Of a stretch of 64,000 nt of DNA, positions 1 through 64,000 are shown one piece after another. Position numbers and translations under genes: made by a program. Position 1 is the first letter of the stretch. The number at the start of each line of letters is the position of its first letter. The stretch comes from an uncultured Flavobacteriaceae bacterium. GTDB lineage: Bacteria; Bacteroidota; Bacteroidia; Flavobacteriales; Flavobacteriaceae. The stretch covers positions 310,001 through 374,000 of the forward strand of contig CANLWB010000002.1 of NCBI GenBank assembly GCA_947494695.1, read 5' to 3'. Under the pieces are notes generated by a model, which worked only from the letters and a program-made list of their open reading frames with translations, searched no databases and was not told the DNA's origin.

Positions 1-708
1 GATTTAAAATATAATCTGGTTATTGTGGCATCGGCCGAAGAGGAAAGTAGTGGGCCAAACGGATTAAATAGTATGTTATCTGTGATTCCGGAAGTGGATG
101 TCGCCATTGTTGGAGAACCCACACTTATGAACCTGGCGGTTGCCGAGAAAGGGTTGGTTGTTTTTGATGCTGTAGTATCTGGAACACCCAGTCATGCAGC
201 ACACCCCAACGATGACAATGTCCTTTATAATGCTATTGAAGTATTGCAATGGTTTAAAGATTTTAGGTTCGAAAAAGGTTCGGAAGCCCTGGGGGATGTG
301 AAATTAACAGTAACACAAATTAATGCCGGAAAACAACACAATGCAGTTCCTGCTCATTTAGATTTGGTGGTCGATGTTCGCGTTAATGATGCTTACAGTA
401 ATGCTGAAATTGCCGAGATTTTACAGAAGCAATCACCATGTACGAGCATTACACCGAGAAGCCTGCGTTTAAATTCGTCCAGCATTCCAATGGATCACGA
501 TTTGGTTAAAGCAGGTATGGCAATTGGTCGAAGTACTTATGGCTCACCAACGTTGTCCGATCAGGCGGTGCTGACATGCCCGTCGTTAAAATTAGGGCCC
601 GGAGATAGCACACGTTCACATTCGGCAGATGAGTTTATTTATGTAAACGAGATTGAAGAAGGCGTTAGGATTTATATTGAATTATTGAATCAGGTTATTG
701 TAGGGTGA
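1..708 (+). CDS. argE: ArgE-type N-acylornithine deacetylase (5' end cut by window)
   Basis: This is the C-terminal part of an M20-family metallopeptidase-fold deacetylase that removes the acyl group from N-acetyl- (or, in some Bacteroidota, N-succinyl-) ornithine or citrulline in arginine synthesis. The frame is open from base 1, so the gene starts upstream. An in-frame GTG at 25 lies inside the conserved core and is not a real start. Visible M20 landmarks are SAEEESSG (metal-binding Glu and catalytic Glu), the dimerisation-domain segment SGTPSHAAHP, and near the C terminus LGPGDSTRSHSADEFI, the typical ArgE signature holding the last metal-ligand histidine. argH follows after about 200 bases, as in other flavobacterial arginine clusters. 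Which acyl substrate is used cannot be read from the sequence. Confidence 0.9.
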   Translation, partial: DLKYNLVIVASAEEESSGPNGLNSMLSVIPEVDVAIVGEPTLMNLAVAEKGLVVFDAVVSGTPSHAAHPNDDNVLYNAIEVLQWFKDFRFEKGSEALGDVKLTVTQINAGKQHNAVPAHLDLVVDVRVNDAYSNAEIAEILQKQSPCTSITPRSLRLNSSSIPMDHDLVKAGMAIGRSTYGSPTLSDQAVLTCPSLKLGPGDSTRSHSADEFIYVNEIEEGVRIYIELLNQVIVG

Positions 709-730
709 TGGTAAATAGCGGTGAGTAGAT

Positions 731-789
731 AGTATTAAGTAGACTAGTAATTAAGTATTAAGTAGACTAGTATTAAGTATAAAGTACAA
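731..789. repeat. Short direct repeat array between argE and argH
   Basis: The 19-mer AGTATTAAGTAGACTAGTA occurs twice exactly (731-749 and 754-772), followed by a partial copy ending near 789. The unit shares AAGTATTAAG with a second array at 55861-55906 in the cys operon. No reading frame is present. It looks like one of the simple AT-rich intergenic repeat families that spread between genes in flavobacterial genomes; a function is not evident. Confidence 0.7.
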
Positions 790-912
790 GGAATCTAGAG
801 GATAGATGTATAGAGAAGAGACATTAAACTGGTTTGAATCAGGTCTTAATTCTAAAAGTAAGGAGATCTAACATCAAGGTTCTAATTTTTTAAGAAATAT
901 AAAATTATTGAA

Positions 913-2187
913 ATGAAACTCTGGGATAAAGGCATATCGATAGACAAAAAAATAGAGCAGTTTACAGTTGGAAATGATAGGGAGATAGATATTCATATTG
1001 CTAAGTATGATGTCATCGCATCTAAGGCTCATGCAAAAATGCTTCAAAGCATAGGCATTCTGTCTGATAAAGAATTGATTGAACTATTGGGAGGGTTAGA
1101 CGCTTTAGAGGCTCAAATTGAAGAAGGTACATTTGTTATCGATCCTCAATTTGAAGATGTACATTCTAAAATAGAATTCGAGTTGACCAAATCCTTAGGG
1201 GACGTTGGTAAAAAGATTCATACGGCGCGCTCTAGAAACGATCAAGTTTTGGTAGCCTTACAACTCTATTACAAGGAAAATTTAAAGGTTGTAAAGGAAA
1301 AAACAAGAACATTATTTTCATCACTTCTAGGGCTGGCAGAAACACATAAGGATAAAGTTCTACCAGGGTACACCCATTTACAGGTGGCTATGCCGTCGTC
1401 TTTCGGCTTATGGTTTTCGGCCTATGCCGAACTCATGATCGACGATGTTTATCTCTTAAATGCAGCTATTAAAACAGTAGACCAGAACCCACTGGGATCG
1501 GCCGCAGGATATGGTAGTTCCTTCCCTATTAACAGAGACCTGACGACCAAAGAAATGGATTTTTCGACCTTAAAGTATAATGTCGTAGCAGCACAAATGA
1601 GTAGAGGAAAGAGCGAACGAACGATAGCAACGAGTTTAGGAAGTCTTTGCAATACCCTATCGCGTTTTGCCATGGATGTTTGTTTGTATATGAGTCAGAA
1701 TTTCGGATTCATTTCCTTTCCAGATGAGTTAACTACAGGTAGTAGCATTATGCCACATAAAAAAAACCCGGATGTTTTCGAATTAATCCGAGGGAAATGT
1801 AATAAAATTCAGGCTTTACAAAGTGAAATGATTTTAATAACGAATAATTTACCAAGTGGCTATCATAGGGATTTTCAGCTCTTAAAAGAAAATATTATCG
1901 CTGCTTTTGAGGATGTTAAGGATATTCTGGATATTTTTAATTATTCCATTCAACAGATCATCGTTAAGGATGTCGACATTCACAATGATTTGTACAAATA
2001 TCTGTTTACCGTAGATAATATTAATACTCTGGTTGTTGAAGGTTTGAGTTTTAGAGAGGCCTATCAAAAAATAGGAGGGGAAGTACAAGATGGGACTTAT
2101 GTGCCAGATACGTCTAAACATCATACACATGCTGGAAGCATCCATAATTTATGTTTGGATAATATACGAGATAAATTTCCTGATTGA
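913..2187 (+). CDS. argH: Argininosuccinate lyase
   Basis: The cytoplasmic enzyme splits argininosuccinate into arginine and fumarate, the last step of arginine synthesis. The 424-residue product belongs to the fumarase/aspartase superfamily. The family signature GSSIMPHKKNPD is present with the flexible catalytic loop serine, as are the N-terminal motif HTARSRNDQV and the segment YTHLQVAMP with the catalytic histidine region. It is slightly shorter than the common ~460 residues, as in other Bacteroidota. The ATG at 913 gives MKLWDKG, a typical family start. It is the last gene of the arginine cluster read here. Confidence 0.96.
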   Translation: MKLWDKGISIDKKIEQFTVGNDREIDIHIAKYDVIASKAHAKMLQSIGILSDKELIELLGGLDALEAQIEEGTFVIDPQFEDVHSKIEFELTKSLGDVGKKIHTARSRNDQVLVALQLYYKENLKVVKEKTRTLFSSLLGLAETHKDKVLPGYTHLQVAMPSSFGLWFSAYAELMIDDVYLLNAAIKTVDQNPLGSAAGYGSSFPINRDLTTKEMDFSTLKYNVVAAQMSRGKSERTIATSLGSLCNTLSRFAMDVCLYMSQNFGFISFPDELTTGSSIMPHKKNPDVFELIRGKCNKIQALQSEMILITNNLPSGYHRDFQLLKENIIAAFEDVKDILDIFNYSIQQIIVKDVDIHNDLYKYLFTVDNINTLVVEGLSFREAYQKIGGEVQDGTYVPDTSKHHTHAGSIHNLCLDNIRDKFPD

Positions 2188-2256
2188 CACACAGTTATCG
2201 AAGTTATTAGTTAAATTAGAGCCTGGGCTTTATATAAATTTAATATAGGTTTTAAT

Positions 2257-3120
2257 ATGAAAAAAAGACTCGTGTTTAGCTTTTGTTTTCTGTTGTCGTT
2301 AATGAGTTTTACTCAAACAGGAAAGGTTTTCGATAAGGTGTCACATAGCAGTACGATTTTGAAAGGAGATCGAAACTTCGCGATCTATTTACCGCCAGAT
2401 TATGAGACGTCTCAAAGGAGTTATCCGGTTTTGTATTTGCTTCATGGTGCTGGAGATGACCAAACCGGTTGGGTTCAATTTGGAGAAGTGCTATATATCA
2501 CAGATAAGGCCATAAAAGAAGGTAAGGCCACTCCAATGATTATTGTAATGCCGGATGCTTTTACCAATCGCATGGGGTATTTTAATGATGTAAGAGGAGA
2601 CTGGGATTATGAGGATTACTTTTTTAAAGAGCTTATGCCTCATGTTGAAACGACGTATCGAATAAAGCGGCAAAAACGATATAGAGCCGTAGCCGGACTA
2701 TCTATGGGAGGTGGTGGCTCTTTTATGTATGCCTTACGTCATCCCGAACTGTTCTCATCTGCATGTCCTTTAAGTGCCTATGTAGGCCCGAAGTCGGTCG
2801 ATGAGGTTAAGCGCATGGCTAAGCAGTATTATAATTACGAAGCGAGCAGTGCAGAGGCTCGGAAATATTTATCCAATTATAGTGCCCTATCTTTAATCGA
2901 ATCCAAAACCAAAAAAGAGATTGAATCTGTAAAATGGTATATCGATTGCGGCGATGATGACTTTTTATATGAAGGGAATAGTCTGGTGCACATTGCACTT
3001 CGTAAAAAAGAAGTGCCTCATGAGTTTAGGATTAGAGACGGAGGACATTCGTGGACCTATTGGCGTACTGCATTACCTAAGGTTTTAGAGTTTGTTTCGA
3101 ATACGTTTCATCAAAACTAA
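2257..3120 (+). CDS. Secreted esterase, alpha/beta hydrolase (Esterase D/feruloyl esterase-like)
   Basis: The 287-residue product begins with a signal peptide (about residues 1-20) and has the putative-esterase (PF00756-like) fold. Motifs include YPVLYLLHGAGDD (oxyanion region), the nucleophile elbow GLSMGGGGS with Ser149, a likely acid in CGDDD (233-235) and a catalytic histidine in DGGHSW (His264). Relatives include feruloyl and acetylxylan esterases and S-formylglutathione-hydrolase-like proteins. With a signal peptide, a periplasmic or secreted role on ester-decorated carbohydrates is plausible, but the substrate cannot be named. It stands alone, 69 bases after argH. Confidence 0.8.
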   Translation: MKKRLVFSFCFLLSLMSFTQTGKVFDKVSHSSTILKGDRNFAIYLPPDYETSQRSYPVLYLLHGAGDDQTGWVQFGEVLYITDKAIKEGKATPMIIVMPDAFTNRMGYFNDVRGDWDYEDYFFKELMPHVETTYRIKRQKRYRAVAGLSMGGGGSFMYALRHPELFSSACPLSAYVGPKSVDEVKRMAKQYYNYEASSAEARKYLSNYSALSLIESKTKKEIESVKWYIDCGDDDFLYEGNSLVHIALRKKEVPHEFRIRDGGHSWTYWRTALPKVLEFVSNTFHQN

Positions 3121-3251
3121 CATAGTTATTGTCTTGTCCTTTCAAATACATGTAAAAGATGCTGCTTAAAAAAGTGATCTGTTTTACCTATTAGAACACC
3201 AAGTTTAAACAGCCTCTAATTCATTTTAAATCATAGTTTAATAAGGAACCA

Positions 3252-3836
3252 TTAATGGAGTATCTCATCCTTTTTAGGACTGTATATGCTCATAATAACA
3301 CCATTGGCTGTTGTTTCAGATGTAATGAGGTTGAGGTCGTTGGGAAAATCTTCATCCGAAAATAAACGCTTTCCCTTACCTAATATAATTGGAAATGTCC
3401 AGATTCTAAATTCATCAACCAGATTGTTTTTAATAAGGGCTTGTGTTAATTCCCAGCTTCCGTGAATTTGTAGCAATGGGCCGTCTTTCTCTTTTAGCTT
3501 ACGTATTTCGTCTGCAACGTGTCCAGATATAGGAACTGAGTTTTTCCATGTTAATTCAGAAAGTGAATTGGTTACAACATACTTGGTTAGGTCATGAAAT
3601 GGCGAATTTGGGTTTACGGCATTGTGTTCATTGAAAAGTTCGTAAGTCTTTCTACCTAATAAGACATCATAAGGTTTATTCATAGCATGTTGTGCAACAG
3701 AGGACATGACTTCTTCCCAATATTTTTCGGCCCATCCGCCATATTGAAATCCGTTTGAAGTGTCTTCTTCTGGAAGTTTGGGAGCTTGCATAACACCATC
3801 TAGTGTTACAAAAGTCAAAATCGCTAATTTTCTCAT
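3252..3836 (-). CDS. Dihydrofolate reductase-fold protein (RibD C-terminal family)
   Basis: The 194-residue cytoplasmic protein has the RibD C-terminal/DHFR-like fold found in many small bacterial reductases (YwjB/YyaP type). It opens with MRKLAILTFVTLDGVMQAP, carries LLGRKTYELF around residue 60, and ends with the strand region EFRIWTFPIILGKGKRLF. The last two match the nucleotide-binding and active-site strands of the family. The physiological substrate of these stand-alone proteins is generally unknown, and true dihydrofolate reductase activity should not be assumed. It is convergent with the esterase gene and lies downstream of the sigma-factor gene with a 90-base gap. Confidence 0.85.
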   Translation of the reverse strand: MRKLAILTFVTLDGVMQAPKLPEEDTSNGFQYGGWAEKYWEEVMSSVAQHAMNKPYDVLLGRKTYELFNEHNAVNPNSPFHDLTKYVVTNSLSELTWKNSVPISGHVADEIRKLKEKDGPLLQIHGSWELTQALIKNNLVDEFRIWTFPIILGKGKRLFSDEDFPNDLNLITSETTANGVIMSIYSPKKDEILH

Positions 3837-3926
3837 ACTTTTAATTCGTTTTAAATTAATATTCGTTTCTAAAAATTAGACGTACAGCAATTAAAAAACG
3901 GACGAAAAAGTATTTTAGAAAAGGAT

Positions 3927-4730
3927 TTAAGACTTCATATTTGTTCTAATTTCAACCCAATCCGGACAGTTTTCGAGTATGTAATTGTGAAGATTTGTTC
4001 CTTCTGCATTTAAAGGATCTATGTTTTTTACAAGTTCGAGTCTGAGTTTTAGAAGTTCTTCATTGTTTTTACTGGGAGATTTTTTCGTCAATTTGATTTT
4101 GTTAAGTTCAATTTGTACATTCTGTTTGGGATTGAACTTATTATTGAGTTCGGAGCATTGATGGCAAATACCTCTTTGGTTAATTAAAGAACAGCGATAA
4201 TCAAAAATTCTTAACATGTCCTTTCTGGCATCGGCAATAGCATGCTTAACCTTGCCTTCAGTTAAATTGGTAATAAGAACAATTTCTTTTACTTTGAAAT
4301 TATAAACGTTTTTAAGTAGTAAGCAAATTTGATTCGGTAATAAAAGTGTTTTATTAATGCATGTAAAGCAAAAATTAATATGCTCCCGAATCACAAATTT
4401 TCCATGTTCTGAAGTTTGTGAGATTTGTACTTTCTCTTTTGTGACTTCTGGATTAATTTGATTGTACTCTTTACCGAGATCCTGCCAATTCTCTCCCCAT
4501 CTTTTTTTTGCTCTTAGACTATCTTTTACGAGGTTGGTAGCGATAGAAAACACCCAGGTTTTAAACGAAGATTTTCCTTGAAACGAATCCATGTTTTTAA
4601 AGACTTTTATGTAGGTTTCCTGAGCAAGATCCTCGGTGTCTTCCTTATGTGCTATAATGCGATAGATAAATGATTTTAACTCATTTTTAAATAACACAAA
4701 TTCTTGTTGGTAGGGCTCTAATTCTGTCAT
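3927..4730 (-). CDS. Sigma-70 family (ECF-like) RNA polymerase sigma factor
   Basis: Region 2 is visible as EDTEDLAQETYIKVFKNMDSF followed by FKTWVFSIATNLVKD. Region 4 is visible as LLLPNQICLLLKNVYNFKVKEI with the helix-turn-helix LTEGKVKHAIADARKDML. The protein extends about 90 residues past region 4 with a cysteine cluster (CSLINQRGICHQC) that looks metal-binding, so it is longer (267 aa) than a plain ECF factor. The upstream TTG at 4748 would overlap the Fur stop codon; the ATG at 4730 gives MTELEPYQQEF, 8 bases after that stop, and is preferred. No anti-sigma gene is adjacent. Co-transcription with the Fur-type gene suggests a stress- or metal-linked role (inference). Confidence 0.85.
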   Translation of the reverse strand: MTELEPYQQEFVLFKNELKSFIYRIIAHKEDTEDLAQETYIKVFKNMDSFQGKSSFKTWVFSIATNLVKDSLRAKKRWGENWQDLGKEYNQINPEVTKEKVQISQTSEHGKFVIREHINFCFTCINKTLLLPNQICLLLKNVYNFKVKEIVLITNLTEGKVKHAIADARKDMLRIFDYRCSLINQRGICHQCSELNNKFNPKQNVQIELNKIKLTKKSPSKNNEELLKLRLELVKNIDPLNAEGTNLHNYILENCPDWVEIRTNMKS

Positions 4731-4738
4731 TTTTAAAA

Positions 4739-5119
4739 CTAGGAACAATGATTACAATAACCAGAAATAAACCCATTAAAAGTTTTAGAAGTATACCCTT
4801 TTGGTAAAGATATTTCAATGTCGTTATTAAGGCATTCTACCTTACCACATTTAAGACACCTAAAGTGAAGGTGGTTGTGCGAATGTGATTTGTTTTGTTC
4901 GCCACAATTTATGCAGATGGCAAAATACTGTTTGCCATCATCGCCAATAATCTTATGTATCAGTCCGTCCTCACTAAACCGATTCAAGATACGATATATG
5001 GTAGCTCTGTCCATCTTCGATTTTAACTTGGCTTGAAGCATGTCATGATTTAAAGCCAGTTTGGAGTTTTTTAAAATGGTTAGAATTGCTTCCTGTGATT
5101 TCGTTTTCCTTCTTTTCAT
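4739..5119 (-). CDS. Fur-family transcriptional regulator
   Basis: The 126-residue protein has the Fur winged helix (ATIYRILNRFSEDGLIHKI) and the dimerisation domain with CINCGE, a histidine-rich segment SHSHNHLHFRC, a second pair CLKCG and a terminal CNHC. The two CxxC pairs form the structural zinc site of the family. The His-rich region fits the regulatory metal site of Fur/Zur/PerR proteins. Which metal or peroxide is sensed cannot be decided; the short, histidine-rich form is common in Bacteroidota. It is the first gene of a two-gene unit with the sigma factor downstream. Confidence 0.88.
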   Translation of the reverse strand: MKRRKTKSQEAILTILKNSKLALNHDMLQAKLKSKMDRATIYRILNRFSEDGLIHKIIGDDGKQYFAICINCGEQNKSHSHNHLHFRCLKCGKVECLNNDIEISLPKGYTSKTFNGFISGYCNHCS

Positions 5120-5274
5120 AAGTTTAATGTGACTTTATTGTAAAAATAGATTATTTCTTTTTTTCTTAAAAGGAAGTCTAAAAATAAACAATAATGACGA
5201 GAACTAATTTTACCGTCATTCTATCTTAGAAGAACGTTATATGGGTTAAATAGCAGTTGTTTGGCAATGAAGCT

Positions 5275-5460
5275 ATGAATTCTAAAGTAGAGATCGTAAT
5301 GGTTTCTTTGACGGGTCAGATTGTTAAAGCTATAACCATTGACCGCTTGAAAAAAAATAAGCAAACCTTAAGCATGGAAGCAAGACCTAAAGGGGTTTAT
5401 CTTGTTAAGATTGTTATAGGCGATATCCTAAAAATTAATAAAAAAGTGATATTAAAATAA
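5275..5460 (+). pseudogene. Orphan type IX secretion C-terminal sorting-domain fragment
   Basis: The ~60-residue product is MNSKVEIVMVSLTGQIVK and onward, through KGVYLVKIVIGD to the end KKVILK. It is the typical end of a T9SS type A C-terminal domain: a beta-strand with the SLTGQ turn, the PKGVYLVKI strand and a basic end. The domain normally closes a large secreted protein, but here a stop codon lies just upstream (TAG at about 5251) and no cargo domain or signal peptide is present. It is most simply the 3' remnant of a lost secreted-protein gene. Translation from ATG 5275 or TTG 5257 is possible but unproven. Confidence 0.65.
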
Positions 5461-5493
5461 TTAGTTTTTTTATAGAGTTTATCTATAACAGAG

Positions 5494-5530
5494 GAACCCG
5501 TAAACGAAAGAAATTTTGGTTTGCGGGTTC
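5494..5530 (+). terminator. Hairpin terminator after the sorting-domain remnant
   Basis: GAACCCGTAAAC (5494-5505) pairs with GTTTGCGGGTTC (5519-5530), 12 pairs with one A/G mismatch, followed by TTTAGTTTTG. It sits about 35 bases after the remnant's stop, as expected for a rho-independent terminator of the former gene. Confidence 0.7.
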
Positions 5531-5619
5531 TTTAGTTTTGAATTTACATTATATGGGGTTTTATGAATTCTAATAGTTTTTTTAAGATTCTGGTTTTGAA
5601 CACTTATTGTTATAAACTA

Positions 5620-5647
5620 GAAAAGCGCATCGTTAAATGCGCTTTTC
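5620..5647 (-). terminator. Hairpin terminator of the leuAB operon
   Basis: A perfect 11-bp inverted repeat, GAAAAGCGCAT / ATGCGCTTTTC, flanks a 6-base loop. On the minus strand it lies 47 bases after the leuB stop with a T-rich 3' arm. The A-rich 5' arm means it can also act on plus-strand transcripts. Confidence 0.8.
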
Positions 5648-5693
5648 ATGATCCCAACAATTTTAATTTAATTTTGGCGACTAACTCAAATAA

Positions 5694-6812
5694 TTAAATG
5701 ATTGTGGACTGGCCTAGATGAATATTTGTAAAGTTCAAATTAGTTTCATCCGGGTTATTTATAAAATCTTCTATAAAATCACCAACCTTAGTCGTAGTTA
5801 TGTGATTATATTTTGTGTTTAAATCTGGTGTTGTAATATGTAGCTTAAGTGATTTATCGACTCCTGTTCTAATTAAATCTGCTTCTTCATGTAGGTCAAA
5901 ATGATCCAGTAGCATCGCTGCCGATAAAATAGAGGCGATAGGGTTTGCAATACCTTTGTTTGCTGCCTTTGTATAAGCACCATGTATAGGCTCGAACATG
6001 GCATGTTTTTCCCCTATAGACGCCGATGCCAGTAAACCTATGGAGCCCACAATGACGCTAGCTTCTTCAGACAGGATATCACCAAACATATTTTCTGTTA
6101 AAATGACATCGAATTGTCTTGGGTTGATAATGAGTTCCATAGCTGCATTATCGATATATAAATAATCTACGCTTACATCGGGGTACTTAGGAGCAAGTTC
6201 TTGCACGATCTTACGCCATAAACGCGAACTCACCAAAACATTGGCTTTATCAACCAAGGCTAGTCGGCGTTTTCTCGATTGCGCTGCCTTAAATGCTAAA
6301 TGCGCAACACGTTCTATTTCGAAGCGCGTATACTCGCAAATATCAGAGGCCTTATTACCATCTTCACTTATCGTTTTTTCACCAAAATAGATACCACTGG
6401 TAAGCTCTCGATAAATAAGAATATTAGTATCTTCAATCTGTTTCTTCTTTAATGAAGATTTGTTTAATAAATCTTCATAAGCAATAACCGGTCTAATATT
6501 AGCATAAAGATCTAATACTTTTCTAAGCCCCAAGAGCCCTTGTTCTGGCCTCACTTCTGCATTTGGGTCTACATCGTATTTGGTATCCCCAATAGCTCCA
6601 AATAAAATAGCATCTGCGTTTTCACAAATACCTATAGTTTCTTCAGGCAATGGGTTTCCAGTGTTATCAATAGCGGCAGCACCAACCAATCCTGTGTTGA
6701 AAGTAAATACATGGTCAAACTCCATAGCTATAGCTTTCAAAACCTTAACGGCTTGAGCTGTAACCTCTGGACCTATACCATCGCCTGGTAAAACGGCAAT
6801 ATTTAATTTCAT
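5694..6812 (-). CDS. leuB: 3-isopropylmalate dehydrogenase
   Basis: The cytoplasmic NAD-dependent enzyme converts 3-isopropylmalate to 2-oxoisocaproate in leucine synthesis. The 372-residue product has the isocitrate/isopropylmalate dehydrogenase fold: LPGDGIGPEVT at the N terminus, RELTSGIYFGEK with substrate-binding arginine and tyrosine, the divalent-metal aspartates in NMFGDILSEEASVIVGS, and the NAD-binding loop EPIHGAYTKAANKGIANP. It follows leuA by 24 bases on the same strand and ends at a strong hairpin. leuC and leuD are not in this window. Confidence 0.96.
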   Translation of the reverse strand: MKLNIAVLPGDGIGPEVTAQAVKVLKAIAMEFDHVFTFNTGLVGAAAIDNTGNPLPEETIGICENADAILFGAIGDTKYDVDPNAEVRPEQGLLGLRKVLDLYANIRPVIAYEDLLNKSSLKKKQIEDTNILIYRELTSGIYFGEKTISEDGNKASDICEYTRFEIERVAHLAFKAAQSRKRRLALVDKANVLVSSRLWRKIVQELAPKYPDVSVDYLYIDNAAMELIINPRQFDVILTENMFGDILSEEASVIVGSIGLLASASIGEKHAMFEPIHGAYTKAANKGIANPIASILSAAMLLDHFDLHEEADLIRTGVDKSLKLHITTPDLNTKYNHITTTKVGDFIEDFINNPDETNLNFTNIHLGQSTII

Positions 6813-6836
6813 GTTCTTTTTTTTTATACCAATTTC

Positions 6837-8012
6837 TTAAGCAGAAGTAATTTCTTTATACATCTTGCTGCTTTCTATAATTTGATGGATATCATTATCA
6901 TTAACTTCTTTCTTCTTATCGGCAAAATCTAAGAAATTCGAATAGATTTCATCCAACTGAAGCTTTGTTAATTCGTATCCAATATTTTTTGCTCTATACG
7001 CTAATGCTGCACGTCCGCTTCTTGCAGTTAATACAATGGCAGATTCTGTAACACCTACATCCTTAGGGTCTATAATCTCGTAAGTTTCACGGTTTTTAAT
7101 AACACCATCCTGGTGAATTCCAGAACTATGCGCAAAAGCATTTGCTCCAACAATCGCCTTATTAGGTTGTGTATAAATCCCCATGCTGTCTGATACCAAC
7201 TGACTAATACCGTAAAGCATTTCGGTTTGTATTCTGGTGTCCAAATTTAAGTAAGGATGCTGCTTTAAGATCATAACAACCTCTTCTAAAGCTGTATTTC
7301 CTGCACGTTCACCAATTCCGTTAATCGTACACTCAATTTGTCGGGCACCATTAATTACACCTTCAATAGAGTTTGCAGTTGCTAGACCTAAATCATTATG
7401 ACAGTGGCACGACAAAATAGCTTTGTCAATACCCTTTACGTTTTCTTTTAAGTATTTAATTTTAGCGCCATATTCATGTGGTAAACAGTATCCGGTAGTA
7501 TCTGGAATATTTAAAACCGTAGCACCTGCTTTGATGACTTCCTCACAAACTTTAGCTAAATATTCGTTATCTGTTCTACCTGCATCCTCCGCAAAAAATT
7601 CAACATCTTCAACAAAAGACTTCGCATATTTAACCGCTTTTACAGCACGATCAATAATGTCTTCTTTACTTGATTTAAATTTAAATTTTATATGAGAGTC
7701 TGACGTGCCAATACCAGTATGAATTCTTGGCGTTTTGGCGTGCTTTAATGCTTCGGCAGCTACTTTAATATCGTTTTCAACAGATCTGGTTAAACCACAA
7801 ACTGTTGCATTTTTAACAATCCTGGAAATAGCATCCACCGATTTAAAATCGCCAGGGCTAGACACAGGAAAGCCTGCTTCAAGTATATCTACTCCTAAAT
7901 CGTCTAACTGCTCGGCAATGATTAACTTTTGCTCAGTATTCAACTTACAGCCAGGAACTTGCTCGCCATCTCGAAGCGTGGTATCAAAAATTTGTACGTT
8001 ATTATTAGACAT
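6837..8012 (-). CDS. leuA: 2-isopropylmalate synthase, short form
   Basis: The enzyme condenses acetyl-CoA with 2-oxoisovalerate, the first committed step to leucine. It opens with [14 protein letters not shown], the metal- and substrate-binding signature of the DRE-TIM family, and has [16 protein letters not shown] with the metal-ligand histidines and [15 protein letters not shown]. At 391 residues it ends soon after the catalytic barrel and small subdomain, without the ~130-residue C-terminal regulatory domain that gives leucine feedback inhibition in longer LeuA proteins. A homocitrate synthase or citramalate synthase role is possible in this superfamily, but the adjacent leuB supports LeuA. 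Confidence 0.92.
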
Positions 8013-8160
8013 TTATCAAAATATATTTTCTTATTGTACTACGAATTTATATTTTGGTTTCTTAAAAGCAGAATTAAAACTGTTGTTTTTACGATGTTTA
8101 ACTCATTGATTGTTTTTTTAAATAATTGAAAATCAGAATCTTAGTATTGTTTTTGTAACT

Positions 8161-9714
8161 ATGACAAGAGAGCAAAAAGATAATTTGTTTGTATTAGTGA
8201 AGTCACTTTCCAAGTCGGAAAAGCGTCAGTTTAAGCTTTATGTTGGTCGATTGGGGGTGAATGAAGATTCGAAGTTTTTAACACTTTTCAATATACTCGA
8301 TAAGCTTTCTGTTTACGATGAAGCTGTAATTCTAAAAAAGGGAATCGTAAAAAAACAACAACTCTCTAATTTAAAAGCGCATTTATATAAACAGATTCTA
8401 ATAAGCCTTCGGCTAAACCCATCTCACCAAAATATAAGAATTCAAATTCGTGAGCAATTAGATTTTGCGACCATTTTATATCATAAAGGACTTTATAAAC
8501 AAAGTTTAAAAATACTAGATAAGGCTAAAAGTTTGGCCATTGTTAATGAAGAAAAAAATGTTGCCTACGAAATTGTTGAGTTGGAAAAGATTATTGAATC
8601 TCAATATATAACACGAAGCCTTAATAATAGAGCGGATGAACTTTCTGTTCAGGCAAAAGAACTTAGTCAGCAAAATGTCATAGCCAGTAAACTTTCTAAT
8701 TTATCACTTCAGCTCTATGGATTGTTTTTAAAAACAGGCTATATAAAGAACGATAAGGAACACCAGAGAGTTACTACTTACTTTAATAACAGATTGCCGA
8801 AATATGACATCAATACATTAAGTTTTAGAGAAAAGCTCTGGTTGTATAAAGCCTATTTATGGTATAGTTTTCTAACCTCAGATTTTCTGGCTAGTTATAA
8901 ATACGCCGCAAAGTGGGTCGATCTATTCTATGAAAATAAGGATATGATAGTGTTGAATCCAGTGTTTTTCTTAAAAGGAAATCATTATCTTCTGGAAGCA
9001 TTATTTTACTTAAGACAGTACCAAAAATTTAAGGATACCTTGTATAAATTGGAAGCCGTTACAAAGGAAAGATGGTTCCCTATAGATGATAATTTGGATG
9101 GATTGGCATTTTTATACATCTATAATAATAAATTCAACCTGCATTTTATGGATGGTAGTTTTAAAGAGGGCTTACCATTAATTGATGAGGTTTTAGATCG
9201 TTTAAAAAACTACAAAGATCGTATAGACGAGCACCACATTATGGTATTTTATTATAAGATAGCTAGTATGTATTTTGGTGCAGGAGAGAACAAAAAGTGT
9301 ATTAGCTTTTTAGAAAAAATTATAAGTAATAAATCGCTGCAAATGCGTGAAGATTTATTATGTTTTTCAAGAATATTAAACCTTGTGGCGCATTACGAAG
9401 CTGGTTTAGATTATAATCTGGATACCTTGATAAGAGGCACTTATAAATTCCTGATTAAGATGGAAGATCTGTACGAGGTACAGAAGGAATTTATTAAGTT
9501 TTTAAGAGGATTAGGAGATATTTATCCCAATGAGGTGAAAAGAGAGTTTATTAAACTTCACAAGAAATTAAAACAATATGAAGACGACCCTTATCAAAGC
9601 CGAGCCTTCTTATACTTGGATATTATTTCATGGCTGGAGTCTAAAATAGAAAACAAACCCATAGATCAGGTTATAAAAGATAAGTTCACGGAAAACACCC
9701 GTGGTATGGGCTAA
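8161..9714 (+). CDS. Conserved Bacteroidota protein of unknown function, helical-repeat type
   Basis: The 517-residue protein lacks a signal peptide and membrane segments, so it is probably cytoplasmic. It is rich in Leu, Lys and Tyr with repeated helix-turn-helix spacing (for example ILYHKGLYKQSLKILDKAKSLA near residue 103, and YKIASMYFGAGENKKCISFLEKII later), which resembles tetratricopeptide repeats. The first 60 residues (MTREQKDNLFVLVKSLSKSEKRQFKLY) look like a separate conserved N-terminal helix pair. It is transcribed divergently from leuA across a 148-base gap. No enzymatic motif is visible and I do not assign a function. Confidence 0.6.
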   Translation: MTREQKDNLFVLVKSLSKSEKRQFKLYVGRLGVNEDSKFLTLFNILDKLSVYDEAVILKKGIVKKQQLSNLKAHLYKQILISLRLNPSHQNIRIQIREQLDFATILYHKGLYKQSLKILDKAKSLAIVNEEKNVAYEIVELEKIIESQYITRSLNNRADELSVQAKELSQQNVIASKLSNLSLQLYGLFLKTGYIKNDKEHQRVTTYFNNRLPKYDINTLSFREKLWLYKAYLWYSFLTSDFLASYKYAAKWVDLFYENKDMIVLNPVFFLKGNHYLLEALFYLRQYQKFKDTLYKLEAVTKERWFPIDDNLDGLAFLYIYNNKFNLHFMDGSFKEGLPLIDEVLDRLKNYKDRIDEHHIMVFYYKIASMYFGAGENKKCISFLEKIISNKSLQMREDLLCFSRILNLVAHYEAGLDYNLDTLIRGTYKFLIKMEDLYEVQKEFIKFLRGLGDIYPNEVKREFIKLHKKLKQYEDDPYQSRAFLYLDIISWLESKIENKPIDQVIKDKFTENTRGMG

Positions 9715-9867
9715 AAATAGTTGAAATAAAACATGATAGAAGGAACTCTGGAGCCCATAAATTATCCTTCTAAATTAAATTTTTCAAAAATTTTTCTGAA
9801 AAAATTAGGATTTTAAATTTTTCTGAACGAATATTTGCATAAAGAAAGTTCAATCACTTATTGAAAT

Positions 9868-9986
9868 GTTATCAAGAAAGGTGGAGGGATTAGACCCTTA
9901 GAAGCCTTAGCAACCCTTTATTCGTAAAGAAGGTGCTAAATTCTACCCCGTGTTCTCACAAACTTAGGAACTAGCGGATAGATAAC
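9868..9986 (+). promoter_or_regulatory. SAM riboswitch (SAM-I / S-box class) upstream of metY
   Basis: The leader carries the S-box core. P1 is GTTATC/GATAAC (9868-9873 with 9981-9986). It then has AAGAAAGGTGGAGGGA, GCCTTAGCAACCC and AAGGTGCTAAATTCTACC, the conserved strands around the SAM pocket. The regulated gene 170 bases downstream is metY, so repression by SAM fits methionine feedback. Past the aptamer, AAATTACA/TGTAATTT (9993-10011) can form a weak hairpin next to T/A-rich sequence, and a longer imperfect hairpin covers about 10061-10097. Either may be part of the expression platform, which I cannot resolve by eye. Confidence 0.9.
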
Positions 9987-10157
9987 TCGATGAAATTACA
10001 TGCTGTAATTTTAAAAATTTCTTCTTAACATTTTTCTATATAAGTACGTTGTTAACGTCTTTTGACTTGTACGCCACGTTTTTACCGTGCGTTCAAATTA
10101 TTAAAGCAATGTTTCTCTTGATGAGACTATTAAAAATTATAAAAAGATAACAGAAAA

Positions 10158-11450
10158 ATGAGCACACGAAAACTAGCAACTGATGCGTTACACGCGGGAC
10201 ATGATTTTACAGCTAATGGAGGAACACGAGCAGTACCCATATATCAAACAACCTCTTACGTTTTTAATGATTCAGATCATGCTGCAAACCTATTCGCATT
10301 AAAGGAATTAGGATTTATTTACACGAGGCTTAATAATCCAACGAACCAAATTCTTCAGGAACGTTTAGCCACCATAGAAGGTGGCATTGGAGCTGTTGTA
10401 TTTGCTTCTGGAACAGCAGCCATCTCAACAGGCTTACTAACACTTTTAAAAGCGGGAGATCACATTGTGGCTTCCAGTAGTTTATACGGCGGGACCTATA
10501 ATTTACTAAATGTTACCCTTCCTAGATTAGGTATAACCACGACATTTGTAGATGCTTCGAATCCAGATAATTTCAAGGATGCCGTGCAGGATAATACCAG
10601 AGCATTTTTTGTAGAGTCTTTAGGGAATCCCAAATTAGATGTTTTAGATTTGGAAGCCATTGCAGTACACTCGAAAGCTGCCGGTGTGCCTTTTATTGTA
10701 GATAATACCGTGGCGACACCCGCTTTACTAAATCCGTTAAAGCACGGCGCTAACATCGTTATTCATTCACTTACTAAGTACATTGGCGGACAAGGAACGT
10801 CTCTTGGTGGTGCCATAATTGACGGGGGGACATTCGATTGGGCCAATGGTAAATTTCCTGAATTTACAGAACCATCAGCAGGATATCACGGTTTGGTATA
10901 TAACGAAGCTCTGGGAGCTGCAAGTTATACATTTAAACTCATATTAGAAGGCTTGAGAGATTTTGGAGGAGCATTAAGTCCAACGAATGCATTTAATATT
11001 ATTCAAGGACTGGAAACATTACCTGTAAGAATAAAACAACATAGCGAAAATGCCTTAGCTCTTGCGAAATGGCTTGAAGAACAAGATGAGGTCACCTGGG
11101 TTAATTATCCGGGATTAGAAAGTAGTAAATACAAAGCTTTGGCAGATAAATATTTACCAGAAGGACAAAGTGGTATAGTTACTTTTGGAGCAAAAGGAGG
11201 ATATGATGCCGCTAAAACGATTGCAGATAAGACAAAAATCTTCTCATTATTAGCCAATATTGGGGATACCAAGTCGCTTATTATTCATCCAGCAAGTACA
11301 ACCCATCAGCAATTAAGTGAAGCGGAACAGGAATCTGCCGGAGTAACACAGGATTTAATTAGATTATCAGTTGGAATAGAGGCTATTGAAGATTTAAAAG
11401 CAGATTTAAAAGCTGCCTTTAATGAGATTTTGGCTCCAAATAATGCTTAA
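10158..11450 (+). CDS. metY: O-acetylhomoserine sulfhydrylase
   Basis: This PLP enzyme makes homocysteine from O-acetylhomoserine and sulfide, using the sulfide produced by the cys cluster at the other end of the window. The 430-residue length and the opening LATDALHAGHD with the GTRAVPIYQTTSYVF segment are typical of MetY rather than MetB/MetC. The PLP lysine lies in HSLTKYIGGQGTSLGG. The C-terminal part has SLLANIGDTKSLIIHPASTTH. It is the first gene behind the SAM riboswitch, and its TAA stop overlaps the ATG of the next gene by one base (TAATG), suggesting translational coupling. Confidence 0.94.
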   Translation: MSTRKLATDALHAGHDFTANGGTRAVPIYQTTSYVFNDSDHAANLFALKELGFIYTRLNNPTNQILQERLATIEGGIGAVVFASGTAAISTGLLTLLKAGDHIVASSSLYGGTYNLLNVTLPRLGITTTFVDASNPDNFKDAVQDNTRAFFVESLGNPKLDVLDLEAIAVHSKAAGVPFIVDNTVATPALLNPLKHGANIVIHSLTKYIGGQGTSLGGAIIDGGTFDWANGKFPEFTEPSAGYHGLVYNEALGAASYTFKLILEGLRDFGGALSPTNAFNIIQGLETLPVRIKQHSENALALAKWLEEQDEVTWVNYPGLESSKYKALADKYLPEGQSGIVTFGAKGGYDAAKTIADKTKIFSLLANIGDTKSLIIHPASTTHQQLSEAEQESAGVTQDLIRLSVGIEAIEDLKADLKAAFNEILAPNNA

Positions 11451-14400
11451 TGGAAGATACACTATCACATATCATAATAACAAATTATACCACCGAAAGT
11501 AAGGTGCTAATTCCAGAAATCAAGCTGAGTTATCAGTTTTTCGGGAATCCCTTAGGTACGGCACCCATCGTTTTGGTAAACCATGCCTTAACAGGAAACA
11601 GCAATGTGGCCGGAGAAGAGGGCTGGTGGAAAGATTTAGTTGGTGATGATAAAGTAATAGATACCAATTTATATACCGTTTTAGCGTTTAATATACCGGG
11701 TAATAGTTTTGACGGTTTTGTAATTGATAATTATAAGGATTTTGTTGCTAGAGACATCGCCAAACTGTTTTTAAGAGGTCTTGAGGAACTAAAAATTGAT
11801 TCGCTTTTTGCCGTTATTGGTGGTTCTTTGGGGGGAGGTATTGCCTGGGAAATGGCTGTTATAAAACCAGATCTTACAACCCATTTAATACCGGTTGCGA
11901 CCGACTGGAAATCGACCGATTGGTTAATAGCTAATTGCCAGATTCAGGAACAGTTTTTATTGAACTCGAAGAATCCGGTGCATGATGCCAGGATGCATGC
12001 TATGCTATGTTACCGTACTCCAGAGTCCTTCAAAGAACGTTTCCATCGCTCTAAAAATGAAGATTTAGAGATTTTTAATGTAGAAAGCTGGCTACTGCAT
12101 CATGGTAAAAAATTACAGGAGCGTTTTCAGCTATCAGCCTATAAATTGATGAATCAATTGTTAAAAACGATAGATGTTACCAAGGACAGGGCAGACGACT
12201 TCAATGTTCTGGAACGTATAGATGCCAATATTCATATTGTGGGGGTAGATTCCGATTTATTTTTTACAGCGGAAGAAAATAGGCAGACCCACAAACAACT
12301 GGCAGTAACACACCCCAATGTAACTTATAGTGAAATAAACTCGGTACATGGGCATGATGCTTTTTTAATGGAATACGAACAATTAGAAAAAATTATAGAA
12401 GGCATTTTTGTGCCAGATTCTAAAAAAAGAAAAATGAAAGTTTTAAAATTTGGTGGAAAATCTTTGGCAAACGGAGATGGTTTAAATAGAGTACTTTCCA
12501 TTATTGAAAATAAAGTTAAAAGCGGAGAACGAGTAACGGTTGTAGTCTCAGCGAGAGGTAGTGCAACAGATGAGCTTGAAGCTATTTTAAATAAGGCGTT
12601 AAAGGGAGAGCCTTTTAACGACGCTATAGAAGCCTTTAAAGCTTACCAAAAAGAACCCTTGGAAACCATAGATTTTTCTCAGGAATTCTCTGTGCTTAAT
12701 AAACTTTTTGAAGGTGTTAGCCTGTTGCGTGATTGCAGTCAGAAAACGAAAGACGAGATCTTAGCACAAGGAGAATTGCTCGCCATAAAATTAGTTTCAG
12801 AATTACTAAATGAACGGGATATTAAAGCAAAAGCAACCGACGCGAGGGCGTTAATAAAGACCGATGATGCTTTTGGTAATGCACAACCTATTTCACAAGT
12901 AACAAAAGATAATGTTAGAAGTTACTTCAAGCAATACAATGGAAAGACGGTGCATGTGGTTTCAGGTTTTATAGCATCGAATACAAAGAATGAAACCACC
13001 ACTTTAGGAAGAAATGGAAGCAATTATACGGCAGCGTTATTAGCTAATTATTTAGATGCCGAAGAGTTGCAAAATTACACCCATGTAAACGGTATTTATA
13101 CGGCCGACCCTGGTTTGGTTTCCGATGCGCAAAAAATTAGAGAATTATCGTTTAGTGAAGCCAATGAACTGGCAAATTTTGGAGCAACCGTATTGCATGC
13201 AAAAACCATTATTCCTCTCGTAGAGAAGAACATTAGTTTGCGAATTTTAAATACGTTTAATGAAGATGATGAGGGTACATTAATTACATCTAAACCGAGC
13301 TCAAAGGAGGTAACCTCGCTATCGGTTCTTAATGATGTGGCGTTGCTAAATTTAGAAGGGCGCGGCTTACTAGGTAAAATTGGTGTAGACGCCAGAATTT
13401 TTAAGGCGCTTAGTGTTCATAATATTAGCGTAAGCATTATTTCTCAGGGTTCTTCAGAAAGAGGTATTGGGCTTATAATAAATGCTGATAAGGCTACTCA
13501 AGCTGTTATCGCTTTAGAACGTGAGTTTGAGAATGATTTTTATTCGCAAGATGTTAATAAGATTGAAATTGTTGATGATGTATCTGTAATTTCTATAATT
13601 GGAATTGAATTAAGTTCCTTCCATAAACCATTTAATGCACTCATTAAAAACCAAATCACGCCATTATTGTTTAACAATACTGTGACTGGAAAAAATGTAA
13701 GCCTTGTGGTTAAGAAGAAACAGCTTCATAAAGCTATGAATGTGATCCATGGTGAGATTTTTGGAATTTCTAAAAAGATCAACATTGCTATTTTTGGACA
13801 TGGACTGGTTGGTGGTGCTTTAATTAATCAGATATTAAAGTCTAAAAACGATATAGAAAAGAGAAAAAACATCAACCTGAATGTGTTTGCTATAGCAAAT
13901 TCCAGAAAGCTTCTTTTAAACAAAGACGGTGTGGGAAGCAGCTGGCAGCAGGACATAGAATCGACATCGCAGGAAAGTTCGATGGAGGATATTATTACTT
14001 TTGCCAAAACGAACCATTTAGAGAATTTGATAGCTGTAGATAATACTTCGAGTTCAGATTTTCATGAAAATTATGTGCCATTAGTAGAAGCCGGTTTCGA
14101 CTTAGTGTCTTCTAATAAAATAGCAAATACGATTTCACATGAGTTTTACAAAGATTTGCGCTTTCAATTGGAAGAACACAATAAGCAATATCTTTACGAA
14201 ACTACTGTTGGTGCTGGATTACCGCTGATTGATACTATAAAATTGCTACATGAATCTGGGGAAAATATTACCAGAATCCGGGGAGTGTTTTCAGGAACAT
14301 TGAGCTATTTGTTTAATAACTTTTCGATTCAGGATAAACCTTTTAGTGTGATTGTTCAGGAAACTATTGATAAAGGATTTACAGAGCCCGATCCCAGAGA

Positions 14401-14851
14401 AGATTTTTCTGGAAACGATGTCGCAAGAAAGTTATTAATTTTAGCTAGGGAACTGGATTTACAGAATGAGTTTGAAGATGTGGCCGTTCAGAATTTAATA
14501 CCTGAAGCTTATCAAAATATTTCCGTAGAGGAATTTTTGAGTCAGTTAGATGTTTTAGATGAAACGTTTCAAAAGATAAAGAATAATCAGGAAGTTGGTC
14601 ATGTATTAAGATATGTTGGTGATTTATCGGGGGATTTATCACAAGATAAAGGGAACTTGGATGTGAAGCTCATATCGATTCCCGAAGATAGCACACTTGG
14701 ACATGTAAAAGGATCGGACGCTATTTTCGAAATTTTCACAGAATCGTATGGAGAACAACCTATTGTTATTCAGGGGGCCGGAGCCGGAGCCGAGGTAACA
14801 GCACGAGGTGTTTTTGGAGATATTTTAAGATTGTCTAAACATATTAATTAA
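11450..14851 (+). CDS. Fusion: MetX-like homoserine O-acyltransferase + aspartate kinase + homoserine dehydrogenase
   Basis: This single 1133-residue frame carries three activities. Residues 1-328 are an alpha/beta hydrolase of the MetX family: NHALTGNSNVAGEEGWW, nucleophile elbow IGGSLGGG, late acid in GVDSDLF and histidine in VHGHDAFL. Residues 329-775 are aspartate kinase with ACT-like domains, starting MKVLKFGGKSL. Residues 778-1133 are homoserine dehydrogenase: IAIFGHGLVGGAL, GAGLPLIDTI, GVFSGTLSYLF, EPDPREDFSGNDVARK. Residue 329 is a methionine in the position where stand-alone ThrA proteins begin, joined through a short basic linker. Together the parts supply homoserine and then acylate it for MetY/MetZ. 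An internal start at 12434 could also yield free ThrA. No frameshift or stop is visible at the junction. Confidence 0.9.
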   Translation: MEDTLSHIIITNYTTESKVLIPEIKLSYQFFGNPLGTAPIVLVNHALTGNSNVAGEEGWWKDLVGDDKVIDTNLYTVLAFNIPGNSFDGFVIDNYKDFVARDIAKLFLRGLEELKIDSLFAVIGGSLGGGIAWEMAVIKPDLTTHLIPVATDWKSTDWLIANCQIQEQFLLNSKNPVHDARMHAMLCYRTPESFKERFHRSKNEDLEIFNVESWLLHHGKKLQERFQLSAYKLMNQLLKTIDVTKDRADDFNVLERIDANIHIVGVDSDLFFTAEENRQTHKQLAVTHPNVTYSEINSVHGHDAFLMEYEQLEKIIEGIFVPDSKKRKMKVLKFGGKSLANGDGLNRVLSIIENKVKSGERVTVVVSARGSATDELEAILNKALKGEPFNDAIEAFKAYQKEPLETIDFSQEFSVLNKLFEGVSLLRDCSQKTKDEILAQGELLAIKLVSELLNERDIKAKATDARALIKTDDAFGNAQPISQVTKDNVRSYFKQYNGKTVHVVSGFIASNTKNETTTLGRNGSNYTAALLANYLDAEELQNYTHVNGIYTADPGLVSDAQKIRELSFSEANELANFGATVLHAKTIIPLVEKNISLRILNTFNEDDEGTLITSKPSSKEVTSLSVLNDVALLNLEGRGLLGKIGVDARIFKALSVHNISVSIISQGSSERGIGLIINADKATQAVIALEREFENDFYSQDVNKIEIVDDVSVISIIGIELSSFHKPFNALIKNQITPLLFNNTVTGKNVSLVVKKKQLHKAMNVIHGEIFGISKKINIAIFGHGLVGGALINQILKSKNDIEKRKNINLNVFAIANSRKLLLNKDGVGSSWQQDIESTSQESSMEDIITFAKTNHLENLIAVDNTSSSDFHENYVPLVEAGFDLVSSNKIANTISHEFYKDLRFQLEEHNKQYLYETTVGAGLPLIDTIKLLHESGENITRIRGVFSGTLSYLFNNFSIQDKPFSVIVQETIDKGFTEPDPREDFSGNDVARKLLILARELDLQNEFEDVAVQNLIPEAYQNISVEEFLSQLDVLDETFQKIKNNQEVGHVLRYVGDLSGDLSQDKGNLDVKLISIPEDSTLGHVKGSDAIFEIFTESYGEQPIVIQGAGAGAEVTARGVFGDILRLSKHIN

Positions 14852-14864
14852 AAAGAAATTTGTT

Positions 14865-14950
14865 ATTTCCGCGAGGTTACTGAGTGGCGTTGAAGTACAA
14901 ACGGGAATCTAAATATTAAAAATGTCTGGTCGAGCGTAGTCTAGACTTCA
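14865..14950. repeat. Degenerate intergenic palindromic repeats between thrA and metZ
   Basis: The 110-base gap holds TTTCCGCGAG and, about 30 bases on, CGGGAATCT, which look like the two arms of a decayed 'cattcccgcg...cgggaatct' element. A second imperfect palindrome, GTCGAGCGTAGTCTAGAC, follows at about 14929-14946. Both resemble dispersed intergenic repeats common in flavobacterial genomes. Assignment is by recollection of their form only. Confidence 0.45.
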
Positions 14951-14961
14951 AAAAAGGGAAA

Positions 14962-16137
14962 ATGAGTAAAGAGAGAAAACATTTTGAAACAGAAGCTATT
15001 CGCACACAAAGTGAAAACACACAGTTTTCAGAGCACTCAGTGCCATTGTATGTAACATCGGGATTTGTATTTGATGATGCAGAAGAGATGCGAGCATCTT
15101 TTGCGGAAGAGAAACAACGCGATTTATATAGCAGATATAGTAACCCTAATGTAAATGAGTTTGTAGATAAAGTTTGCAAAATGGAAGAGGCAGAAGCAGG
15201 TTTTGCTTTTGCAAGTGGAATGGCAGCCGTATTTTCAACGTTTGCGACATTGCTGGATGCAGGAGATCATGTGGTGTCCTGTAGTTCTGTGTTTGGAGCT
15301 ACGCATGGTCTGTTTACGAAATATTTACCTAAGTGGAATATTGAGTATTCATATTTCAATATCAATGAAGTTGAAACTGTAGAACGTTTAATAAAACCAA
15401 ATACTAAGTTTATCTATGCGGAAACTCCAACTAATCCCGGAGTAGATGTCTTAGATTTAGAATATTTAAGCACACTTTGTAAAAAACACAATTTGTTGCT
15501 GGTAATAGATAATTGTTTTGCAACCCCGTATTTGCAAAATCCGATAAAATTTGGAGCTGATTTAGTAATTCATTCGGCTACAAAATTAATGGACGGACAA
15601 GGGCGCGTGCTTGGAGGTATTACTGTTGGTAAAAAAGAATTAATTAGAGAAATATATTTATTCTCCAGATTAACAGGGCCAGCAATGAGTCCGTTCAATG
15701 CCTGGGTACTTTCTAAGTCTCTGGAAACATTAGCCATTAGGGTTGAGAAACATTGTGAAAATGCATTGAAGTTGGCAAGATATTTAGAGTTGCATCCAAA
15801 AGTAAAATGGGTAAAATATCCGTTTTTAAAATCGCATCCTAAATATGAAGTTGCAAAAAAACAAATGAGATTAGGAGGGAGTATTGTGGCTTTTGAGGTT
15901 GAAGGAGATATTGAAGGCGGGCGGGCTTTCTTTGATGCTATAAAAATGTGCTCGCTATCAGCTAATTTGGGTGATACAAGAACTATTGTTACACATCCGG
16001 CAAGCACAACACATGCAAAAGTAGAAGCAGACGTGAAAGCAGCCGTAGGAATTACAGATGGTATGGTACGTTGTTCTCTAGGGTTAGAGCATATAGATGA
16101 TATTATTGCAGATTTTGAACAGGCTTTAAGCAATTAA
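14962..16137 (+). CDS. metZ: O-succinylhomoserine sulfhydrylase-like trans-sulfuration enzyme
   Basis: The 391-residue PLP enzyme of the Cys/Met metabolism family starts FETEAIRTQSENTQFSEHSVPLYVTSGFVF. Its PLP lysine is in HSATKLMDGQGRVLGG, and SANLGDTRTIVTHPASTTH lies near the end. The length and the N-terminal motif match MetZ more than cystathionine gamma-synthase or beta-lyase, although the family is hard to separate by eye. Its place in one operon with metY and the MetX-ThrA fusion supports direct sulfhydrylation of an acylhomoserine. It duplicates the MetY reaction type, perhaps with a different acyl donor. Confidence 0.82.
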   Translation: MSKERKHFETEAIRTQSENTQFSEHSVPLYVTSGFVFDDAEEMRASFAEEKQRDLYSRYSNPNVNEFVDKVCKMEEAEAGFAFASGMAAVFSTFATLLDAGDHVVSCSSVFGATHGLFTKYLPKWNIEYSYFNINEVETVERLIKPNTKFIYAETPTNPGVDVLDLEYLSTLCKKHNLLLVIDNCFATPYLQNPIKFGADLVIHSATKLMDGQGRVLGGITVGKKELIREIYLFSRLTGPAMSPFNAWVLSKSLETLAIRVEKHCENALKLARYLELHPKVKWVKYPFLKSHPKYEVAKKQMRLGGSIVAFEVEGDIEGGRAFFDAIKMCSLSANLGDTRTIVTHPASTTHAKVEADVKAAVGITDGMVRCSLGLEHIDDIIADFEQALSN

Positions 16138-16148
16138 AACGGTTACTA

Positions 16149-16943
16149 ATGAGGCTTTTTACAGTAGATTCATTTACTAATGTACCTTTTAAAGGAAATC
16201 CAGCAGCGGTTTGTGTGCTAGAGCAACCCCTTTCTGAAAAACAATACATTAATATTGCTCAAGAAATGAATTTGGCCGAAACGGCTTTTGTGTATTTAGA
16301 AGATGGACAATATCAATTGAGGTGGTTTACACCACAAGTTGAAGTAGACCTCTGCGGGCACGCAACTTTGGCAACGGCAAAAATTTTGTTTGAAAAATAT
16401 AAAGTTGAAAAAGACCTTTTAGAATTTAAGACTAAAAGCGGAATTCTAACTGTAAAACAAAAGGGAGACCTGTTAGAAATGAATTTTCCTATTGGCAAAG
16501 TTACTAAAAGCCATACCAGAGATCGTTTGATTGAAGAGGCTTTTGGTATAGAACCAATTTCAATTTCAATAGATAAAGATTGGTGTTTAATTGAGTTTGA
16601 AAATGAAACGCAACTTAAAAGCGTAACACCCGACTTCAACAAACTATTAAAGCATTCAAAAGTTAATTTTATTGCTACTGCAAAATCAAATGATACACAT
16701 TTAGATTTTGTTTCAAGGTTTTTTGCACCTGCAATAGGTATTAATGAAGACCCCGTGACTGGATCTGCTCACTGTTATTTAGCAGATTATTGGAGTGACA
16801 AGTTAACCAAAAACACCATTATTGGATATCAGGCATCTAAACGTGGTGGTGGTGTTGAATGTGAAGTCATTGAAAACGATAGAGTGCTTTTAAGAGGCGA
16901 TTGCGTTGTTATGGCGGAACTGTTGGTTGAATGGGATAAATGA
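16149..16943 (+). CDS. PhzF-family isomerase/epimerase
   Basis: The 264-residue protein has the two-domain diaminopimelate-epimerase-like fold of the PhzF family. It shows FTVDSFTNVPFKGNPAAVCVLE, EMNLAETAFVY with the conserved catalytic Glu, FTPQVEVDLCGHATLATA, and in the second half NEDPVTGSAHCYLADYW. Members isomerise phenazine precursors in pseudomonads, but most, like this one, are of unknown substrate. There is no phenazine gene set here. It lies 11 bases after metZ as the last gene of the methionine operon and ends before a strong hairpin. Confidence 0.88.
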   Translation: MRLFTVDSFTNVPFKGNPAAVCVLEQPLSEKQYINIAQEMNLAETAFVYLEDGQYQLRWFTPQVEVDLCGHATLATAKILFEKYKVEKDLLEFKTKSGILTVKQKGDLLEMNFPIGKVTKSHTRDRLIEEAFGIEPISISIDKDWCLIEFENETQLKSVTPDFNKLLKHSKVNFIATAKSNDTHLDFVSRFFAPAIGINEDPVTGSAHCYLADYWSDKLTKNTIIGYQASKRGGGVECEVIENDRVLLRGDCVVMAELLVEWDK

Positions 16944-17022
16944 TGCTTCATGACTTTAGTATTTTTTTGAAACAATCTGGTATAAGTTTGCGTTCTACTC
17001 TTTAAGGACATTTAGATTATAA

Positions 17023-17052
17023 AAAAAGCTGCCCGTTATAGAGCAGCTTTTT
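17023..17052. terminator. Bidirectional terminator between phzF and the type IX cargo gene
   Basis: A perfect 10-bp stem AAAAAGCTGC/GCAGCTTTTT encloses a 10-base loop with A- and T-runs on both sides. It lies between convergent genes (phzF ends at 16943 on plus, the next ends at 17076 on minus) and can serve both. Confidence 0.88.
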
Positions 17053-17075
17053 AAAACTATTATGAGAGACTATTA

Positions 17076-19631
17076 TTATTTTTTGATAAATCTTTTGGTA
17101 GTTGCCAACCTATTAGATATAAACTTTATAAAATACATACCAGACATAAGTTTCGACGTATCAACAGTATGAGATCCCTTACCAGGGTTTACCTTCTTAA
17201 TAAGCGCTCCTGTAGATGAATATATTGTAACTTCATCAAAACTACCCTCTAAAATATCAATAGTTAATCTTGAATCTGCTGGAACTGGGTGTATGTTGAT
17301 GTTGTTGTCCACGACCTGATTAAATGTTTTTAATGCTTCTTTATTCGTTTTAGTAAAAGTTCCTGTTCCCAGATTAACTGTATAATCTTCTACTTCTCCC
17401 CAGGTGAAATTTTCGCAAGAGGTTGGTATTGAGTTATACTTCATTGAAACTCGCATTCTAACCGAAGTCTTAGACGTTCCTGTAGGGATAGCAAAAGTCC
17501 CGCTATTGGTAACATCCCTTGATGGTGCTTTAGACCACACTAATTCACCGGAATCATCAAAACTTCCATTATTATTATAGTCAATCCAAACAGCATAACC
17601 TTCAGGATATATAGTCCCTGTCCAGGTTGGTGTAACAGATATCGTGTATGATGAACCTTCATTTAGATCTGTTGAGATGGAAGTGAAGTCCGAATAAAAT
17701 TGTGCATCGGAAGTATTGAAGATCGAGTTTAACTGAACGGTGCTAATATATTCGTCGTTCACGTTTGAACTTGAAGAATCACAATAAACAATTTCACCTT
17801 CTATTGTCGTAAACGTAACAGTGGCACTGCCAGAAACATTTCCCGCGGCATCTTGAGCGGTCACAGAAGCAACATATGTAGTTAAAGGGGAAAGTCCTGT
17901 AACATTTGTAGTAGGAGTTGTTGACGTACCAGCGGGATTACCATCTATAGTAACATTATAAAGCGTTACCCCTATATTATCGGTTGATGCCGTCCAGCTA
18001 AGTGTTGATCCACTGGAAGTAATATTACTTACAACTAAATCTGTTGGGTCTGTTGGTGCTTCAAAATCAGGAACGCCAGGTTCAATTTGAAACTTTCCAA
18101 CAACACCTTTTCTGCCATCGTTCATATACTCATTAATAAACCAAAATGAAGAATCATCAGACGGGTCTACATCAATCTTACTATAATCACCATATCGAAG
18201 CCCGGGTATATTAGCGTTTCCATTAGCAATAACCTGCTCTGCGCTAGTCATTGTTCCTAGGGGGTCAGAGCTTAGTCTTCCGGTAAAATACGAGCTAACT
18301 CTAACCGTTGTAGGTGTTGAAGGCCCAGACATAGCCGTATATCCCATACCTATGTTTCCTTGTCCGTCCATGGCCAAACTTGCATGCCACGCATGTTTTC
18401 CATCTGGAGAGGTATACGTACCTTCTTGGTATAATGTCCAGGGCTGATTATCCCCAGTTTGACGAAACTCGTACCAACGTATTCCTGCCAATTCACCTGC
18501 ACTAGCATCTGTGTCAACCACAAAATTAAATAAGGCCGAATTATGCGTAGGGAATTTTCTAAACTGCGCTTGATTCATAATAGTTGCTTGTAACGCATCA
18601 ATAGGAATGCCTCCTCCAGGTTGGGTTAAATTAGAGAAGCTTCCATTATCAAAAACACCAATAAAAGGTGTTGTATTGATTTCCACCGGGCTCGAAATTG
18701 TTGAGTTTGCGGGAGTCGTCCAATCGACATCGGCAGTCCAAATTTTAACATGATCCTGTGATACTCCAGCCCAGGCATCGTCTTGTAAATAAACTATTGT
18801 AGCACCTCCTGGAGCGGGTAAATTACCATCGGTAACACTGAGTACCTGTGGACTAAAAAAGCCACTGGTTACAATCCCAGGAAGGTCAAATCCGAGAATT
18901 TGCGCTCCAGAACCTCCGGTTAACATCACATCTCTTTCCAATACCCAAAGCTTGTCTGCGCTTGAAGTATTATCTGTGAGATAGTACCCATCACTCCAGA
19001 CAGATAGTTTCTGGTAATCATCTATGGCCGGAATATTGTACACAAACCATCCGGAGGTTAGTGGGTCTGGGCCATCTGAAACGGCTACTTGAGCTCCAGA
19101 TCCCAGAAAGGAAAGTACCCATCTGTCTGCCGCATTGTCGTAGGATGCCGTAAGATCGCAACACCCGCCCGAAGGGAAAATAGCGGGATTAGGAGCTGTT
19201 TCGCCTAACAACTCGTTTCCTAATTTATCAAAAATCATAAACCCGGTATTATAAACCACCATCACATGGTTTGGGCCTACCGCTAAGGAAGGGTCGGTAG
19301 GTGAAGAGTTTGATGAGTAGGTGTCAAAAACAAGGCTTGCAGGAGATCTTTGTACACTTTGTTCCTCTTCATGCCTGTTTCTAATAAAATAATCGTTTGC
19401 CGTTTGAGGGTCTTTACCTGAAATAATTTGACTTCCTAAGGATCTTTTATCTTTGGCTTCTCTAACAGTGTTATCGGGTGGTACGAGATCATTGGGTCTT
19501 GATAACATGGAAGGAACGTGTTCTACAGAGGATATTTTTCCCTGATAAGTAGCTTTGGTTGAACCTTGTTGAGAATACGCCATTAAAGACATAACGAACA
19601 ATAGGGGTAATAGTAGGTTTTTGTGTTTCAT
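17076..19631 (-). CDS. Large secreted protein with Fn3, GEVED and type IX sorting domains
   Basis: The 851-residue product has a signal peptide (residues 1-20, ending AYSQQ). The region from about 85 to 515 is a conserved block of unknown fold beginning VFDTYSSNSSPTDPSLAVGPNHVMVVY. A fibronectin type III domain follows at about 520-607 (APTDPTDLVVSNITSSGSTL). The next domain contains WGEVEDYTV (GEVED domain, residue ~743). The last ~75 residues are a T9SS type A sorting domain (INIHPVPADSRLTI through KRFIKK). It should cross the outer membrane by the type IX system and stay on the surface or be released. No catalytic motif is visible; adhesion or polymer binding is possible but unproven. Confidence 0.85.
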   Translation of the reverse strand: MKHKNLLLPLLFVMSLMAYSQQGSTKATYQGKISSVEHVPSMLSRPNDLVPPDNTVREAKDKRSLGSQIISGKDPQTANDYFIRNRHEEEQSVQRSPASLVFDTYSSNSSPTDPSLAVGPNHVMVVYNTGFMIFDKLGNELLGETAPNPAIFPSGGCCDLTASYDNAADRWVLSFLGSGAQVAVSDGPDPLTSGWFVYNIPAIDDYQKLSVWSDGYYLTDNTSSADKLWVLERDVMLTGGSGAQILGFDLPGIVTSGFFSPQVLSVTDGNLPAPGGATIVYLQDDAWAGVSQDHVKIWTADVDWTTPANSTISSPVEINTTPFIGVFDNGSFSNLTQPGGGIPIDALQATIMNQAQFRKFPTHNSALFNFVVDTDASAGELAGIRWYEFRQTGDNQPWTLYQEGTYTSPDGKHAWHASLAMDGQGNIGMGYTAMSGPSTPTTVRVSSYFTGRLSSDPLGTMTSAEQVIANGNANIPGLRYGDYSKIDVDPSDDSSFWFINEYMNDGRKGVVGKFQIEPGVPDFEAPTDPTDLVVSNITSSGSTLSWTASTDNIGVTLYNVTIDGNPAGTSTTPTTNVTGLSPLTTYVASVTAQDAAGNVSGSATVTFTTIEGEIVYCDSSSSNVNDEYISTVQLNSIFNTSDAQFYSDFTSISTDLNEGSSYTISVTPTWTGTIYPEGYAVWIDYNNNGSFDDSGELVWSKAPSRDVTNSGTFAIPTGTSKTSVRMRVSMKYNSIPTSCENFTWGEVEDYTVNLGTGTFTKTNKEALKTFNQVVDNNINIHPVPADSRLTIDILEGSFDEVTIYSSTGALIKKVNPGKGSHTVDTSKLMSGMYFIKFISNRLATTKRFIKK

Positions 19632-20130
19632 TTTTGGTTTGTTTTTTTGGGTTAAATGGTAAAGGCTACATATCTGTAATATGTCCTAACCGTTCTCTTA
19701 CCTATTCCTTTATGGAATGGCATTTGGCTCACATAGTTATTAGTGTATGTGTTTCTGCATAATCAATCTTTTTGAATCATCTCCCCTTTGATGACCATGA
19801 TCGATTAGCACCCTATTAAAGTTAAACCAATTTCGTTTTTGTCTTGCAACCAGAAGAGCGGCTATAATATTTTATTATAAGCCTGGTTAACCTAAGTTTG
19901 ATTGGCGGTTTAGGCGTAATTTAACAGTAAAAAGATAGATCGTTTAGAAAATTAGAAATACTAAATTCTAATAGTCTACCTCAAATGATCTATGCTAAAA
20001 TTACAGAAATATTCTGTAAGTATTTCTTTTTTAGTGTGCAGAAAAACCACAAAAATGAGTTTTAAAACCAGTTGTATTGTACAAGTATTTGGTTTTGAAA
20101 ACGTTAGTGAATTCGTGGTTTTGTCAAATA
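19632..20130. other. Non-coding stretch upstream of the type IX cargo gene
   Basis: Nothing coding is supported here. The left part must hold the minus-strand promoter and leader of the 17076-19631 gene. The right part (20041-20130) contains AAAACCAC (20044-20051), AAAACCAG and TGGTTTTG arms, and GTGGTTTT (20115-20122), a set of nested partial inverted repeats that echoes the terminator arms at 20131-20160. Short reading frames through it have no recognisable product. Confidence 0.5.
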
Positions 20131-20160
20131 AAAAAACCACAGCTAAAACTGTGGTTTTTT
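20131..20160. terminator. Strong hairpin terminator of the lipocalin-like gene
   Basis: A perfect 12-bp stem AAAAAACCACAG/CTGTGGTTTTTT flanks a 6-base loop. On the minus strand it lies 22 bases after the stop of the 20182-20700 gene. Confidence 0.88.
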
Positions 20161-20181
20161 GTTCCTGTTTATAAGTGTTTA

Positions 20182-20700
20182 TTAGAGGATTTTGTTATAA
20201 GTGAACTTAACTTTTGTTCTAACGACTTTGCTATTCACATCTGTAAAATCAAAGACATCTTCAATAAAAAAAGAAGTGTCATCATCATTAATTTCGAGTT
20301 CAATCTCTCTTAGATTGCAGAAACTTACTAGTGTTAGTCTGTTTCCTGTAAGTTTCCAGGTACCTGTTGAGGACTGTTTATTATCACAATTAGGAGCCAT
20401 TTCTCCCTGTTGGAACGTATAGTCTCTATCATTATCGAAGCTATAAGAAGCATCTCTTTCACATGCAGAGTATTGTTCAAACAAATTAGTGCTTGGGTTG
20501 TCCACGTTATCATCGGTTATATCGATTTCATCGACCGAAACGATTTCAGCTAAAACCCACTTATGAGCAAATGCGGTTTCATTGGCACTCAGTTCTCCAG
20601 TTAAGTCTTGAATACAGTTAGGAACATCATCGTCGTTACAACTAACCATTACAAGTACAATTAAGACTAAACTATGTATAAGGGCATTCTTTTTTTTCAT
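20182..20700 (-). CDS. Lipocalin-like outer lipoprotein
   Basis: The 172-residue precursor has a lipoprotein signal ending VMVSC at about residue 21, followed by an acidic NDDD stretch, which in Bacteroidota often marks export to the outer membrane or surface. The mature part has alternating strands (HKWVLAEIVSV, DRDYTFQQGEM, STGTWKLTGNRLTLVSF) characteristic of lipocalin-like domains in this phylum. The ligand is unknown. It is monocistronic, reading away from the cutC promoter with a 241-base divergent gap. Confidence 0.7.
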   Translation of the reverse strand: MKKKNALIHSLVLIVLVMVSCNDDDVPNCIQDLTGELSANETAFAHKWVLAEIVSVDEIDITDDNVDNPSTNLFEQYSACERDASYSFDNDRDYTFQQGEMAPNCDNKQSSTGTWKLTGNRLTLVSFCNLREIELEINDDDTSFFIEDVFDFTDVNSKVVRTKVKFTYNKIL

Positions 20701-20867
20701 GTTGAATAATTTTAAGGTTTAATGTATTAGATGCAGAATGTTAGGAATAGTTGCGTAGGATTTTAGGTTGTTTTGGAATGAGATACACATAGTTTATCTG
20801 TAACTAACTGGTTTTTAGAAATGTAAAGACATTTATATTGTAGTCCAATTTTTACTCGTCTTTTCAG

Positions 20868-20921
20868 GGCTGTTGTTGGTCGATAACTTTAATAAAAGTA
20901 GTTAGATTTGTTTTAATTTTA
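20868..20921 (+). promoter_or_regulatory. PUL promoter box copy 1 (upstream of cutC)
   Basis: GGCTGTTGTTGGTCGATAA (20868-20886) is followed after 30 bases by TAATTTTA (20914-20921), a TAnnTTT-type -7 element. The start codon of cutC lies 20 bases further. The same pair of elements with the same spacing recurs five more times in the N-glycan locus. The box sits near -50, where an activator would bind (inference). Confidence 0.75.
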
Positions 20922-20941
20922 TCGATTACAAACTAGTAACT

Positions 20942-21571
20942 ATGGCTTTTCTTAAAGAAGCATGTGTAGAAGGTTTAAATCAGGCCTTAAATGCTCAAGA
21001 ATTAGGAGCAGATAGAATAGAACTTTGCGCTAATCTGGATGTGGGGGGTACAACACCTTCTACCAGTGTTATAAAGGCAGTCTTAGCGCATGTTCAAATA
21101 CCTGTAAGAGTTATAATTCGACCTCGGGGAGGTGATTTTGTCTATTTAGAAGACGAGTTAGCCCTCATGGAAGATCAAATAATGACTTGTAAGGCATTGG
21201 GAGCAGAAGGTGTTGTTTTTGGTGTGTTGAATAAGAATAATACGATGGATATAAAAGCAACCGAAAGATTAATTTCCGCGGCCTTACCTTTAAAAATCAC
21301 CATACATAAAGCCGTAGATGAAACACCAGATATCTATGAAGCCCTAAAAACGTTGGAATCCTTAGGCCAAAACTTAACCCTGTTAACTTCGGGAGGAGCG
21401 ATCACAGCTGAGAAAGGAAAACATGTTTTAAAACGATTGGTGGCGTTGGCTGGCAATGCCATCGAGATCCTTCCAGCGGGAAAAATAGATACAGAAAATA
21501 TACAAGCGTTACACGAATATATCGCAGCGACGTCCTATCATGGTAAGCGCATTGTTGGAAAACTCGATTAA
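20942..21571 (+). CDS. cutC: CutC family TIM-barrel protein
   Basis: The 209-residue protein shows CutC hallmarks: LKEACVEGLNQALNAQELGADRIELC at the N terminus, VRVIIRPRGGDFVY, GAEGVVFGVL, ITIHKAVDETP and LTSGG. The name comes from a copper-homeostasis phenotype in E. coli, but the biochemical function of the family is unsettled. Here it is the first gene behind a PUL-specific promoter box and its stop is 3 bases before a GH92 mannosidase gene, so it is expressed with the N-glycan genes. That argues for a role in glycan catabolism rather than copper handling (inference). No copper genes are nearby. Confidence 0.85.
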   Translation: MAFLKEACVEGLNQALNAQELGADRIELCANLDVGGTTPSTSVIKAVLAHVQIPVRVIIRPRGGDFVYLEDELALMEDQIMTCKALGAEGVVFGVLNKNNTMDIKATERLISAALPLKITIHKAVDETPDIYEALKTLESLGQNLTLLTSGGAITAEKGKHVLKRLVALAGNAIEILPAGKIDTENIQALHEYIAATSYHGKRIVGKLD

Positions 21572-21574
21572 ACT

Positions 21575-24500
21575 ATGAAAAAAACAATTGTACTCTTGTG
21601 GATGTTATTCATGGTGCTTTCTTGTCAAAAGAAATCCCTTTTAAATCTCACGAACTATGTAGACCCTATGATTGGAACCTCTGCTCATGGTCACACATTT
21701 CCAGGAGCCACGACACCATTTGGAGCCATACAGTTAAGTCCGTCGAATGATTTTAAGTCCTGGGATTGGTGTTCGGGGTATCATTATTCCGATTCCATTA
21801 TTAAAGGGTTTGCACATAATCATATTAGCGGTGCTGGTCTGTCGGGTTTAGGAGATATTCTGCTAATGCCAACTATGGGTAAGCAAACAACGAAGTCCGG
21901 ATCAGACGAGCTTGTAGACGCTAGTTATCGCTCTCGTTTTTCTCATAACACTGAACATGCCAGAGCAGGATATTATTCGGTAATCCTGGACGATTATAAT
22001 ATTAATGTCGAATTAACAGCAACACCTCGTACCGGTTTTCATAGATATACGTTCAATAATTCGGGAGTTACAAATATTGTTATAGATCCTACACATGGGG
22101 TTATGGAGCGCTCCACAGAAACTAGCATTGAGGTAATCTCGAATTCAGAAATACGCGGCTACAAACGTACTGGTGGTGGAGATAAAAGTCGGTACGCCTA
22201 TTTTAGTGCTAAGTTCTCAAAGCCTTTTCAAAAGGCTATTATAACAAATAATGACGACGATACAGAGGCAGATAAGTTAACGGCAATTAAAGCTAAAAGC
22301 TATGCGTCCTTTCATGTTGAAAAAGGGGAGCAAATTGAAGTATTGGTAACGATATCACCTATAGATTACGATGGTGTAGATAAAAATTTTGTTGCCGAGG
22401 CCAAAGGGAAATCATTTGATGATGTTTTAAAAGAGACTACCGATGCCTGGAATAGCGTATTAAATAAAATTGTGATTAGTGAGTCGAGTTCAGATGCTAA
22501 GAAAAGAACGTTTTACACGGCTATGTATCATACATTTATTTCACCTAACATCATTTCAGATGTTGATGGGCGCTATGCTGTTGAAGGTAAATCATATAAA
22601 TACGAGGGAACTCAGTTTAGTAATTATTCAACCTGGGACACTTATAGAGCCCTTCATCCTTTGTTGACTATTATAGAGCAAAAAGAAACGTCTAAGATGG
22701 TTAATAGCTTAGTGTCAAGAGGCACTCAGGCCGGCATTGGTCAACCTGTTTGGGAGCTTATGGGTTTTGATAATGCCTGTATGATAGGCTACACGACGTC
22801 CTCGGTAATAGGAGATGCTGTATTAAAAGACATTGAAGGGATTGATTATGAGGCGGCATTTAATGCCATGTATACATCGGCTTTTGATTTAACGAAACAC
22901 AGTGCCGTGTATGATGTAAGCGGATTGGAAGATTATATAAATTATGGCTACGTAACTGCAGAAACTGGAAGCTCTGTATCAAAAACCACAGAATATAATT
23001 ACCATGATTATGTTATTGCTCGCGTTGCCGAAAAATTAGGAAAAACAAAAGAAGCTCAGGAATTTCAAAAACGAAGCATAGGGTATCGAAATTTGTTTAG
23101 TTCGAAAGACGGGTATTTGTATCCGGTTTACAGTAATGGTACCATGCGCAATTTGGATTTAACAACCTGGGATGAACTCATTCCTAATTATGTTTCGGGG
23201 AATATTTGGGCCTATTCCGGGTATACCCCACACGATATGGCCGGAATTATTCAATTACATGGAGGAAAAGATAAGTATGCTGCCTGGTTAGATAAAGTTT
23301 TTACAGATACGACACAGGTAGGCGGTTCGCAGCATGTTGATATTTCGGGGTTTATTGGTAAGTATGGTCATGGTGATGAGCCGGGGCATCAAATGCCTTA
23401 TCTGTATAACTATGTTGGACAGCCTTGGAAGGGGCAAAAACTTGTAAATGAAGTGGTAACTACCATGTATTCCGATAAACCTGATGGATTAATTAATAAT
23501 GAGGATTTAGGTCAGATGTCCGCCTGGTATGTTTTTAGTACGTTAGGGTTTTATCCCGTCGCCCCAGCAAGTCTGAATTATCAAATCGGAGCGCCATATC
23601 ATGAAAATGCGACCATAAACCTGGAAAATGGTCATACATTTACCGTAAAAGCCATCAATTTAAGTGAGGATAATTTTTATGTGCAATCCGTAAAACTTAA
23701 CGGGGAAGCATATCATAAGACCTTTATAACCCACGATACCATCATGCAGGGAGGCGTATTAGAGTTCACTATGGGAGGTGCGCCCAATAAAGAATGGGGA
23801 CGCTTGGATGACAGCCAATCTATAGGAGCGGTTTCTAAAGAAAAACCAGAAATCTTGGTTAAAGCCACCAAATCACCTTATGATGAGAACAGTGCATTCT
23901 TCTTTACTAAACAGCATATAGCAATTTTAAAAAGCAAAGATCCCGAAGCTGAGATATACTATACAACAGATGGAACCGAACCCACATTACAAGCTCGTAA
24001 ATATGAATCTCCTTTAGAAATTAAAGAAAATTGTATATTGAAAGCAATTGCTGTAAAATCGGGGCTACGAGTTAGTAAAGTTTATGAAAAGCCCATTTTC
24101 AAAAGTGTGTTTCCATTGTTAAAGACCGGATATCCAAAAATTATAATGAACAGCTGGGCAGACCCAAACTATGGGAAATCTGACGGGCGTATGCTCATAG
24201 ATGAAATAACCGGTTCAAAAAGCTATGGTGATGGAAAATGGACAGGAATGAAACAAGATTTCGATGTAGACATCGACTTGGGGCAAAACCAAATGATTGA
24301 ATATGTCTCAGTAGGAATTTTAACCGATACGGGATCGTGGATATTCCCCGCAAAGTCTATTGAAATCTATGGAGGAGCCTCAGAGCAAAATTTAAAACGT
24401 ATTGGACACACAATTATTTCTGCAAAAGATAGTTATTCAAAGGAAGTGAATCGTCGCGTTATAGATTTAAAGAGAGGGCGTTATAAATATTTGAAAGTGA

Positions 24501-24589
24501 AAATAAATTCATTTGGCGTCGCCCCAGAATGGCATGGCGGTTCTGGAAATGCAGTATGGTTGTTTTTAGATGAGATTATGGTGTATTAA
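21575..24589 (+). CDS. GH92 alpha-mannosidase with C-terminal accessory domains
   Basis: The 1004-residue lipoprotein (MVLSC lipobox near residue 17) begins its mature part with NYVDPMIGTSAHGHTFPGATTPFG, the GH92 N-terminal signature. The catalytic domain (about 25-740) has HGDEPGHQ with the predicted acid Glu602 and NNEDLGQMSAWYVFSTLGFYPV with the base-side aspartate. GH92 enzymes are calcium-dependent exo-alpha-mannosidases acting with inversion. Two accessory parts follow: a chitobiase/hexosaminidase C-terminal-like domain at about 775-840 (AEIYYTTDGTEPT) and a discoidin-like module at about 850-1004. It is coupled to cutC (3-base gap). The linkage cleaved (alpha-1,2, 1,3 or 1,6) cannot be read from motifs alone. 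Confidence 0.93.
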   Translation: MKKTIVLLWMLFMVLSCQKKSLLNLTNYVDPMIGTSAHGHTFPGATTPFGAIQLSPSNDFKSWDWCSGYHYSDSIIKGFAHNHISGAGLSGLGDILLMPTMGKQTTKSGSDELVDASYRSRFSHNTEHARAGYYSVILDDYNINVELTATPRTGFHRYTFNNSGVTNIVIDPTHGVMERSTETSIEVISNSEIRGYKRTGGGDKSRYAYFSAKFSKPFQKAIITNNDDDTEADKLTAIKAKSYASFHVEKGEQIEVLVTISPIDYDGVDKNFVAEAKGKSFDDVLKETTDAWNSVLNKIVISESSSDAKKRTFYTAMYHTFISPNIISDVDGRYAVEGKSYKYEGTQFSNYSTWDTYRALHPLLTIIEQKETSKMVNSLVSRGTQAGIGQPVWELMGFDNACMIGYTTSSVIGDAVLKDIEGIDYEAAFNAMYTSAFDLTKHSAVYDVSGLEDYINYGYVTAETGSSVSKTTEYNYHDYVIARVAEKLGKTKEAQEFQKRSIGYRNLFSSKDGYLYPVYSNGTMRNLDLTTWDELIPNYVSGNIWAYSGYTPHDMAGIIQLHGGKDKYAAWLDKVFTDTTQVGGSQHVDISGFIGKYGHGDEPGHQMPYLYNYVGQPWKGQKLVNEVVTTMYSDKPDGLINNEDLGQMSAWYVFSTLGFYPVAPASLNYQIGAPYHENATINLENGHTFTVKAINLSEDNFYVQSVKLNGEAYHKTFITHDTIMQGGVLEFTMGGAPNKEWGRLDDSQSIGAVSKEKPEILVKATKSPYDENSAFFFTKQHIAILKSKDPEAEIYYTTDGTEPTLQARKYESPLEIKENCILKAIAVKSGLRVSKVYEKPIFKSVFPLLKTGYPKIIMNSWADPNYGKSDGRMLIDEITGSKSYGDGKWTGMKQDFDVDIDLGQNQMIEYVSVGILTDTGSWIFPAKSIEIYGGASEQNLKRIGHTIISAKDSYSKEVNRRVIDLKRGRYKYLKVKINSFGVAPEWHGGSGNAVWLFLDEIMVY

Positions 24590-24677
24590 AATCACGCATA
24601 AATTCGGGAAAATTTGCTAAGAATTTATTTCTAGCATTAGAACATGTTCCTTAATAAACGAACTTAAAGGGATATAC

Positions 24678-26021
24678 ATGAAACACATTATTTTTTTTGC
24701 CGTTGTGGCATCTATTGGAGGCTTTTTGTTTGGTTTTGATACAGCCGTTGTTTCCGGAACTACAGATTTAATAAAAAATCAATACGGATTAGACGATGTA
24801 CTGTTAGGTTGGTATGTAAGTTCTGGGTTGGCAGGTTGCGTTCTTGGTGTAATAATTGCTGGGTTTTTAAGTGATGGATTTGGAAGAAAAAAGGCATTAA
24901 TGGGGAGTGCCATTTTGTTTTGCTTATCCGCTATTGGTTGTGCCATTACAGGGACGTTTACCTTACTGGTCATTTCACGGCTTGTTGGTGGTGTTGGAGT
25001 TGGTATAGCCTCTGTATTATCACCCATGTATATATCTGAGATTTCACCCCAAAATAAAAGAGGAATGTTAACCTCATTGTACCAGTTGGCCATTACAGCA
25101 GGAATTTTAATAGCGTTTTTATCCAATGCATATATTCAGAATTTTGCACTAAATAATAGTTCCGGGGTTGGGCTGGTGGATCAAGTATTTGTTACAGAAC
25201 AGTGGCGAGGTATGTTGGGGATTGAAACTATTCCGGCATTGCTGTTCTTTATTTTGCTCACCTTCATTCCTGCTACTCCAAGGTGGTTAGAATCCCGAGG
25301 AAGAATGGATGAGGCCAATGTTATAATTAATAAATATAACATAGATACTTCTATAGATGGCCCGCAGGGTAATAGTGAAAAACAGGTGAAAAAATACTTT
25401 TCGAATAAAGGTGTTCGTATGGCTATTATTGCGGGAACCGTACTGGCTGTTTTAACTCAAACCAGTGGTATTAATGCCATTATGTATTATGGCAACAGTA
25501 TTTTGTCTTCGGGTGGTGCCGATACCAATATGGCGTTTAAAGGGCAAGTACTTATAGGTGTAATCAATGTGTTGTTTACATTTATAGCCGTTTTTACAAT
25601 TGACAGGGTTGGTCGTAAAAAGTTATTGTATACTGGCGTTACAGTATTGGTGATATCTCTGTTTATGGTTGGTCTCATGTTTAGGCTCAATGCAGCTATG
25701 GAGCTAAAAATGTTGTTTATTCTAATGTTTGTAGCTGGATTTGCATTTTCATATGGCCCGGTAATTTGGGTGCTGTTATCAGAACTGTTCCCAACCAAAA
25801 TTAGAGGAAGAGCTATGTCCATTGCTGTTTTAGCATTGTGGGTTACCAATACAGTTGTAGCACAGTTAGTGCCGTGGTTACGAAGTGAAATAAGTGAGTC
25901 TGGAATTTTCTGGTTATTCGCCGCTTTCTGTTTACCAACCTATTATATTGCTGGAAAGTATTTACCACAAACCAAAGGGAAATCCTTAGAAGAGATCGAG
26001 GAATATTGGATGACTAGGTGA
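24678..26021 (+). CDS. Sugar-porter family MFS transporter
   Basis: The 447-residue inner-membrane protein has 12 predicted helices and the sugar-porter signatures: GFLFGFDTAVVSGT in helix 1, DGFGRKKALMG after helix 2, PATPRWLESRGR after helix 6, QTSGINAIMYY in helix 7, DRVGRKKLL, and LLSELFPTKIRGRAMS after helix 10. Members are proton-coupled hexose importers (xylose, glucose, galactose, arabinose). Placement between GH92 and GH47 suggests uptake of mannose released in the periplasm. It is 88 bases downstream of the GH92 gene in the same direction, and a new promoter box follows. Confidence 0.9.
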   Translation: MKHIIFFAVVASIGGFLFGFDTAVVSGTTDLIKNQYGLDDVLLGWYVSSGLAGCVLGVIIAGFLSDGFGRKKALMGSAILFCLSAIGCAITGTFTLLVISRLVGGVGVGIASVLSPMYISEISPQNKRGMLTSLYQLAITAGILIAFLSNAYIQNFALNNSSGVGLVDQVFVTEQWRGMLGIETIPALLFFILLTFIPATPRWLESRGRMDEANVIINKYNIDTSIDGPQGNSEKQVKKYFSNKGVRMAIIAGTVLAVLTQTSGINAIMYYGNSILSSGGADTNMAFKGQVLIGVINVLFTFIAVFTIDRVGRKKLLYTGVTVLVISLFMVGLMFRLNAAMELKMLFILMFVAGFAFSYGPVIWVLLSELFPTKIRGRAMSIAVLALWVTNTVVAQLVPWLRSEISESGIFWLFAAFCLPTYYIAGKYLPQTKGKSLEEIEEYWMTR

Positions 26022-26143
26022 CTTATAAAAGTGTTAAACTAAACATAGAGTTTTTAAAAAAAGGTACACATTCATATGGGGAAATTCTGGAGTCGGTACT
26101 ACGAGATTCAAATACCCTATTTAAACTTCATTAATGATTCGAG

Positions 26144-26196
26144 CGCTGTTGTTAGTCGAATATTTTAAATACTAAACATCTGAATATTTAAGTTTA
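26144..26196 (+). promoter_or_regulatory. PUL promoter box copy 2 (upstream of GH47)
   Basis: CGCTGTTGTTAGTCGAA (26144-26160) is followed, 29 bases after AGTCGA, by TAAGTTTA (26189-26196). The GH47 start codon is 41 bases beyond. One base of the box (A for G in TTAGTC) departs from the other copies. Confidence 0.7.
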
Positions 26197-26237
26197 TAAG
26201 ATTTTTCAAAAATCTTAATGAGATTTCAGTTTTAGAA

Positions 26238-27683
26238 ATGATGAAAATAATTTTTACCCTGTTGGTGCTTATCGTAATGGTGTCTTGCAGGACGGATAAG
26301 AAAAGAGATGGTGGGACAGAAAAGATAACGGAAGGCGTTCAGGAAAAAGATTCGTTGTTGCTCGCATTGCAAGACGAGGTAAAGGCAGAAACGCTTAGGG
26401 CTTGGAATGACTATAAAAAATATGCCTGGGGGCATGATGTTTTATTACCTCTATCTAAAAATCACTTCGATTGGTACAAAGAATCTTTAGGGATATCGCC
26501 TATAGACGCCTATAGCACGTTAAAAGTTATGGGGCTTCATGCCGAGGCTAAAGAAATTGAAGATTATGCGTTAGCAATGGACTGGGATAAAGATCTATAC
26601 GTTCAAACGTTTGAGGTAAACATTAGAATCCTTGGTGGACTTTTATCCATGTATCACTATACAAAGCATGATGCCATTTTAGACAAAGCTCGTGATTTTG
26701 GTGATAGAATATTACCTGCATTCCAGACACCAACCGGTATACCAACACATTCTGTAAACTTAAAAACGGGGAAACAAGGTGGAAACCACGGCGAAGGAGA
26801 TGGATATGTAGTTAATGTAGCGCAAGCCGCAACCTATTTGTTTGAGTTTGGTATTTTAAGTTATTACACCAAAGATGCTAAGTATTATCGCGCAGCGAAG
26901 AAAGCTACAAAAGCCATTTTTGAAAGAAAATCGGAAATCGGACTTCCCGGCGAGTTGATTAATGTATATACTGGTAAGTGGGAAGGAACCAGGTGGCATC
27001 ATTTGCAAGCTGGTGTAGATGCGTATTATGAGTATATGTATAAAAGTTGGATGATCTTTCCAGACCCCGAAATCAAAGCCATATGGGATTACAGTAAGTC
27101 TAAGATAGATCAGTACTTATTAGATGTATATAAGGGACATCATTTTTACACGATTGTGGATATGGATACCGGAGCCGTTTTAAAGCGTTCGGTATCGTTA
27201 TATGATGCGTTTTTTCCTGCAGTTCAGGCAATAGCAGGTGACATTGAGGCAGCAGAAAAAAATCAAAAAACTTGGAATTGGATTTGGAACAAGTTCGAGA
27301 TGCTACCAACACGTTATAAGTATGACGAGGATATTGTTGAATATGCAAACATGGAAATTAATCCTGAGATTATCGAATCTGCATACTATTTGCATCAAAT
27401 AACGAATAAAGACCTGTATCTAGATATGGTGAAAAAGTATTGGTTCGATATTAAAAAACATTGCAAAAATGATGTTGCTTTTAATTCCATAAAAGATGTA
27501 AGAACCAAAGAGAAAAAAGATTATTTGGCAACATTCTTCTTCGCAGAAACGATGAAATACCTTTATATCGCTTTTTCTCAAGGGGATTTCGATTTCAATG
27601 ATCACGTATTTAATACTGAAGCACATACTTTTAAAAAATCGGATTTCGACCCTGCCAAGGCCAAAGTATACTTAGGGTATTAA
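26238..27683 (+). CDS. GH47 alpha-1,2-mannosidase lipoprotein
   Basis: The 481-residue precursor has a lipoprotein signal (IVMVSC) and then an (alpha/alpha)-barrel with GH47 features: YDAFFPAVQAIAGD, the segment EINPEIIESAYYLHQIT with a catalytic-region glutamate at about residue 374, and the C-terminal VFNTEAHTF, whose threonine ligates calcium in characterised class I mannosidases. GH47 enzymes remove alpha-1,2-mannose from high-mannose N-glycans with inversion. They are mainly eukaryotic and uncommon in bacteria. The start ATG at 26238 is followed at once by a second ATG; either gives the same lipoprotein. It has its own PUL promoter box and fits the periplasmic trimming of imported Man9-type glycans. 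Confidence 0.88.
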   Translation: MMKIIFTLLVLIVMVSCRTDKKRDGGTEKITEGVQEKDSLLLALQDEVKAETLRAWNDYKKYAWGHDVLLPLSKNHFDWYKESLGISPIDAYSTLKVMGLHAEAKEIEDYALAMDWDKDLYVQTFEVNIRILGGLLSMYHYTKHDAILDKARDFGDRILPAFQTPTGIPTHSVNLKTGKQGGNHGEGDGYVVNVAQAATYLFEFGILSYYTKDAKYYRAAKKATKAIFERKSEIGLPGELINVYTGKWEGTRWHHLQAGVDAYYEYMYKSWMIFPDPEIKAIWDYSKSKIDQYLLDVYKGHHFYTIVDMDTGAVLKRSVSLYDAFFPAVQAIAGDIEAAEKNQKTWNWIWNKFEMLPTRYKYDEDIVEYANMEINPEIIESAYYLHQITNKDLYLDMVKKYWFDIKKHCKNDVAFNSIKDVRTKEKKDYLATFFFAETMKYLYIAFSQGDFDFNDHVFNTEAHTFKKSDFDPAKAKVYLGY

Positions 27684-27702
27684 TATTTTCAACGCTTCAT
27701 TT

Positions 27703-27813
27703 ATGGAATTGCTAGAAATACCTACGATGAAGCCGTTTAACTGTAAACCGGATAATTTTTCATTAGAGCTGCGGTTTTGGAGTGAATTTATAAAAAAACA
27801 GAAAGAAAAATAA
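27703..27813 (+). CDS. Possible 36-residue small protein after GH47
   Basis: ATG at 27703 opens a 36-codon frame reading MELLEIPTMKPFNCKPDNF and ending WSEFIKKQKEK. It lies 19 bases after the GH47 stop and 31 bases before the next start, in the same direction, so it could be translated in the same transcript. No signal, membrane segment or family is recognised. It may be a real small protein, a remnant of a larger gene, or chance. Confidence 0.3.
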   Translation: MELLEIPTMKPFNCKPDNFSLELRFWSEFIKKQKEK

Positions 27814-27844
27814 CTAAATAGACGCATTAAATAAACTAAATATT

Positions 27845-29146
27845 ATGACTAATAACAAGACGATCGTACCTAAAAATGTCGTTATCCCTTTCATTTTAGT
27901 AACAACATTATTTGCATTATGGGGATTTGCTAATGCCGTAACAGATCCTATGGTAACAGCTTTTAAAAAGGTGTTGGAATTAACAAATTCGCAGGCTTCG
28001 TGGGTACAAATGGCTTTTTATGGCGGTTATTTTTGTATGGCTTTACCGGCTGCATTGTTTATTAGAAAGTATTCATACAAAACAGCTATTTTAATTGGAT
28101 TGGTATTGTATTCTGGTGGTGCACTACTGTTTTTCCCTGCCGCAACTAACGAGGAATTCTGGGTGTTTTGTGTGGCATTGTACATCCTTACCTTTGGTTT
28201 GGCGTTTTTAGAAACAGCGGCCAATCCATACATATTAGCTATGGGGCCTAAAAATACGGCAACACAACGATTAAATCTGGCACAAGCATTTAACCCTGTT
28301 GGTTTAGTGTCTGGTTTGTTGGTCGCCCAGTATTTCGTTTTGAAAAATCTTCAGTCTGACGATGTTGAAGATTTTACGATTTTAGATGAAGCAAAGAAAG
28401 CCCTAATAAGAACATCTGATTTGTTAGTAATTCGTAACCCATACGTGACGCTTGGATTGGTGATTTTAGTGTTTTTATTTATCATGGTATTTATTAAAAT
28501 GCCCAAATTTAAAGATGAAGGAGGGATTCCAAGTTTGGGAACAACGTTTTCAGGTCTATTTAAAAATAAAAACTATGTTTATGGCGTGCTATCGCAAGCT
28601 CTGTATGTTGGTGCTCAGATTATGTGCTGGACCTACATTTACCAATATGCAGAAGGTATTGGAATGGATAGTGAAACAGCAGCGAATTATCAGCTTATTG
28701 CTTTTGTTTTATTTATGGTGGGTAGAGCGGTTGGTACCGTGTTGTTACGATATATTAATTCTGGAAAATTGTTAATGCTATTCTGTGTGTTAGCGCTTTT
28801 ATGTACCGCCGGAACCATATTTATTGAAGGTATAACCGGAGTATATTGCCTGGTGGCTATTTCATTCTTCATGTCCTTGATGTTTCCAACTATATATGGT
28901 ATTGCTTTAGATGGGTTAGGAGAAGAAGAGTCTAAAATAGGAGCAGCTGGACTGGTTATGGCCATAGTAGGTGGTGCCTTAATGCCACAATGGCAAGCCA
29001 TGATTATGGATATAGGAGGAGAAAAAGTTAATGATACAACCATATTAGGCGTATCAGAAGTTAACTTCTCTTTCATACTGCCATTAATATGCTTTTTATT
29101 TATAGCATATTATGGTAAAAAGGCAAGTACGACCGTTGCAAACTAA
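27845..29146 (+). CDS. FucP/GluP-type MFS sugar transporter (FHS family)
   Basis: The 433-residue inner-membrane protein has 12 helices and the fucose/glucose-galactose permease pattern: FALWGFANAVTDPMVTAFKK in helix 1, a long loop before helix 7, LAFLETAANPYILAMGP and AQAFNPVGLVSG. Relatives import fucose, glucose, galactose or N-acetylglucosamine with protons. In this locus N-acetylglucosamine or mannose would be the logical cargo (inference). It is the last plus-strand gene before the minus-strand regulators and is convergent with them, 16 bases from the response-regulator stop. Confidence 0.88.
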   Translation: MTNNKTIVPKNVVIPFILVTTLFALWGFANAVTDPMVTAFKKVLELTNSQASWVQMAFYGGYFCMALPAALFIRKYSYKTAILIGLVLYSGGALLFFPAATNEEFWVFCVALYILTFGLAFLETAANPYILAMGPKNTATQRLNLAQAFNPVGLVSGLLVAQYFVLKNLQSDDVEDFTILDEAKKALIRTSDLLVIRNPYVTLGLVILVFLFIMVFIKMPKFKDEGGIPSLGTTFSGLFKNKNYVYGVLSQALYVGAQIMCWTYIYQYAEGIGMDSETAANYQLIAFVLFMVGRAVGTVLLRYINSGKLLMLFCVLALLCTAGTIFIEGITGVYCLVAISFFMSLMFPTIYGIALDGLGEEESKIGAAGLVMAIVGGALMPQWQAMIMDIGGEKVNDTTILGVSEVNFSFILPLICFLFIAYYGKKASTTVAN

Positions 29147-29162
29147 AAACTCCAAAAAAGAA

Positions 29163-29882
29163 CTATTCGTTTAAAGCATTATTCTTAAGGATAATGCTTT
29201 TTACTTCATTAATATAGCTTCTTCCAATGGTATAGCGTATACCGGCAATTTCTAAGCTGTTGCCTTCTACAGATTCTACTTTTTCAATAGGAATCGTATA
29301 AGAACGGTGTATTCTTATAAACCGATCAGAAGGTAGTTCGTCTGTAAAGCTTCCTAAAGTCTGATGAACAATGTAGCGGTTTGTGTGGGTGTTTATTTTA
29401 ATATAATCTTTTAAGCTTTCTACCGATAAGATCTCATCCAGATAAACCTTGGCCATTTTTTTCTTATCAACCTTTACAAAAATAAAAGCTCTATCGTTAT
29501 GTGCAGCAATGTCTTTTACTGGGTTGTAGGCTTTAAAAGCTTTGTTTATGGCCATAATAAATCTGTGAAATGGTATAGGTTTAACCAAATAGTCTAAAAC
29601 TTCCAATTCGTAACTTTCTACGGCAAATTCCTCATGGGCGGTAGTGATAATGGTCATAGGCTTTTTATCCAAGCTCTTTAAAAGATTTAAACCATCTAAC
29701 AATGGCATATTTATATCTAAAAATAGCAGATCTATGGTGTTGTTTCGAATATAATCTATGCTTTCAACAGCATTGCTAAAAGTATCTATGAGTTCTAATC
29801 CTTTGGATTCTTTTATATAACTTTTAATAACATTTATAGCCAACGGTTCGTCATCTACAATAACACATTTCAAGTTCATCAT
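29163..29882 (-). CDS. LytTR-type response regulator
   Basis: The 239-residue protein has a receiver domain (residues 1-120) with the acidic pair in VIVDDEPLA, the phosphorylation aspartate in LLFLDINMP, the threonine in TIITTAHEE and lysine in VKPIPFHR. A C-terminal LytTR DNA-binding domain follows (about 140-239; SVESLKDYIKINT, FIRIHRSYTIPIEKV, IGRSYINEV). LytTR domains bind short direct repeats. Its ATG overlaps the end of the kinase gene, so the pair is translated together. It sits between two halves of the N-glycan locus and could control it, but nothing in the sequence proves this. Confidence 0.92.
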   Translation of the reverse strand: MMNLKCVIVDDEPLAINVIKSYIKESKGLELIDTFSNAVESIDYIRNNTIDLLFLDINMPLLDGLNLLKSLDKKPMTIITTAHEEFAVESYELEVLDYLVKPIPFHRFIMAINKAFKAYNPVKDIAAHNDRAFIFVKVDKKKMAKVYLDEILSVESLKDYIKINTHTNRYIVHQTLGSFTDELPSDRFIRIHRSYTIPIEKVESVEGNSLEIAGIRYTIGRSYINEVKSIILKNNALNE

Positions 29883-30958
29883 ACTTTAATTTTGAGGTTT
29901 ACAACATATTCTTTGCCATCATTATTTATATCAAGATCGTATTCGTTCTCATTATAACCTAATTCCAGTCTCTTTTTAACATTTCCAATGCCAATTCCTC
30001 CTTGAGTTGCTTGAATAGCATTATTGTTTTTTTTGGTAGGAATTGGATTTGAAACCCTAAAATGAAGAAAATTTCCAATAACATTAAAATCAATATTGAT
30101 ATTGACTTCTCCAACATTTTTATTGGCGCCATGTTTAAAAGAGTTCTCCAGGAATGCTAACAGTAGCATCGGGGCAATTTTTTTATCTTCGATTTCGCCC
30201 GATATGTTGATGTCTATATTTAATTGATCCCCGTATCTAATACGCTCTAAATCCAGGTAATTTTGAAGACAAATAATTTCTTTTTTCAGGCTCTGTTGTT
30301 TTTGTTTCGTCTCATATAGCAGATAGCGCATTAATTCTGATAATTTAATGATGACTTGTGGTGCTTTATCTGATTTTTCTATAGTTAAAGAGTAAATATT
30401 ATTTAAGGTATTAAAGAAAAAATGAGGAGATACCTGAGTCTTTAATAAGCGTAGTTCGGTTTCGAGTTGCAACTTTTCCAAATCAACGCGCCGTTTGTGT
30501 TCTCTAATCCAATCAAAAGTTACCTTTATCGCAGCCACAAATGCCACAACATATAGCTCTCCCAGCATCATTTCAATAGCATAATTTAAAGTTAGTGTCG
30601 TGGTGACTTTGGGACCTTCAGGCCATACATTATTGCTTACTAAAAAATAGGTTAGATTAAACTTTAATAACAACATAAAAAAAAGAGAGGCCCCTAATGC
30701 CAATGCATACTTAATGTACTTACGCGTATTAATGAACTTTGGCATTAAATAATAGAGGTTAAAATAGGACAAGGTCATGTGAATCACGAAACCCAGAAGA
30801 GTTGTTTTAAAGGCATAAGGATAATCATTAAAATAACTCCCCCACCTAAACGTCGTAAATAAAAAGTACGCCACCCAAAAAATAGCATGATGTTTTAAGG
30901 TAATATTAAAATTATTATGGTCATTTATATTAATAGCATCCTTGATTTTTTGAAGCAT
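29879..30958 (-). CDS. LytS/YehU-type sensor histidine kinase
   Basis: The 359-residue membrane kinase has four N-terminal transmembrane segments (roughly residues 28-45, 51-72, 83-108 and 128-150), then the PF06580-type phosphoacceptor region LRLLKTQVSPHFFFNTLNNIYSL with the conserved His-Phe pair. A C-terminal ATPase domain follows, with MLLLAFLENSFKHGA (N box) and GGIGIGNVKKRLEL (G box). No large extracellular sensor domain is present, so the signal may be sensed within the membrane or through a partner. It is divergent from the SSS transporter across 326 bases. Confidence 0.92.
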   Translation of the reverse strand: MLQKIKDAININDHNNFNITLKHHAIFWVAYFLFTTFRWGSYFNDYPYAFKTTLLGFVIHMTLSYFNLYYLMPKFINTRKYIKYALALGASLFFMLLLKFNLTYFLVSNNVWPEGPKVTTTLTLNYAIEMMLGELYVVAFVAAIKVTFDWIREHKRRVDLEKLQLETELRLLKTQVSPHFFFNTLNNIYSLTIEKSDKAPQVIIKLSELMRYLLYETKQKQQSLKKEIICLQNYLDLERIRYGDQLNIDINISGEIEDKKIAPMLLLAFLENSFKHGANKNVGEVNINIDFNVIGNFLHFRVSNPIPTKKNNNAIQATQGGIGIGNVKKRLELGYNENEYDLDINNDGKEYVVNLKIKV

Positions 30959-31284
30959 AATACTTTTTAGTTTTTGAGGCGTTTAGCTTTCTACGGCTGT
31001 TGTTGGTCTAAAATTATTCGTGCAGTAAGTGAAATTATAAATCTTTAATGTTATTAATAAATATGCTAAAAAAATATGCAGAATTCTATAATTTTTAGGG
31101 TGTATTGGTAACAAATATAATAAGTAAAACGAATATAGAAAAAATTACGCTATCCACTCTTGTTTTTTTGTTTTTGCAAATTTTATACAATTTATAATTA
31201 GTGGTTTGTGTGCATTTTTAGTGTTTGCGTTTTTTAATAATGACAGTGAGAGTAAACATTTTTGAATGTTTTAAATAAGAGTGA
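30959..31284. other. Divergent regulatory region between the kinase and the SSS transporter
   Basis: This 326-base AT-rich gap contains a PUL promoter box at its left end pointing right and no reading frame of note. The kinase promoter must also lie here on the minus strand. The transcript from the box would have a leader of about 235 bases before the transporter, much longer than at the other boxes. No riboswitch fold was recognised in it. Confidence 0.55.
30995..31047 (+). promoter_or_regulatory. PUL promoter box copy 3 (upstream of SSS transporter)
   Basis: GGCTGTTGTTGGTCTAAAA (30995-31013) is followed, 29 bases after GGTCTA, by AATCTTTA (31040-31047). The -7 element has AA for TA. The preceding bases TTTAGCTTTC match those before copy 4, so the recognised site may extend upstream. 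Confidence 0.68.
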
Positions 31285-33180
31285 ATGAATTTAGCAACAA
31301 TAGACATTGTTATAATTTTAGGATATGTGGTAATCACCGTTTTATTCGGGTTATATGTATCGAAAAAAGCCTCAAAAAGTTTAAACTCGTATTTTCTTGG
31401 TGGTAATGAAATTCCGTGGTATTATCTGGGTTTATCTAATGCCTCCGGGATGTTCGATATTTCGGGAACCATGTGGGCTGTTACCATTATGTTTGTTTAT
31501 GGTATAAAAAGTGCCTGGTTGCCTTGGGCCTGGCCGGTATGGAATCAGGTATTCATATTTGTTTTTCTAGCTGCCTGGTTAAGGCGTTCAAATGTTTTAA
31601 CAGGGGCGCAATGGATAACCTACCGCTTTGGAAAAGGTTTGGGAGCTAGATGGTCGCATATTATAGTTACTGTATTTGCTGTAATAAGCACTTTAGGTTT
31701 TATGGCCTACTTTTTTGAAGGTATTGGGAAATTTGTTGTGATTTTTTTCCCCTGGGATTTATCTTTTAATATCGGGTCGCTCCCGGTTTCTTCAGAACAG
31801 GCATATGCTCTTATTATTATAGGTGTTACAACACTGTACACCCTTAAAGGTGGAATGTATAGCGTTGTTGCAACCGAGGTGTTACAATTTTTAATCATGA
31901 CCATTTCCTGTCTGGTTATTGGATATATAGCACTTAACGCTGTAACCTTTGAGCAGGTAGATGCTGCGGTACCACAAAATTGGAAGAATTTGTCGTTTGG
32001 AATGAATATGGATATAGACTGGACGGGTTATATAGATAGTGTCAATAAAAAAATTGAGGATGATGGATTTTCATTGTTTGGGTTTTTATTTATGATGATG
32101 ATCTTTAAAGGTATATTTGCAAGTTTGGCGGGCCCTGTACCCAGCTACGATATGCAGCGTGTTTTGTCTACCAGAAATGAAGTGGAAGCCTCAAAAATGA
32201 GTGCATTAACTATTGTTGTGCTTTCTATTCCAAGATATTTAATGATAGCCGGTTTTGCCGTTTTATGTTTGGTTTATATGGGGCCAGAATTACAGACTAT
32301 GGGATCTCGATTTGATTTTGAGACTATACTCCCCGAGGCCATTCAGCGCTTTGTTCCAATTGGTGTTAAAGGATTATTACTAGCCGGACTATTAGCTGCT
32401 TTTATGGGGACGTTTGCTGCTTTTGTGAATTCAGCCCCAGCTTATATAGTAAACGATATCTATAAAAAATATATTAACCCAAATGCGTCAAATAAAACCT
32501 ATATTAGGTGCAGCTATGTGGCATCAATCTCATTAGTTGTGGTTGGAGTGATAGGTGGATTTTTTGCTTCATCTATTAACGCTTTGACACTGTGGTTAAC
32601 ATTTGGTTTATATGGAGGCTATGCGGCTGCTAATGTTTTAAAGTGGATATGGTGGCGTTTTAACGCCTACGGCTATTTTGGAGGAATGTTGGCAGGTCTC
32701 ATAGCTTCTACTATTTTACCCGAAATCTTTTCAGATATGTCTTCAATCTATCTGTTTCCATATGTTTTGATCATTTCCTTTATTGGTTGTCTCGTCGGAG
32801 TATATCTATACAAGGCAGACGACATGGAGGTGCTTAAGCATTTTTATAAAACTACAAAACCCTGGGGTTTTTGGAAACCTGTGGTAAGCGAAATTCAAAA
32901 AACCGAACCAGATTTTCTTCCAAACAAGTCTTTTAAAATAGATATGTTCAATTGTATTATTGGAATAGTTTGGCAAATGACGTTTGTATTAGCACCTATG
33001 TATTTAATTATTAAAGAATACAATAGATTATATATTGTTATTGGGGTTATGATTGCTACGTCGGTTATCCTTAAAAAGACCTGGTACGATACCTTAGAAA
33101 TAAAGGGTAAGTCTATAAAATCAAAAAAACAAATAAAACGTAATGAAGTTACCCTGGCAAGAGAGACCACAAAATTGTAA
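31285..33180 (+). CDS. Sodium:solute symporter (SSS family)
   Basis: The 631-residue inner-membrane protein has the SSS fold with at least 13 helices. It starts [22 protein letters not shown] and includes [29 protein letters not shown], with the sodium-site residues of helix 1, and later [29 protein letters not shown]. Homologues in Bacteroidota loci import mono- or disaccharides. Next to GH130 it probably brings in Man-beta-1,4-GlcNAc, mannose or GlcNAc (inference). Its last 38 bases overlap the start of the GH130 gene in another frame, pointing to tight co-translation. Confidence 0.9.
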
Positions 33181-34105
33181 TGATGTTGTTTGGAGGTATC
33201 GTGAGAATCCGATAATAAAAAGAGACGCTATACCAACATCAAACAGTGTTTTTAATAGTGCTGTTGCCCCTTTTGGGGATGGCTACGCTGGGGTGTTTAG
33301 ATGCGATAATAAAGCCGTGCAAATGAATATTTTTGCAGGTTTTAGTAAAGATGGAATACACTGGGATATCAATCACAAGCCTATAGATTTCAAAGCAGGA
33401 GATATAGATAATGTTCATGGCGATTACAAATACGACCCTAGAGTGGTGTTTATAGAAGATCGCTATTGGATTACCTGGTGTGAAGGACATAATGGGCCTA
33501 CTATTGGTGTGGGATACACCTTCGATTTTGTTGAATTTTTTCAATGCGAAAATGCCTTTTTGCCCTTTAATAGAAATGGTGTGCTATTTCCTAAGAAAAT
33601 AAATGGGAAATATGCCATGATGAGTAGGCCCAGTGATAATGGTCATACGCCTTTTGGCGATATCTATTTAAGTTACAGTCCGGATATGAAATACTGGGGA
33701 GAGCATCGCCATATGATGTCTCCAACTCCGTTTAAAGCGAGTGCATGGCAATGTACAAAAATAGGAGCAGGGTCGGTCCCGTTTTTAACAAACGAGGGTT
33801 GGCTAATGTTTTATCACGGAGTAATTACCACTTGTAGTGGTTTTAGATACGCCATGGGGTCGGCCATTTTAGATAAGGAGCATCCGAATATTGTAAAATA
33901 TCGAACACAACCTTATCTCTTAACCCCATCAGAACTTTACGAGCAAGTAGGAGACGTGCCCAATGTTATTTTTCCATGTGCAACATTACAAGATGTTGAA
34001 AACGATAAAGTAGCTATTTATTATGGAGCTGCAGATACCGTTGTGGCTTTGGCATTTGGTTACATTAGCGAGATCTTGACGTTTACCAAAGAGAATTCAT
34101 TATAA
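33143..34105 (+). CDS. GH130 beta-1,4-mannosyl-N-acetylglucosamine phosphorylase
   Basis: The 320-residue cytoplasmic protein is a five-bladed propeller of family GH130. It has [28 protein letters not shown] at the N terminus, [28 protein letters not shown] with the predicted general acid Asp98, and [18 protein letters not shown] at the end. Lack of a signal peptide and the subgroup-2-like motifs match enzymes that use phosphate to split Man-beta-1,4-GlcNAc, the N-glycan core disaccharide, giving mannose-1-phosphate and GlcNAc. In a locus with PNGase F, GH85 and alpha-mannosidases this is the expected last intracellular step. A mannosyl-glucose phosphorylase is the main alternative. Confidence 0.9.
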
Positions 34106-34117
34106 ATTATATGGATT

Positions 34118-35182
34118 ATGAATTCCAAACACCTTAGAAGTAAATCGGTTAGCGTTTTATTGGTCTTTATGGTTTTTGGGCTATTAGCGTATAAAAGTTA
34201 TGGTCAAAATAAAACTAAAGACCAAATACCCAGAGTATATGTTTCGAATCGTACAACAGAAAAAATTAAAATAGATGGCATTGGAGACGAACGTTCATGG
34301 CAAAACGCGAAGTATTCAGACCCGTTTGTCGATATAGTAGGAATAAAAAAACCGCCTTTAGCAACAACATTTAAAATGCTTTGGGATGCCGAGTACATCT
34401 ATTTTTTTGCTGAATTAGAAGATCCTCATATTTGGGCAACACTGAAACAAAGAGATACGATTGTTTATTATAATAATGATTTTGAAATTTTTATTGATCC
34501 CGATGGTGATTCACATAACTATTATGAGTTTGAATTTAATGCCATGAATACAATTTGGGATCTCTTTCTCACTAAACCTTACAGGAATGGCAATGTCGTT
34601 TTGAATGATTGGGACGCCAACGGACTTGAATCTGCAGTACATATCGACGGAACGTTGAATAGTCCCAATGATATTGACAATAAATGGAGTATTGAAATAG
34701 CCATTCCTCTAAGGGTTTTTAACGTCTCTTATGATGAAAAAACAGGACTTAGGGATAAATTTTGGCGGATTAACTTTTCAAGAGTTCATTGGGAGTTTCA
34801 ACTAGAGAACGGGAAATACGGACGAAAAAAGAATGCCGACGGAACGTACATACGTGAAAACAATTGGGTATGGTCGCCACAGGGCGTTATCGCCATGCAC
34901 CGGCCTGAAACCTGGGGATATGTTTATTTCTCCGAAGATGGAAAATCATCATTTACAAGCCCTAAAGACGATTATATAAAACGGTATTTATATAAGCTTC
35001 ATAATAATTTTAAGAGTAACGAACTAAGTTCGAATAGTATAAAAACCCCAGCGACCATTTTAGATAAAATTATTATTCCTGAGTTTGAAACGCACGAATC
35101 GGGTTATAATATTTGCGTTGTAAGCCCTTTTTCTGGAAAGAAAATAATTTTGAAAGAAGATGGAAAAGTTATAGAAAAATAG
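34118..35182 (+). CDS. CBM9-like secreted carbohydrate-binding protein
   Basis: The 354-residue protein has a signal peptide (residues ~1-30, ending SYGQ) and a carbohydrate-binding family 9-like beta-sandwich: IKIDGIGDERSWQNAKYSDPFVDI, LWDAEYIYFFAELEDPHIWA, NNDFEIFIDPDGDSHNYYEFEFNAMNTIWDLF. About 100 C-terminal residues lack a recognisable domain. Such proteins occur widely in Bacteroidota glycan loci and are thought to bind sugars, though many have no measured ligand. It lies 12 bases after GH130 in the same operon. Confidence 0.82.
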   Translation: MNSKHLRSKSVSVLLVFMVFGLLAYKSYGQNKTKDQIPRVYVSNRTTEKIKIDGIGDERSWQNAKYSDPFVDIVGIKKPPLATTFKMLWDAEYIYFFAELEDPHIWATLKQRDTIVYYNNDFEIFIDPDGDSHNYYEFEFNAMNTIWDLFLTKPYRNGNVVLNDWDANGLESAVHIDGTLNSPNDIDNKWSIEIAIPLRVFNVSYDEKTGLRDKFWRINFSRVHWEFQLENGKYGRKKNADGTYIRENNWVWSPQGVIAMHRPETWGYVYFSEDGKSSFTSPKDDYIKRYLYKLHNNFKSNELSSNSIKTPATILDKIIIPEFETHESGYNICVVSPFSGKKIILKEDGKVIEK

Positions 35183-35186
35183 AGCC

Positions 35187-35513
35187 ATGAAAATATTTAA
35201 GATCATATGTTTTGTGTTTATAATCATTTTACCGACTCACTATGCTAAAGATAAAAAAGAGGAGGTCAATGTCATCGACCTAAATAGGGAACAGTTTAGA
35301 CCTCGCGACATAAAAGTAGTGGCAAGCGCTGTTAATAAAATGACTCATAATCGCAGGAAAAAACGAACAGTAGCTGTTTTTTCTTATCCAAAAATGGAAG
35401 ATCATATGATGCGCCAAGTTTGGAATACATGACGCATAGATATAGTGCTTTCTATGATTTATAATAATTTTTATCATGAAGGCTTAGATTGGGTTAAATT
35501 TGCATCAAAATAA
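35187..35513 (+). pseudogene. Short secreted reading frame with in-frame TGA, likely gene remnant
   Basis: A frame beginning MKIFKIICFVFIIILPTHYA (signal peptide) runs 81 codons to a TGA at 35430-35432, then continues in the same frame for 26 codons (RIDIVLSMIYNNFYHEGLD and onward) to a TAA at 35511. The continuation looks protein-like, so the TGA may be a nonsense mutation in a once longer gene, perhaps a former glycan-locus enzyme that has lost its 3' part. I do not recognise the family. It lies 4 bases after the CBM9-like gene. Confidence 0.5.
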
Positions 35514-35620
35514 GGGATTAGAGGTTTAAAGGAAAGTGAAGTAGCGGGGATTTTGTTTTTCGAGATAAAAGAACATCTTTTTCGAAGTTATTCAAGGATT
35601 TAAGAAATAAATATTTGATT

Positions 35621-37897
35621 ATGAAAAAACTCTGCATTTATATATCGGTATTCTTGGTGTTTGCGGCTTGCAGTAAACCTACTAAAGAACACTCTAAAAA
35701 GGAAAAGTTAGTAGATTATGTGAATCCGTTTATTGGAACCGATGGCCCCGGAAACACATACCCCGGAGCAACTGTGCCTTTTGGGATGGTGCAGCTAAGC
35801 CCAGATATTGGTATTCCGGGGTGGGATCGTATAGCGGGCTATTACTATCGGGATTCCATAATAACAGGGTTTTCACATACGCATTTAACAGGAACCGGAG
35901 CAGGAGATTTGTACGATATTTTGGTGATGCCAGTTAACAGTCGGTCAAAAAGAAGAATAGAAGCCAATAATTTTAAACCCTTTTCTTCATTTAATCATGA
36001 GCAGGAAGATGCAGCACCAGGGTATTACACGGTAGATCTGCTGGACTACGGAATACAAGCAGAACTAACAGCTACAGAACGTGTAGGTGTTCATCGTTAT
36101 ACATTTCCAAAGGATAAAAATACAGAAATACATATCGATTTGGGATATGCCTTAAACTGGGATAAACCTACAGCTACCTTTCTCGAAACGGTAAACGATT
36201 CCACCATTCAAGGCTATCGTTTGTCAACCGGTTGGGCCAGAAATCAAAAAGTATTTTTCCAAATGCAGTTCTCAAAACCATTTTCTTCGTATAACTATTA
36301 TAAAGGAGAAACACCTATGGAATATCCTATGAAAGGACATACAAAAATGGTGCTTAAATACGATATGGAAGAAGGCGAACAAATTGTTGTTAAAACAGGC
36401 CTGTCTTCTACCAGTTGTAAAGCTGCCGAAGAGGCTATAGCTATGGAAACCGATGGATTCAATTTCAACTTTCATCGCGAAAAAGCTAAGCTAACCTGGG
36501 AACATGAACTTCAGAAAATTAAAATTAAAACTCCAGATAAGAATAAAAAGTGTGTTTTCTATACCATGATGTATCAATCTATGTTAGCTCCAACGTTGTT
36601 GAGCGACAAGGATGGGAGCTATAAGGCGGCCAACGATGAGCATGGTAAATATAAAGAAGGAAAAGACAGTTTGGCCAAAGCAAACGGATTCCAAAGATAT
36701 GACACGTTTTCACTTTGGGATACCTTTAGGGCAGCACACCCTCTGTATACCATAATTCAACAAAAACGAGTGCCAGATATGATAAAATCATTATTGGCGC
36801 ATTACAAGGAAACCGATGAGCTTCCAGTATGGTCTATGCAGGGCAGTGAAACCAATATGATGATTGGTTATCATGCGGTTCCTGTTATTGTAGATGCCTA
36901 CTTTAAAGGGTTCGACTTTGATAGTGAACTGGCCTATAAAGCTTGCAAAGAAAGTGCTATGGTAAGCGATAGACAAATCGATATTTACATAAAAAAAGGG
37001 TTTATTCCTGTAGATGATAGTCATGAAAATTGGTCGGTATCAAAAACATTGGAGTATGCCTACGACGATTGGTGTATTGCTATGTTTGCAAAAGATTTAG
37101 GTAAGGAAGCAGATTATGAATACTTCTTAAAGCGATCAGAGCATTGGAAAAACATGTACAATGACAAACGCACATGGTTTCAACCCAAAGATGAGTCGGG
37201 CGTGTTTATTGAACCTTTCACACCTAAATCATATACATCCTATTTTTGTGAAAGTAATGCCTGGCAGTATTACTGGTTTGTTCCTCAAAATATAGATGGA
37301 TTGATTGAAAAAACCGGGGGAGCAGAACGATTTGAACAAAAGTTGGATTCCATGTTTAGCTACTTTCCTGAACCGGAAGACAAACTACCACTTTTTAGTA
37401 CTGGTATGATTGGTCAGTACGCTCATGGAAACGAACCCAGTCATCACGTCGCCTATTTATATAATTATGTAAAAAAGCCCTCGAAAGCACAGAAATTAAT
37501 TAGAGAAATACTGGAAAATCAATATAAAAATGAACCAAATGGGCACTGTGGTAACGAGGACTGTGGGCAAATGTCGTCATGGTATATATTCAGCTCACTT
37601 GGGTTCTATCCAGTTAACCCGGCGCAAGGGGTTTACCATTTAGGAGTGCCAGCATTCGAAGAAGCCGTAATTACCTTTTCAGAGGATAAAACCTTTAAAG
37701 TGATCGCTTCGAATTTCTCCAAAGAAAATCAATATGTGAAAAACATCCTGTTGAACGGAAAACCTTTAAACAAAACATATATAACACATAAAGACATTGT
37801 TAACGGTGGGAGCTTAGAGTTTGTAATGACGAATGAAGCTAGCAACAATCTTTTTCAAGATGCAAAAACACCAGTCGTCAATAAAGTGTATCACTAA
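35621..37897 (+). CDS. GH92 alpha-mannosidase
   Basis: This 758-residue lipoprotein (signal ending VFAAC) starts at ATG 35621; a TTG two codons earlier is less likely. The GH92 N-terminal signature VDYVNPFIGTDGPGNTYPGATVPFGMVQLSPD is followed by SHTHLTGTGAGDLYDILVMP, HGNEPSHH with the predicted catalytic acid Glu605, and GNEDCGQMSSWYIFSSLGFYPV with the base aspartate. The intact HGNEPSHH motif is the canonical form seen in characterised alpha-1,2-mannosidases of the family. The lipoprotein signal places it in the periplasm or on the outer membrane. It precedes a second GH92 by 85 bases. Confidence 0.94.
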   Translation: MKKLCIYISVFLVFAACSKPTKEHSKKEKLVDYVNPFIGTDGPGNTYPGATVPFGMVQLSPDIGIPGWDRIAGYYYRDSIITGFSHTHLTGTGAGDLYDILVMPVNSRSKRRIEANNFKPFSSFNHEQEDAAPGYYTVDLLDYGIQAELTATERVGVHRYTFPKDKNTEIHIDLGYALNWDKPTATFLETVNDSTIQGYRLSTGWARNQKVFFQMQFSKPFSSYNYYKGETPMEYPMKGHTKMVLKYDMEEGEQIVVKTGLSSTSCKAAEEAIAMETDGFNFNFHREKAKLTWEHELQKIKIKTPDKNKKCVFYTMMYQSMLAPTLLSDKDGSYKAANDEHGKYKEGKDSLAKANGFQRYDTFSLWDTFRAAHPLYTIIQQKRVPDMIKSLLAHYKETDELPVWSMQGSETNMMIGYHAVPVIVDAYFKGFDFDSELAYKACKESAMVSDRQIDIYIKKGFIPVDDSHENWSVSKTLEYAYDDWCIAMFAKDLGKEADYEYFLKRSEHWKNMYNDKRTWFQPKDESGVFIEPFTPKSYTSYFCESNAWQYYWFVPQNIDGLIEKTGGAERFEQKLDSMFSYFPEPEDKLPLFSTGMIGQYAHGNEPSHHVAYLYNYVKKPSKAQKLIREILENQYKNEPNGHCGNEDCGQMSSWYIFSSLGFYPVNPAQGVYHLGVPAFEEAVITFSEDKTFKVIASNFSKENQYVKNILLNGKPLNKTYITHKDIVNGGSLEFVMTNEASNNLFQDAKTPVVNKVYH

Positions 37898-37982
37898 TTT
37901 CGGCATGGTCAAAGGATTAATAGTATAATCTCCGTTTTTAATTTTGAGAACATTTAGATATAAACAGAACAAAAACAAACAA

Positions 37983-40289
37983 ATGAAAATATATATAGGG
38001 CTTATTGCCATTTGCGTTTTACTTTCGTGTACCGAACATAAACAACCGAGTAAACAGCAAGCGCAAGTAAGTGCTGATTTGATCGCATATGTGAATCCAC
38101 TTATGGGTACAGACTCAGACTTTAGTCTTTCTAATGGAAATACTTATCCTGCCATTGCGACACCTTGGGGCATGAACTTTTGGACGCCTATGACATCTAA
38201 GATGGGTGACGGATGGGCTTATAAGTATGATGATAAAAAAATAAGAGGCATAAAGCAGACCCATCAACCAAGTCCGTGGATTAATGATTACGCAGCGTTT
38301 TCACTTATGGCTGTTACGGGCGATTTAAAATTCAAAGAAGGCGAACGCGAATCCTATTTTTCACATAAAGCCGAAACTGTTCGTCCAGATTATTACAGTG
38401 TATATTTAGCCGATTACGATGTGGTAGCCGAAGTAACACCAACAGAGCGTGCGGCTCATTTTAGGTTTACCTTTCCAGAAACGGATAGCGCTTACATCAT
38501 GTTAGATGCCTTTTTTAAAGGTTCGATGGTGAAAATTCTTCCCGAGGAACGAAAAATAATAGGCTATTGCAGAAACAATAGTGGTGGTGTTCCCGATAAT
38601 TTTCACAATTATTTTGTTGCAGAGTTTGATAAAGACTTTCAACTAAATCATACTTGGGGAGACCAATGGAAATTAATAGAAAACAGTACCGAGAATAACG
38701 GGGAACATGTTGGAGCTATTGTTGGTTTTAAAACGAAACGCGGAGAACAGGTTCATGTAAAAGTAGCGTCTTCATTTATTAGTCCAGAGCAGGCACAGCT
38801 TAATCTGGATAGAGAAATTGGAAAGAAGAGCTTTAATGCCGTAAAGGCAGAAGCAACGAAGTCCTGGGATAAAGAATTAAGCAGAATTCAAGTAAAAACA
38901 TCGAATCAGGAACAATTAAAAACATTCTATTCCTGTCTTTATAGAGTCCTGTTGTTTCCAAGAAAATTCTATGAGTTTAATGCTAATGATGAGGTTGTAC
39001 ATTACAGTCCATACAATGGCGAGATATTACCCGGTTATATGTTTACAGACAATGGATTTTGGGATACATTTAGAGCAGTCTTTCCATTTTTTAATATGAT
39101 GTATCCAGATTTAAATGGTGAGATTATGGAAGGTCTGGTAAACACCTACAAAGAATCGGGTTGGCTGCCAGAGTGGGCAAGTCCTGGGCATAGAGATTGT
39201 ATGATTGGATCGAATTCTGCACCCATTATAGCAGATGCTCACCTGTCTGGAGTTACCGGTTTCGACAAAGAAACTTTACTCGAAGCCATCCTTAAAAATG
39301 CTACAGTGGCAGACGGCCGGCCGGTGAATAGCGTTGGGCGTGCAGGTTTAGAATATTATAACGAATTAGGATATGTACCTTACGATGTTGGTATTAATGA
39401 GAATGCAGCAAGAACTCTGGAATATGCATATGCCGATTTTACCATTGCGCAAATGGCCAAATCTCTAGGTAAAGAAGATCTGGCGAAAACGTACTATGAA
39501 AAATCGTTAAACTATAAAAACCTTTTTGATCCTTCAAACAATTTAATGCGAGGAAAGAACAAAGATGGGAGTTTTCAATCACCGTTCAATCCACTAAAAT
39601 GGGGCGATGCCTTTACAGAAGGGAACAGCTTGCATTACACCTGGAGTGTTTTTCATGATGTAAAAGGTTTAATAGATCTCATGGGGGGAGATGATACGTT
39701 TGTTGCGTCCTTAGATAATGTGTTTAACATGCCTCCAGATTTTGATGCCTCATATTATGGGTTTACCATTCATGAAATTCGCGAAATGCAAATTGTGAAT
39801 ATGGGAAATTACGCCCATGGGAATCAACCCATACAACATATGGTGTATTTGTATAATTATGCCAGACAACCCTGGAAAACTCAAACCAGAGTTAGACAGA
39901 TTTTAAACACATTGTATACCCCAGCACCAGACGGATATTGTGGGGATGAAGATAACGGACAAACATCTGCATGGTATGTGTTTAGCGCTTTAGGTTTTTA
40001 CCCAGTAGCACCTGCAACGAACCAATATGTTATGGGAAGTCCACTTTTCGATGAAGTAACCTTACACCTTCAAAATGGAAACACCTTCACAGTTACGGCT
40101 AAAAACAATAAAAAGGATCATCATTTTATTCATAGTGGACATTTAAATGAGCAGCCATTTGATCAAACCTGGATAGGGACTCAAACGATTCAGGATGGTG
40201 GAACTTTAAGATTAGAAATGGGTAGTGAACCAAATAAAAATTGGGGTGTAACCAATAATTCTTTACCCTACTCGTTAAGTACTAATTAA
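37983..40289 (+). CDS. GH92 enzyme with Gln at the catalytic-acid position
   Basis: The 768-residue lipoprotein (CVLLSC) starts at ATG 37983; an upstream in-frame TTG at 37944 lacks support. GH92 features are AYVNPLMGTDSDFSLSNGNTYPAIATPWG, the base-side motif GDEDNGQTSAWYVFSALGFYPV, and the acid loop, which reads HGNQPIQH instead of HGNEPSHH. Gln615 therefore replaces the usual glutamate. In a characterised GH92 that uncaps mannose-phosphate-6-mannose, the acid is likewise a glutamine, because a phosphate leaving group needs no proton donor. So the substrate here may be phosphomannosylated N-glycans or yeast-type mannan, rather than plain alpha-mannosides. That specificity is inferred. Confidence 0.92.
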   Translation: MKIYIGLIAICVLLSCTEHKQPSKQQAQVSADLIAYVNPLMGTDSDFSLSNGNTYPAIATPWGMNFWTPMTSKMGDGWAYKYDDKKIRGIKQTHQPSPWINDYAAFSLMAVTGDLKFKEGERESYFSHKAETVRPDYYSVYLADYDVVAEVTPTERAAHFRFTFPETDSAYIMLDAFFKGSMVKILPEERKIIGYCRNNSGGVPDNFHNYFVAEFDKDFQLNHTWGDQWKLIENSTENNGEHVGAIVGFKTKRGEQVHVKVASSFISPEQAQLNLDREIGKKSFNAVKAEATKSWDKELSRIQVKTSNQEQLKTFYSCLYRVLLFPRKFYEFNANDEVVHYSPYNGEILPGYMFTDNGFWDTFRAVFPFFNMMYPDLNGEIMEGLVNTYKESGWLPEWASPGHRDCMIGSNSAPIIADAHLSGVTGFDKETLLEAILKNATVADGRPVNSVGRAGLEYYNELGYVPYDVGINENAARTLEYAYADFTIAQMAKSLGKEDLAKTYYEKSLNYKNLFDPSNNLMRGKNKDGSFQSPFNPLKWGDAFTEGNSLHYTWSVFHDVKGLIDLMGGDDTFVASLDNVFNMPPDFDASYYGFTIHEIREMQIVNMGNYAHGNQPIQHMVYLYNYARQPWKTQTRVRQILNTLYTPAPDGYCGDEDNGQTSAWYVFSALGFYPVAPATNQYVMGSPLFDEVTLHLQNGNTFTVTAKNNKKDHHFIHSGHLNEQPFDQTWIGTQTIQDGGTLRLEMGSEPNKNWGVTNNSLPYSLSTN

Positions 40290-40302
40290 AAATATTGCAG
40301 TA

Positions 40303-41514
40303 ATGTACAAGCCCCCTTATTTAAAGTACTATGTGTTTTGCATGGTTGTTTTTTCTGTTTTAACAAGTCTTAACGGTCAGGAAAAAACACCATCTACTAA
40401 AATAGATGTTTTTAAAAAACGCTATATAAATTTTGGAGGAGAAACGGGGGACACAACTAGCGTAAAAAGACTTCAAAATGGTCGTGTTGTATTTAAAAAA
40501 GTACAGGCGCCAAAGTATAAAAGAGGAACAGATGTATCCATTAAAATAACCCTGAAATCTAATGGTGATCGATGGGATAAATCGGGATCCTGTTTTGTTA
40601 TTACAAATAAAGAACAAATCGATATTATCGATGTCTCTTTAGGAAAAGAAAGGTTTCCAGAGCAGGCAAATGTTTCTAACGATTATGGCGGTGTTCTAAG
40701 AGCAGAAAATTATCAGCCTGCACTTGAGCTTATAAGGTTTATGACGCCATTTGGAGTAGGATATTTCAGTGATGAAGAAAAACATCCAAAAATTAAGTAT
40801 AACAGACCTGTTTACGTCCCGGAATGGGAAAAAGAAGTGGTTTGGGAAAAGGATATTTCTGAACTGGAATCTTTGGTTACAGGAGAGTTTTATATTGGTG
40901 TTTGGATTGATACCTGGACGCCCGAAGGGTATATCGTTGACGTATCATTGGAATATTCTGGAAGGGCACGGCGAAAGAAAAAGGTTATGTCGTTAATAAA
41001 TACAGTTTACTATGTAAATGGTCAAAAAATACCTGATTTGTTTGCAGAAACTTCCCTGAATCTTGACTTTATCGCGGATGGGAAATTAAAAAATACAGAA
41101 CTTTATTATACAACTTCTGGTCATGGAGGACACAGTGGAGGCGATGAGTTTATTAAGCTAAAAAACCAGGTCGTATTCGATTCAGAATTGGTGATAGATA
41201 AAACGCCGTGGCGAAATGATTGTGCTGCTTTTAGAAGGTTTAACCCCTCATCTGGAGTATGGGTTAAAAAAGACACGGCCTATGCTTATAATAAAGCATT
41301 CAAAAAGGAGTTCAAGGCGATAGAGGAACGTTTGGCTTCTTCAGATTTGTCGCGATCCAATTGGTGTCCTGGTTCTTTTGTGAAACCATACCATACCACA
41401 TTGGGAGATATTGAGAAAGGACAGCATAATTTACAGGTTAAAATTCCAGCAACATCAAATAAAAAAGATCAATATAACCATTGGTTAGTTTCGGCTTATT
41501 TGATCTACGAGTAA
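40303..41514 (+). CDS. PNGase F-type peptide-N-glycosidase
   Basis: The 403-residue secreted protein (signal ending SLNGQ) resembles the PNGase F double jelly-roll amidase that frees intact N-glycans from asparagine. Matching segments in order are NGDRWDKSG (the Asp of the catalytic region), ELIRFMTPFGVGYFS, the strand IGVWIDTWTPEGYIVDV, TTSGHGGHSGGDEF in place of the second acidic site, and SNWCPGSF near the C terminus. The glycan-binding and catalytic acidic residues vary from the classical flavobacterial enzyme (for example Asp for Glu in IDTW), so activity is likely but unproven. Its place 39 bases before a GH85 gene makes an N-glycan release function very plausible. Confidence 0.85.
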   Translation: MYKPPYLKYYVFCMVVFSVLTSLNGQEKTPSTKIDVFKKRYINFGGETGDTTSVKRLQNGRVVFKKVQAPKYKRGTDVSIKITLKSNGDRWDKSGSCFVITNKEQIDIIDVSLGKERFPEQANVSNDYGGVLRAENYQPALELIRFMTPFGVGYFSDEEKHPKIKYNRPVYVPEWEKEVVWEKDISELESLVTGEFYIGVWIDTWTPEGYIVDVSLEYSGRARRKKKVMSLINTVYYVNGQKIPDLFAETSLNLDFIADGKLKNTELYYTTSGHGGHSGGDEFIKLKNQVVFDSELVIDKTPWRNDCAAFRRFNPSSGVWVKKDTAYAYNKAFKKEFKAIEERLASSDLSRSNWCPGSFVKPYHTTLGDIEKGQHNLQVKIPATSNKKDQYNHWLVSAYLIYE

Positions 41515-41553
41515 AACGTTTATGTTTTTAAATGATAGTGTATTAATAATTAA

Positions 41554-43452
41554 ATGATATTCATGAGGGGCAAGTTATCTATTTTATGTTTTCTTACAGT
41601 GGCTATGTTGACAGGGCAAAACCAGCCATTTTCGTCGTATTGGTATGTAAACGACTTTCTTAAATGGTCACCAAAAACAGATAAACATGCTGTTTTTAAT
41701 GTGAGTTATGTACCCTTAGCAAAACGATTTACAGACACGAGTACACAGGTTAAAAAAGACCTGTCTAATGACCCTAAGATTATTTCCTTAATAGCGGCAC
41801 ATACCACTTCAAATCATCCGTCACAAGGGTTTTCCAGTATAAAACAATATGCCTTTCCGTTTTGGCAATATATAGATTATGTTGTGCTCTGGGGGGGATC
41901 GGCCGCAGAAGGTATTATTTTATCACCAACATCTACATGGACCGATGCAGCTCATAAAAATGGTGTAAAGTCTATAGGGACCGTGTTCTTTCCTCCTGTT
42001 GTTTACGGTGGAAAAAAAGAATGGGTTATTGAGTTTTTACAGCAAAATAAAGATGGTAGTTTTCCAGTAGCTGATAAACTTATAGAGGTAGCGAAATACT
42101 ACCATTTTGATGGGTGGTTCATCAATCAGGAAACACATGGTCTCGATGCGCGGTATGCTAAAAAAATGCTAGAGTTTATTGAATACTATAATAAAAAGTC
42201 GGGTGATGCCATAGAGCTTGTTTGGTATGACGCCATGATTACCGATGGACGTGTTATTTGGCAAAGGGAACTTAACCATCACAATCAGGTCTTTTTTCAA
42301 AAGGATGATAAAAAAATGGCAGACTTAATGTTTATTGATTTCAAATATCAGGAGACACAATTAGAGGATTCACATGACCTCGCACTTAAATTAGGACGAA
42401 GCCCCTGGGATCTGTATGCCGGGATAGATATACAACAAAAAAGTTATAAGTCTTATGCCAAGTGGGATGCTTTACTTAAGAATGAAAAACCATATACAAC
42501 ATCTATAGGTCTGTACTGGCCCAATTCTACCTTCGATATATCAAAAACCAAAGAACCCGAAGACGTTTATAAAAATGAACAGAAGTTTTGGAATGGACGA
42601 GATACCATTCAAGGCCCTTATGGAAAACAGATATGGAAAGGCTTTAGTAATTATTTCCCTGCTAGCAGCGTTGTGAGTACATTACCCTTTTTAACAAATT
42701 TTAATTACGGATTAGGAAGATTTTATAATGAAAAAGGAAAAACAGTATCTAAAAATGAGTGGCATAATTTAGGTGTTCAGGATGTATTACCAACCTGGCA
42801 ATGGCAGGTTGATACCATGCAGGTAAGACCTAATTTCAATTTCAAAGAAAGTTATACCGGTGGTAGTTGCCTGGAGTTAGAATCTGTGTCGGGAGGAATG
42901 ATTCCGCTTTATAAAACAAAAATAAACCTAGGTTCCTCTGTGAAGATAGATGTAGTTGCTAAAGGGAGTTCTCGTGTAAAAACACATTGCTATGTACTAT
43001 TATCTAATGGTAACATTATAAAAAAAGAAATAAACATTAGTCAAGATTGGAAAAGATCCTCTTTTACCATTAAAAACCAGAAGGGTGTATCTATTGTGTC
43101 TTTAGGTTTCGAAACACACGGGGAAGGGATTGTTTATGTTGGAGAAATTGCAATTATCGATAAAAGGCAGCCAGTTTTACAAAATCCTGAATTTTCGGTA
43201 GAAGTGTTCCCGAAAAATAATTCAACCGAATTATATTTACACCTTGATTCTATAAATAGAGATCATGTTAGTTATCACAATATTTATAAATTAAATAATA
43301 AAGGTGAAAAGCTTTGGTTGGGGAAAACAGCCTCCAACGATTATTATATACCAAAGATTATGGTAGACTATAATTTTATCGATATCGTGGTCGAGCCGGT
43401 CTCTAAAAGTGGAAAACCAGGAAGGCCATCAAAAAGAAGAATAAAGTTATGA
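41554..43452 (+). CDS. GH85 endo-beta-N-acetylglucosaminidase
   Basis: The 632-residue secreted protein (signal ending MLTGQ) has a TIM barrel of family GH85, which cuts between the two core GlcNAc residues of N-glycans using substrate-assisted catalysis. The diagnostic segment is FDGWFINQETHG, where Asn191 and Glu193 match the catalytic pair of Endo-A/Endo-D. Other landmarks are YVVLWGGSAAEGIIL, IGTVFFPPVVYGGKKEW and YAGIDIQQ. A beta-sandwich C-terminal region from about residue 400 is probably a binding module. An earlier ATG (41554) and one three codons on (41563) are equally good. Its stop overlaps the next GH92 start by 4 bases. Confidence 0.92.
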   Translation: MIFMRGKLSILCFLTVAMLTGQNQPFSSYWYVNDFLKWSPKTDKHAVFNVSYVPLAKRFTDTSTQVKKDLSNDPKIISLIAAHTTSNHPSQGFSSIKQYAFPFWQYIDYVVLWGGSAAEGIILSPTSTWTDAAHKNGVKSIGTVFFPPVVYGGKKEWVIEFLQQNKDGSFPVADKLIEVAKYYHFDGWFINQETHGLDARYAKKMLEFIEYYNKKSGDAIELVWYDAMITDGRVIWQRELNHHNQVFFQKDDKKMADLMFIDFKYQETQLEDSHDLALKLGRSPWDLYAGIDIQQKSYKSYAKWDALLKNEKPYTTSIGLYWPNSTFDISKTKEPEDVYKNEQKFWNGRDTIQGPYGKQIWKGFSNYFPASSVVSTLPFLTNFNYGLGRFYNEKGKTVSKNEWHNLGVQDVLPTWQWQVDTMQVRPNFNFKESYTGGSCLELESVSGGMIPLYKTKINLGSSVKIDVVAKGSSRVKTHCYVLLSNGNIIKKEINISQDWKRSSFTIKNQKGVSIVSLGFETHGEGIVYVGEIAIIDKRQPVLQNPEFSVEVFPKNNSTELYLHLDSINRDHVSYHNIYKLNNKGEKLWLGKTASNDYYIPKIMVDYNFIDIVVEPVSKSGKPGRPSKRRIKL

Positions 43453-45707
43453 CCGACAAAATTAAAGTCATTCTTTTTTTATGTCTTGGGATGCTATGTT
43501 ATAACCTGTCCGGGCAGCACAAACCGGTAGATTATGTGAATCCGTTTATAGGGACATCAAATTTTGGAACCACCAATCCGGGACCAATTGCTGTGCGGGG
43601 TATGGTCAACGTATCACCTTTTAATGTGGCCGGACCAAAAAACCTGCCTCTAGAAAAAGATAGCCGCTGGTTATCGACCCCATACGTTCATGAAAATACA
43701 TTTTTAACAGGATTTAGTCATGTGAATTTGAGTGGTGTTGGATGTCCTGATTTAGGGGTTATTCTTGCCATGCCAACAATGGGGGAATTAGAGACCGATC
43801 ATTTAAAGTATGGTTCTACATATTCAAAAGAAAAAGCAACCGTTGGTTACTATTCCAATACCATTGATAAATACAATATAAAAGTAGAAACTACAGCGAC
43901 CACGAGAGTCGGTGTTAGTAAATATTATTTCCCTGCTGGAGATGCAAATGTCCTTTTAAACTTAGGACTAGGTCTTACGAATGAAGCAGGAGCCATGATA
44001 AAGGTCGTGTCTCCAACCGAAATAGAAGGTATGCGTTCGGTAGGATCCTTTTGCTATTATAAGCCAGATGAGGCCTATCCCGTATACTTTGTGGCCCGTT
44101 TTTCTAAACCGGCCAATACCTTTGGTGTTTGGAAAAAACCAGAAACGTATAAAGGTGTCGAGGCCGAGTGGTTTTTAAAAAACGGGAAGGTTAGAATAAA
44201 AGAAGGATACACCAAAGAAGTTATAGGAGACAGTATAGGAGCCTATATGAGATATCGTTTTGAAAAGCCAACCGAAGTAGAAGTTAAGATAGGAGTTTCT
44301 TATGTGAGTATAGAAAATGCCAGAGAGAATTTGGAAAAAGAAACGTCCAATAGAACATTTAATCAAATTTTGGCAGCTTCAAAACAAGAATGGAATAATT
44401 ACTTATCTAGAATAGAGGTTGAAGGCGGTACTGAAGATGAAAAAACGATCTTCTATACAGCCTTGTTTCATACCTTAATTCATCCCAATACTTTGAATGA
44501 TGTTAATGGGGAGTACCCTAAGATGAAGACCAGGGAAACACGCCACACTTCGGGAACCCGTTATACAACATTTTCATTTTGGGATACTTACAGGAATCTA
44601 CACCAATTAATGAGTCTGGTATACCCCAAACAGCAATCTAATATGGTTAAGAGCATGTTACAGATTTACGACGAATCTGGGTGGTTACCAAAGTGGGAGC
44701 TTAATGCAACCGAAACGACCACCATGGTGGGAGATCCAGCGGGAATTATTATAGCGGATACGTATTTAAAAGGCATTAGAGACTTCGATATTAATAAGGC
44801 CTATGAAGCTATGAAGAAGAGTGCGACACAGCTCGAAGATAATCCATTACGTCCAGGGCTTCGTGATTATATAGAAAAGGGATATTTAACCACAAAGACC
44901 ACTAAAAGTGGTTCGGTTTCCACAACCCAGGAATATAATATTTCAGACCATGCCATTGCACAATTAGCAAAAGTGTTGGGAAAACAAGATGATTACAAGA
45001 TCTTTTCTAAAAGAGCTCTTTCTTATAGGAGCTTATTTGATAAGAGCTTTAATCTTTTGCGTCCTAAAAATCATGATGGAAGCTGGCTAACACCATACAA
45101 CCCTGAAACTGGTGCCAATTTTGTTAAAAACCCAGGGTTCATAGAGGGAAATGCTTGGCAATATACATTTATGGTAACTCACGATGTTAAGGGGTTAATG
45201 AGGTTGATGGGGGGAGCAAAGAAATTTGCAAGCAAATTGGAAGATGTTTTTAATAAAAAACAATTCGATATGGCTAACGAACCAGATATAACCTATCCTT
45301 TTTTGTTTAATTATGTGAAGGGACAAGAATATAAAACCGGGCATAAAGTAAGCGAATTATTAAAAACCTACTTTAAAAACGCACCAGACGGTTTGCCGGG
45401 AAATGACGACACCGGCACCATGAGTGCATGGGGCGTGTTTTCGATGATGGGGATATATCCAATATCACCAGCAGACGATGTTTATGCCCTGTTTTCTCCG
45501 GTATTTAACAAGGTTACAATTCATTTAGATAACAGATATTATAATAACGATAAAATAGAAATTATTAAAAACCCCCAAATGAAAAATACAGAAGAAAACA
45601 CAAAGCGTATTAACTCTATAAAGGTGGATGGTAGAAACCTATCGACCTTTTTTATTTCACATCAACAACTACAAGCCACAAATACTTTAAGAATTAACTT
45701 GAACTAA
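43449..45707 (+). CDS. GH92 alpha-mannosidase (divergent subgroup)
   Basis: The 752-residue protein has a cleavable signal (ending LSGQ) rather than a lipobox. The family signature is VDYVNPFIGTSNFGTTNPGPIAVRGMVNVSPF. The acid loop reads MANEPDITYPFLFNYV, keeping Glu611 but without the His pair, and the base motif is GNDDTGTMSAWGVFSMMGIYPISP. This NEPDI-type loop marks a GH92 subgroup distinct from the canonical HGNEPSHH enzymes, so a different alpha-mannosyl linkage is likely. The ATG overlaps the GH85 stop (ATGA), so the two are translationally coupled. It ends the enzyme operon 220 bases before susC. Confidence 0.92.
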   Translation: MTDKIKVILFLCLGMLCYNLSGQHKPVDYVNPFIGTSNFGTTNPGPIAVRGMVNVSPFNVAGPKNLPLEKDSRWLSTPYVHENTFLTGFSHVNLSGVGCPDLGVILAMPTMGELETDHLKYGSTYSKEKATVGYYSNTIDKYNIKVETTATTRVGVSKYYFPAGDANVLLNLGLGLTNEAGAMIKVVSPTEIEGMRSVGSFCYYKPDEAYPVYFVARFSKPANTFGVWKKPETYKGVEAEWFLKNGKVRIKEGYTKEVIGDSIGAYMRYRFEKPTEVEVKIGVSYVSIENARENLEKETSNRTFNQILAASKQEWNNYLSRIEVEGGTEDEKTIFYTALFHTLIHPNTLNDVNGEYPKMKTRETRHTSGTRYTTFSFWDTYRNLHQLMSLVYPKQQSNMVKSMLQIYDESGWLPKWELNATETTTMVGDPAGIIIADTYLKGIRDFDINKAYEAMKKSATQLEDNPLRPGLRDYIEKGYLTTKTTKSGSVSTTQEYNISDHAIAQLAKVLGKQDDYKIFSKRALSYRSLFDKSFNLLRPKNHDGSWLTPYNPETGANFVKNPGFIEGNAWQYTFMVTHDVKGLMRLMGGAKKFASKLEDVFNKKQFDMANEPDITYPFLFNYVKGQEYKTGHKVSELLKTYFKNAPDGLPGNDDTGTMSAWGVFSMMGIYPISPADDVYALFSPVFNKVTIHLDNRYYNNDKIEIIKNPQMKNTEENTKRINSIKVDGRNLSTFFISHQQLQATNTLRINLN

Positions 45708-45814
45708 TCAAAAAAATAATGATCTAAAAGCTTTTAAAAAAAACGACAATGTGTTGGTTTTTGACGTTGACATGTTTTTTTTAGTGCTAAAAACGATGTT
45801 CTTTAGCTTTCGTC

Positions 45815-45867
45815 CGCTGTTATTGGTCGAAAAACTTTCAAAAAAATTAACATTATTACAACTTTTA
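45815..45867 (+). promoter_or_regulatory. PUL promoter box copy 4 (upstream of susC)
   Basis: CGCTGTTATTGGTCGAAAA (45815-45833) is followed, 29 bases after GGTCGA, by AACTTTTA (45860-45867). The susC start is 60 bases beyond. It gives the transport genes their own copy of the shared promoter. Confidence 0.75.
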
Positions 45868-45927
45868 GTGTTTCAAAATAAAGATTTTAGATAGAACCAA
45901 ACTTCAAACGAATTTAAACAATGACTT

Positions 45928-48900
45928 ATGTGTAAAAAATTACTAAATTTTTTAGCTCTTGTGTTTATATTATCCAGTGGAATAATTCATGCACAAAGCA
46001 TTAAGGTGTCCGGAAAAGTTACCGACAGTAATGGAATTCCGCTACCTGGTGCAAACATTCTAGAAAAGGGAACCGTTAATGGAGCTTCTGCCGATTTTGA
46101 TGGTAGTTACTCGCTAAGAGTAAGCGGTTCTGCGGTCTTGGTCTTCTCGTCCATTGGTTTTGTTACACAGGAAATACCTGTTGGAACCCAAACCGTTATA
46201 GAGGTTTCACTCGAAGAAAGTGTACAGGCCTTAGAAGAAGTGGTGGTAACCGCTTTAGGAATTAAAAGGGAGAAAAAGGCGCTTGGGTATTCTGCTCAGG
46301 AAGTTTCTGCCGAAACCGTAACGGCCGCAGCCAATGGTAATATTAACACAGCTTTACAAGGTAAAGTAGCAGGTGTTAATATTACAACAAGTGGTGGTAT
46401 TGGAGGTAATGCCAGATTAGATTTACGTGGTACCAGTTCATTGAGTGGAGACGATAAAGTATTGTGGGTCATTGACGGTGTGCCGTTTGCTGCCGATGAT
46501 ACAAATGATCCAGATGATTTATTCGGAGGTGTCTCAAATGGAGGAGGTCTTTTAGATATTAACCCAGACGATGTTGAGACCGTATCTGTACTTAAAGGAG
46601 GTCAAGCAGCAGCACTATATGGTACGCGTGGTGCAAATGGTGTTATTTTGATAACCACAAAAAGTGGTGCAAAATCTGAAGGATTGGGTATTAGTTATAC
46701 AGGATCTACTGTATTTTCTGAAGCCGCTTACTTCTTAGACCTTCAGAAAGAATACGGACAAGGTATCGATGGGAATTACGACCCAACTTCGGGAGCATCC
46801 TGGGGACCTCGTTTTGACGGTGCTTCAAGACTGTCATGGACAGGTGAACAATTACCTTACCAGGCAGCATCTAATCAATTGGAAGATTTTACAAGAACTG
46901 CTTTGAGTATGAGGCACGCACTAGCACTTTCAAAGGCTAATGAAGACGGAAATTTTAGAGTGTCTATCTCAAAAGACCAAACAGAAGGTGTATATGAAAA
47001 CCACCAGATCGATAAACTTAATTTCGATTTAAAAGCGGCTTATGATATTAACCCTTGGTTGAATGTAGATACAAAAATATCATACATCAAAAATGAGGGG
47101 CAACAACGACCAGAAGTTGGAAGCTATAGCTTTGTTTCTTTTTTCAATAGTATGCCAGCTAATATTAGAACACAGGATTTAAAACCTGGGTTTAGAATTA
47201 TAAGGAATGAACGTAGAGAGTTTTTGTATGGAGCAAGTGATGATTTAACTGCAAACCCAAATGCAAGTAGCAGGAATCCCTATTTTGTTCAGGATCAAAT
47301 ATTCAATAGTGATGAGCGTAACAGATTCTTTGGATATTTTGCTTCTACATTTAAATTTACAGATCATTTAAAGTTAAAGCTTAAATACGGATTAGATACC
47401 TATAGATACGAGTCTTTAGATGGATACAGATATGCCGACAACGTAGATGGTCAACGACCATACTTCAATACTTCTGAAAAGTTCTATACAGAGGAAAACA
47501 TGGAGTTTTTACTAAGTTATAACAAAGATTTTGGAGAAAAAGTTAAATTTGGATTAAGTGCGGGAGGTAATAAAATGCATAGAGAATCTGAAACACTTAG
47601 GAGTACTTCAGGAAGGCTGGTGTCAAGTAGAGACTTCTTCTTTAATGCAGGGCTGTCCTTGAATAGTAAAGAAACCTTTTCTGAGCGTGAAATACAATCT
47701 GTTTACGGGCTATTAGATGTGTCTTATAACGAATATCTGTTTTTAACTGCAACAGCTAGAAACGATTGGTCTTCGGCGTTACCTATAGATAATAATTCCT
47801 ACTTCTACCCGTCTGTAGGTTTGAGTGGACTTATTTCAGAAATGACTCAAATGCCAGATTGGATATCCTATTTTAAAGTTCGTGCTTCATGGGCTCAGGT
47901 TGGTAAAGATACCCTACCCTACCTAGCCAATCCTGTTTTCGAATATAGCACATGGAACTTTAATTTGTTAACCAGTTCTGTTCCTGATAGATTAGTGGAT
48001 ACAAACCTTAAACCGGAGATATCATCTACCGCAGAGGTTGGTTTAGAATTAAAATTATTTAAAAGCCGATTTGGTATTGATGTTACCTATTATAACGAAC
48101 GCACTAAAAACCAAATCGTCGCAACGGAGAACGGAAGAAGTACAGGGTTCCCTAGATATGTGACGAACTTAGGTTTAATTACCAACAAAGGGGTGGAAAT
48201 TATAGCCAATATAATTCCAATAAAAACTAAGGACTTCAATATGGGGTTAACACTTAACTTTGCGAAGAATGAAGGTGTATTAGAAGAGTTTGCTCAGGAT
48301 CAAGATGGAGAAAATCTTCCTTTCTTCTTCTTTAATAGTAATACCATTTCAGAACAAGTTCGAGCAGAAGTTGGTGAAAAAATGGGAGACATTTATGGTT
48401 TTGCTTTCCAAAGAGATGGAGCAGGGAATCTTATCATAGGAGATGATGGATTGCCACTAAGATCTGAAGATAAGGTGAAGCTGGGTAATATTCAGGCAGA
48501 TTTCACGGGATCAATTGGTTTAAATTTAAATTATAAAAGTGTATCGTTAAATGCCTTATTAGGAATGCAACAAGGGGGAGACATCTACTCTTTGACAGAA
48601 TCTGGAGCTATAGGAAGCGGTACTGCTGAAGTAACGACGAGCTTAGGACGAGAGCCGTTTGTCGTTCCAGGTAATTTGGCCGATGGAAGTGCTAACACTA
48701 CGACGGTGTCTCCACAACAATATTGGGGTAGAGTATCGGGAATTAGTGAGACTTCTATTTACGATGCATCTTTCATGAAACTTACAGAAGTAGCTTTGGG
48801 CTACAGTATTCCTAGAAAGATTTTAGATAAATTAGGACATGGTGTGATTAACAAAGCTAAGTTTTCTATCGTGGGTAGAAACTTATTCTACCTTTATAGA

Positions 48901-49023
48901 AATACGCCTGGTACCGTACCAGATTCAGGAGTTTATAACACGTCGTTTGGCGCACAAGCATTCGATTTTTCACCAGTGCCAGTCACAAGATCGGTAGGAT
49001 TTTCACTTAACCTTAATTTTTAA
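45928..49023 (+). CDS. susC: SusC-family TonB-dependent outer-membrane transporter
   Basis: The 1031-residue protein has a signal peptide (ending IHAQ). A carboxypeptidase-D regulatory-like domain follows (about 25-100; VSGKVTDSNGIPLPGANILEKGT), then the conserved EEVVVTALGIKREKKALGYSAQEV, a plug domain (GKVAGVNITTSGGIGGNARLDLRG, LYGTRGANGVILITTK) and a 22-strand barrel that ends in an aromatic residue (NLNF). There is no N-terminal signalling (STN) domain, so it is unlikely to drive an anti-sigma cascade. With SusD it should import released high-mannose N-glycans across the outer membrane. It has its own promoter box. Confidence 0.96.
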   Translation: MCKKLLNFLALVFILSSGIIHAQSIKVSGKVTDSNGIPLPGANILEKGTVNGASADFDGSYSLRVSGSAVLVFSSIGFVTQEIPVGTQTVIEVSLEESVQALEEVVVTALGIKREKKALGYSAQEVSAETVTAAANGNINTALQGKVAGVNITTSGGIGGNARLDLRGTSSLSGDDKVLWVIDGVPFAADDTNDPDDLFGGVSNGGGLLDINPDDVETVSVLKGGQAAALYGTRGANGVILITTKSGAKSEGLGISYTGSTVFSEAAYFLDLQKEYGQGIDGNYDPTSGASWGPRFDGASRLSWTGEQLPYQAASNQLEDFTRTALSMRHALALSKANEDGNFRVSISKDQTEGVYENHQIDKLNFDLKAAYDINPWLNVDTKISYIKNEGQQRPEVGSYSFVSFFNSMPANIRTQDLKPGFRIIRNERREFLYGASDDLTANPNASSRNPYFVQDQIFNSDERNRFFGYFASTFKFTDHLKLKLKYGLDTYRYESLDGYRYADNVDGQRPYFNTSEKFYTEENMEFLLSYNKDFGEKVKFGLSAGGNKMHRESETLRSTSGRLVSSRDFFFNAGLSLNSKETFSEREIQSVYGLLDVSYNEYLFLTATARNDWSSALPIDNNSYFYPSVGLSGLISEMTQMPDWISYFKVRASWAQVGKDTLPYLANPVFEYSTWNFNLLTSSVPDRLVDTNLKPEISSTAEVGLELKLFKSRFGIDVTYYNERTKNQIVATENGRSTGFPRYVTNLGLITNKGVEIIANIIPIKTKDFNMGLTLNFAKNEGVLEEFAQDQDGENLPFFFFNSNTISEQVRAEVGEKMGDIYGFAFQRDGAGNLIIGDDGLPLRSEDKVKLGNIQADFTGSIGLNLNYKSVSLNALLGMQQGGDIYSLTESGAIGSGTAEVTTSLGREPFVVPGNLADGSANTTTVSPQQYWGRVSGISETSIYDASFMKLTEVALGYSIPRKILDKLGHGVINKAKFSIVGRNLFYLYRNTPGTVPDSGVYNTSFGAQAFDFSPVPVTRSVGFSLNLNF

Positions 49024-49035
49024 AAGTTAAAAGAC

Positions 49036-50583
49036 ATGAAAAAAGGAATTATATGTTTAGGAATTGTACTATTAGCTTTTATGGTTGGTTGTACAGACGA
49101 TTTCGAAGAAATTAATACCCCAAAGGATGGTGCTTTATTAGTAGAGCCAGGGATTATGTTTAACCCATTATTGCAAAATCCGTTAAGAAACTATCAACGT
49201 AATACCAATTTATATCCGGATTTATTTTCGCAATATTGGGCCAATACTGTATCTGGCTTTGAATCTCCGAGATATGAGTACGTCGATGGGTGGATTGGTA
49301 ATCAGTGGAATGAATTTTATACACAGACTTTGCCGGAAGCAAATCAGTTAATGACTTGGTATGGAGAAGATCCTATATACGCGAATGCCATGGCACAGCT
49401 AGAGGTTTGGATATGTTCAGAATGGTCACGTATGTTACAGACTTACGGTGATATGCCATATTTTGGAGCTGGTTTAGGGGAGAACGTTTCTTATAATTCG
49501 CAACAGGAAATCTATTATGACTTATTCGAAAGGTTAACGACAGCCGTGAACACTATTGATACAGGAGCTTCAGATCAATATAAATATAAAAAGGATGACG
49601 GAACAAACTACGATATCCTATTTGAAGGAGACTTAGATAAATGGAAACGATTTGGTAACTCTATGCGTTTACGATTAGCCATGCGTTTGGCCAATGTAGA
49701 TCCTACTAAGGCTCAGGCTGAAGCAGCAGCAGCAGTAGCAGATGGTGTTATGACTAGCAATGACGATGTAGCGCATATTCCGTTATGGTCAAGTGGTTGG
49801 TATGACTATCTGCACCAAATGGCATTTAACTGGAACAATATAAGAGCGTCTAAAACCTTTACTGATTTATTGTATAATCAATCTACTTTAGGTGAAGATC
49901 CTAGAGCCAGAATATGGTTGGCTTATAAATCAGATTCTCCATTGGTAGGAAATGCCGAACTGGAAGGTCTTGTAAATGGGTATGATGTACTTCCGGCAGA
50001 TTCTCGCGATTTTGCTACTATGAATTTAGAAGGCGGTTATGTTGGGTTTACAGGTAATGGTACGACCGCATCTCAGTACTTACCTTATATGTTCTACTCT
50101 GAAGTTTTATTCTTAAGAGCAGAAGCAGCGTTAAGAGGTTGGGTAGCAGGAGATGCTAATGCCTTATATTTAGAAGGAGTACAGGCTTCTATGGATTTCG
50201 TTGGTGTTGAAGCTACCCCGGCGACAGATTATATTAATGGTTTATCACCGCTGTCTGGTTCCAATGAAGCACAGTTAAAGCAATTAATTTCGCAAAAGTA
50301 TATTGCTAACTTCCCTAATGGTGTAGAGGCATGGGCGGACTTTAGAAGAACAGATTATCCGGATATTACATTACCCGTAGATGGTGTTAGTAGTAATTCA
50401 TCTGTAGCATCAGGTACCTGGGTAAAACGTATAAGATATCCAGATAATGCGCATTTATTTGATACGCCGTTTATGCCTGCAGCACAAAATACAGTAGAAA
50501 CGGATAGAATGGATATAAGATTATGGTGGGATACCGCCGATACGAAAGCGAAGTCTGGTGGCTTAATGAGTAGTAACTTTTAA
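49036..50583 (+). CDS. susD: SusD-family glycan-binding lipoprotein
   Basis: The 515-residue lipoprotein (AFMVGC lipobox at about residue 19) follows susC by 12 bases. It fits the SusD/RagB superfamily, in a form close to the SusD-like group that ends FDTPFMPAAQNTVETDRMDIRLWWD. Helical repeat segments (EWSRMLQTYGDMPYFGAG, KWKRFGNSMRLRLAMRLANVDP, LFLRAEAALRGW) are typical of its TPR scaffold. It caps the SusC barrel on the cell surface and binds the glycan. A strong terminator 40 bases on closes the unit. Confidence 0.95.
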   Translation: MKKGIICLGIVLLAFMVGCTDDFEEINTPKDGALLVEPGIMFNPLLQNPLRNYQRNTNLYPDLFSQYWANTVSGFESPRYEYVDGWIGNQWNEFYTQTLPEANQLMTWYGEDPIYANAMAQLEVWICSEWSRMLQTYGDMPYFGAGLGENVSYNSQQEIYYDLFERLTTAVNTIDTGASDQYKYKKDDGTNYDILFEGDLDKWKRFGNSMRLRLAMRLANVDPTKAQAEAAAAVADGVMTSNDDVAHIPLWSSGWYDYLHQMAFNWNNIRASKTFTDLLYNQSTLGEDPRARIWLAYKSDSPLVGNAELEGLVNGYDVLPADSRDFATMNLEGGYVGFTGNGTTASQYLPYMFYSEVLFLRAEAALRGWVAGDANALYLEGVQASMDFVGVEATPATDYINGLSPLSGSNEAQLKQLISQKYIANFPNGVEAWADFRRTDYPDITLPVDGVSSNSSVASGTWVKRIRYPDNAHLFDTPFMPAAQNTVETDRMDIRLWWDTADTKAKSGGLMSSNF

Positions 50584-50622
50584 TAGAACAACCCTACTAG
50601 AACCCTACTAAAGAATAAAGAA

Positions 50623-50654
50623 AAAGGCTGTCTTAAATACTTAAGACGGCCTTT
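50623..50654 (+). terminator. Terminator after susCD
   Basis: AAAGGCTGTCTTAA and TTAAGACGGCCTTT form a 14-bp stem with one T-G wobble and a 4-base loop, followed by CTTATTT. It lies 40 bases after the susD stop. Confidence 0.9.
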
Positions 50655-50922
50655 CTTATTTAGAGAGTATGTGTATATGGTGATATGCGTTGTTCTACGG
50701 GTGTCATCTGATGTTTTTTGCTAGCAGGTTCTAACTTAAGTAGCCTCAACGCAGAGTGGCTTTCAGGTGGTTTAGATGGTCTCAAACCAAACCATGGTAA
50801 GTAGATGCAATTATTTTAAAGTTCTATTTGATAAAGACGTTTTTAGTTTAAAAGTATTCTTGATTAATTGTAGAAGTAACTCCGTCTGTGGTTTGATAAA
50901 ATTACTCTGTTCATTGGTTCAC
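50655..50922. other. Non-coding stretch after the susCD terminator
   Basis: No reading frame, repeat or fold that I can support was found in these 268 bases. The segment separates the susCD terminator from the orphan promoter box that follows. Confidence 0.5.
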
Positions 50923-50975
50923 AGATGTTATTGGTCGAAATAATTGTCAGCTCAAAAGGATCTGTTTTAATTTTA
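50923..50975 (+). promoter_or_regulatory. PUL promoter box copy 5 (orphan)
   Basis: AGATGTTATTGGTCGAAATA (50923-50942) is followed, 29 bases after GGTCGA, by TAATTTTA (50968-50975). No gene starts behind it. A hairpin with a T-rich tail lies about 225 bases downstream, and the next gene has its own box (copy 6). It is either a promoter for a small RNA or a duplicated, decayed nagB promoter. Confidence 0.68.
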
Positions 50976-50981
50976 TTGAAC

Positions 50982-51222
50982 GAAAATTAGTTCAAAGGCT
51001 GTTGTAATAAAGTTCATTTTAAAAATGACACAAATAGTATAGATATAGAAAGTAAAATTAGGAATATACTTCCCATAACATGTTTAAAGCTGTTTTCATT
51101 TAGAAACGAAGCGAATGTTTTGATGGCGAAGTGAAAACATCAAAAGAGGACACCAATTAATAGCGAATTAGTTTATTTTTTGATTTTGTTTGTTAGATAG
51201 AGGCGGGCTACAACCCGTCTCT
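50982..51222 (+). ncRNA. Candidate small RNA or decayed nagB 5' duplicate
   Basis: The segment starts just past the -7 element of the orphan box and ends with a terminator-like hairpin. It contains only frames of seven codons or fewer. The 18-mer AAAGTTCATTTTAAAAAT within it (about 51011-51028) is identical to the 5' coding end of nagB (51328-51345), at nearly the same distance from the respective promoter box (32 against 34 bases past the element). This supports an old tandem duplication. Whether the transcript is made or has a function is unknown. Confidence 0.4.
51199..51222 (+). terminator. Hairpin upstream of nagB promoter
   Basis: AGAGGCGGG and CCCGTCTCT form a 9-bp stem with one G-T wobble and a 6-base loop, followed by TTATTTATT. 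Since no gene ends here, it would terminate a transcript from the orphan box. Confidence 0.7.
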
Positions 51223-51239
51223 TTATTTATTGCTCCATT

Positions 51240-51292
51240 GATGTTATTGGTCGAAAATACATGTTAAGTCATTGCATTCTATTCTACTTTTA
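51240..51292 (+). promoter_or_regulatory. PUL promoter box copy 6 (upstream of nagB)
   Basis: GATGTTATTGGTCGAAAA (51240-51257) is followed, 30 bases after GGTCGA, by TACTTTTA (51285-51292). Transcription should start near 51298, which favours the second of two in-frame ATGs for nagB. Confidence 0.75.
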
Positions 51293-51318
51293 TCACGAAT
51301 TCAATGCATTTAAAAATT

Positions 51319-53253
51319 ATGGTAGCTAAAGTTCATTTTAAAAATTTGGAAGATATATCTTATAGAGAAGCAGGTATTTTTGAGAACACCCGGTATGAAA
51401 AGATTCATAACATTGTTTTCGACGAATCTAATCGGGCATCAGAAATTGTGGCTAGAGAAATTGCTGGTTTTATGAGGGATAAACAGGCAAGAAATGAAAA
51501 ATGTATATTAGGTTTAGCCACAGGTTCTTCACCTATAAGAGTTTATGAAGAGTTAGTTAGACTGCATAAAAATGAGAGATTAAGCTTCAAAAATGTGGTA
51601 ACCTTTAACCTAGATGAATATTATCCAATGGAAAAAGAAAATGAACAGAGCTACCATTATTTTATGCATGATCATTTGTTTAATCATGTCGATATCTTAC
51701 CGGAAAATATTCATATTCCAAGAGGGGATTTAAAACCCGATGAAATTCTGGATTTCTGTATTGATTATGAAAAGAAGATTAAAGCCTATGGAGGATTGGA
51801 CTTTCAATTATTAGGTATAGGAAGAACTGGGCATATTGGGTTTAATGAACCAGGATCCCATAACAGCTCCCGCACCCGTTTAATAACATTAGATTATCTA
51901 ACCAGAACAGATGCTGCACCATCCTTTCTGGGGTTAGAAAAAGTGCCTAAGCGTGCCATTACGATGGGAATTGGAACGGTTAAAGAAGCTAAAAGAATTG
52001 TGTTATTGGCCTGGGGAGAAAATAAAGCATCTGTGGTAAAAGAGACTATAGAAGGCACTATATCATCGCAAGTCCCGGCAACCTATTTACAGGGACATAA
52101 GAATACCACGTTTATACTAGATCAAGGGGCAGCCTCTATGCTTACACAATACCACACACCATGGAAGGTAGGGCCCTGTGAATGGACAGAAGATTTAATT
52201 AGAAGAGCAACCGTTTGGTTATGTGATTTAACATCAAAATCCATATTAAAATTAACAGATAAAGATTATAATGATAATGGTATGGAAAGTCTTTTAGCTC
52301 AGGAGGGGAGTGCATACGATTTAAATATTAAAATGTTTAATGTGTTGCAGCACACTATTACAGGATGGCCAGCTGGTAAGCCTAATGCAGACGATTCCAA
52401 TAGACCAGAAAGAGCAACTCCAGAGAAGAAGCGCATTATTATTTTTAGCCCACATCCAGACGATGATGTGATCTCTATGGGAGGGACTTTCGATAGGTTG
52501 GTCGATCAGGGGCATGACGTCCATGTTGCGTTTCAAACATCCGGAAACATAGCGGTATCCAATCACGACGCTTTAAAATTTGCAGAGGTGGGTTTAGAAC
52601 TGAATCCGGATAATGCTGTTTTTAAGAAGATTGTAGAGCAAGTGAAAGCCAAACCAGAAGAAGAGTTTAATACCCCGGAATTACTAAAAGTTAAAGGATT
52701 TATTCGTCAGAAAGAATCTCTGGGAGCTACAAGATATGTTGGAATAAACGATACGAATGTACATTTCTTAAACTTGCCATTTTACGAAACAGGAACGGTT
52801 AAGAAAAATGCATTGGGAGTAGCAGATGTCAATATCGTAAAGTCACTTATAACATCTATTAAGCCTCATCAAATTTATGCCGCTGGAGATCTTGCCGATC
52901 CCCACGGAACGCACAAAGTAGCCTTAGATAGTATTCTTCAGGCTATTGAAGATATTAAGAGCGAGCCTTTTATGAACGACTGTTGGGTTTGGTTGTATCG
53001 TGGTGCCTGGCACGAATGGGGTATCCATGAAATAGATATGGCCGTACCCATGAGTCCCGATCAGGTCTTGAGAAAAAGAAAAGCGATATTCTTCCATCAA
53101 TCTCAAAAAGATGGGGTGATGTTTCAAGGAGACGATTCAAGAGAATTCTGGGTTCGTGCAGAAGAACGTAACAAAGACACCGCATTAAAATACAGGCGTT
53201 TGGGACTTGCAGATTATGAGGCTATGGAAGCCTTTAAAAGGTATCATTTTTAA
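51319..53253 (+). CDS. nagB: Glucosamine-6-phosphate deaminase fused to a LmbE/PIG-L domain
   Basis: The ~644-residue protein joins two domains. Residues ~30-290 are NagB: LGLATGSSPIRVYEEL, the catalytic-region VTFNLDEYYPM, GRTGHIGFNEPGS, and the lysine/histidine region after it. From about residue 375 a LmbE/PIG-L deacetylase fold follows: IIIFSPHPDDDVISMGG (zinc-binding His-Pro-Asp-Asp) and DPHGTHK (further zinc ligand). The two-domain form is common in Bacteroidota, where it links GlcNAc-derived sugars to fructose-6-phosphate. The ATG at 51304 would leave a leader of only about 6 bases after the predicted transcription start, so ATG 51319 (MVAKVHF) is chosen. It closes the N-glycan locus. 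Confidence 0.92.
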   Translation: MVAKVHFKNLEDISYREAGIFENTRYEKIHNIVFDESNRASEIVAREIAGFMRDKQARNEKCILGLATGSSPIRVYEELVRLHKNERLSFKNVVTFNLDEYYPMEKENEQSYHYFMHDHLFNHVDILPENIHIPRGDLKPDEILDFCIDYEKKIKAYGGLDFQLLGIGRTGHIGFNEPGSHNSSRTRLITLDYLTRTDAAPSFLGLEKVPKRAITMGIGTVKEAKRIVLLAWGENKASVVKETIEGTISSQVPATYLQGHKNTTFILDQGAASMLTQYHTPWKVGPCEWTEDLIRRATVWLCDLTSKSILKLTDKDYNDNGMESLLAQEGSAYDLNIKMFNVLQHTITGWPAGKPNADDSNRPERATPEKKRIIIFSPHPDDDVISMGGTFDRLVDQGHDVHVAFQTSGNIAVSNHDALKFAEVGLELNPDNAVFKKIVEQVKAKPEEEFNTPELLKVKGFIRQKESLGATRYVGINDTNVHFLNLPFYETGTVKKNALGVADVNIVKSLITSIKPHQIYAAGDLADPHGTHKVALDSILQAIEDIKSEPFMNDCWVWLYRGAWHEWGIHEIDMAVPMSPDQVLRKRKAIFFHQSQKDGVMFQGDDSREFWVRAEERNKDTALKYRRLGLADYEAMEAFKRYHF

Positions 53254-53348
53254 GACATAAGTGTTATACGTATTGTTGGTTTTATAAAGTAAGTGCTGTT
53301 AGCGCTTTAATATCTTGTTAGAAGCTTTAAATTAAGTATATTAGCAGC

Positions 53349-53762
53349 ATGCTGTCTAAAAAAACGAAGTACGGATTAAAAGCGCTTACTTATATAGCTA
53401 AAAGCGAAGGGGATACTCCGGTTCAAATAAGTGAAATTTCTAAGAATGAAAACATTCCACAGAAATTTCTTGAAAGTATCATGCTTACACTTAGAAAATC
53501 AGGCTTTTTAGGGTCTAAAAAAGGCAAGCACGGAGGCTATTATCTTATAAAAGAACCTTCAGAAATTAAAATGACAGATGTTATGCGTGTATTAGAGGGG
53601 CCTATTGCTATGGTGCCTTGTGTAAGTTTAAACTTTTATGAAAAGTGCGATGATTGCCCCGATGAGCACGAGTGTAGTGTACACAAACTTATGATCCAGG
53701 TACGAGATAATACGCTAAATGTATTGAGAAATAATACATTAGAGGATTTGGCGCCAAAGTAG
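53349..53762 (+). CDS. Rrf2-family transcriptional regulator
   Basis: The 137-residue winged-helix protein shows LSKKTKYGLKALTYIAKSEGD, IPQKFLESIMLTLRKSGFLGSKKGKHGGYYL (recognition helix and wing) and a cysteine cluster CVSLNFYEKCDDCPDEHEC near residue 95-115. The spaced cysteines resemble Fe-S-binding Rrf2 proteins such as IscR and NsrR, whereas CymR-type cysteine regulators lack them. It is the first gene before the sulfate assimilation cluster, separated from it by 167 bases with its own promoter, and is the obvious candidate to regulate it (inference). Confidence 0.9.
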   Translation: MLSKKTKYGLKALTYIAKSEGDTPVQISEISKNENIPQKFLESIMLTLRKSGFLGSKKGKHGGYYLIKEPSEIKMTDVMRVLEGPIAMVPCVSLNFYEKCDDCPDEHECSVHKLMIQVRDNTLNVLRNNTLEDLAPK

Positions 53763-53857
53763 CCCTGCGAATTTGATAAAATAGCCCGACTTTTTCTTCA
53801 TTTAAGTCGATAAACATCACAAAAAATTCTGTTTTTCCAAATAAGTGGTTAATACCC

Positions 53858-53887
53858 TTTGTTATACCAGAAAAAATATTACATTTG
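53858..53887 (+). promoter_or_regulatory. Bacteroidota-type promoter of the sulfate assimilation operon
   Basis: TTTG (53858-53861) and TACATTTG (53880-53887) are separated by 18 bases, an exact match to the known Bacteroidetes consensus TTTG/TAnnTTTG. The first gene behind it encodes the DUF2061 protein and starts 42 bases on. Confidence 0.8.
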
Positions 53888-53891
53888 TAAT

Positions 53892-53910
53892 TCCTATTAA
53901 ATCGATAGGA
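53892..53910 (+). promoter_or_regulatory. Inverted repeat at the transcription start, possible operator
   Basis: TCCTAT-TAAATCG-ATAGGA is a perfect 6-bp inverted repeat with a 7-base spacer, centred about where transcription from the upstream promoter should start. That position suits a repressor; the adjacent Rrf2 gene encodes a candidate. No second copy was noticed in the window. Confidence 0.5.
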
Positions 53911-53929
53911 TTAATGTAAATGAAAAAAA

Positions 53930-54193
53930 ATGATAGCACAAATGTTATTAAAAAATAAAGAAAAATCTACTTATAAAGCAGATAGCTCAGGCGAAAAACC
54001 TATTCGCAGTGTGGCTAAAGCTTTAAGCTGGAGGGTTGTAGGTACTCTGGATACTTTAATTGTATCTTTTATTCTAACCAAGGAAATTGGGGTGGCCTCT
54101 CTTATAGCATCGGTAGATTTCTTAACAAAGATGGTGTTATACTTTTTTCATGAGAGACTTTGGAATAAGATTAAATGGGGTAAGGGTAAATAA
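53930..54193 (+). CDS. DUF2061 small membrane protein
   Basis: The 87-residue protein has the DUF2061 signature: RSVAKALSWRVVGTLDTLIVSFILT forming one hydrophobic segment, then a second segment ASLIASVDFLTKMVLYFFHERLWNKI. The family is of unknown function. In Bacteroidota it often neighbours sulfate assimilation genes, and here it is the first gene of the operon, 14 bases before cysH, under the same promoter. A role in sulfate or sulfite movement across the inner membrane is possible but not shown. No other sulfate transporter gene is present in the window. Confidence 0.82.
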   Translation: MIAQMLLKNKEKSTYKADSSGEKPIRSVAKALSWRVVGTLDTLIVSFILTKEIGVASLIASVDFLTKMVLYFFHERLWNKIKWGKGK

Positions 54194-54207
54194 ATTAAGG
54201 AAAGCAC

Positions 54208-54828
54208 ATGTTTACAGAGAATCAAATACAAGAATTGAATGAGGCATTAAAAGATGCCGCACCATCAGAGATTATTAAGAAAGCTATAGACCTTAAAGGT
54301 AAGGCAGTAGTAACCACCAATTTTAGACCATATGAGGCTGCTATTTTACATGCCGTTAGTTCTGTTAAGTCGGATATTTCTGTGGTATGGTGTGATACAG
54401 GTTATAATACGCCTCAAACCTATAGGCATGCAAACGAGGTTATTGAAACTTTAAAGCTAAACATATCGCTTTATGTTCCTAAGCAAACCGCTTCTTATAG
54501 AGATGTAGTTATGGGGATTCCAAGTATTGATGCTCCCGAACACGCTTTGTTTACAGAACAAGTGAAGCTTGAGCCATTTAGAAGAGCTATGCAAGAGCAT
54601 GAGCCTAACATTTGGTTTACGAATTTACGTAAGGGACAAACAGCATTTAGAGATAGTATAGGTATTTTTAGTTTAAGTAAAGATGGTGTGTTAAAAGTGA
54701 GTCCATTTTATTTCTGGTCTGATGAAAAACTGGATACCTATTTAGAAGACAATAATTTACCAAATGAGTTTAAATATTTCGATCCAACTAAAGCTTTAGA
54801 GAATAGAGAATGCGGTTTACATGCTTAA
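54208..54828 (+). CDS. cysH: Phosphoadenosine/adenosine phosphosulfate reductase, thioredoxin-type
   Basis: The 206-residue cytoplasmic protein reduces activated sulfate to sulfite. The nucleotide loop region VVTTNFRPYEAAIL and VVWCDTGYNTPQTYRHA match the family, and the C terminus is RECGLHA with the catalytic Cys202. The extra cysteine pairs (CCxxRK and CxxC) that hold the Fe-S cluster of APS-specific reductases are absent, so by sequence it is of the PAPS-specific type. Yet no APS kinase (cysC) is in the operon or fused to CysN. Reductant is probably thioredoxin. Confidence 0.9.
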   Translation: MFTENQIQELNEALKDAAPSEIIKKAIDLKGKAVVTTNFRPYEAAILHAVSSVKSDISVVWCDTGYNTPQTYRHANEVIETLKLNISLYVPKQTASYRDVVMGIPSIDAPEHALFTEQVKLEPFRRAMQEHEPNIWFTNLRKGQTAFRDSIGIFSLSKDGVLKVSPFYFWSDEKLDTYLEDNNLPNEFKYFDPTKALENRECGLHA

Positions 54829-54942
54829 AGAAATAAGCAATCTAAAGTCGTGGTAAAGAGTTATAAAGAATAAAGAAAAATCAAAAACTTTTACTTCGCC
54901 CGGGTAAGAGTTCCTCTTTTGGGGACTAGGGGGCAAAACATT

Positions 54943-55848
54943 ATGAATAAAAACACATCACATATAAATTCGCTTGAAAACGAAGCAATTTACATCATGA
55001 GGGAAGTCGCTGCACAATTCGAAAAACCTGTGCTGTTATTCTCTGGAGGGAAAGATTCTATTACCCTGGTAAGGTTAGCTCAAAAAGCGTTCTACCCGGC
55101 AAAAATACCATTCCCATTAATGCATATAGATACGGGACACAATTTCCCGGAAACGATTGAATTTAGAGATCGTTTAGTTAAAGAATTGGGTCTGGAATTA
55201 ATCGTAAGAAACGTTCAGGATTCCATCGATCAGGGAAAAGTAAAAGAAGAATCTGGTAAATACGCAAGTAGAAATCAGTTACAAACAACCACCCTTTTGG
55301 ATGCTATTGAAGAATTTAAGTTCGATGCTTGTATTGGTGGTGCGCGTCGCGATGAAGAAAAAGCAAGAGCTAAGGAACGTATTTTTTCAGTACGTGATGA
55401 CTTTGGACAATGGGATGAAAAAAATCAGCGTCCGGAATTATTCGATATGCTAAATGGAGCAATTGAATTGGGCCAAAACGTTCGTGTATTCCCAATTTCG
55501 AACTGGACAGAATTAGATGTTTGGTCTTACATAGAAAAAGAAAATATAGAGATCCCTTCAATTTATTTTGCGCATACTAGAGCAACATTCTTGCGTGATG
55601 GATTAATCTGGTCTGCAGACGATGAAGTGGTTTACAGAGAAGAAGACGAGGAAGTTGTAGAGCGTATTGTTCGATTTAGAACCGTAGGAGATATGAGTTG
55701 TACAGCAGCGGTATTATCGGAAGCAGCAGATATTAAAACTGTAGTTCAGGAGATTAGAGAAAGTACGATTTCAGAGCGTGGTGCGCGTATTGACGATAAG
55801 CGTTCTGAAGCAGCCATGGAGAAACGCAAGCAGCAAGGGTACTTTTAG
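54943..55848 (+). CDS. cysD: Sulfate adenylyltransferase subunit 2
   Basis: The ~301-residue ATP-pyrophosphatase subunit makes APS from sulfate and ATP with CysN. The P-loop-like SGGKDSITLVRLA, MHIDTGHNFPETIEFRD, GGARRDEEKARAKERIFSVRD and the C-terminal RFRTVGDMSCTAAV are all typical. ATG 54943 (MNKNTSHINS) is preferred over the in-frame TTG at 54919 because a GGGGGC run lies just before the ATG and the added residues are not conserved-looking. A stretch at about 54897-54935 (GTTCCTC...GGGGACTAGGGGG) looks like a small intergenic palindromic element. cysN follows after 151 bases. Confidence 0.93.
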   Translation: MNKNTSHINSLENEAIYIMREVAAQFEKPVLLFSGGKDSITLVRLAQKAFYPAKIPFPLMHIDTGHNFPETIEFRDRLVKELGLELIVRNVQDSIDQGKVKEESGKYASRNQLQTTTLLDAIEEFKFDACIGGARRDEEKARAKERIFSVRDDFGQWDEKNQRPELFDMLNGAIELGQNVRVFPISNWTELDVWSYIEKENIEIPSIYFAHTRATFLRDGLIWSADDEVVYREEDEEVVERIVRFRTVGDMSCTAAVLSEAADIKTVVQEIRESTISERGARIDDKRSEAAMEKRKQQGYF

Positions 55849-55860
55849 TGCAAGGTATTT

Positions 55861-55906
55861 AGTACAAAGTATTAAGAATAAAGTATCAAGTACAAAGTAT
55901 TAAGAA
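55861..55906. repeat. Short direct repeat array between cysD and cysN
   Basis: The 18-mer AGTACAAAGTATTAAGAA occurs exactly at 55861-55878 and 55889-55906, with weaker copies continuing to about 55990. It shares AAGTATTAAG with the array before argH at 731-789. Confidence 0.7.
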
Positions 55907-55999
55907 CAAAGCGTTATAGAAGTTAAGTCAAAAATATTAAGAAGTATTAAAGTTAGAAAGTCTTAGTACGATCAACTTAATACTCAATACCAAAATAAA

Positions 56000-57247
56000 A
56001 TGGAAGTATTAAAAATTGCAACAGCAGGAAGTGTAGATGACGGAAAAAGTACATTGATTGGTCGTATTTTATACGATACAAAATCCATGACTACAGATAA
56101 GTTGGAGGCTATTGAAAAAACCAGTAAACAACGTGGTTACGATTATTTAGATTTTTCACTGGCAACAGATGGCTTGGTTGCAGAAAGAGAGCAAGGTATT
56201 ACTATTGATGTAGCACATATCTATTTTTCGACGGCAAATAAGAGCTATATTATTGCAGATACACCAGGTCATGTAGAATATACCAGAAACATGGTAACGG
56301 GGGCTTCAACATCGCAAGCATCTCTTATTCTTATTGATGCCAGAAAAGGTGTGATCGAGCAAACCAACCGTCATTTCTTTATAAACAACTTACTGCGCGT
56401 AAAAGATGTTGTAGTGGCTATAAACAAGATGGATTTGGTAGATTATTCAGAGGAGGTTTATAATAGAATTAAAGCCGATTTTGAAGATTTAATGAGTAAG
56501 AGAGATTATCAAGATCAAACCATAAGCTTTATTCCTGTGAGTGCTCTTAAAGGAGACAATGTAGTAAACAAGTCAGATAAAATGCCTTGGTACACAGGAG
56601 AGTCTATATTGGAACACCTAGAAAAGTTAGACAAATCAGACATATTTAATGTAGGAACACCACGTTTCCCGGTACAGTATGTTATTCGACCAAAAACAGA
56701 AGATTTTCATGACTATAGAGGGTATGCCGGTAAGGTTTATGGAGGTAATCTAAGTGTGGGTGATGATATTGTGGTGTTACCATCACAAACAAAATCTAAA
56801 ATAAAAGACATTTATTTCTACGATGAAAAATACGATACAGCTTCAAGACGGTCATCTGTAACCATTACGTTAGAAGATGATATTAATGTAAGTCGAGGAG
56901 ATATGATTGTTAAAGAAGGGGACTTACCAACTATAGAAAAGCAATTTACAGCTAATGTATGTTGGATGGACTCAAAACAATTAACTCCTGGAGCGAAGTA
57001 TGTCGTGCAACATGGTGTTAATAAAGTATTAGCGAAAGTAGATGCGATTCACCATAAAATTCATCCAGATTACTCTGGAATAGAAGATAATGTAAGTGGT
57101 TTGGGAATGAACGATATTGCCTCAGTAAGTTTCAAATTAAACAAACCTATGTTTTTCGATAAGTTTAAAAATCACCGTACTAACGGATCGTTTATTATCA
57201 TCGATTCGCAGTCAAACAGTACAGTGGGAGCAGGATTTATCCAATAA
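56000..57247 (+). CDS. cysN: Sulfate adenylyltransferase subunit 1 (GTPase)
   Basis: The 415-residue translation-factor-like GTPase has GSVDDGKSTLIGR (P loop), DTPGHVEYTRNMVTGAS (G3), NKMDLVD (G4) and a SALKGDNV segment (G5), followed by two beta-barrel domains. GTP hydrolysis drives APS formation by CysD. It ends without a CysC (APS kinase) extension, so it is the plain form and not the CysNC fusion. It is co-directional with cysD and followed by sulfite reductase after 55 bases. Confidence 0.95.
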   Translation: MEVLKIATAGSVDDGKSTLIGRILYDTKSMTTDKLEAIEKTSKQRGYDYLDFSLATDGLVAEREQGITIDVAHIYFSTANKSYIIADTPGHVEYTRNMVTGASTSQASLILIDARKGVIEQTNRHFFINNLLRVKDVVVAINKMDLVDYSEEVYNRIKADFEDLMSKRDYQDQTISFIPVSALKGDNVVNKSDKMPWYTGESILEHLEKLDKSDIFNVGTPRFPVQYVIRPKTEDFHDYRGYAGKVYGGNLSVGDDIVVLPSQTKSKIKDIYFYDEKYDTASRRSSVTITLEDDINVSRGDMIVKEGDLPTIEKQFTANVCWMDSKQLTPGAKYVVQHGVNKVLAKVDAIHHKIHPDYSGIEDNVSGLGMNDIASVSFKLNKPMFFDKFKNHRTNGSFIIIDSQSNSTVGAGFIQ

Positions 57248-57302
57248 ATAAGCTAAAAAGTTAGAAAGAAAAAACCTTTCGACATAAAACGTAAAAAAGA
57301 AA

Positions 57303-59411
57303 ATGCAAAGCTTTAGAACAGAAATAGAGAACCCGGTTGTTGAAAAAGATATTATTGAGTTAGCAAATAAAATTGAGCTATTTCACAACGGGAAAATTGA
57401 TGAAGAAAAATTTAGAAGTCTTCGTTTAGCCCGTGGTGTTTACGGACAACGTCAGGAAGGTGTACAAATGATTCGTATTAAGTTACCTTATGGAAAAGTG
57501 AAGAGTAACCAATTACGAAGAATTTCGGAAGTGTCTGATGAATATTCACGAGGACGTTTGCACATCACAACACGTCAGGATATTCAAATCCATTACGTAG
57601 ACCTAAACAGAACCCCAGAGCTTTGGGCAGAATTAGAGCGTGATGATGTAACATTACGTGAAGCCTGTGGAAACACAGTGAGAAATGTAACGGCAAGTGA
57701 AACAGCGGGTATCGATGTGAATGAACCTTTTGATGTATCACCGTATGCCGATGCTTTATTTCGCTTCTTCTTAAGAAACCCTATTTGTCAGGAAATGGGA
57801 CGTAAGTTTAAAGTGTCTTTTTCTGGAACAGATGAAGATACAGGCCTGTCGTATATGCATGATTTAGGTTTTATCGCAAAGGTTGAAAATGGTGTTCGCG
57901 GATTTAAAGTGATGATTGGTGGTGGACTAGGATCGCAACCACGTCATGCCGATGTGTTATACGACTTTTTAGAACCCGATAAAATTATTCCAGTAATGGA
58001 AGGTGTGTTAAGAGTATTCGATCGTCATGGTGAACGTAAAAGTCGCGCCAAAGCACGTATGAAATTCTTAATGAAAGATATTGGTTTAGATGCCTTTAAA
58101 GAACTGGTGGAAGCAGAGCAAAATGCTATCGAGTTAAAATCGGTACCAATTGATGCCGAGGCTTACCAGGTCTCTACACCGGTTGAAGTGACTTCGATTC
58201 CAGAAGTAGAGATTAAAGATAAGGACGCTTTCGAAATATGGAAATCAACGAACCTAATCCCTCAAAAGCAGGAAGGTTATGTCGCCATAGGAATTAAAGT
58301 GCTTTTAGGAGATTTCTATACCGATAAGGCCAGATTATTAGCCGATTTAGTAGAAAACTATGCAGCAGGAGAAATTAGATTGTCTCTGCGTCAAAATATT
58401 GTTATTCCATTTGTAAAAGAAGAACTTGTACCGTTTTTCTATACCCAATTGGAAGCCCTAGGATTTGTAGAAGCTGGATATAACAAAGCTGTAGATATTA
58501 CGGCATGTCCAGGAACAGATACTTGTAATTTGGGAATTGCTAGTAGTACAGGGATTTCAGATGAATTAGAGCGTGTCATAAAAGCAGAGTACCCACAGTA
58601 TTTAAAGAATGAAGATTTAGTTATTAAAATTAGTGGTTGTATGAATGCCTGCGGACAGCACAATATGGCAAACATTGGTTTTCAAGGAATGTCGGTTCGT
58701 ACTCCAGACAAACTGGTAGCGCCAGCCTTACAGGTTTTGTTAGGAGGTGGTAACCTTGGAGATGGTAGAGGCGTATTTGCAGATAAGGTAGTTAAAGTAC
58801 CAAGTCGAAGAGGACCTGAAGCTTTAAGAAGAATCTTAAACGATTACGAAGCGCATGCTAATGGGGCAAAATTTGTTGATTACTATAAAGAAAAAGGAGA
58901 GAAGTATTTTTACGATATCTTACAAGATTTACAAGATGTTAGTAATTTAACAGATCATGATTTTATAGATTGGGGTACCGAGGAGAAGTATGTAAAGGAA
59001 ATTGGTGTTGGAGAATGTGCCGGAGTGGTTATCGATTTAGTGGCAACACTATTCTTCGAAAGTGAAGATAAAATTAGAAACGCTATGGAATCTGCGAGCA
59101 ATGAGGTTTATTCCGGTGCTATTTACCACGCTTATAGCTCGATGGTGAATACGGCTAAAGCCTTATTAACGTCAGAAAATAAAAAAACCAATACACATGC
59201 GAGCATTATCAAACAGTTTGATGAATTGTTTGTTGAAAGTGGAAAAGTGACTTTAGACGAAACTTTTACCGATTTAGTGTACCAAATCAATAAATTAGCG
59301 CCATCAGAAACTTTTGCTTTAAAATATATTGAAAGTGCTAACGATTTTCTAAATAAAGTAAGAGCTTATAGAGAGTCAGAATTAAATGCAGTACAACAAA
59401 AAGTAGTGTAA
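57303..59411 (+). CDS. Siroheme sulfite/nitrite reductase with C-terminal extension
   Basis: The 702-residue protein reduces sulfite to sulfide (six electrons). It has the double NIR/SIR fold: RGVYGQRQEGVQMIRIKLPYG, RLHITTRQDIQIHYVDL and GNTVRNVTAS in the first half, and the Fe-S/siroheme ligands TACPGTDTCNLG (Cys402, Cys408) and SGCMNACGQHN (Cys446, Cys450). Residues from about 560 to 702 form an extra all-helical region (GAIYHAYSSMVNTAKALL) that looks like a HEPN-type domain. Operon context favours sulfite over nitrite. The electron donor is probably ferredoxin, served by the reductase at 60780. Confidence 0.9.
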   Translation: MQSFRTEIENPVVEKDIIELANKIELFHNGKIDEEKFRSLRLARGVYGQRQEGVQMIRIKLPYGKVKSNQLRRISEVSDEYSRGRLHITTRQDIQIHYVDLNRTPELWAELERDDVTLREACGNTVRNVTASETAGIDVNEPFDVSPYADALFRFFLRNPICQEMGRKFKVSFSGTDEDTGLSYMHDLGFIAKVENGVRGFKVMIGGGLGSQPRHADVLYDFLEPDKIIPVMEGVLRVFDRHGERKSRAKARMKFLMKDIGLDAFKELVEAEQNAIELKSVPIDAEAYQVSTPVEVTSIPEVEIKDKDAFEIWKSTNLIPQKQEGYVAIGIKVLLGDFYTDKARLLADLVENYAAGEIRLSLRQNIVIPFVKEELVPFFYTQLEALGFVEAGYNKAVDITACPGTDTCNLGIASSTGISDELERVIKAEYPQYLKNEDLVIKISGCMNACGQHNMANIGFQGMSVRTPDKLVAPALQVLLGGGNLGDGRGVFADKVVKVPSRRGPEALRRILNDYEAHANGAKFVDYYKEKGEKYFYDILQDLQDVSNLTDHDFIDWGTEEKYVKEIGVGECAGVVIDLVATLFFESEDKIRNAMESASNEVYSGAIYHAYSSMVNTAKALLTSENKKTNTHASIIKQFDELFVESGKVTLDETFTDLVYQINKLAPSETFALKYIESANDFLNKVRAYRESELNAVQQKVV

Positions 59412-59422
59412 AAGAATAAAAA

Positions 59423-60187
59423 ATGAGTTTGAAGATCCCGAAATTAACGGTTGTAGGAGCTGGTCCAGGCGATATAGATTTAATAACACTTAAAGCGATT
59501 AAAGCTATAGAATCTGCAGATGTTGTGTTGTACGATGCTCTTATAAACGAAGTACTACTTGAATACGCATCGAGTAGAGCAGAACTTATTTTTGTGGGAA
59601 AACGAAAAGGGTGTTATGCCTTTCAACAAGAACAAATAAACGAACTCATTGTTAGTAAGGCCAAAAGTTTTGGACATGTTGTACGATTAAAGGGCGGAGA
59701 TCCATTTGTTTTTGGTAGAGGTGCAGAAGAGATCGATTACGCTAGGCAGTTTGGATTGGAAACGCAGGTAGTACCGGGAATAACATCGGCTATTGCAGCA
59801 CCCGCTTATCAAGGTATTCCGTTAACTAAACGACATGTTTCAGAAAGCTTTTGGGTTATTACAGGAACGACTAAAAATCATCAGTTGTCGTTAGATGTAA
59901 CATTGGCCGCAAAATCAACAGCAACCATTGTGATTTTAATGGGAATGAGTAAGTTGGAAGAGATCGTTCGAATTTTTTCAGAGGAAAACAGGCAGGAAAC
60001 ACCTATTGCTATTGTTCAAAATGGAACCACGAGCAACGAAAAAGTAGGTATCGGTACTATGGAAACCATAAGGGATATTGTAGAGAGGAAAGGATTAGCA
60101 AATCCGGCTGTTATTGTCATTGGAGATGTTGTAAAAGAACGAGCAGTACTAACATCTATTTATAAAGAAGTTAATGCAATAGGTTAA
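59423..60187 (+). CDS. cobA: Uroporphyrinogen-III C-methyltransferase
   Basis: The 254-residue SAM-dependent enzyme methylates uroporphyrinogen III twice to precorrin-2, the first step to siroheme. It has VVGAGPGDIDLITLKAIKAI, DVVLYDALI, VRLKGGDPFVFGRGAEE, VPGITSAIAAPAYQGIPLTKR and GTMETI near the end, the standard SUMT motifs. It is not fused to CysG functions. It follows the sulfite reductase gene by 11 bases, so cofactor and apoenzyme are made together. Confidence 0.95.
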   Translation: MSLKIPKLTVVGAGPGDIDLITLKAIKAIESADVVLYDALINEVLLEYASSRAELIFVGKRKGCYAFQQEQINELIVSKAKSFGHVVRLKGGDPFVFGRGAEEIDYARQFGLETQVVPGITSAIAAPAYQGIPLTKRHVSESFWVITGTTKNHQLSLDVTLAAKSTATIVILMGMSKLEEIVRIFSEENRQETPIAIVQNGTTSNEKVGIGTMETIRDIVERKGLANPAVIVIGDVVKERAVLTSIYKEVNAIG

Positions 60188-60193
60188 ATAAAG

Positions 60194-60778
60194 ATGGAAA
60201 GAAATAATTTATATCCTATTTTTTTGAAACCTGAAAACTTAAATGTTCTTATTGTAGGTGGTGGTTTTGTTGCCGAAGAAAAGTTAACGTTTTTGCTAAA
60301 GTCCAGCCCAGATGCCCGAGTTGTTATGGTAGCTCCCCTGTTTAGGGAAGGAACTCTAGAGTTAGCAAAAAAAGGAGATGTTACATTAATAAAATCAACA
60401 TATAAAAAAAGTCATTTAAAAGGAAAGCATATCGTAATAGCAACGACTGATGTGCCTGAGATAAATGAAAAAATTTATAAGCATTGTCGCAAGAGAAGTA
60501 TTTTGGTTAATGTCGCAGATAACCCACCATATTGCGATTTTTATATGGGAGGTATCGTTACAAAAGGCCATGTTAAGGTTGCGATTTCAACCAATGGAAA
60601 ATCACCTACAATGGCAAAAAGGTTGAGACAGTTTTTTGAGGACGTGATTCCAGAAGATATAAACGATCTTGTTGAAAATTTAAATGAATATAGAAAATCA
60701 ATACAGGGTGATTTCGAAGAAAAAGTGGAAACACTTAATGAATTCACCAAAGGAATAATTGCAAAAAAAGAATCGTAA
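60194..60778 (+). CDS. Precorrin-2 dehydrogenase/siroheme synthase N-terminal type
   Basis: The 194-residue protein resembles Met8p and the CysG N-terminal half, which oxidise precorrin-2 with NAD and insert iron to form siroheme. The NAD-binding glycines are in LNVLIVGGGFVAEEKL. IVIATTDVPEINEKIYKHC and NVADNPPYCDFYMGGIV follow, then KVAISTNGKSPTMAKRLRQFFE with the active-site region. It starts 6 bases after cobA and its stop is immediately followed by the next start, supporting operon transcription. Confidence 0.92.
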   Translation: MERNNLYPIFLKPENLNVLIVGGGFVAEEKLTFLLKSSPDARVVMVAPLFREGTLELAKKGDVTLIKSTYKKSHLKGKHIVIATTDVPEINEKIYKHCRKRSILVNVADNPPYCDFYMGGIVTKGHVKVAISTNGKSPTMAKRLRQFFEDVIPEDINDLVENLNEYRKSIQGDFEEKVETLNEFTKGIIAKKES

Positions 60779-60779
60779 G

Positions 60780-61832
60780 ATGATTAAAACAGATATACTA
60801 ATAATAGGCGCAGGTCCTACAGGATTATTTACAGTTTTTGAAGCAGGTTTATTAAAACTTAAATGTCATTTAATAGATGCATTGCCTCAGCCTGGCGGAC
60901 AATGCTCGGAGATTTATCCTAAAAAACCTATATACGATATTCCGGGATTTCCTGAGATTTTAGCAGGAGATTTAACTAAAAATTTATTGGAACAAGGTAA
61001 GCAATTCGAACCGGGATTCACACTTGGAGAACGTGCTGAAACTATAGAAAAGCAAGACGATGGATCCTTTATAGTAACGACCAATAAAGGGACCCAACAC
61101 CAGGCTCCGATTGTGGCTATTGCAGGAGGGCTAGGGTCTTTCGAGCCAAGAAAACCAGCCATCGAAGGGATTGCCGGCTACGAGGATAAAGGTGTTGAGT
61201 ATATCATTAAAGATCCTGAGATTTACAGAGACAAAAAAGTAGTTATTTCTGGAGGAGGAGATTCTGCATTAGATTGGAGTATCTTTTTGGCAGATGTAGC
61301 AAAAGAAGTGACCTTAATTCATAGAAGAAATGAATTTAGAGGCGCTTTAGATTCAGTAGAAAAAGTTAGAGAATTAACGCTTCTAAACAAGATAAACTTA
61401 ATTACACCGGCCGAAGTTAAAGAACTTCACGGTGATGGAAAAATAGAAGCAGTGACCGTTGCAAAAGAGGGAGAATCAACGCGAATTGAAACAGATCACT
61501 TTATACCCTTATTTGGTCTATCCCCTAAATTAGGTCCTATTGCAAATTGGGGATTAGAGATAGAAAAGAACGCCATAAAAGTAGATAATTCATTAAACTA
61601 TCAAACAAACATCCCTGGTATTTTTGCTATTGGAGATGTGAATACCTACCCGGAAAAACTAAAATTGATTTTATGTGGTTTCCATGAAGCAACATTAATG
61701 TGTCAGGCAGCCTATAGAATCATTAATCCAGGTAAAAAATATGTGTTGAAATATACAACAGTAAGTGGTATTGATGGTTTCGATGGAACTCGAAAAGAAG
61801 CTCCAAAAGCGGTTGTTCAATCTATTAATTAA
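60780..61832 (+). CDS. Thioredoxin reductase-like ferredoxin-NADP reductase
   Basis: The 350-residue flavoprotein has an FAD motif DILIIGAGPTGLFTVFEAG, a second dinucleotide motif KVVISGGGDSALDWSIFL with HRRNEFRG for NADPH phosphate binding, and the FAD C-terminal motif IFAIGDVNTYPEKLKLILCGFHEA. It lacks the redox CxxC of thioredoxin reductase, which marks the YumC-type ferredoxin-NADP reductases. It would supply ferredoxin electrons to the sulfite reductase, replacing a CysJ flavoprotein (inference). ATG 60780 is chosen; the in-frame TTG at 60759 lies inside the preceding gene. Confidence 0.9.
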   Translation: MIKTDILIIGAGPTGLFTVFEAGLLKLKCHLIDALPQPGGQCSEIYPKKPIYDIPGFPEILAGDLTKNLLEQGKQFEPGFTLGERAETIEKQDDGSFIVTTNKGTQHQAPIVAIAGGLGSFEPRKPAIEGIAGYEDKGVEYIIKDPEIYRDKKVVISGGGDSALDWSIFLADVAKEVTLIHRRNEFRGALDSVEKVRELTLLNKINLITPAEVKELHGDGKIEAVTVAKEGESTRIETDHFIPLFGLSPKLGPIANWGLEIEKNAIKVDNSLNYQTNIPGIFAIGDVNTYPEKLKLILCGFHEATLMCQAAYRIINPGKKYVLKYTTVSGIDGFDGTRKEAPKAVVQSIN

Positions 61833-61840
61833 GATTTTTT

Positions 61841-62127
61841 GTGTACGGATATGTAATGATTGAGTTTGAAGTTTTTGATAAAACAACTCTTGAAGCATAT
61901 AAAAAACGTGCACCTAATACAATCAAAGCTTTTAATGGAAACGCATTGTTCGAGGAGGACAAAAAATAACTCTGGAAGGTTACTGGAATCCGGAACGGTT
62001 GGTTATGGTATAATTTCCAACATTAGACTGGATGAAGGCATGGTACAATTCAGAAGTTTATAGAGAGGTTAGTGTATATGGAAATAAAGCGGCTAAAACA
62101 AGAATGATACTTGTTGAAGGCGTTTGA
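61841..62127 (+). pseudogene. DUF1330-family pseudogene, frameshifted and interrupted
   Basis: Reading from GTG 61841 gives VYGYVMIEFEVFDKTTLEAY and continues KKRAPNTIKAFNG. After about residue 36 the homology moves to the -1 frame: RIVRGGQKITLEGYWNPERL, then a TAA stop (VMV*FPTLD), then MKAWYNSEVYREVSVYGNKA and the end MILVEGV. The pattern matches the ~95-residue DUF1330 dimeric alpha-beta barrel. Total length (287 bases) is one short of 96 codons, so a single-base deletion near GGAAACGC plus one nonsense change explains it. It interrupts an otherwise tight cys operon. Confidence 0.82.
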
Positions 62128-62155
62128 AATAGAAAACATTATAGAAGTTTAGTCC

Positions 62156-62896
62156 ATGAGAAGTTATAACGTTTGTTTAAAAGACACGGTTAAAACATTT
62201 ACAAAAAGGCTGTTTTATTCGCTATTCGATTGCGAGCAGGAAGAAGAACATGGTGCATATCTAGAGAAAACATGCCTTAAAATATTTTCAACATTAAAGA
62301 TTGAACATGGTGAAAACATATGGAAACACTTTAAAGAAGCACTTCCCGAAATAAGGAGGCAGCTAGATTTAGATGCCATTGCTTTTGAAAATAATGATCC
62401 CGCGTCTCATAGTTTAGAAGAAATTTATTTGGCCTATCCAGGGTTTCATGCCATCTCCATTTATAGGTTGAGTCATGCGTTGTATAAAATGAATGTTCCC
62501 ATCCTTCCCAGGATGATGAGTGAATATATTCACGGAATTACTGGAATAGATATACATCCTGGAGCGACTATTGGCGAATCATTTTATATAGATCACGGTA
62601 CTGGGATTGTTATAGGAGAGTCTTCTGTTATTGGTGAGCAAGTTAAAATATATCAAGGGGTTACCTTAGGAGGAATTCAAGTGGCTAAAAGTCTGGCTTC
62701 CACCAAAAGGCACCCAACGATTGAAGATCATGTATGCATTTATGCGAATGCTACGATTTTAGGAGGTGATATTGTAATAGGAGCTCATAGTATTATTGGA
62801 GCCAATGTATGGATTACACAATCGGTACCTGAAAATTCCTTAGTAACCTATCAAACAGAAATTAAAATAAAACCCAAAAAAAATGGCTTACGATAA
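62156..62896 (+). CDS. cysE: Serine O-acetyltransferase
   Basis: The 246-residue cytoplasmic enzyme acetylates serine to O-acetylserine, the carbon acceptor for sulfide. The N-terminal helical part (to about residue 110, with AYPGFHAISIYRLSHALY) precedes a left-handed beta helix of hexapeptide repeats. Motifs are GIDIHPGATIGESFYIDHGTGIVIGE with the catalytic His-Asp region and VKIYQGVTLGG. Its stop overlaps the start of the cysteine synthase gene by 14 bases, consistent with coordinated synthesis of the two enzymes. Confidence 0.92.
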   Translation: MRSYNVCLKDTVKTFTKRLFYSLFDCEQEEEHGAYLEKTCLKIFSTLKIEHGENIWKHFKEALPEIRRQLDLDAIAFENNDPASHSLEEIYLAYPGFHAISIYRLSHALYKMNVPILPRMMSEYIHGITGIDIHPGATIGESFYIDHGTGIVIGESSVIGEQVKIYQGVTLGGIQVAKSLASTKRHPTIEDHVCIYANATILGGDIVIGAHSIIGANVWITQSVPENSLVTYQTEIKIKPKKNGLR

Positions 62897-63773
62897 GACA
62901 ATTTTAGATTTTATTGGAAATACACCTTTGGTAGATGCTAGCCATTTAGTGGCAAAAGAAGGCGTTAAACTACTATTGAAATTAGAAGGAAATAACCCTG
63001 GAGGAAGTGTAAAAGACCGTCCCGCTTTTAATATGATCAATGAAGCACTTAAACGTGGTGATATTAAAAAAGGAGACACTTTGGTGGAAGCAACGAGCGG
63101 AAATACAGGAATTGCTCTGGCACTTTTTGCAAAACGTTTAGGATTAAATATGGTATTGATTATGCCAGAGAATTCTACCGAAGAACGGGTGAAAACGATG
63201 AGAGCCTATGGAGCCGAAGTTATTCTAACATCCAAAGATATTGGGATTGAAGGGTCGCGAGATTTGGCATTCGAGCTTAGGGATACAAAAGGATATACAT
63301 TGCTAAATCAGTTTGAGAATGACGATAACTGGCAAGCACATTATAAGACTACGGGACCCGAAATTTGGAAAGAAACAGAAGGTGAAATAACACATTTTGT
63401 TTCGGCCATGGGAACTACGGGAACCATAACAGGGGTTTCAAACTATTTAAAAGAACAAAATCAAGCGGTTACCATCGTTGGAGCGCAGCCCGATGATGAT
63501 TCCAGGATTCCGGGAATTAGAAAATGGCCTAAAGAATATGTTCCCGGTTTTTTTAGTAAGGCGAAGGTTGATGTGGTGATCGAAGTAAACGAAGCCCATG
63601 CTAAAGAGACCACGCAACGTTTAGCAAAAGATGCCGGAGTATTTGCCGGGATGAGTAGTGGGGGGTCTGTATTCTGTGCTCTCGAAGTTGCCAAATCTAT
63701 AGATACTGGTGTAATCGTTGCTATTATTTGCGACAGGGGAGATCGATATTTGTCGTCACCACTGTTCGAATAA
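62883..63773 (+). CDS. cysM: O-acetylserine sulfhydrylase (cysteine synthase B type)
   Basis: The 296-residue PLP enzyme makes cysteine from O-acetylserine and sulfide. The PLP lysine is in NNPGGSVKDRPAFNMI, the substrate loop is VEATSGNTGIALA, and the phosphate-binding loop is SAMGTTGTITGVSNYL. A second loop FAGMSSGGSVFCALEVA follows. Length and the loop KLEGNNPGGSVKDR match the short CysM/CysB group. Together with cysE it forms the final step of the sulfate-to-cysteine pathway encoded in this region. Confidence 0.93.
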   Translation: MAYDKTILDFIGNTPLVDASHLVAKEGVKLLLKLEGNNPGGSVKDRPAFNMINEALKRGDIKKGDTLVEATSGNTGIALALFAKRLGLNMVLIMPENSTEERVKTMRAYGAEVILTSKDIGIEGSRDLAFELRDTKGYTLLNQFENDDNWQAHYKTTGPEIWKETEGEITHFVSAMGTTGTITGVSNYLKEQNQAVTIVGAQPDDDSRIPGIRKWPKEYVPGFFSKAKVDVVIEVNEAHAKETTQRLAKDAGVFAGMSSGGSVFCALEVAKSIDTGVIVAIICDRGDRYLSSPLFE

Positions 63774-63817
63774 TGTATTTTTTAATAAAATTACAAGGAT
63801 AAGAACAATATAGTTGT

Positions 63818-63825
63818 TATTTTTG
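63818..63825 (+). promoter_or_regulatory. Candidate -7 promoter element before the second SAM riboswitch
   Basis: TATTTTTG matches TAnnTTTG and lies 28 bases before the aptamer. No good TTTG element was found upstream at the usual spacing, so support is partial. Confidence 0.45.
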
Positions 63826-63853
63826 CAATCTAGTTCATTAACGTATTAATATT

Positions 63854-63959
63854 GTTATCAAGAAAGGCTGAGGGAATAGACCCAATGAGGCCTTAGCAAC
63901 CCTTTAATTTTAAAGAAGGTGCTACATTCTACTAATATTAAAAATATTAGACAGATAAC
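63854..63959 (+). promoter_or_regulatory. SAM riboswitch (SAM-I / S-box class), second copy
   Basis: P1 is GTTATC/GATAAC (63854-63859 with 63954-63959). The core strands AAGAAAGGCTGAGGGAATAG, GCCTTAGCAACCC and AAGGTGCTACATTCTAC match the copy at 9868. AATATTAAAAATATTAG after the core can form a P4-like hairpin. The regulated gene must lie beyond base 64000, so it is unknown, but a methionine or SAM-related function is expected. Confidence 0.9.
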
Positions 63960-64000
63960 CAGAAATGTTTCTTACACTTTTCTTGATGGCATTATGGATA

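What the first reader, a model, noticed from the sequence alone, without database searches (positions are those of the whole stretch)
20868..51292. Six-copy promoter motif defines a candidate N-glycan regulon
GTTrTTGGTCGA-like boxes at 20868, 26144, 30995, 45815, 50923 and 51240 are each followed by a TAnnTTTA-like element. The gap from the end of GGTCGA to that element is 29 bases in four copies and 30 in two. All copies point rightward, lie in intergenic DNA and precede locus genes (cutC-GH92, GH47, SSS-GH130, susCD, an orphan, nagB). I did not notice such a box before non-locus genes. The near -50 position suggests activator binding. I know of no described operator with this sequence.
Basis: partly seen in the sequence, partly recalled or inferred. 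Interest (0 to 1): 0.88.

Follow-up and report, generated by a model that had tools for sequence, protein, structure and literature searches.

The report
Shared switch for sugar-coat digestion genes
Six repeated DNA sites in front of a marine bacterium's genes for stripping sugars off proteins look like docking sites for one regulator encoded in the middle of the cluster, and the same site-and-regulator pairing recurs in many related genera.

Summary
The box is half of the site: a second half-site lies 21 bp upstream. That is LytTR geometry (9 bp, 12 bp, 9 bp; passages of PMC6193735, PMC2766830). Between boxes 2 and 3 the locus encodes a LytTR response regulator and a histidine kinase. Relatives of this regulator (at least 54% identity) occur in 45 of 299 family genomes; 42 of 45 carry a strong site, against 7 of 254 others. 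The model was trained on 34 of those 45; of the 11 untrained, 8 match. In a second, named collection 45 of 45 clade loci have the site where the kinase promoter is expected (39 not identical to training loci), against 0 of 6 loci of more distant LytTR regulators. Most likely mechanism: the phosphorylated regulator binds the repeat upstream of a weak promoter and activates the N-glycan genes. Binding, direction and signal are inferred. Box 5 precedes no gene; it may drive a non-coding RNA or be a decayed copy of the nagB promoter. I judge it a new LytTR regulon, not a new kind of system.

The parts
20851..20921 (+). Site 1 (cutC-GH92): upstream half 20851-20863, box 20872-20883, -7-like element 20914-20921 (gap 30)
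   Evidence: E 4.5e-7
26127..26196 (+). Site 2 (GH47): upstream half 26127-26139, box 26148-26159, element 26189-26196 (gap 29)
   Evidence: E 4.0e-6
30978..31047 (+). Site 3 (SSS-GH130 operon, divergent from the histidine kinase): upstream half 30978-30990, box 30999-31010, element 31040-31047 (gap 29)
   Evidence: E 1.5e-13; same place in 37 of 45 clade loci by strict script, 41 by inspection
45798..45867 (+). Site 4 (susCD): upstream half 45798-45810, box 45819-45830, element 45860-45867 (gap 29)
   Evidence: E 3.1e-11
50906..50975 (+). Site 5 (no ORF follows before site 6): upstream half 50906-50918, box 50927-50938, element 50968-50975 (gap 29)
   Evidence: (E 8.6e-7)
51222..51292 (+). 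Site 6 (nagB-PIG-L): upstream half 51222-51234, box 51243-51254, element 51285-51292 (gap 30)
   Evidence: E 2.5e-5
29163..29882 (-). LytTR response regulator (receiver PF00072 + LytTR PF04397), proposed binder of the six sites
29879..30958 (-). histidine kinase (PF06580), proposed partner
20942..24589 (+). cutC and GH92 (regulon, site 1)
26238..27683 (+). GH47 (regulon, site 2)
31285..45707 (+). SSS symporter, GH130, CBM9-like, GH92 x2, PNGase F, GH85, GH92 (site 3 at the head; later internal promoters not excluded)
45928..50583 (+). susC-susD (regulon, site 4)
51304..53253 (+). nagB-PIG-L (regulon, site 6)
50980..51222 (+). candidate non-coding transcript from site 5, ending at a terminator-like hairpin 51199-51222 (start inferred)

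Best explanation
The six sites are operators of the two-component system encoded inside the locus. The kinase (29879-30958) senses an N-glycan breakdown signal and phosphorylates the LytTR response regulator (29163-29882). A regulator dimer then binds two direct half-sites 21 bp apart on one face of the DNA: an upstream half around GNYGTTTAGCTTT and a downstream half GTTRTTGGTCKA. The site lies just upstream of a promoter whose -7 element is WAnnTTTA and which has no clear TTTG -33 element. The regulator recruits RNA polymerase and switches on the hydrolases, transporters, SusCD and nagB together. Shown by computation: the sites, their genome-wide specificity, the 21-bp repeat, and linkage to this regulator clade in many genera. 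Inferred: physical binding, activation rather than repression, phosphorylation, and the signal.
For: (1) R1 finds six places in 5.49 Mb at E<=0.02, all in the locus. (2) Independent second half-site: aligned on the box, 62 sites show an upstream block that was not used for selection. The box profile slid upstream peaks at 21 bp (z 5.8 against the other offsets). For the six window sites scored with a profile from other genera, 21 is also the best offset, narrowly ahead of 17 (-2.8 against -3.4); the upstream-half profile from other genera fits the window at exactly the expected shift (5.2, next best -1.5). (3) 21 bp = 9+12 bp, the LytTR period, upstream of the promoter core (passages of PMC6193735, PMC2766830, PMC11347149). 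(4) The only DNA-binding regulator Pfam finds among the 20 main ORFs at 17076-53253 is the LytTR protein; the next one, Rrf2 at 53349, stands beside a PAPS-reductase gene. (5) Strong site (E<1e-5): 42 of 45 genomes with the regulator clade, 7 of 254 without. Split by the GH130 gene: 35 of 36 against 5 of 10 where GH130 is present, 7 of 9 against 2 of 244 where it is absent. (6) Second collection: 45 of 45 named clade loci, 39 of them not identical to a training locus though some are congeners, have the site 1.1-1.4 kb before the regulator start, where the kinase promoter is expected (the kinase was not searched for in these loci); 0 of 6 loci of more distant LytTR regulators do. (7) 85 of 96 site matches have, within 900 bases downstream, a gene similar to this locus's GH92, susC, nagB, CBM9-like, SSS, GH47 or GH85.
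Against: Seven genomes carry the site before N-glycan or susCD/CBM9-like genes without this regulator clade (G006, G030, G082, G155, G209, G219, G240). All seven carry a paralogous LytTR regulator (clade g2) elsewhere, which may act there, or another factor may be the true binder. R1 was trained on sites from 34 of the 45 clade genomes, so point (5) is partly circular: 34 of 34 trained genomes have a strong site, but 8 of the 11 untrained; the three misses are G222 (3.1e-5, and its site lies away from the regulator), G241 (6.7e-5) and G286 (none; its regulator and kinase stand beside unrelated genes). Of 45 clade loci, four have no site upstream of the kinase (L068, L081, L086, L188). No binding, expression or mutant data exist. 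The upstream half is weak in window sites 1 and 2 (ACTCGT, ATTAAT).
Confidence: 0.83

Rival explanations
1. Another, unlinked factor (for instance the paralogous g2 LytTR system) is the main binder, and the linked regulator merely shares the locus.
For: Seven genomes have the site without the linked clade. All seven carry g2; six of them fall in one well-supported g2 subclade together with G019's g2 copy. g2 loci show their own 21-bp repeats by eye beside susCD, with only weak R1 matches. Among the ten GH130 genomes with no linked clade, the 5 with the site all have g2. Of the 5 without, G217 and G220 have the operon and no match of g2 strength (best 7.3e-50 and 2.0e-41); G170's promoter is off the contig, and G023 and G252 hold only a lone GH130.
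Against: 42 of 45 against 7 of 254 for the linked clade (training caveat above). In the window's genome the next LytTR regulators listed are only 41 and 39% identical. [quoted passage not shown]
Confidence: 0.1
2. The box is a -35-like recognition element of an alternative sigma factor rather than an activator site.
For: Fixed distance between box and -7-like element (29 or 30).
Against: The start-to-start distance of 41-42 bases is too long for a two-part sigma promoter (established knowledge). The 21-bp repeat is unexplained. No sigma factor among the 20 ORFs scanned. The -7 element resembles the usual TAnnTTTG, placed at -12 to -5 in F. psychrophilum (PMC9723704, passages).
Confidence: 0.03
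3. The similarity is recent duplication of promoter DNA, not a conserved operator.
For: Site 5 and the stretch after it look like a decayed tandem copy of site 6 and the start of nagB (70% over 122 bases).
Against: Across 38 loci the two half-sites, the short A/T stretch after the box and the -7 element stand out; most of the spacer and the flanks do not. Sites with unlike spacers precede unlike genes.
Confidence: 0.02
4. The regulator is a repressor that leaves the DNA on induction.
For: Some LytTR proteins repress; CoxC's operator overlaps the -35 box (PMC11347149, passages).
Against: The site ends about 30 bases before the -7-like element and does not overlap it, and the promoter lacks a clear -33 motif, both typical of activation.
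Confidence: 0.1

Closest known systems
LytTR two-component regulons (AgrA, SilA; also the HdrR/BrsR LytTR systems with membrane inhibitors)
   Same: LytTR DNA-binding domain; two direct repeats with about a 21-bp period; placed just upstream of the promoter (passages)
   Different: Those act on quorum sensing, bacteriocins and virulence; here the targets are glycan hydrolases, SusCD and sugar catabolism, in front of a Bacteroidota-type -7 element. Half-site letters differ.
LytTR regulators seen in carbohydrate loci of Firmicutes (Roseburia Ros-7, PMC5320581; Butyrivibrio PUL7, 21 and 33, PMC2914790; passages)
   Same: LytTR response regulator beside glycoside hydrolase genes
   Different: The passages I saw give gene location only, no operator; other phylum; Ros-7 is an arabinoxylan locus with ABC/GPH transport
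Regulators of polysaccharide utilisation loci in Bacteroides: hybrid two-component systems, SusR, ECF sigma/anti-sigma pairs (recalled)
   Same: Switch a SusCD locus on in response to its glycan
   Different: Here a separate kinase and LytTR regulator; no hybrid kinase and no sigma factor found among the 20 ORFs scanned
B. thetaiotaomicron PUL72 for high-mannose N-glycans with its FopS small RNAs (PMC11697453, passages)
   Same: Same substrate class; small RNAs act on an N-glycan susC, a precedent for site 5's possible RNA
   Different: The FopS RNAs are said there to have canonical housekeeping promoters, not a shared locus operator

Membership tests
LytTR response-regulator systems | Receiver plus LytTR domain in one protein | tested here: met
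   PF00072 E 6.3e-20, PF04397 E 2.2e-16
LytTR response-regulator systems | Phosphorylation residues of the receiver conserved | tested here: met
   D10, D11, D56, T81, K101 invariant in 12 sequences
LytTR response-regulator systems | Adjacent histidine kinase | tested here: met
   PF06580, overlapping reading frames; a kinase match in the same stretch in 45 of 45 clade loci
LytTR response-regulator systems | Operator of two direct repeats with about 21-bp period upstream of the promoter | tested here: met
   geometry from passages read
LytTR response-regulator systems | Half-sites fit the broad LytTR consensus ending GTTN[AG][TG] (recalled) | tested here: inconclusive
   With A or G first: downstream 46 of 56, upstream 34 of 56 at offset 21 and 0 of 56 at 19, 20, 22, 23; the consensus itself is recalled
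LytTR response-regulator systems | Protein binds the site | not testable with these tools
   needs a gel shift or footprint
N-glycan utilisation locus | SusC/SusD pair with N-glycan-releasing and trimming enzymes | tested here: met
   SusCD, PNGase F, GH85, GH92 x4, GH47, GH130, nagB
Hybrid two-component PUL regulator | Kinase, receiver and AraC-type HTH in one protein | tested here: not met
   none among 20 ORFs
ECF sigma/anti-sigma PUL control | Sigma-70 region 2/4 protein with anti-sigma partner in the locus | tested here: not met
   none among 20 ORFs

The most novel reading that the evidence does not exclude
The same LytTR operator also drives a short terminated non-coding RNA in the locus (site 5 here; orphan sites in two relatives and in seven Flagellimonas/Muricauda-type loci) that pairs with susC mRNA, so that one regulator both switches on transport and limits it at the RNA level.
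Probability: 0.15. Interest if true: 0.75.

Novelty: new member of a known kind. Interest (0 to 1): 0.58.

Why it matters
I found nothing on what switches on the N-glycan loci of marine flavobacteria. This gives a candidate regulator, its operator letter by letter, its target list in one genome, and a conserved site in many genera that can be tested directly; it makes the targets of this LytTR regulator clade predictable from sequence. My searches (held open-access library only) listed no paper that links a LytTR regulator to N-glycan or SusCD genes in Bacteroidota. I judged most of the listed papers by title and abstract, and saw passages of PMC7440613, PMC10197871, PMC11278836, PMC5320581 and PMC2914790. 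Most subscription papers are not held.

Tried and rejected
The 12-mer with one mismatch as a stand-alone signature: rejected, no excess over the reversed pattern. A 17-bp repeat suggested by sites 5 and 6: 21 wins in the full set; 17 is second, and in the six window sites only narrowly behind. Exact 15-mer across the family: too strict, 8 of 299 genomes. Rfam match for site 5's transcript: nothing near a gathering score. Pairing of the candidate RNAs with susC: mixed; a susC ORF ranks first or tied first in L051, L164, L161, L160 and L168 (in L168 the ORF start is called too far upstream, so its energy is inflated), third in L156, and not in the top four for L165, L159, L179 or the window. Terminator within 250 bases of a site: 11 of 173 sites (96 of 100, 75 of 84, 2 of 5) against 76 of 2000 random stretches, so no strong general excess; the RNA idea rests on particular loci. 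A genus-only alignment (A1) was made but no model built from it. Structure prediction was not used.

Rows dropped: 62 sites were selected (38 loci; rule: intergenic, at least 10 of 12 box letters, at least 5 of 6 element letters, gap 29-30, plus one gap-28 site). Six were dropped by eye before model R1: L050:2988, L055:13291, L060:12224 (look non-promoter), L061:9832 (same as L058), L072:7922 and L086:7961 (weak). The strict script count of sites divergent from the kinase is 37 of 45. L085, L190, L191 and L192 fail it although searches place a site at the same spot; I read that as an artefact of the extrapolated kinase start, which makes 41 of 45. In one search, 96 of the 100 hits were examined (the four weakest left out). 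The cut at 54% identity for the regulator clade was set by me at the gap between 277 and 250 bits. Fisher tests ignore kinship between genomes.
Full report
OBSERVATION. The window is part of a 5.49-Mb genome. The closest named relatives of its regulator are in Flavivirga species (91, 90 and 88% identity), so the organism is a marine Flavobacteriaceae, probably Flavivirga (inference). The exact 12-mer occurs five times in the genome, four in the locus; the fifth lies inside a 417-aa ORF. With one mismatch the 12-mer is as common as its reversed control, 60 against 60. The box alone is therefore not the signal.

THE REAL SITE. I fetched 40 stretches from 38 genomes around relatives of the locus's own response regulator and found the same two-part motif there. 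The 62 sites aligned on the box showed a second conserved block upstream, GNYGTTTAGCTTT, that had played no part in choosing them. Sliding the box profile upstream gives one clear peak, at 21 bp (z 5.8 against the other offsets). Scored with a profile from other genera, the six window sites also score best at 21, but 17 is close (-2.8 against -3.4); the upstream-half profile from other genera fits the window sites at exactly the expected shift, 5.2 against a next best of -1.5. The site is thus a direct repeat with a 21-bp period. Published LytTR operators are 9-bp repeats separated by about 12 bp, usually just upstream of the -35 element (passages of PMC6193735; PMC2766830; PMC11347149). If the start lies 5 bases after the element, as for the -12 to -5 box in Flavobacterium psychrophilum (PMC9723704, passages), the half-sites centre near -47 and -68 (inference).

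WHOLE-GENOME TEST. A sequence-only model, R1 (75 positions, 56 sites), was run on 299 family genomes. Over all genomes 126 of 299 have some match at that loose cut, many weak. At E < 1e-5 there are 49 genomes: 42 of the 45 that carry the regulator clade and 7 of the 254 that do not (Fisher p 3e-40; kinship ignored). R1's training sites come from 34 of the 45; all 34 match strongly, and of the 11 untrained clade genomes 8 do (G013, G115, G153, G160, G162, G164, G244, G250). The misses are G222 (3.1e-5), G241 (6.7e-5) and G286 (none). In 295 genomes drawn from the whole class, only three match at E <= 1e-4: the window's own and two others of the same family.

WHICH REGULATOR. Among the 20 main ORFs at 17076-53253 the only DNA-binding regulator is a LytTR response regulator (29163-29882, minus), next to a His_kinase protein. 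Its receiver residues are conserved. To separate 'the site follows the regulator' from 'the site follows the operon', I located the operon's GH130: present in 46 of 299 genomes. With GH130, the strong site is in 35 of 36 genomes that have the regulator and in 5 of 10 that lack it; without GH130, in 7 of 9 and 2 of 244. A second, named collection gave 51 loci, 45 of the clade (55% identity or more) and 6 more distant (41-44%). 45 of 45 clade loci have an R1 match 1.1-1.4 kb before the regulator start, where the kinase promoter is expected (E <= 7.2e-5; the kinase itself was not searched for there); 0 of 6 of the others have any match at E <= 0.1. 39 of the 45 are not identical to a training locus, though some are congeners. 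The genera include Flavivirga, Algibacter, Aquimarina, Sinomicrobium, Leeuwenhoekiella, Flagellimonas/Muricauda, Salegentibacter, Maribacter, Arenibacter, Jejuia and Croceivirga. In the first set, 37 of 45 clade loci have the site in the region divergent from the kinase by strict script, 41 by inspection; L068, L081, L086 and L188 do not (L081 and L086 have sites elsewhere in the stretch).

RESULTS AGAINST. Seven genomes have the site but not the clade; the site stands before GH92-led N-glycan genes in six and before susCD and CBM9-like genes in one (L090). All seven carry the paralogous g2 regulator elsewhere; the tree separates the two clades. The 20 g2 loci fetched lie mostly beside susCD-like or nagB genes, and several show 21-bp repeats of their own by eye, with weak R1 matches. 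Among the ten GH130 genomes without the clade, the five with a site have g2; of the five without, G217 and G220 have the operon and no match of g2 strength, G170's promoter lies off the contig, and G023 and G252 carry only a lone GH130. I read this as takeover by the paralog; it could also mean that the paralog is a normal binder. G286 has kinase and regulator beside unrelated genes and no site.

TARGETS. Of 96 site matches in the fetched loci, 85 have within 900 bases downstream a gene similar to one of this locus (32 GH92b-like, 26 susC, 10 nagB, 6 CBM9-like, 5 SSS, 4 GH92a, 1 GH47, 1 GH85); 11 precede other or no ORFs. These loci were chosen around the regulator or around strong hits, so the share is not an unbiased genome-wide figure. 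The substrate reading rests on PNGase F, GH85, GH92, GH47, GH130 and nagB domains.

SITE 5. No ORF follows it before site 6. susD is followed by a terminator-like hairpin (50623-50654), and another (51199-51222) ends just before site 6; the stretch between folds somewhat better than shuffles (z -2.2, 4 of 200 shuffles as good). The site-5 stretch also resembles site 6 plus the start of nagB (70% over 122 bases), so it may be a decayed duplicate. Orphan sites followed by a hairpin and T-run occur in L179 (same genus), in L051, and in seven Flagellimonas/Muricauda-type loci looked at because they have paired sites. Over all 173 sites tested the terminator rate is low (11, against 76 of 2000 random stretches), and predicted pairing with susC is mixed. 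This is a lead, not a result.

MECHANISM AND VERDICT. Best reading: kinase -> phosphorylated LytTR dimer -> 21-bp repeat upstream of a weak promoter -> joint activation of enzymes, transport and catabolism. Shown: sites, specificity, repeat, regulator linkage. Inferred: binding, direction, phosphorylation, signal. By architecture it is a LytTR two-component regulon; its use for an N-glycan SusCD locus in Bacteroidota was not found in the papers searched. LytTR regulators beside carbohydrate genes were noted in two Firmicutes papers; the passages I saw name no operator (PMC5320581, PMC2914790).

Noticed in passing
50980-51222: Possible non-coding transcript between site 5 and site 6, bounded by a terminator-like hairpin; alternatively a decayed tandem copy of the nagB promoter and first codons.
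   Followed up: partly
L161, L164, L165, L168, L160, L156, L159 (Flagellimonas/Muricauda-type loci), upstream of a SusC-like ORF in the six where I saw one: Two boxes about 280-350 bases apart; the first is followed by a short stretch (GTAATCAGT...AGTTTTAGTTAA in four of the seven, variants in three) and a strong hairpin with T-run. Looks like a conserved small RNA.
   Followed up: partly
L107-L126: A paralogous LytTR regulator clade (g2), mostly with a kinase beside it, stands near susCD-like or nagB genes or a 1100-aa lipoprotein; several loci show 21-bp repeats of other sequence (TGTTGTTTGTCTA-like): probably a second regulon of the same design.
   Followed up: partly
L188:7986-9781 (G286): Regulator and kinase of the N-glycan clade next to unrelated genes, without sites or glycan genes in the fetched 20 kb.
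   Followed up: no
34118-35182: A CBM9-like protein stays beside this two-component system even where GH130 and the SSS symporter are absent from the stretch (e.g. L074, L075, L080, L083); it could deliver the signal.
   Followed up: no
20872-20883 (GGTCGA) versus 30999-31010 (GGTCTA): Box variants differ by place: GGTCTA at the kinase-divergent promoter, GGTCGA mostly elsewhere, also in other genera; may tune strength.
   Followed up: no
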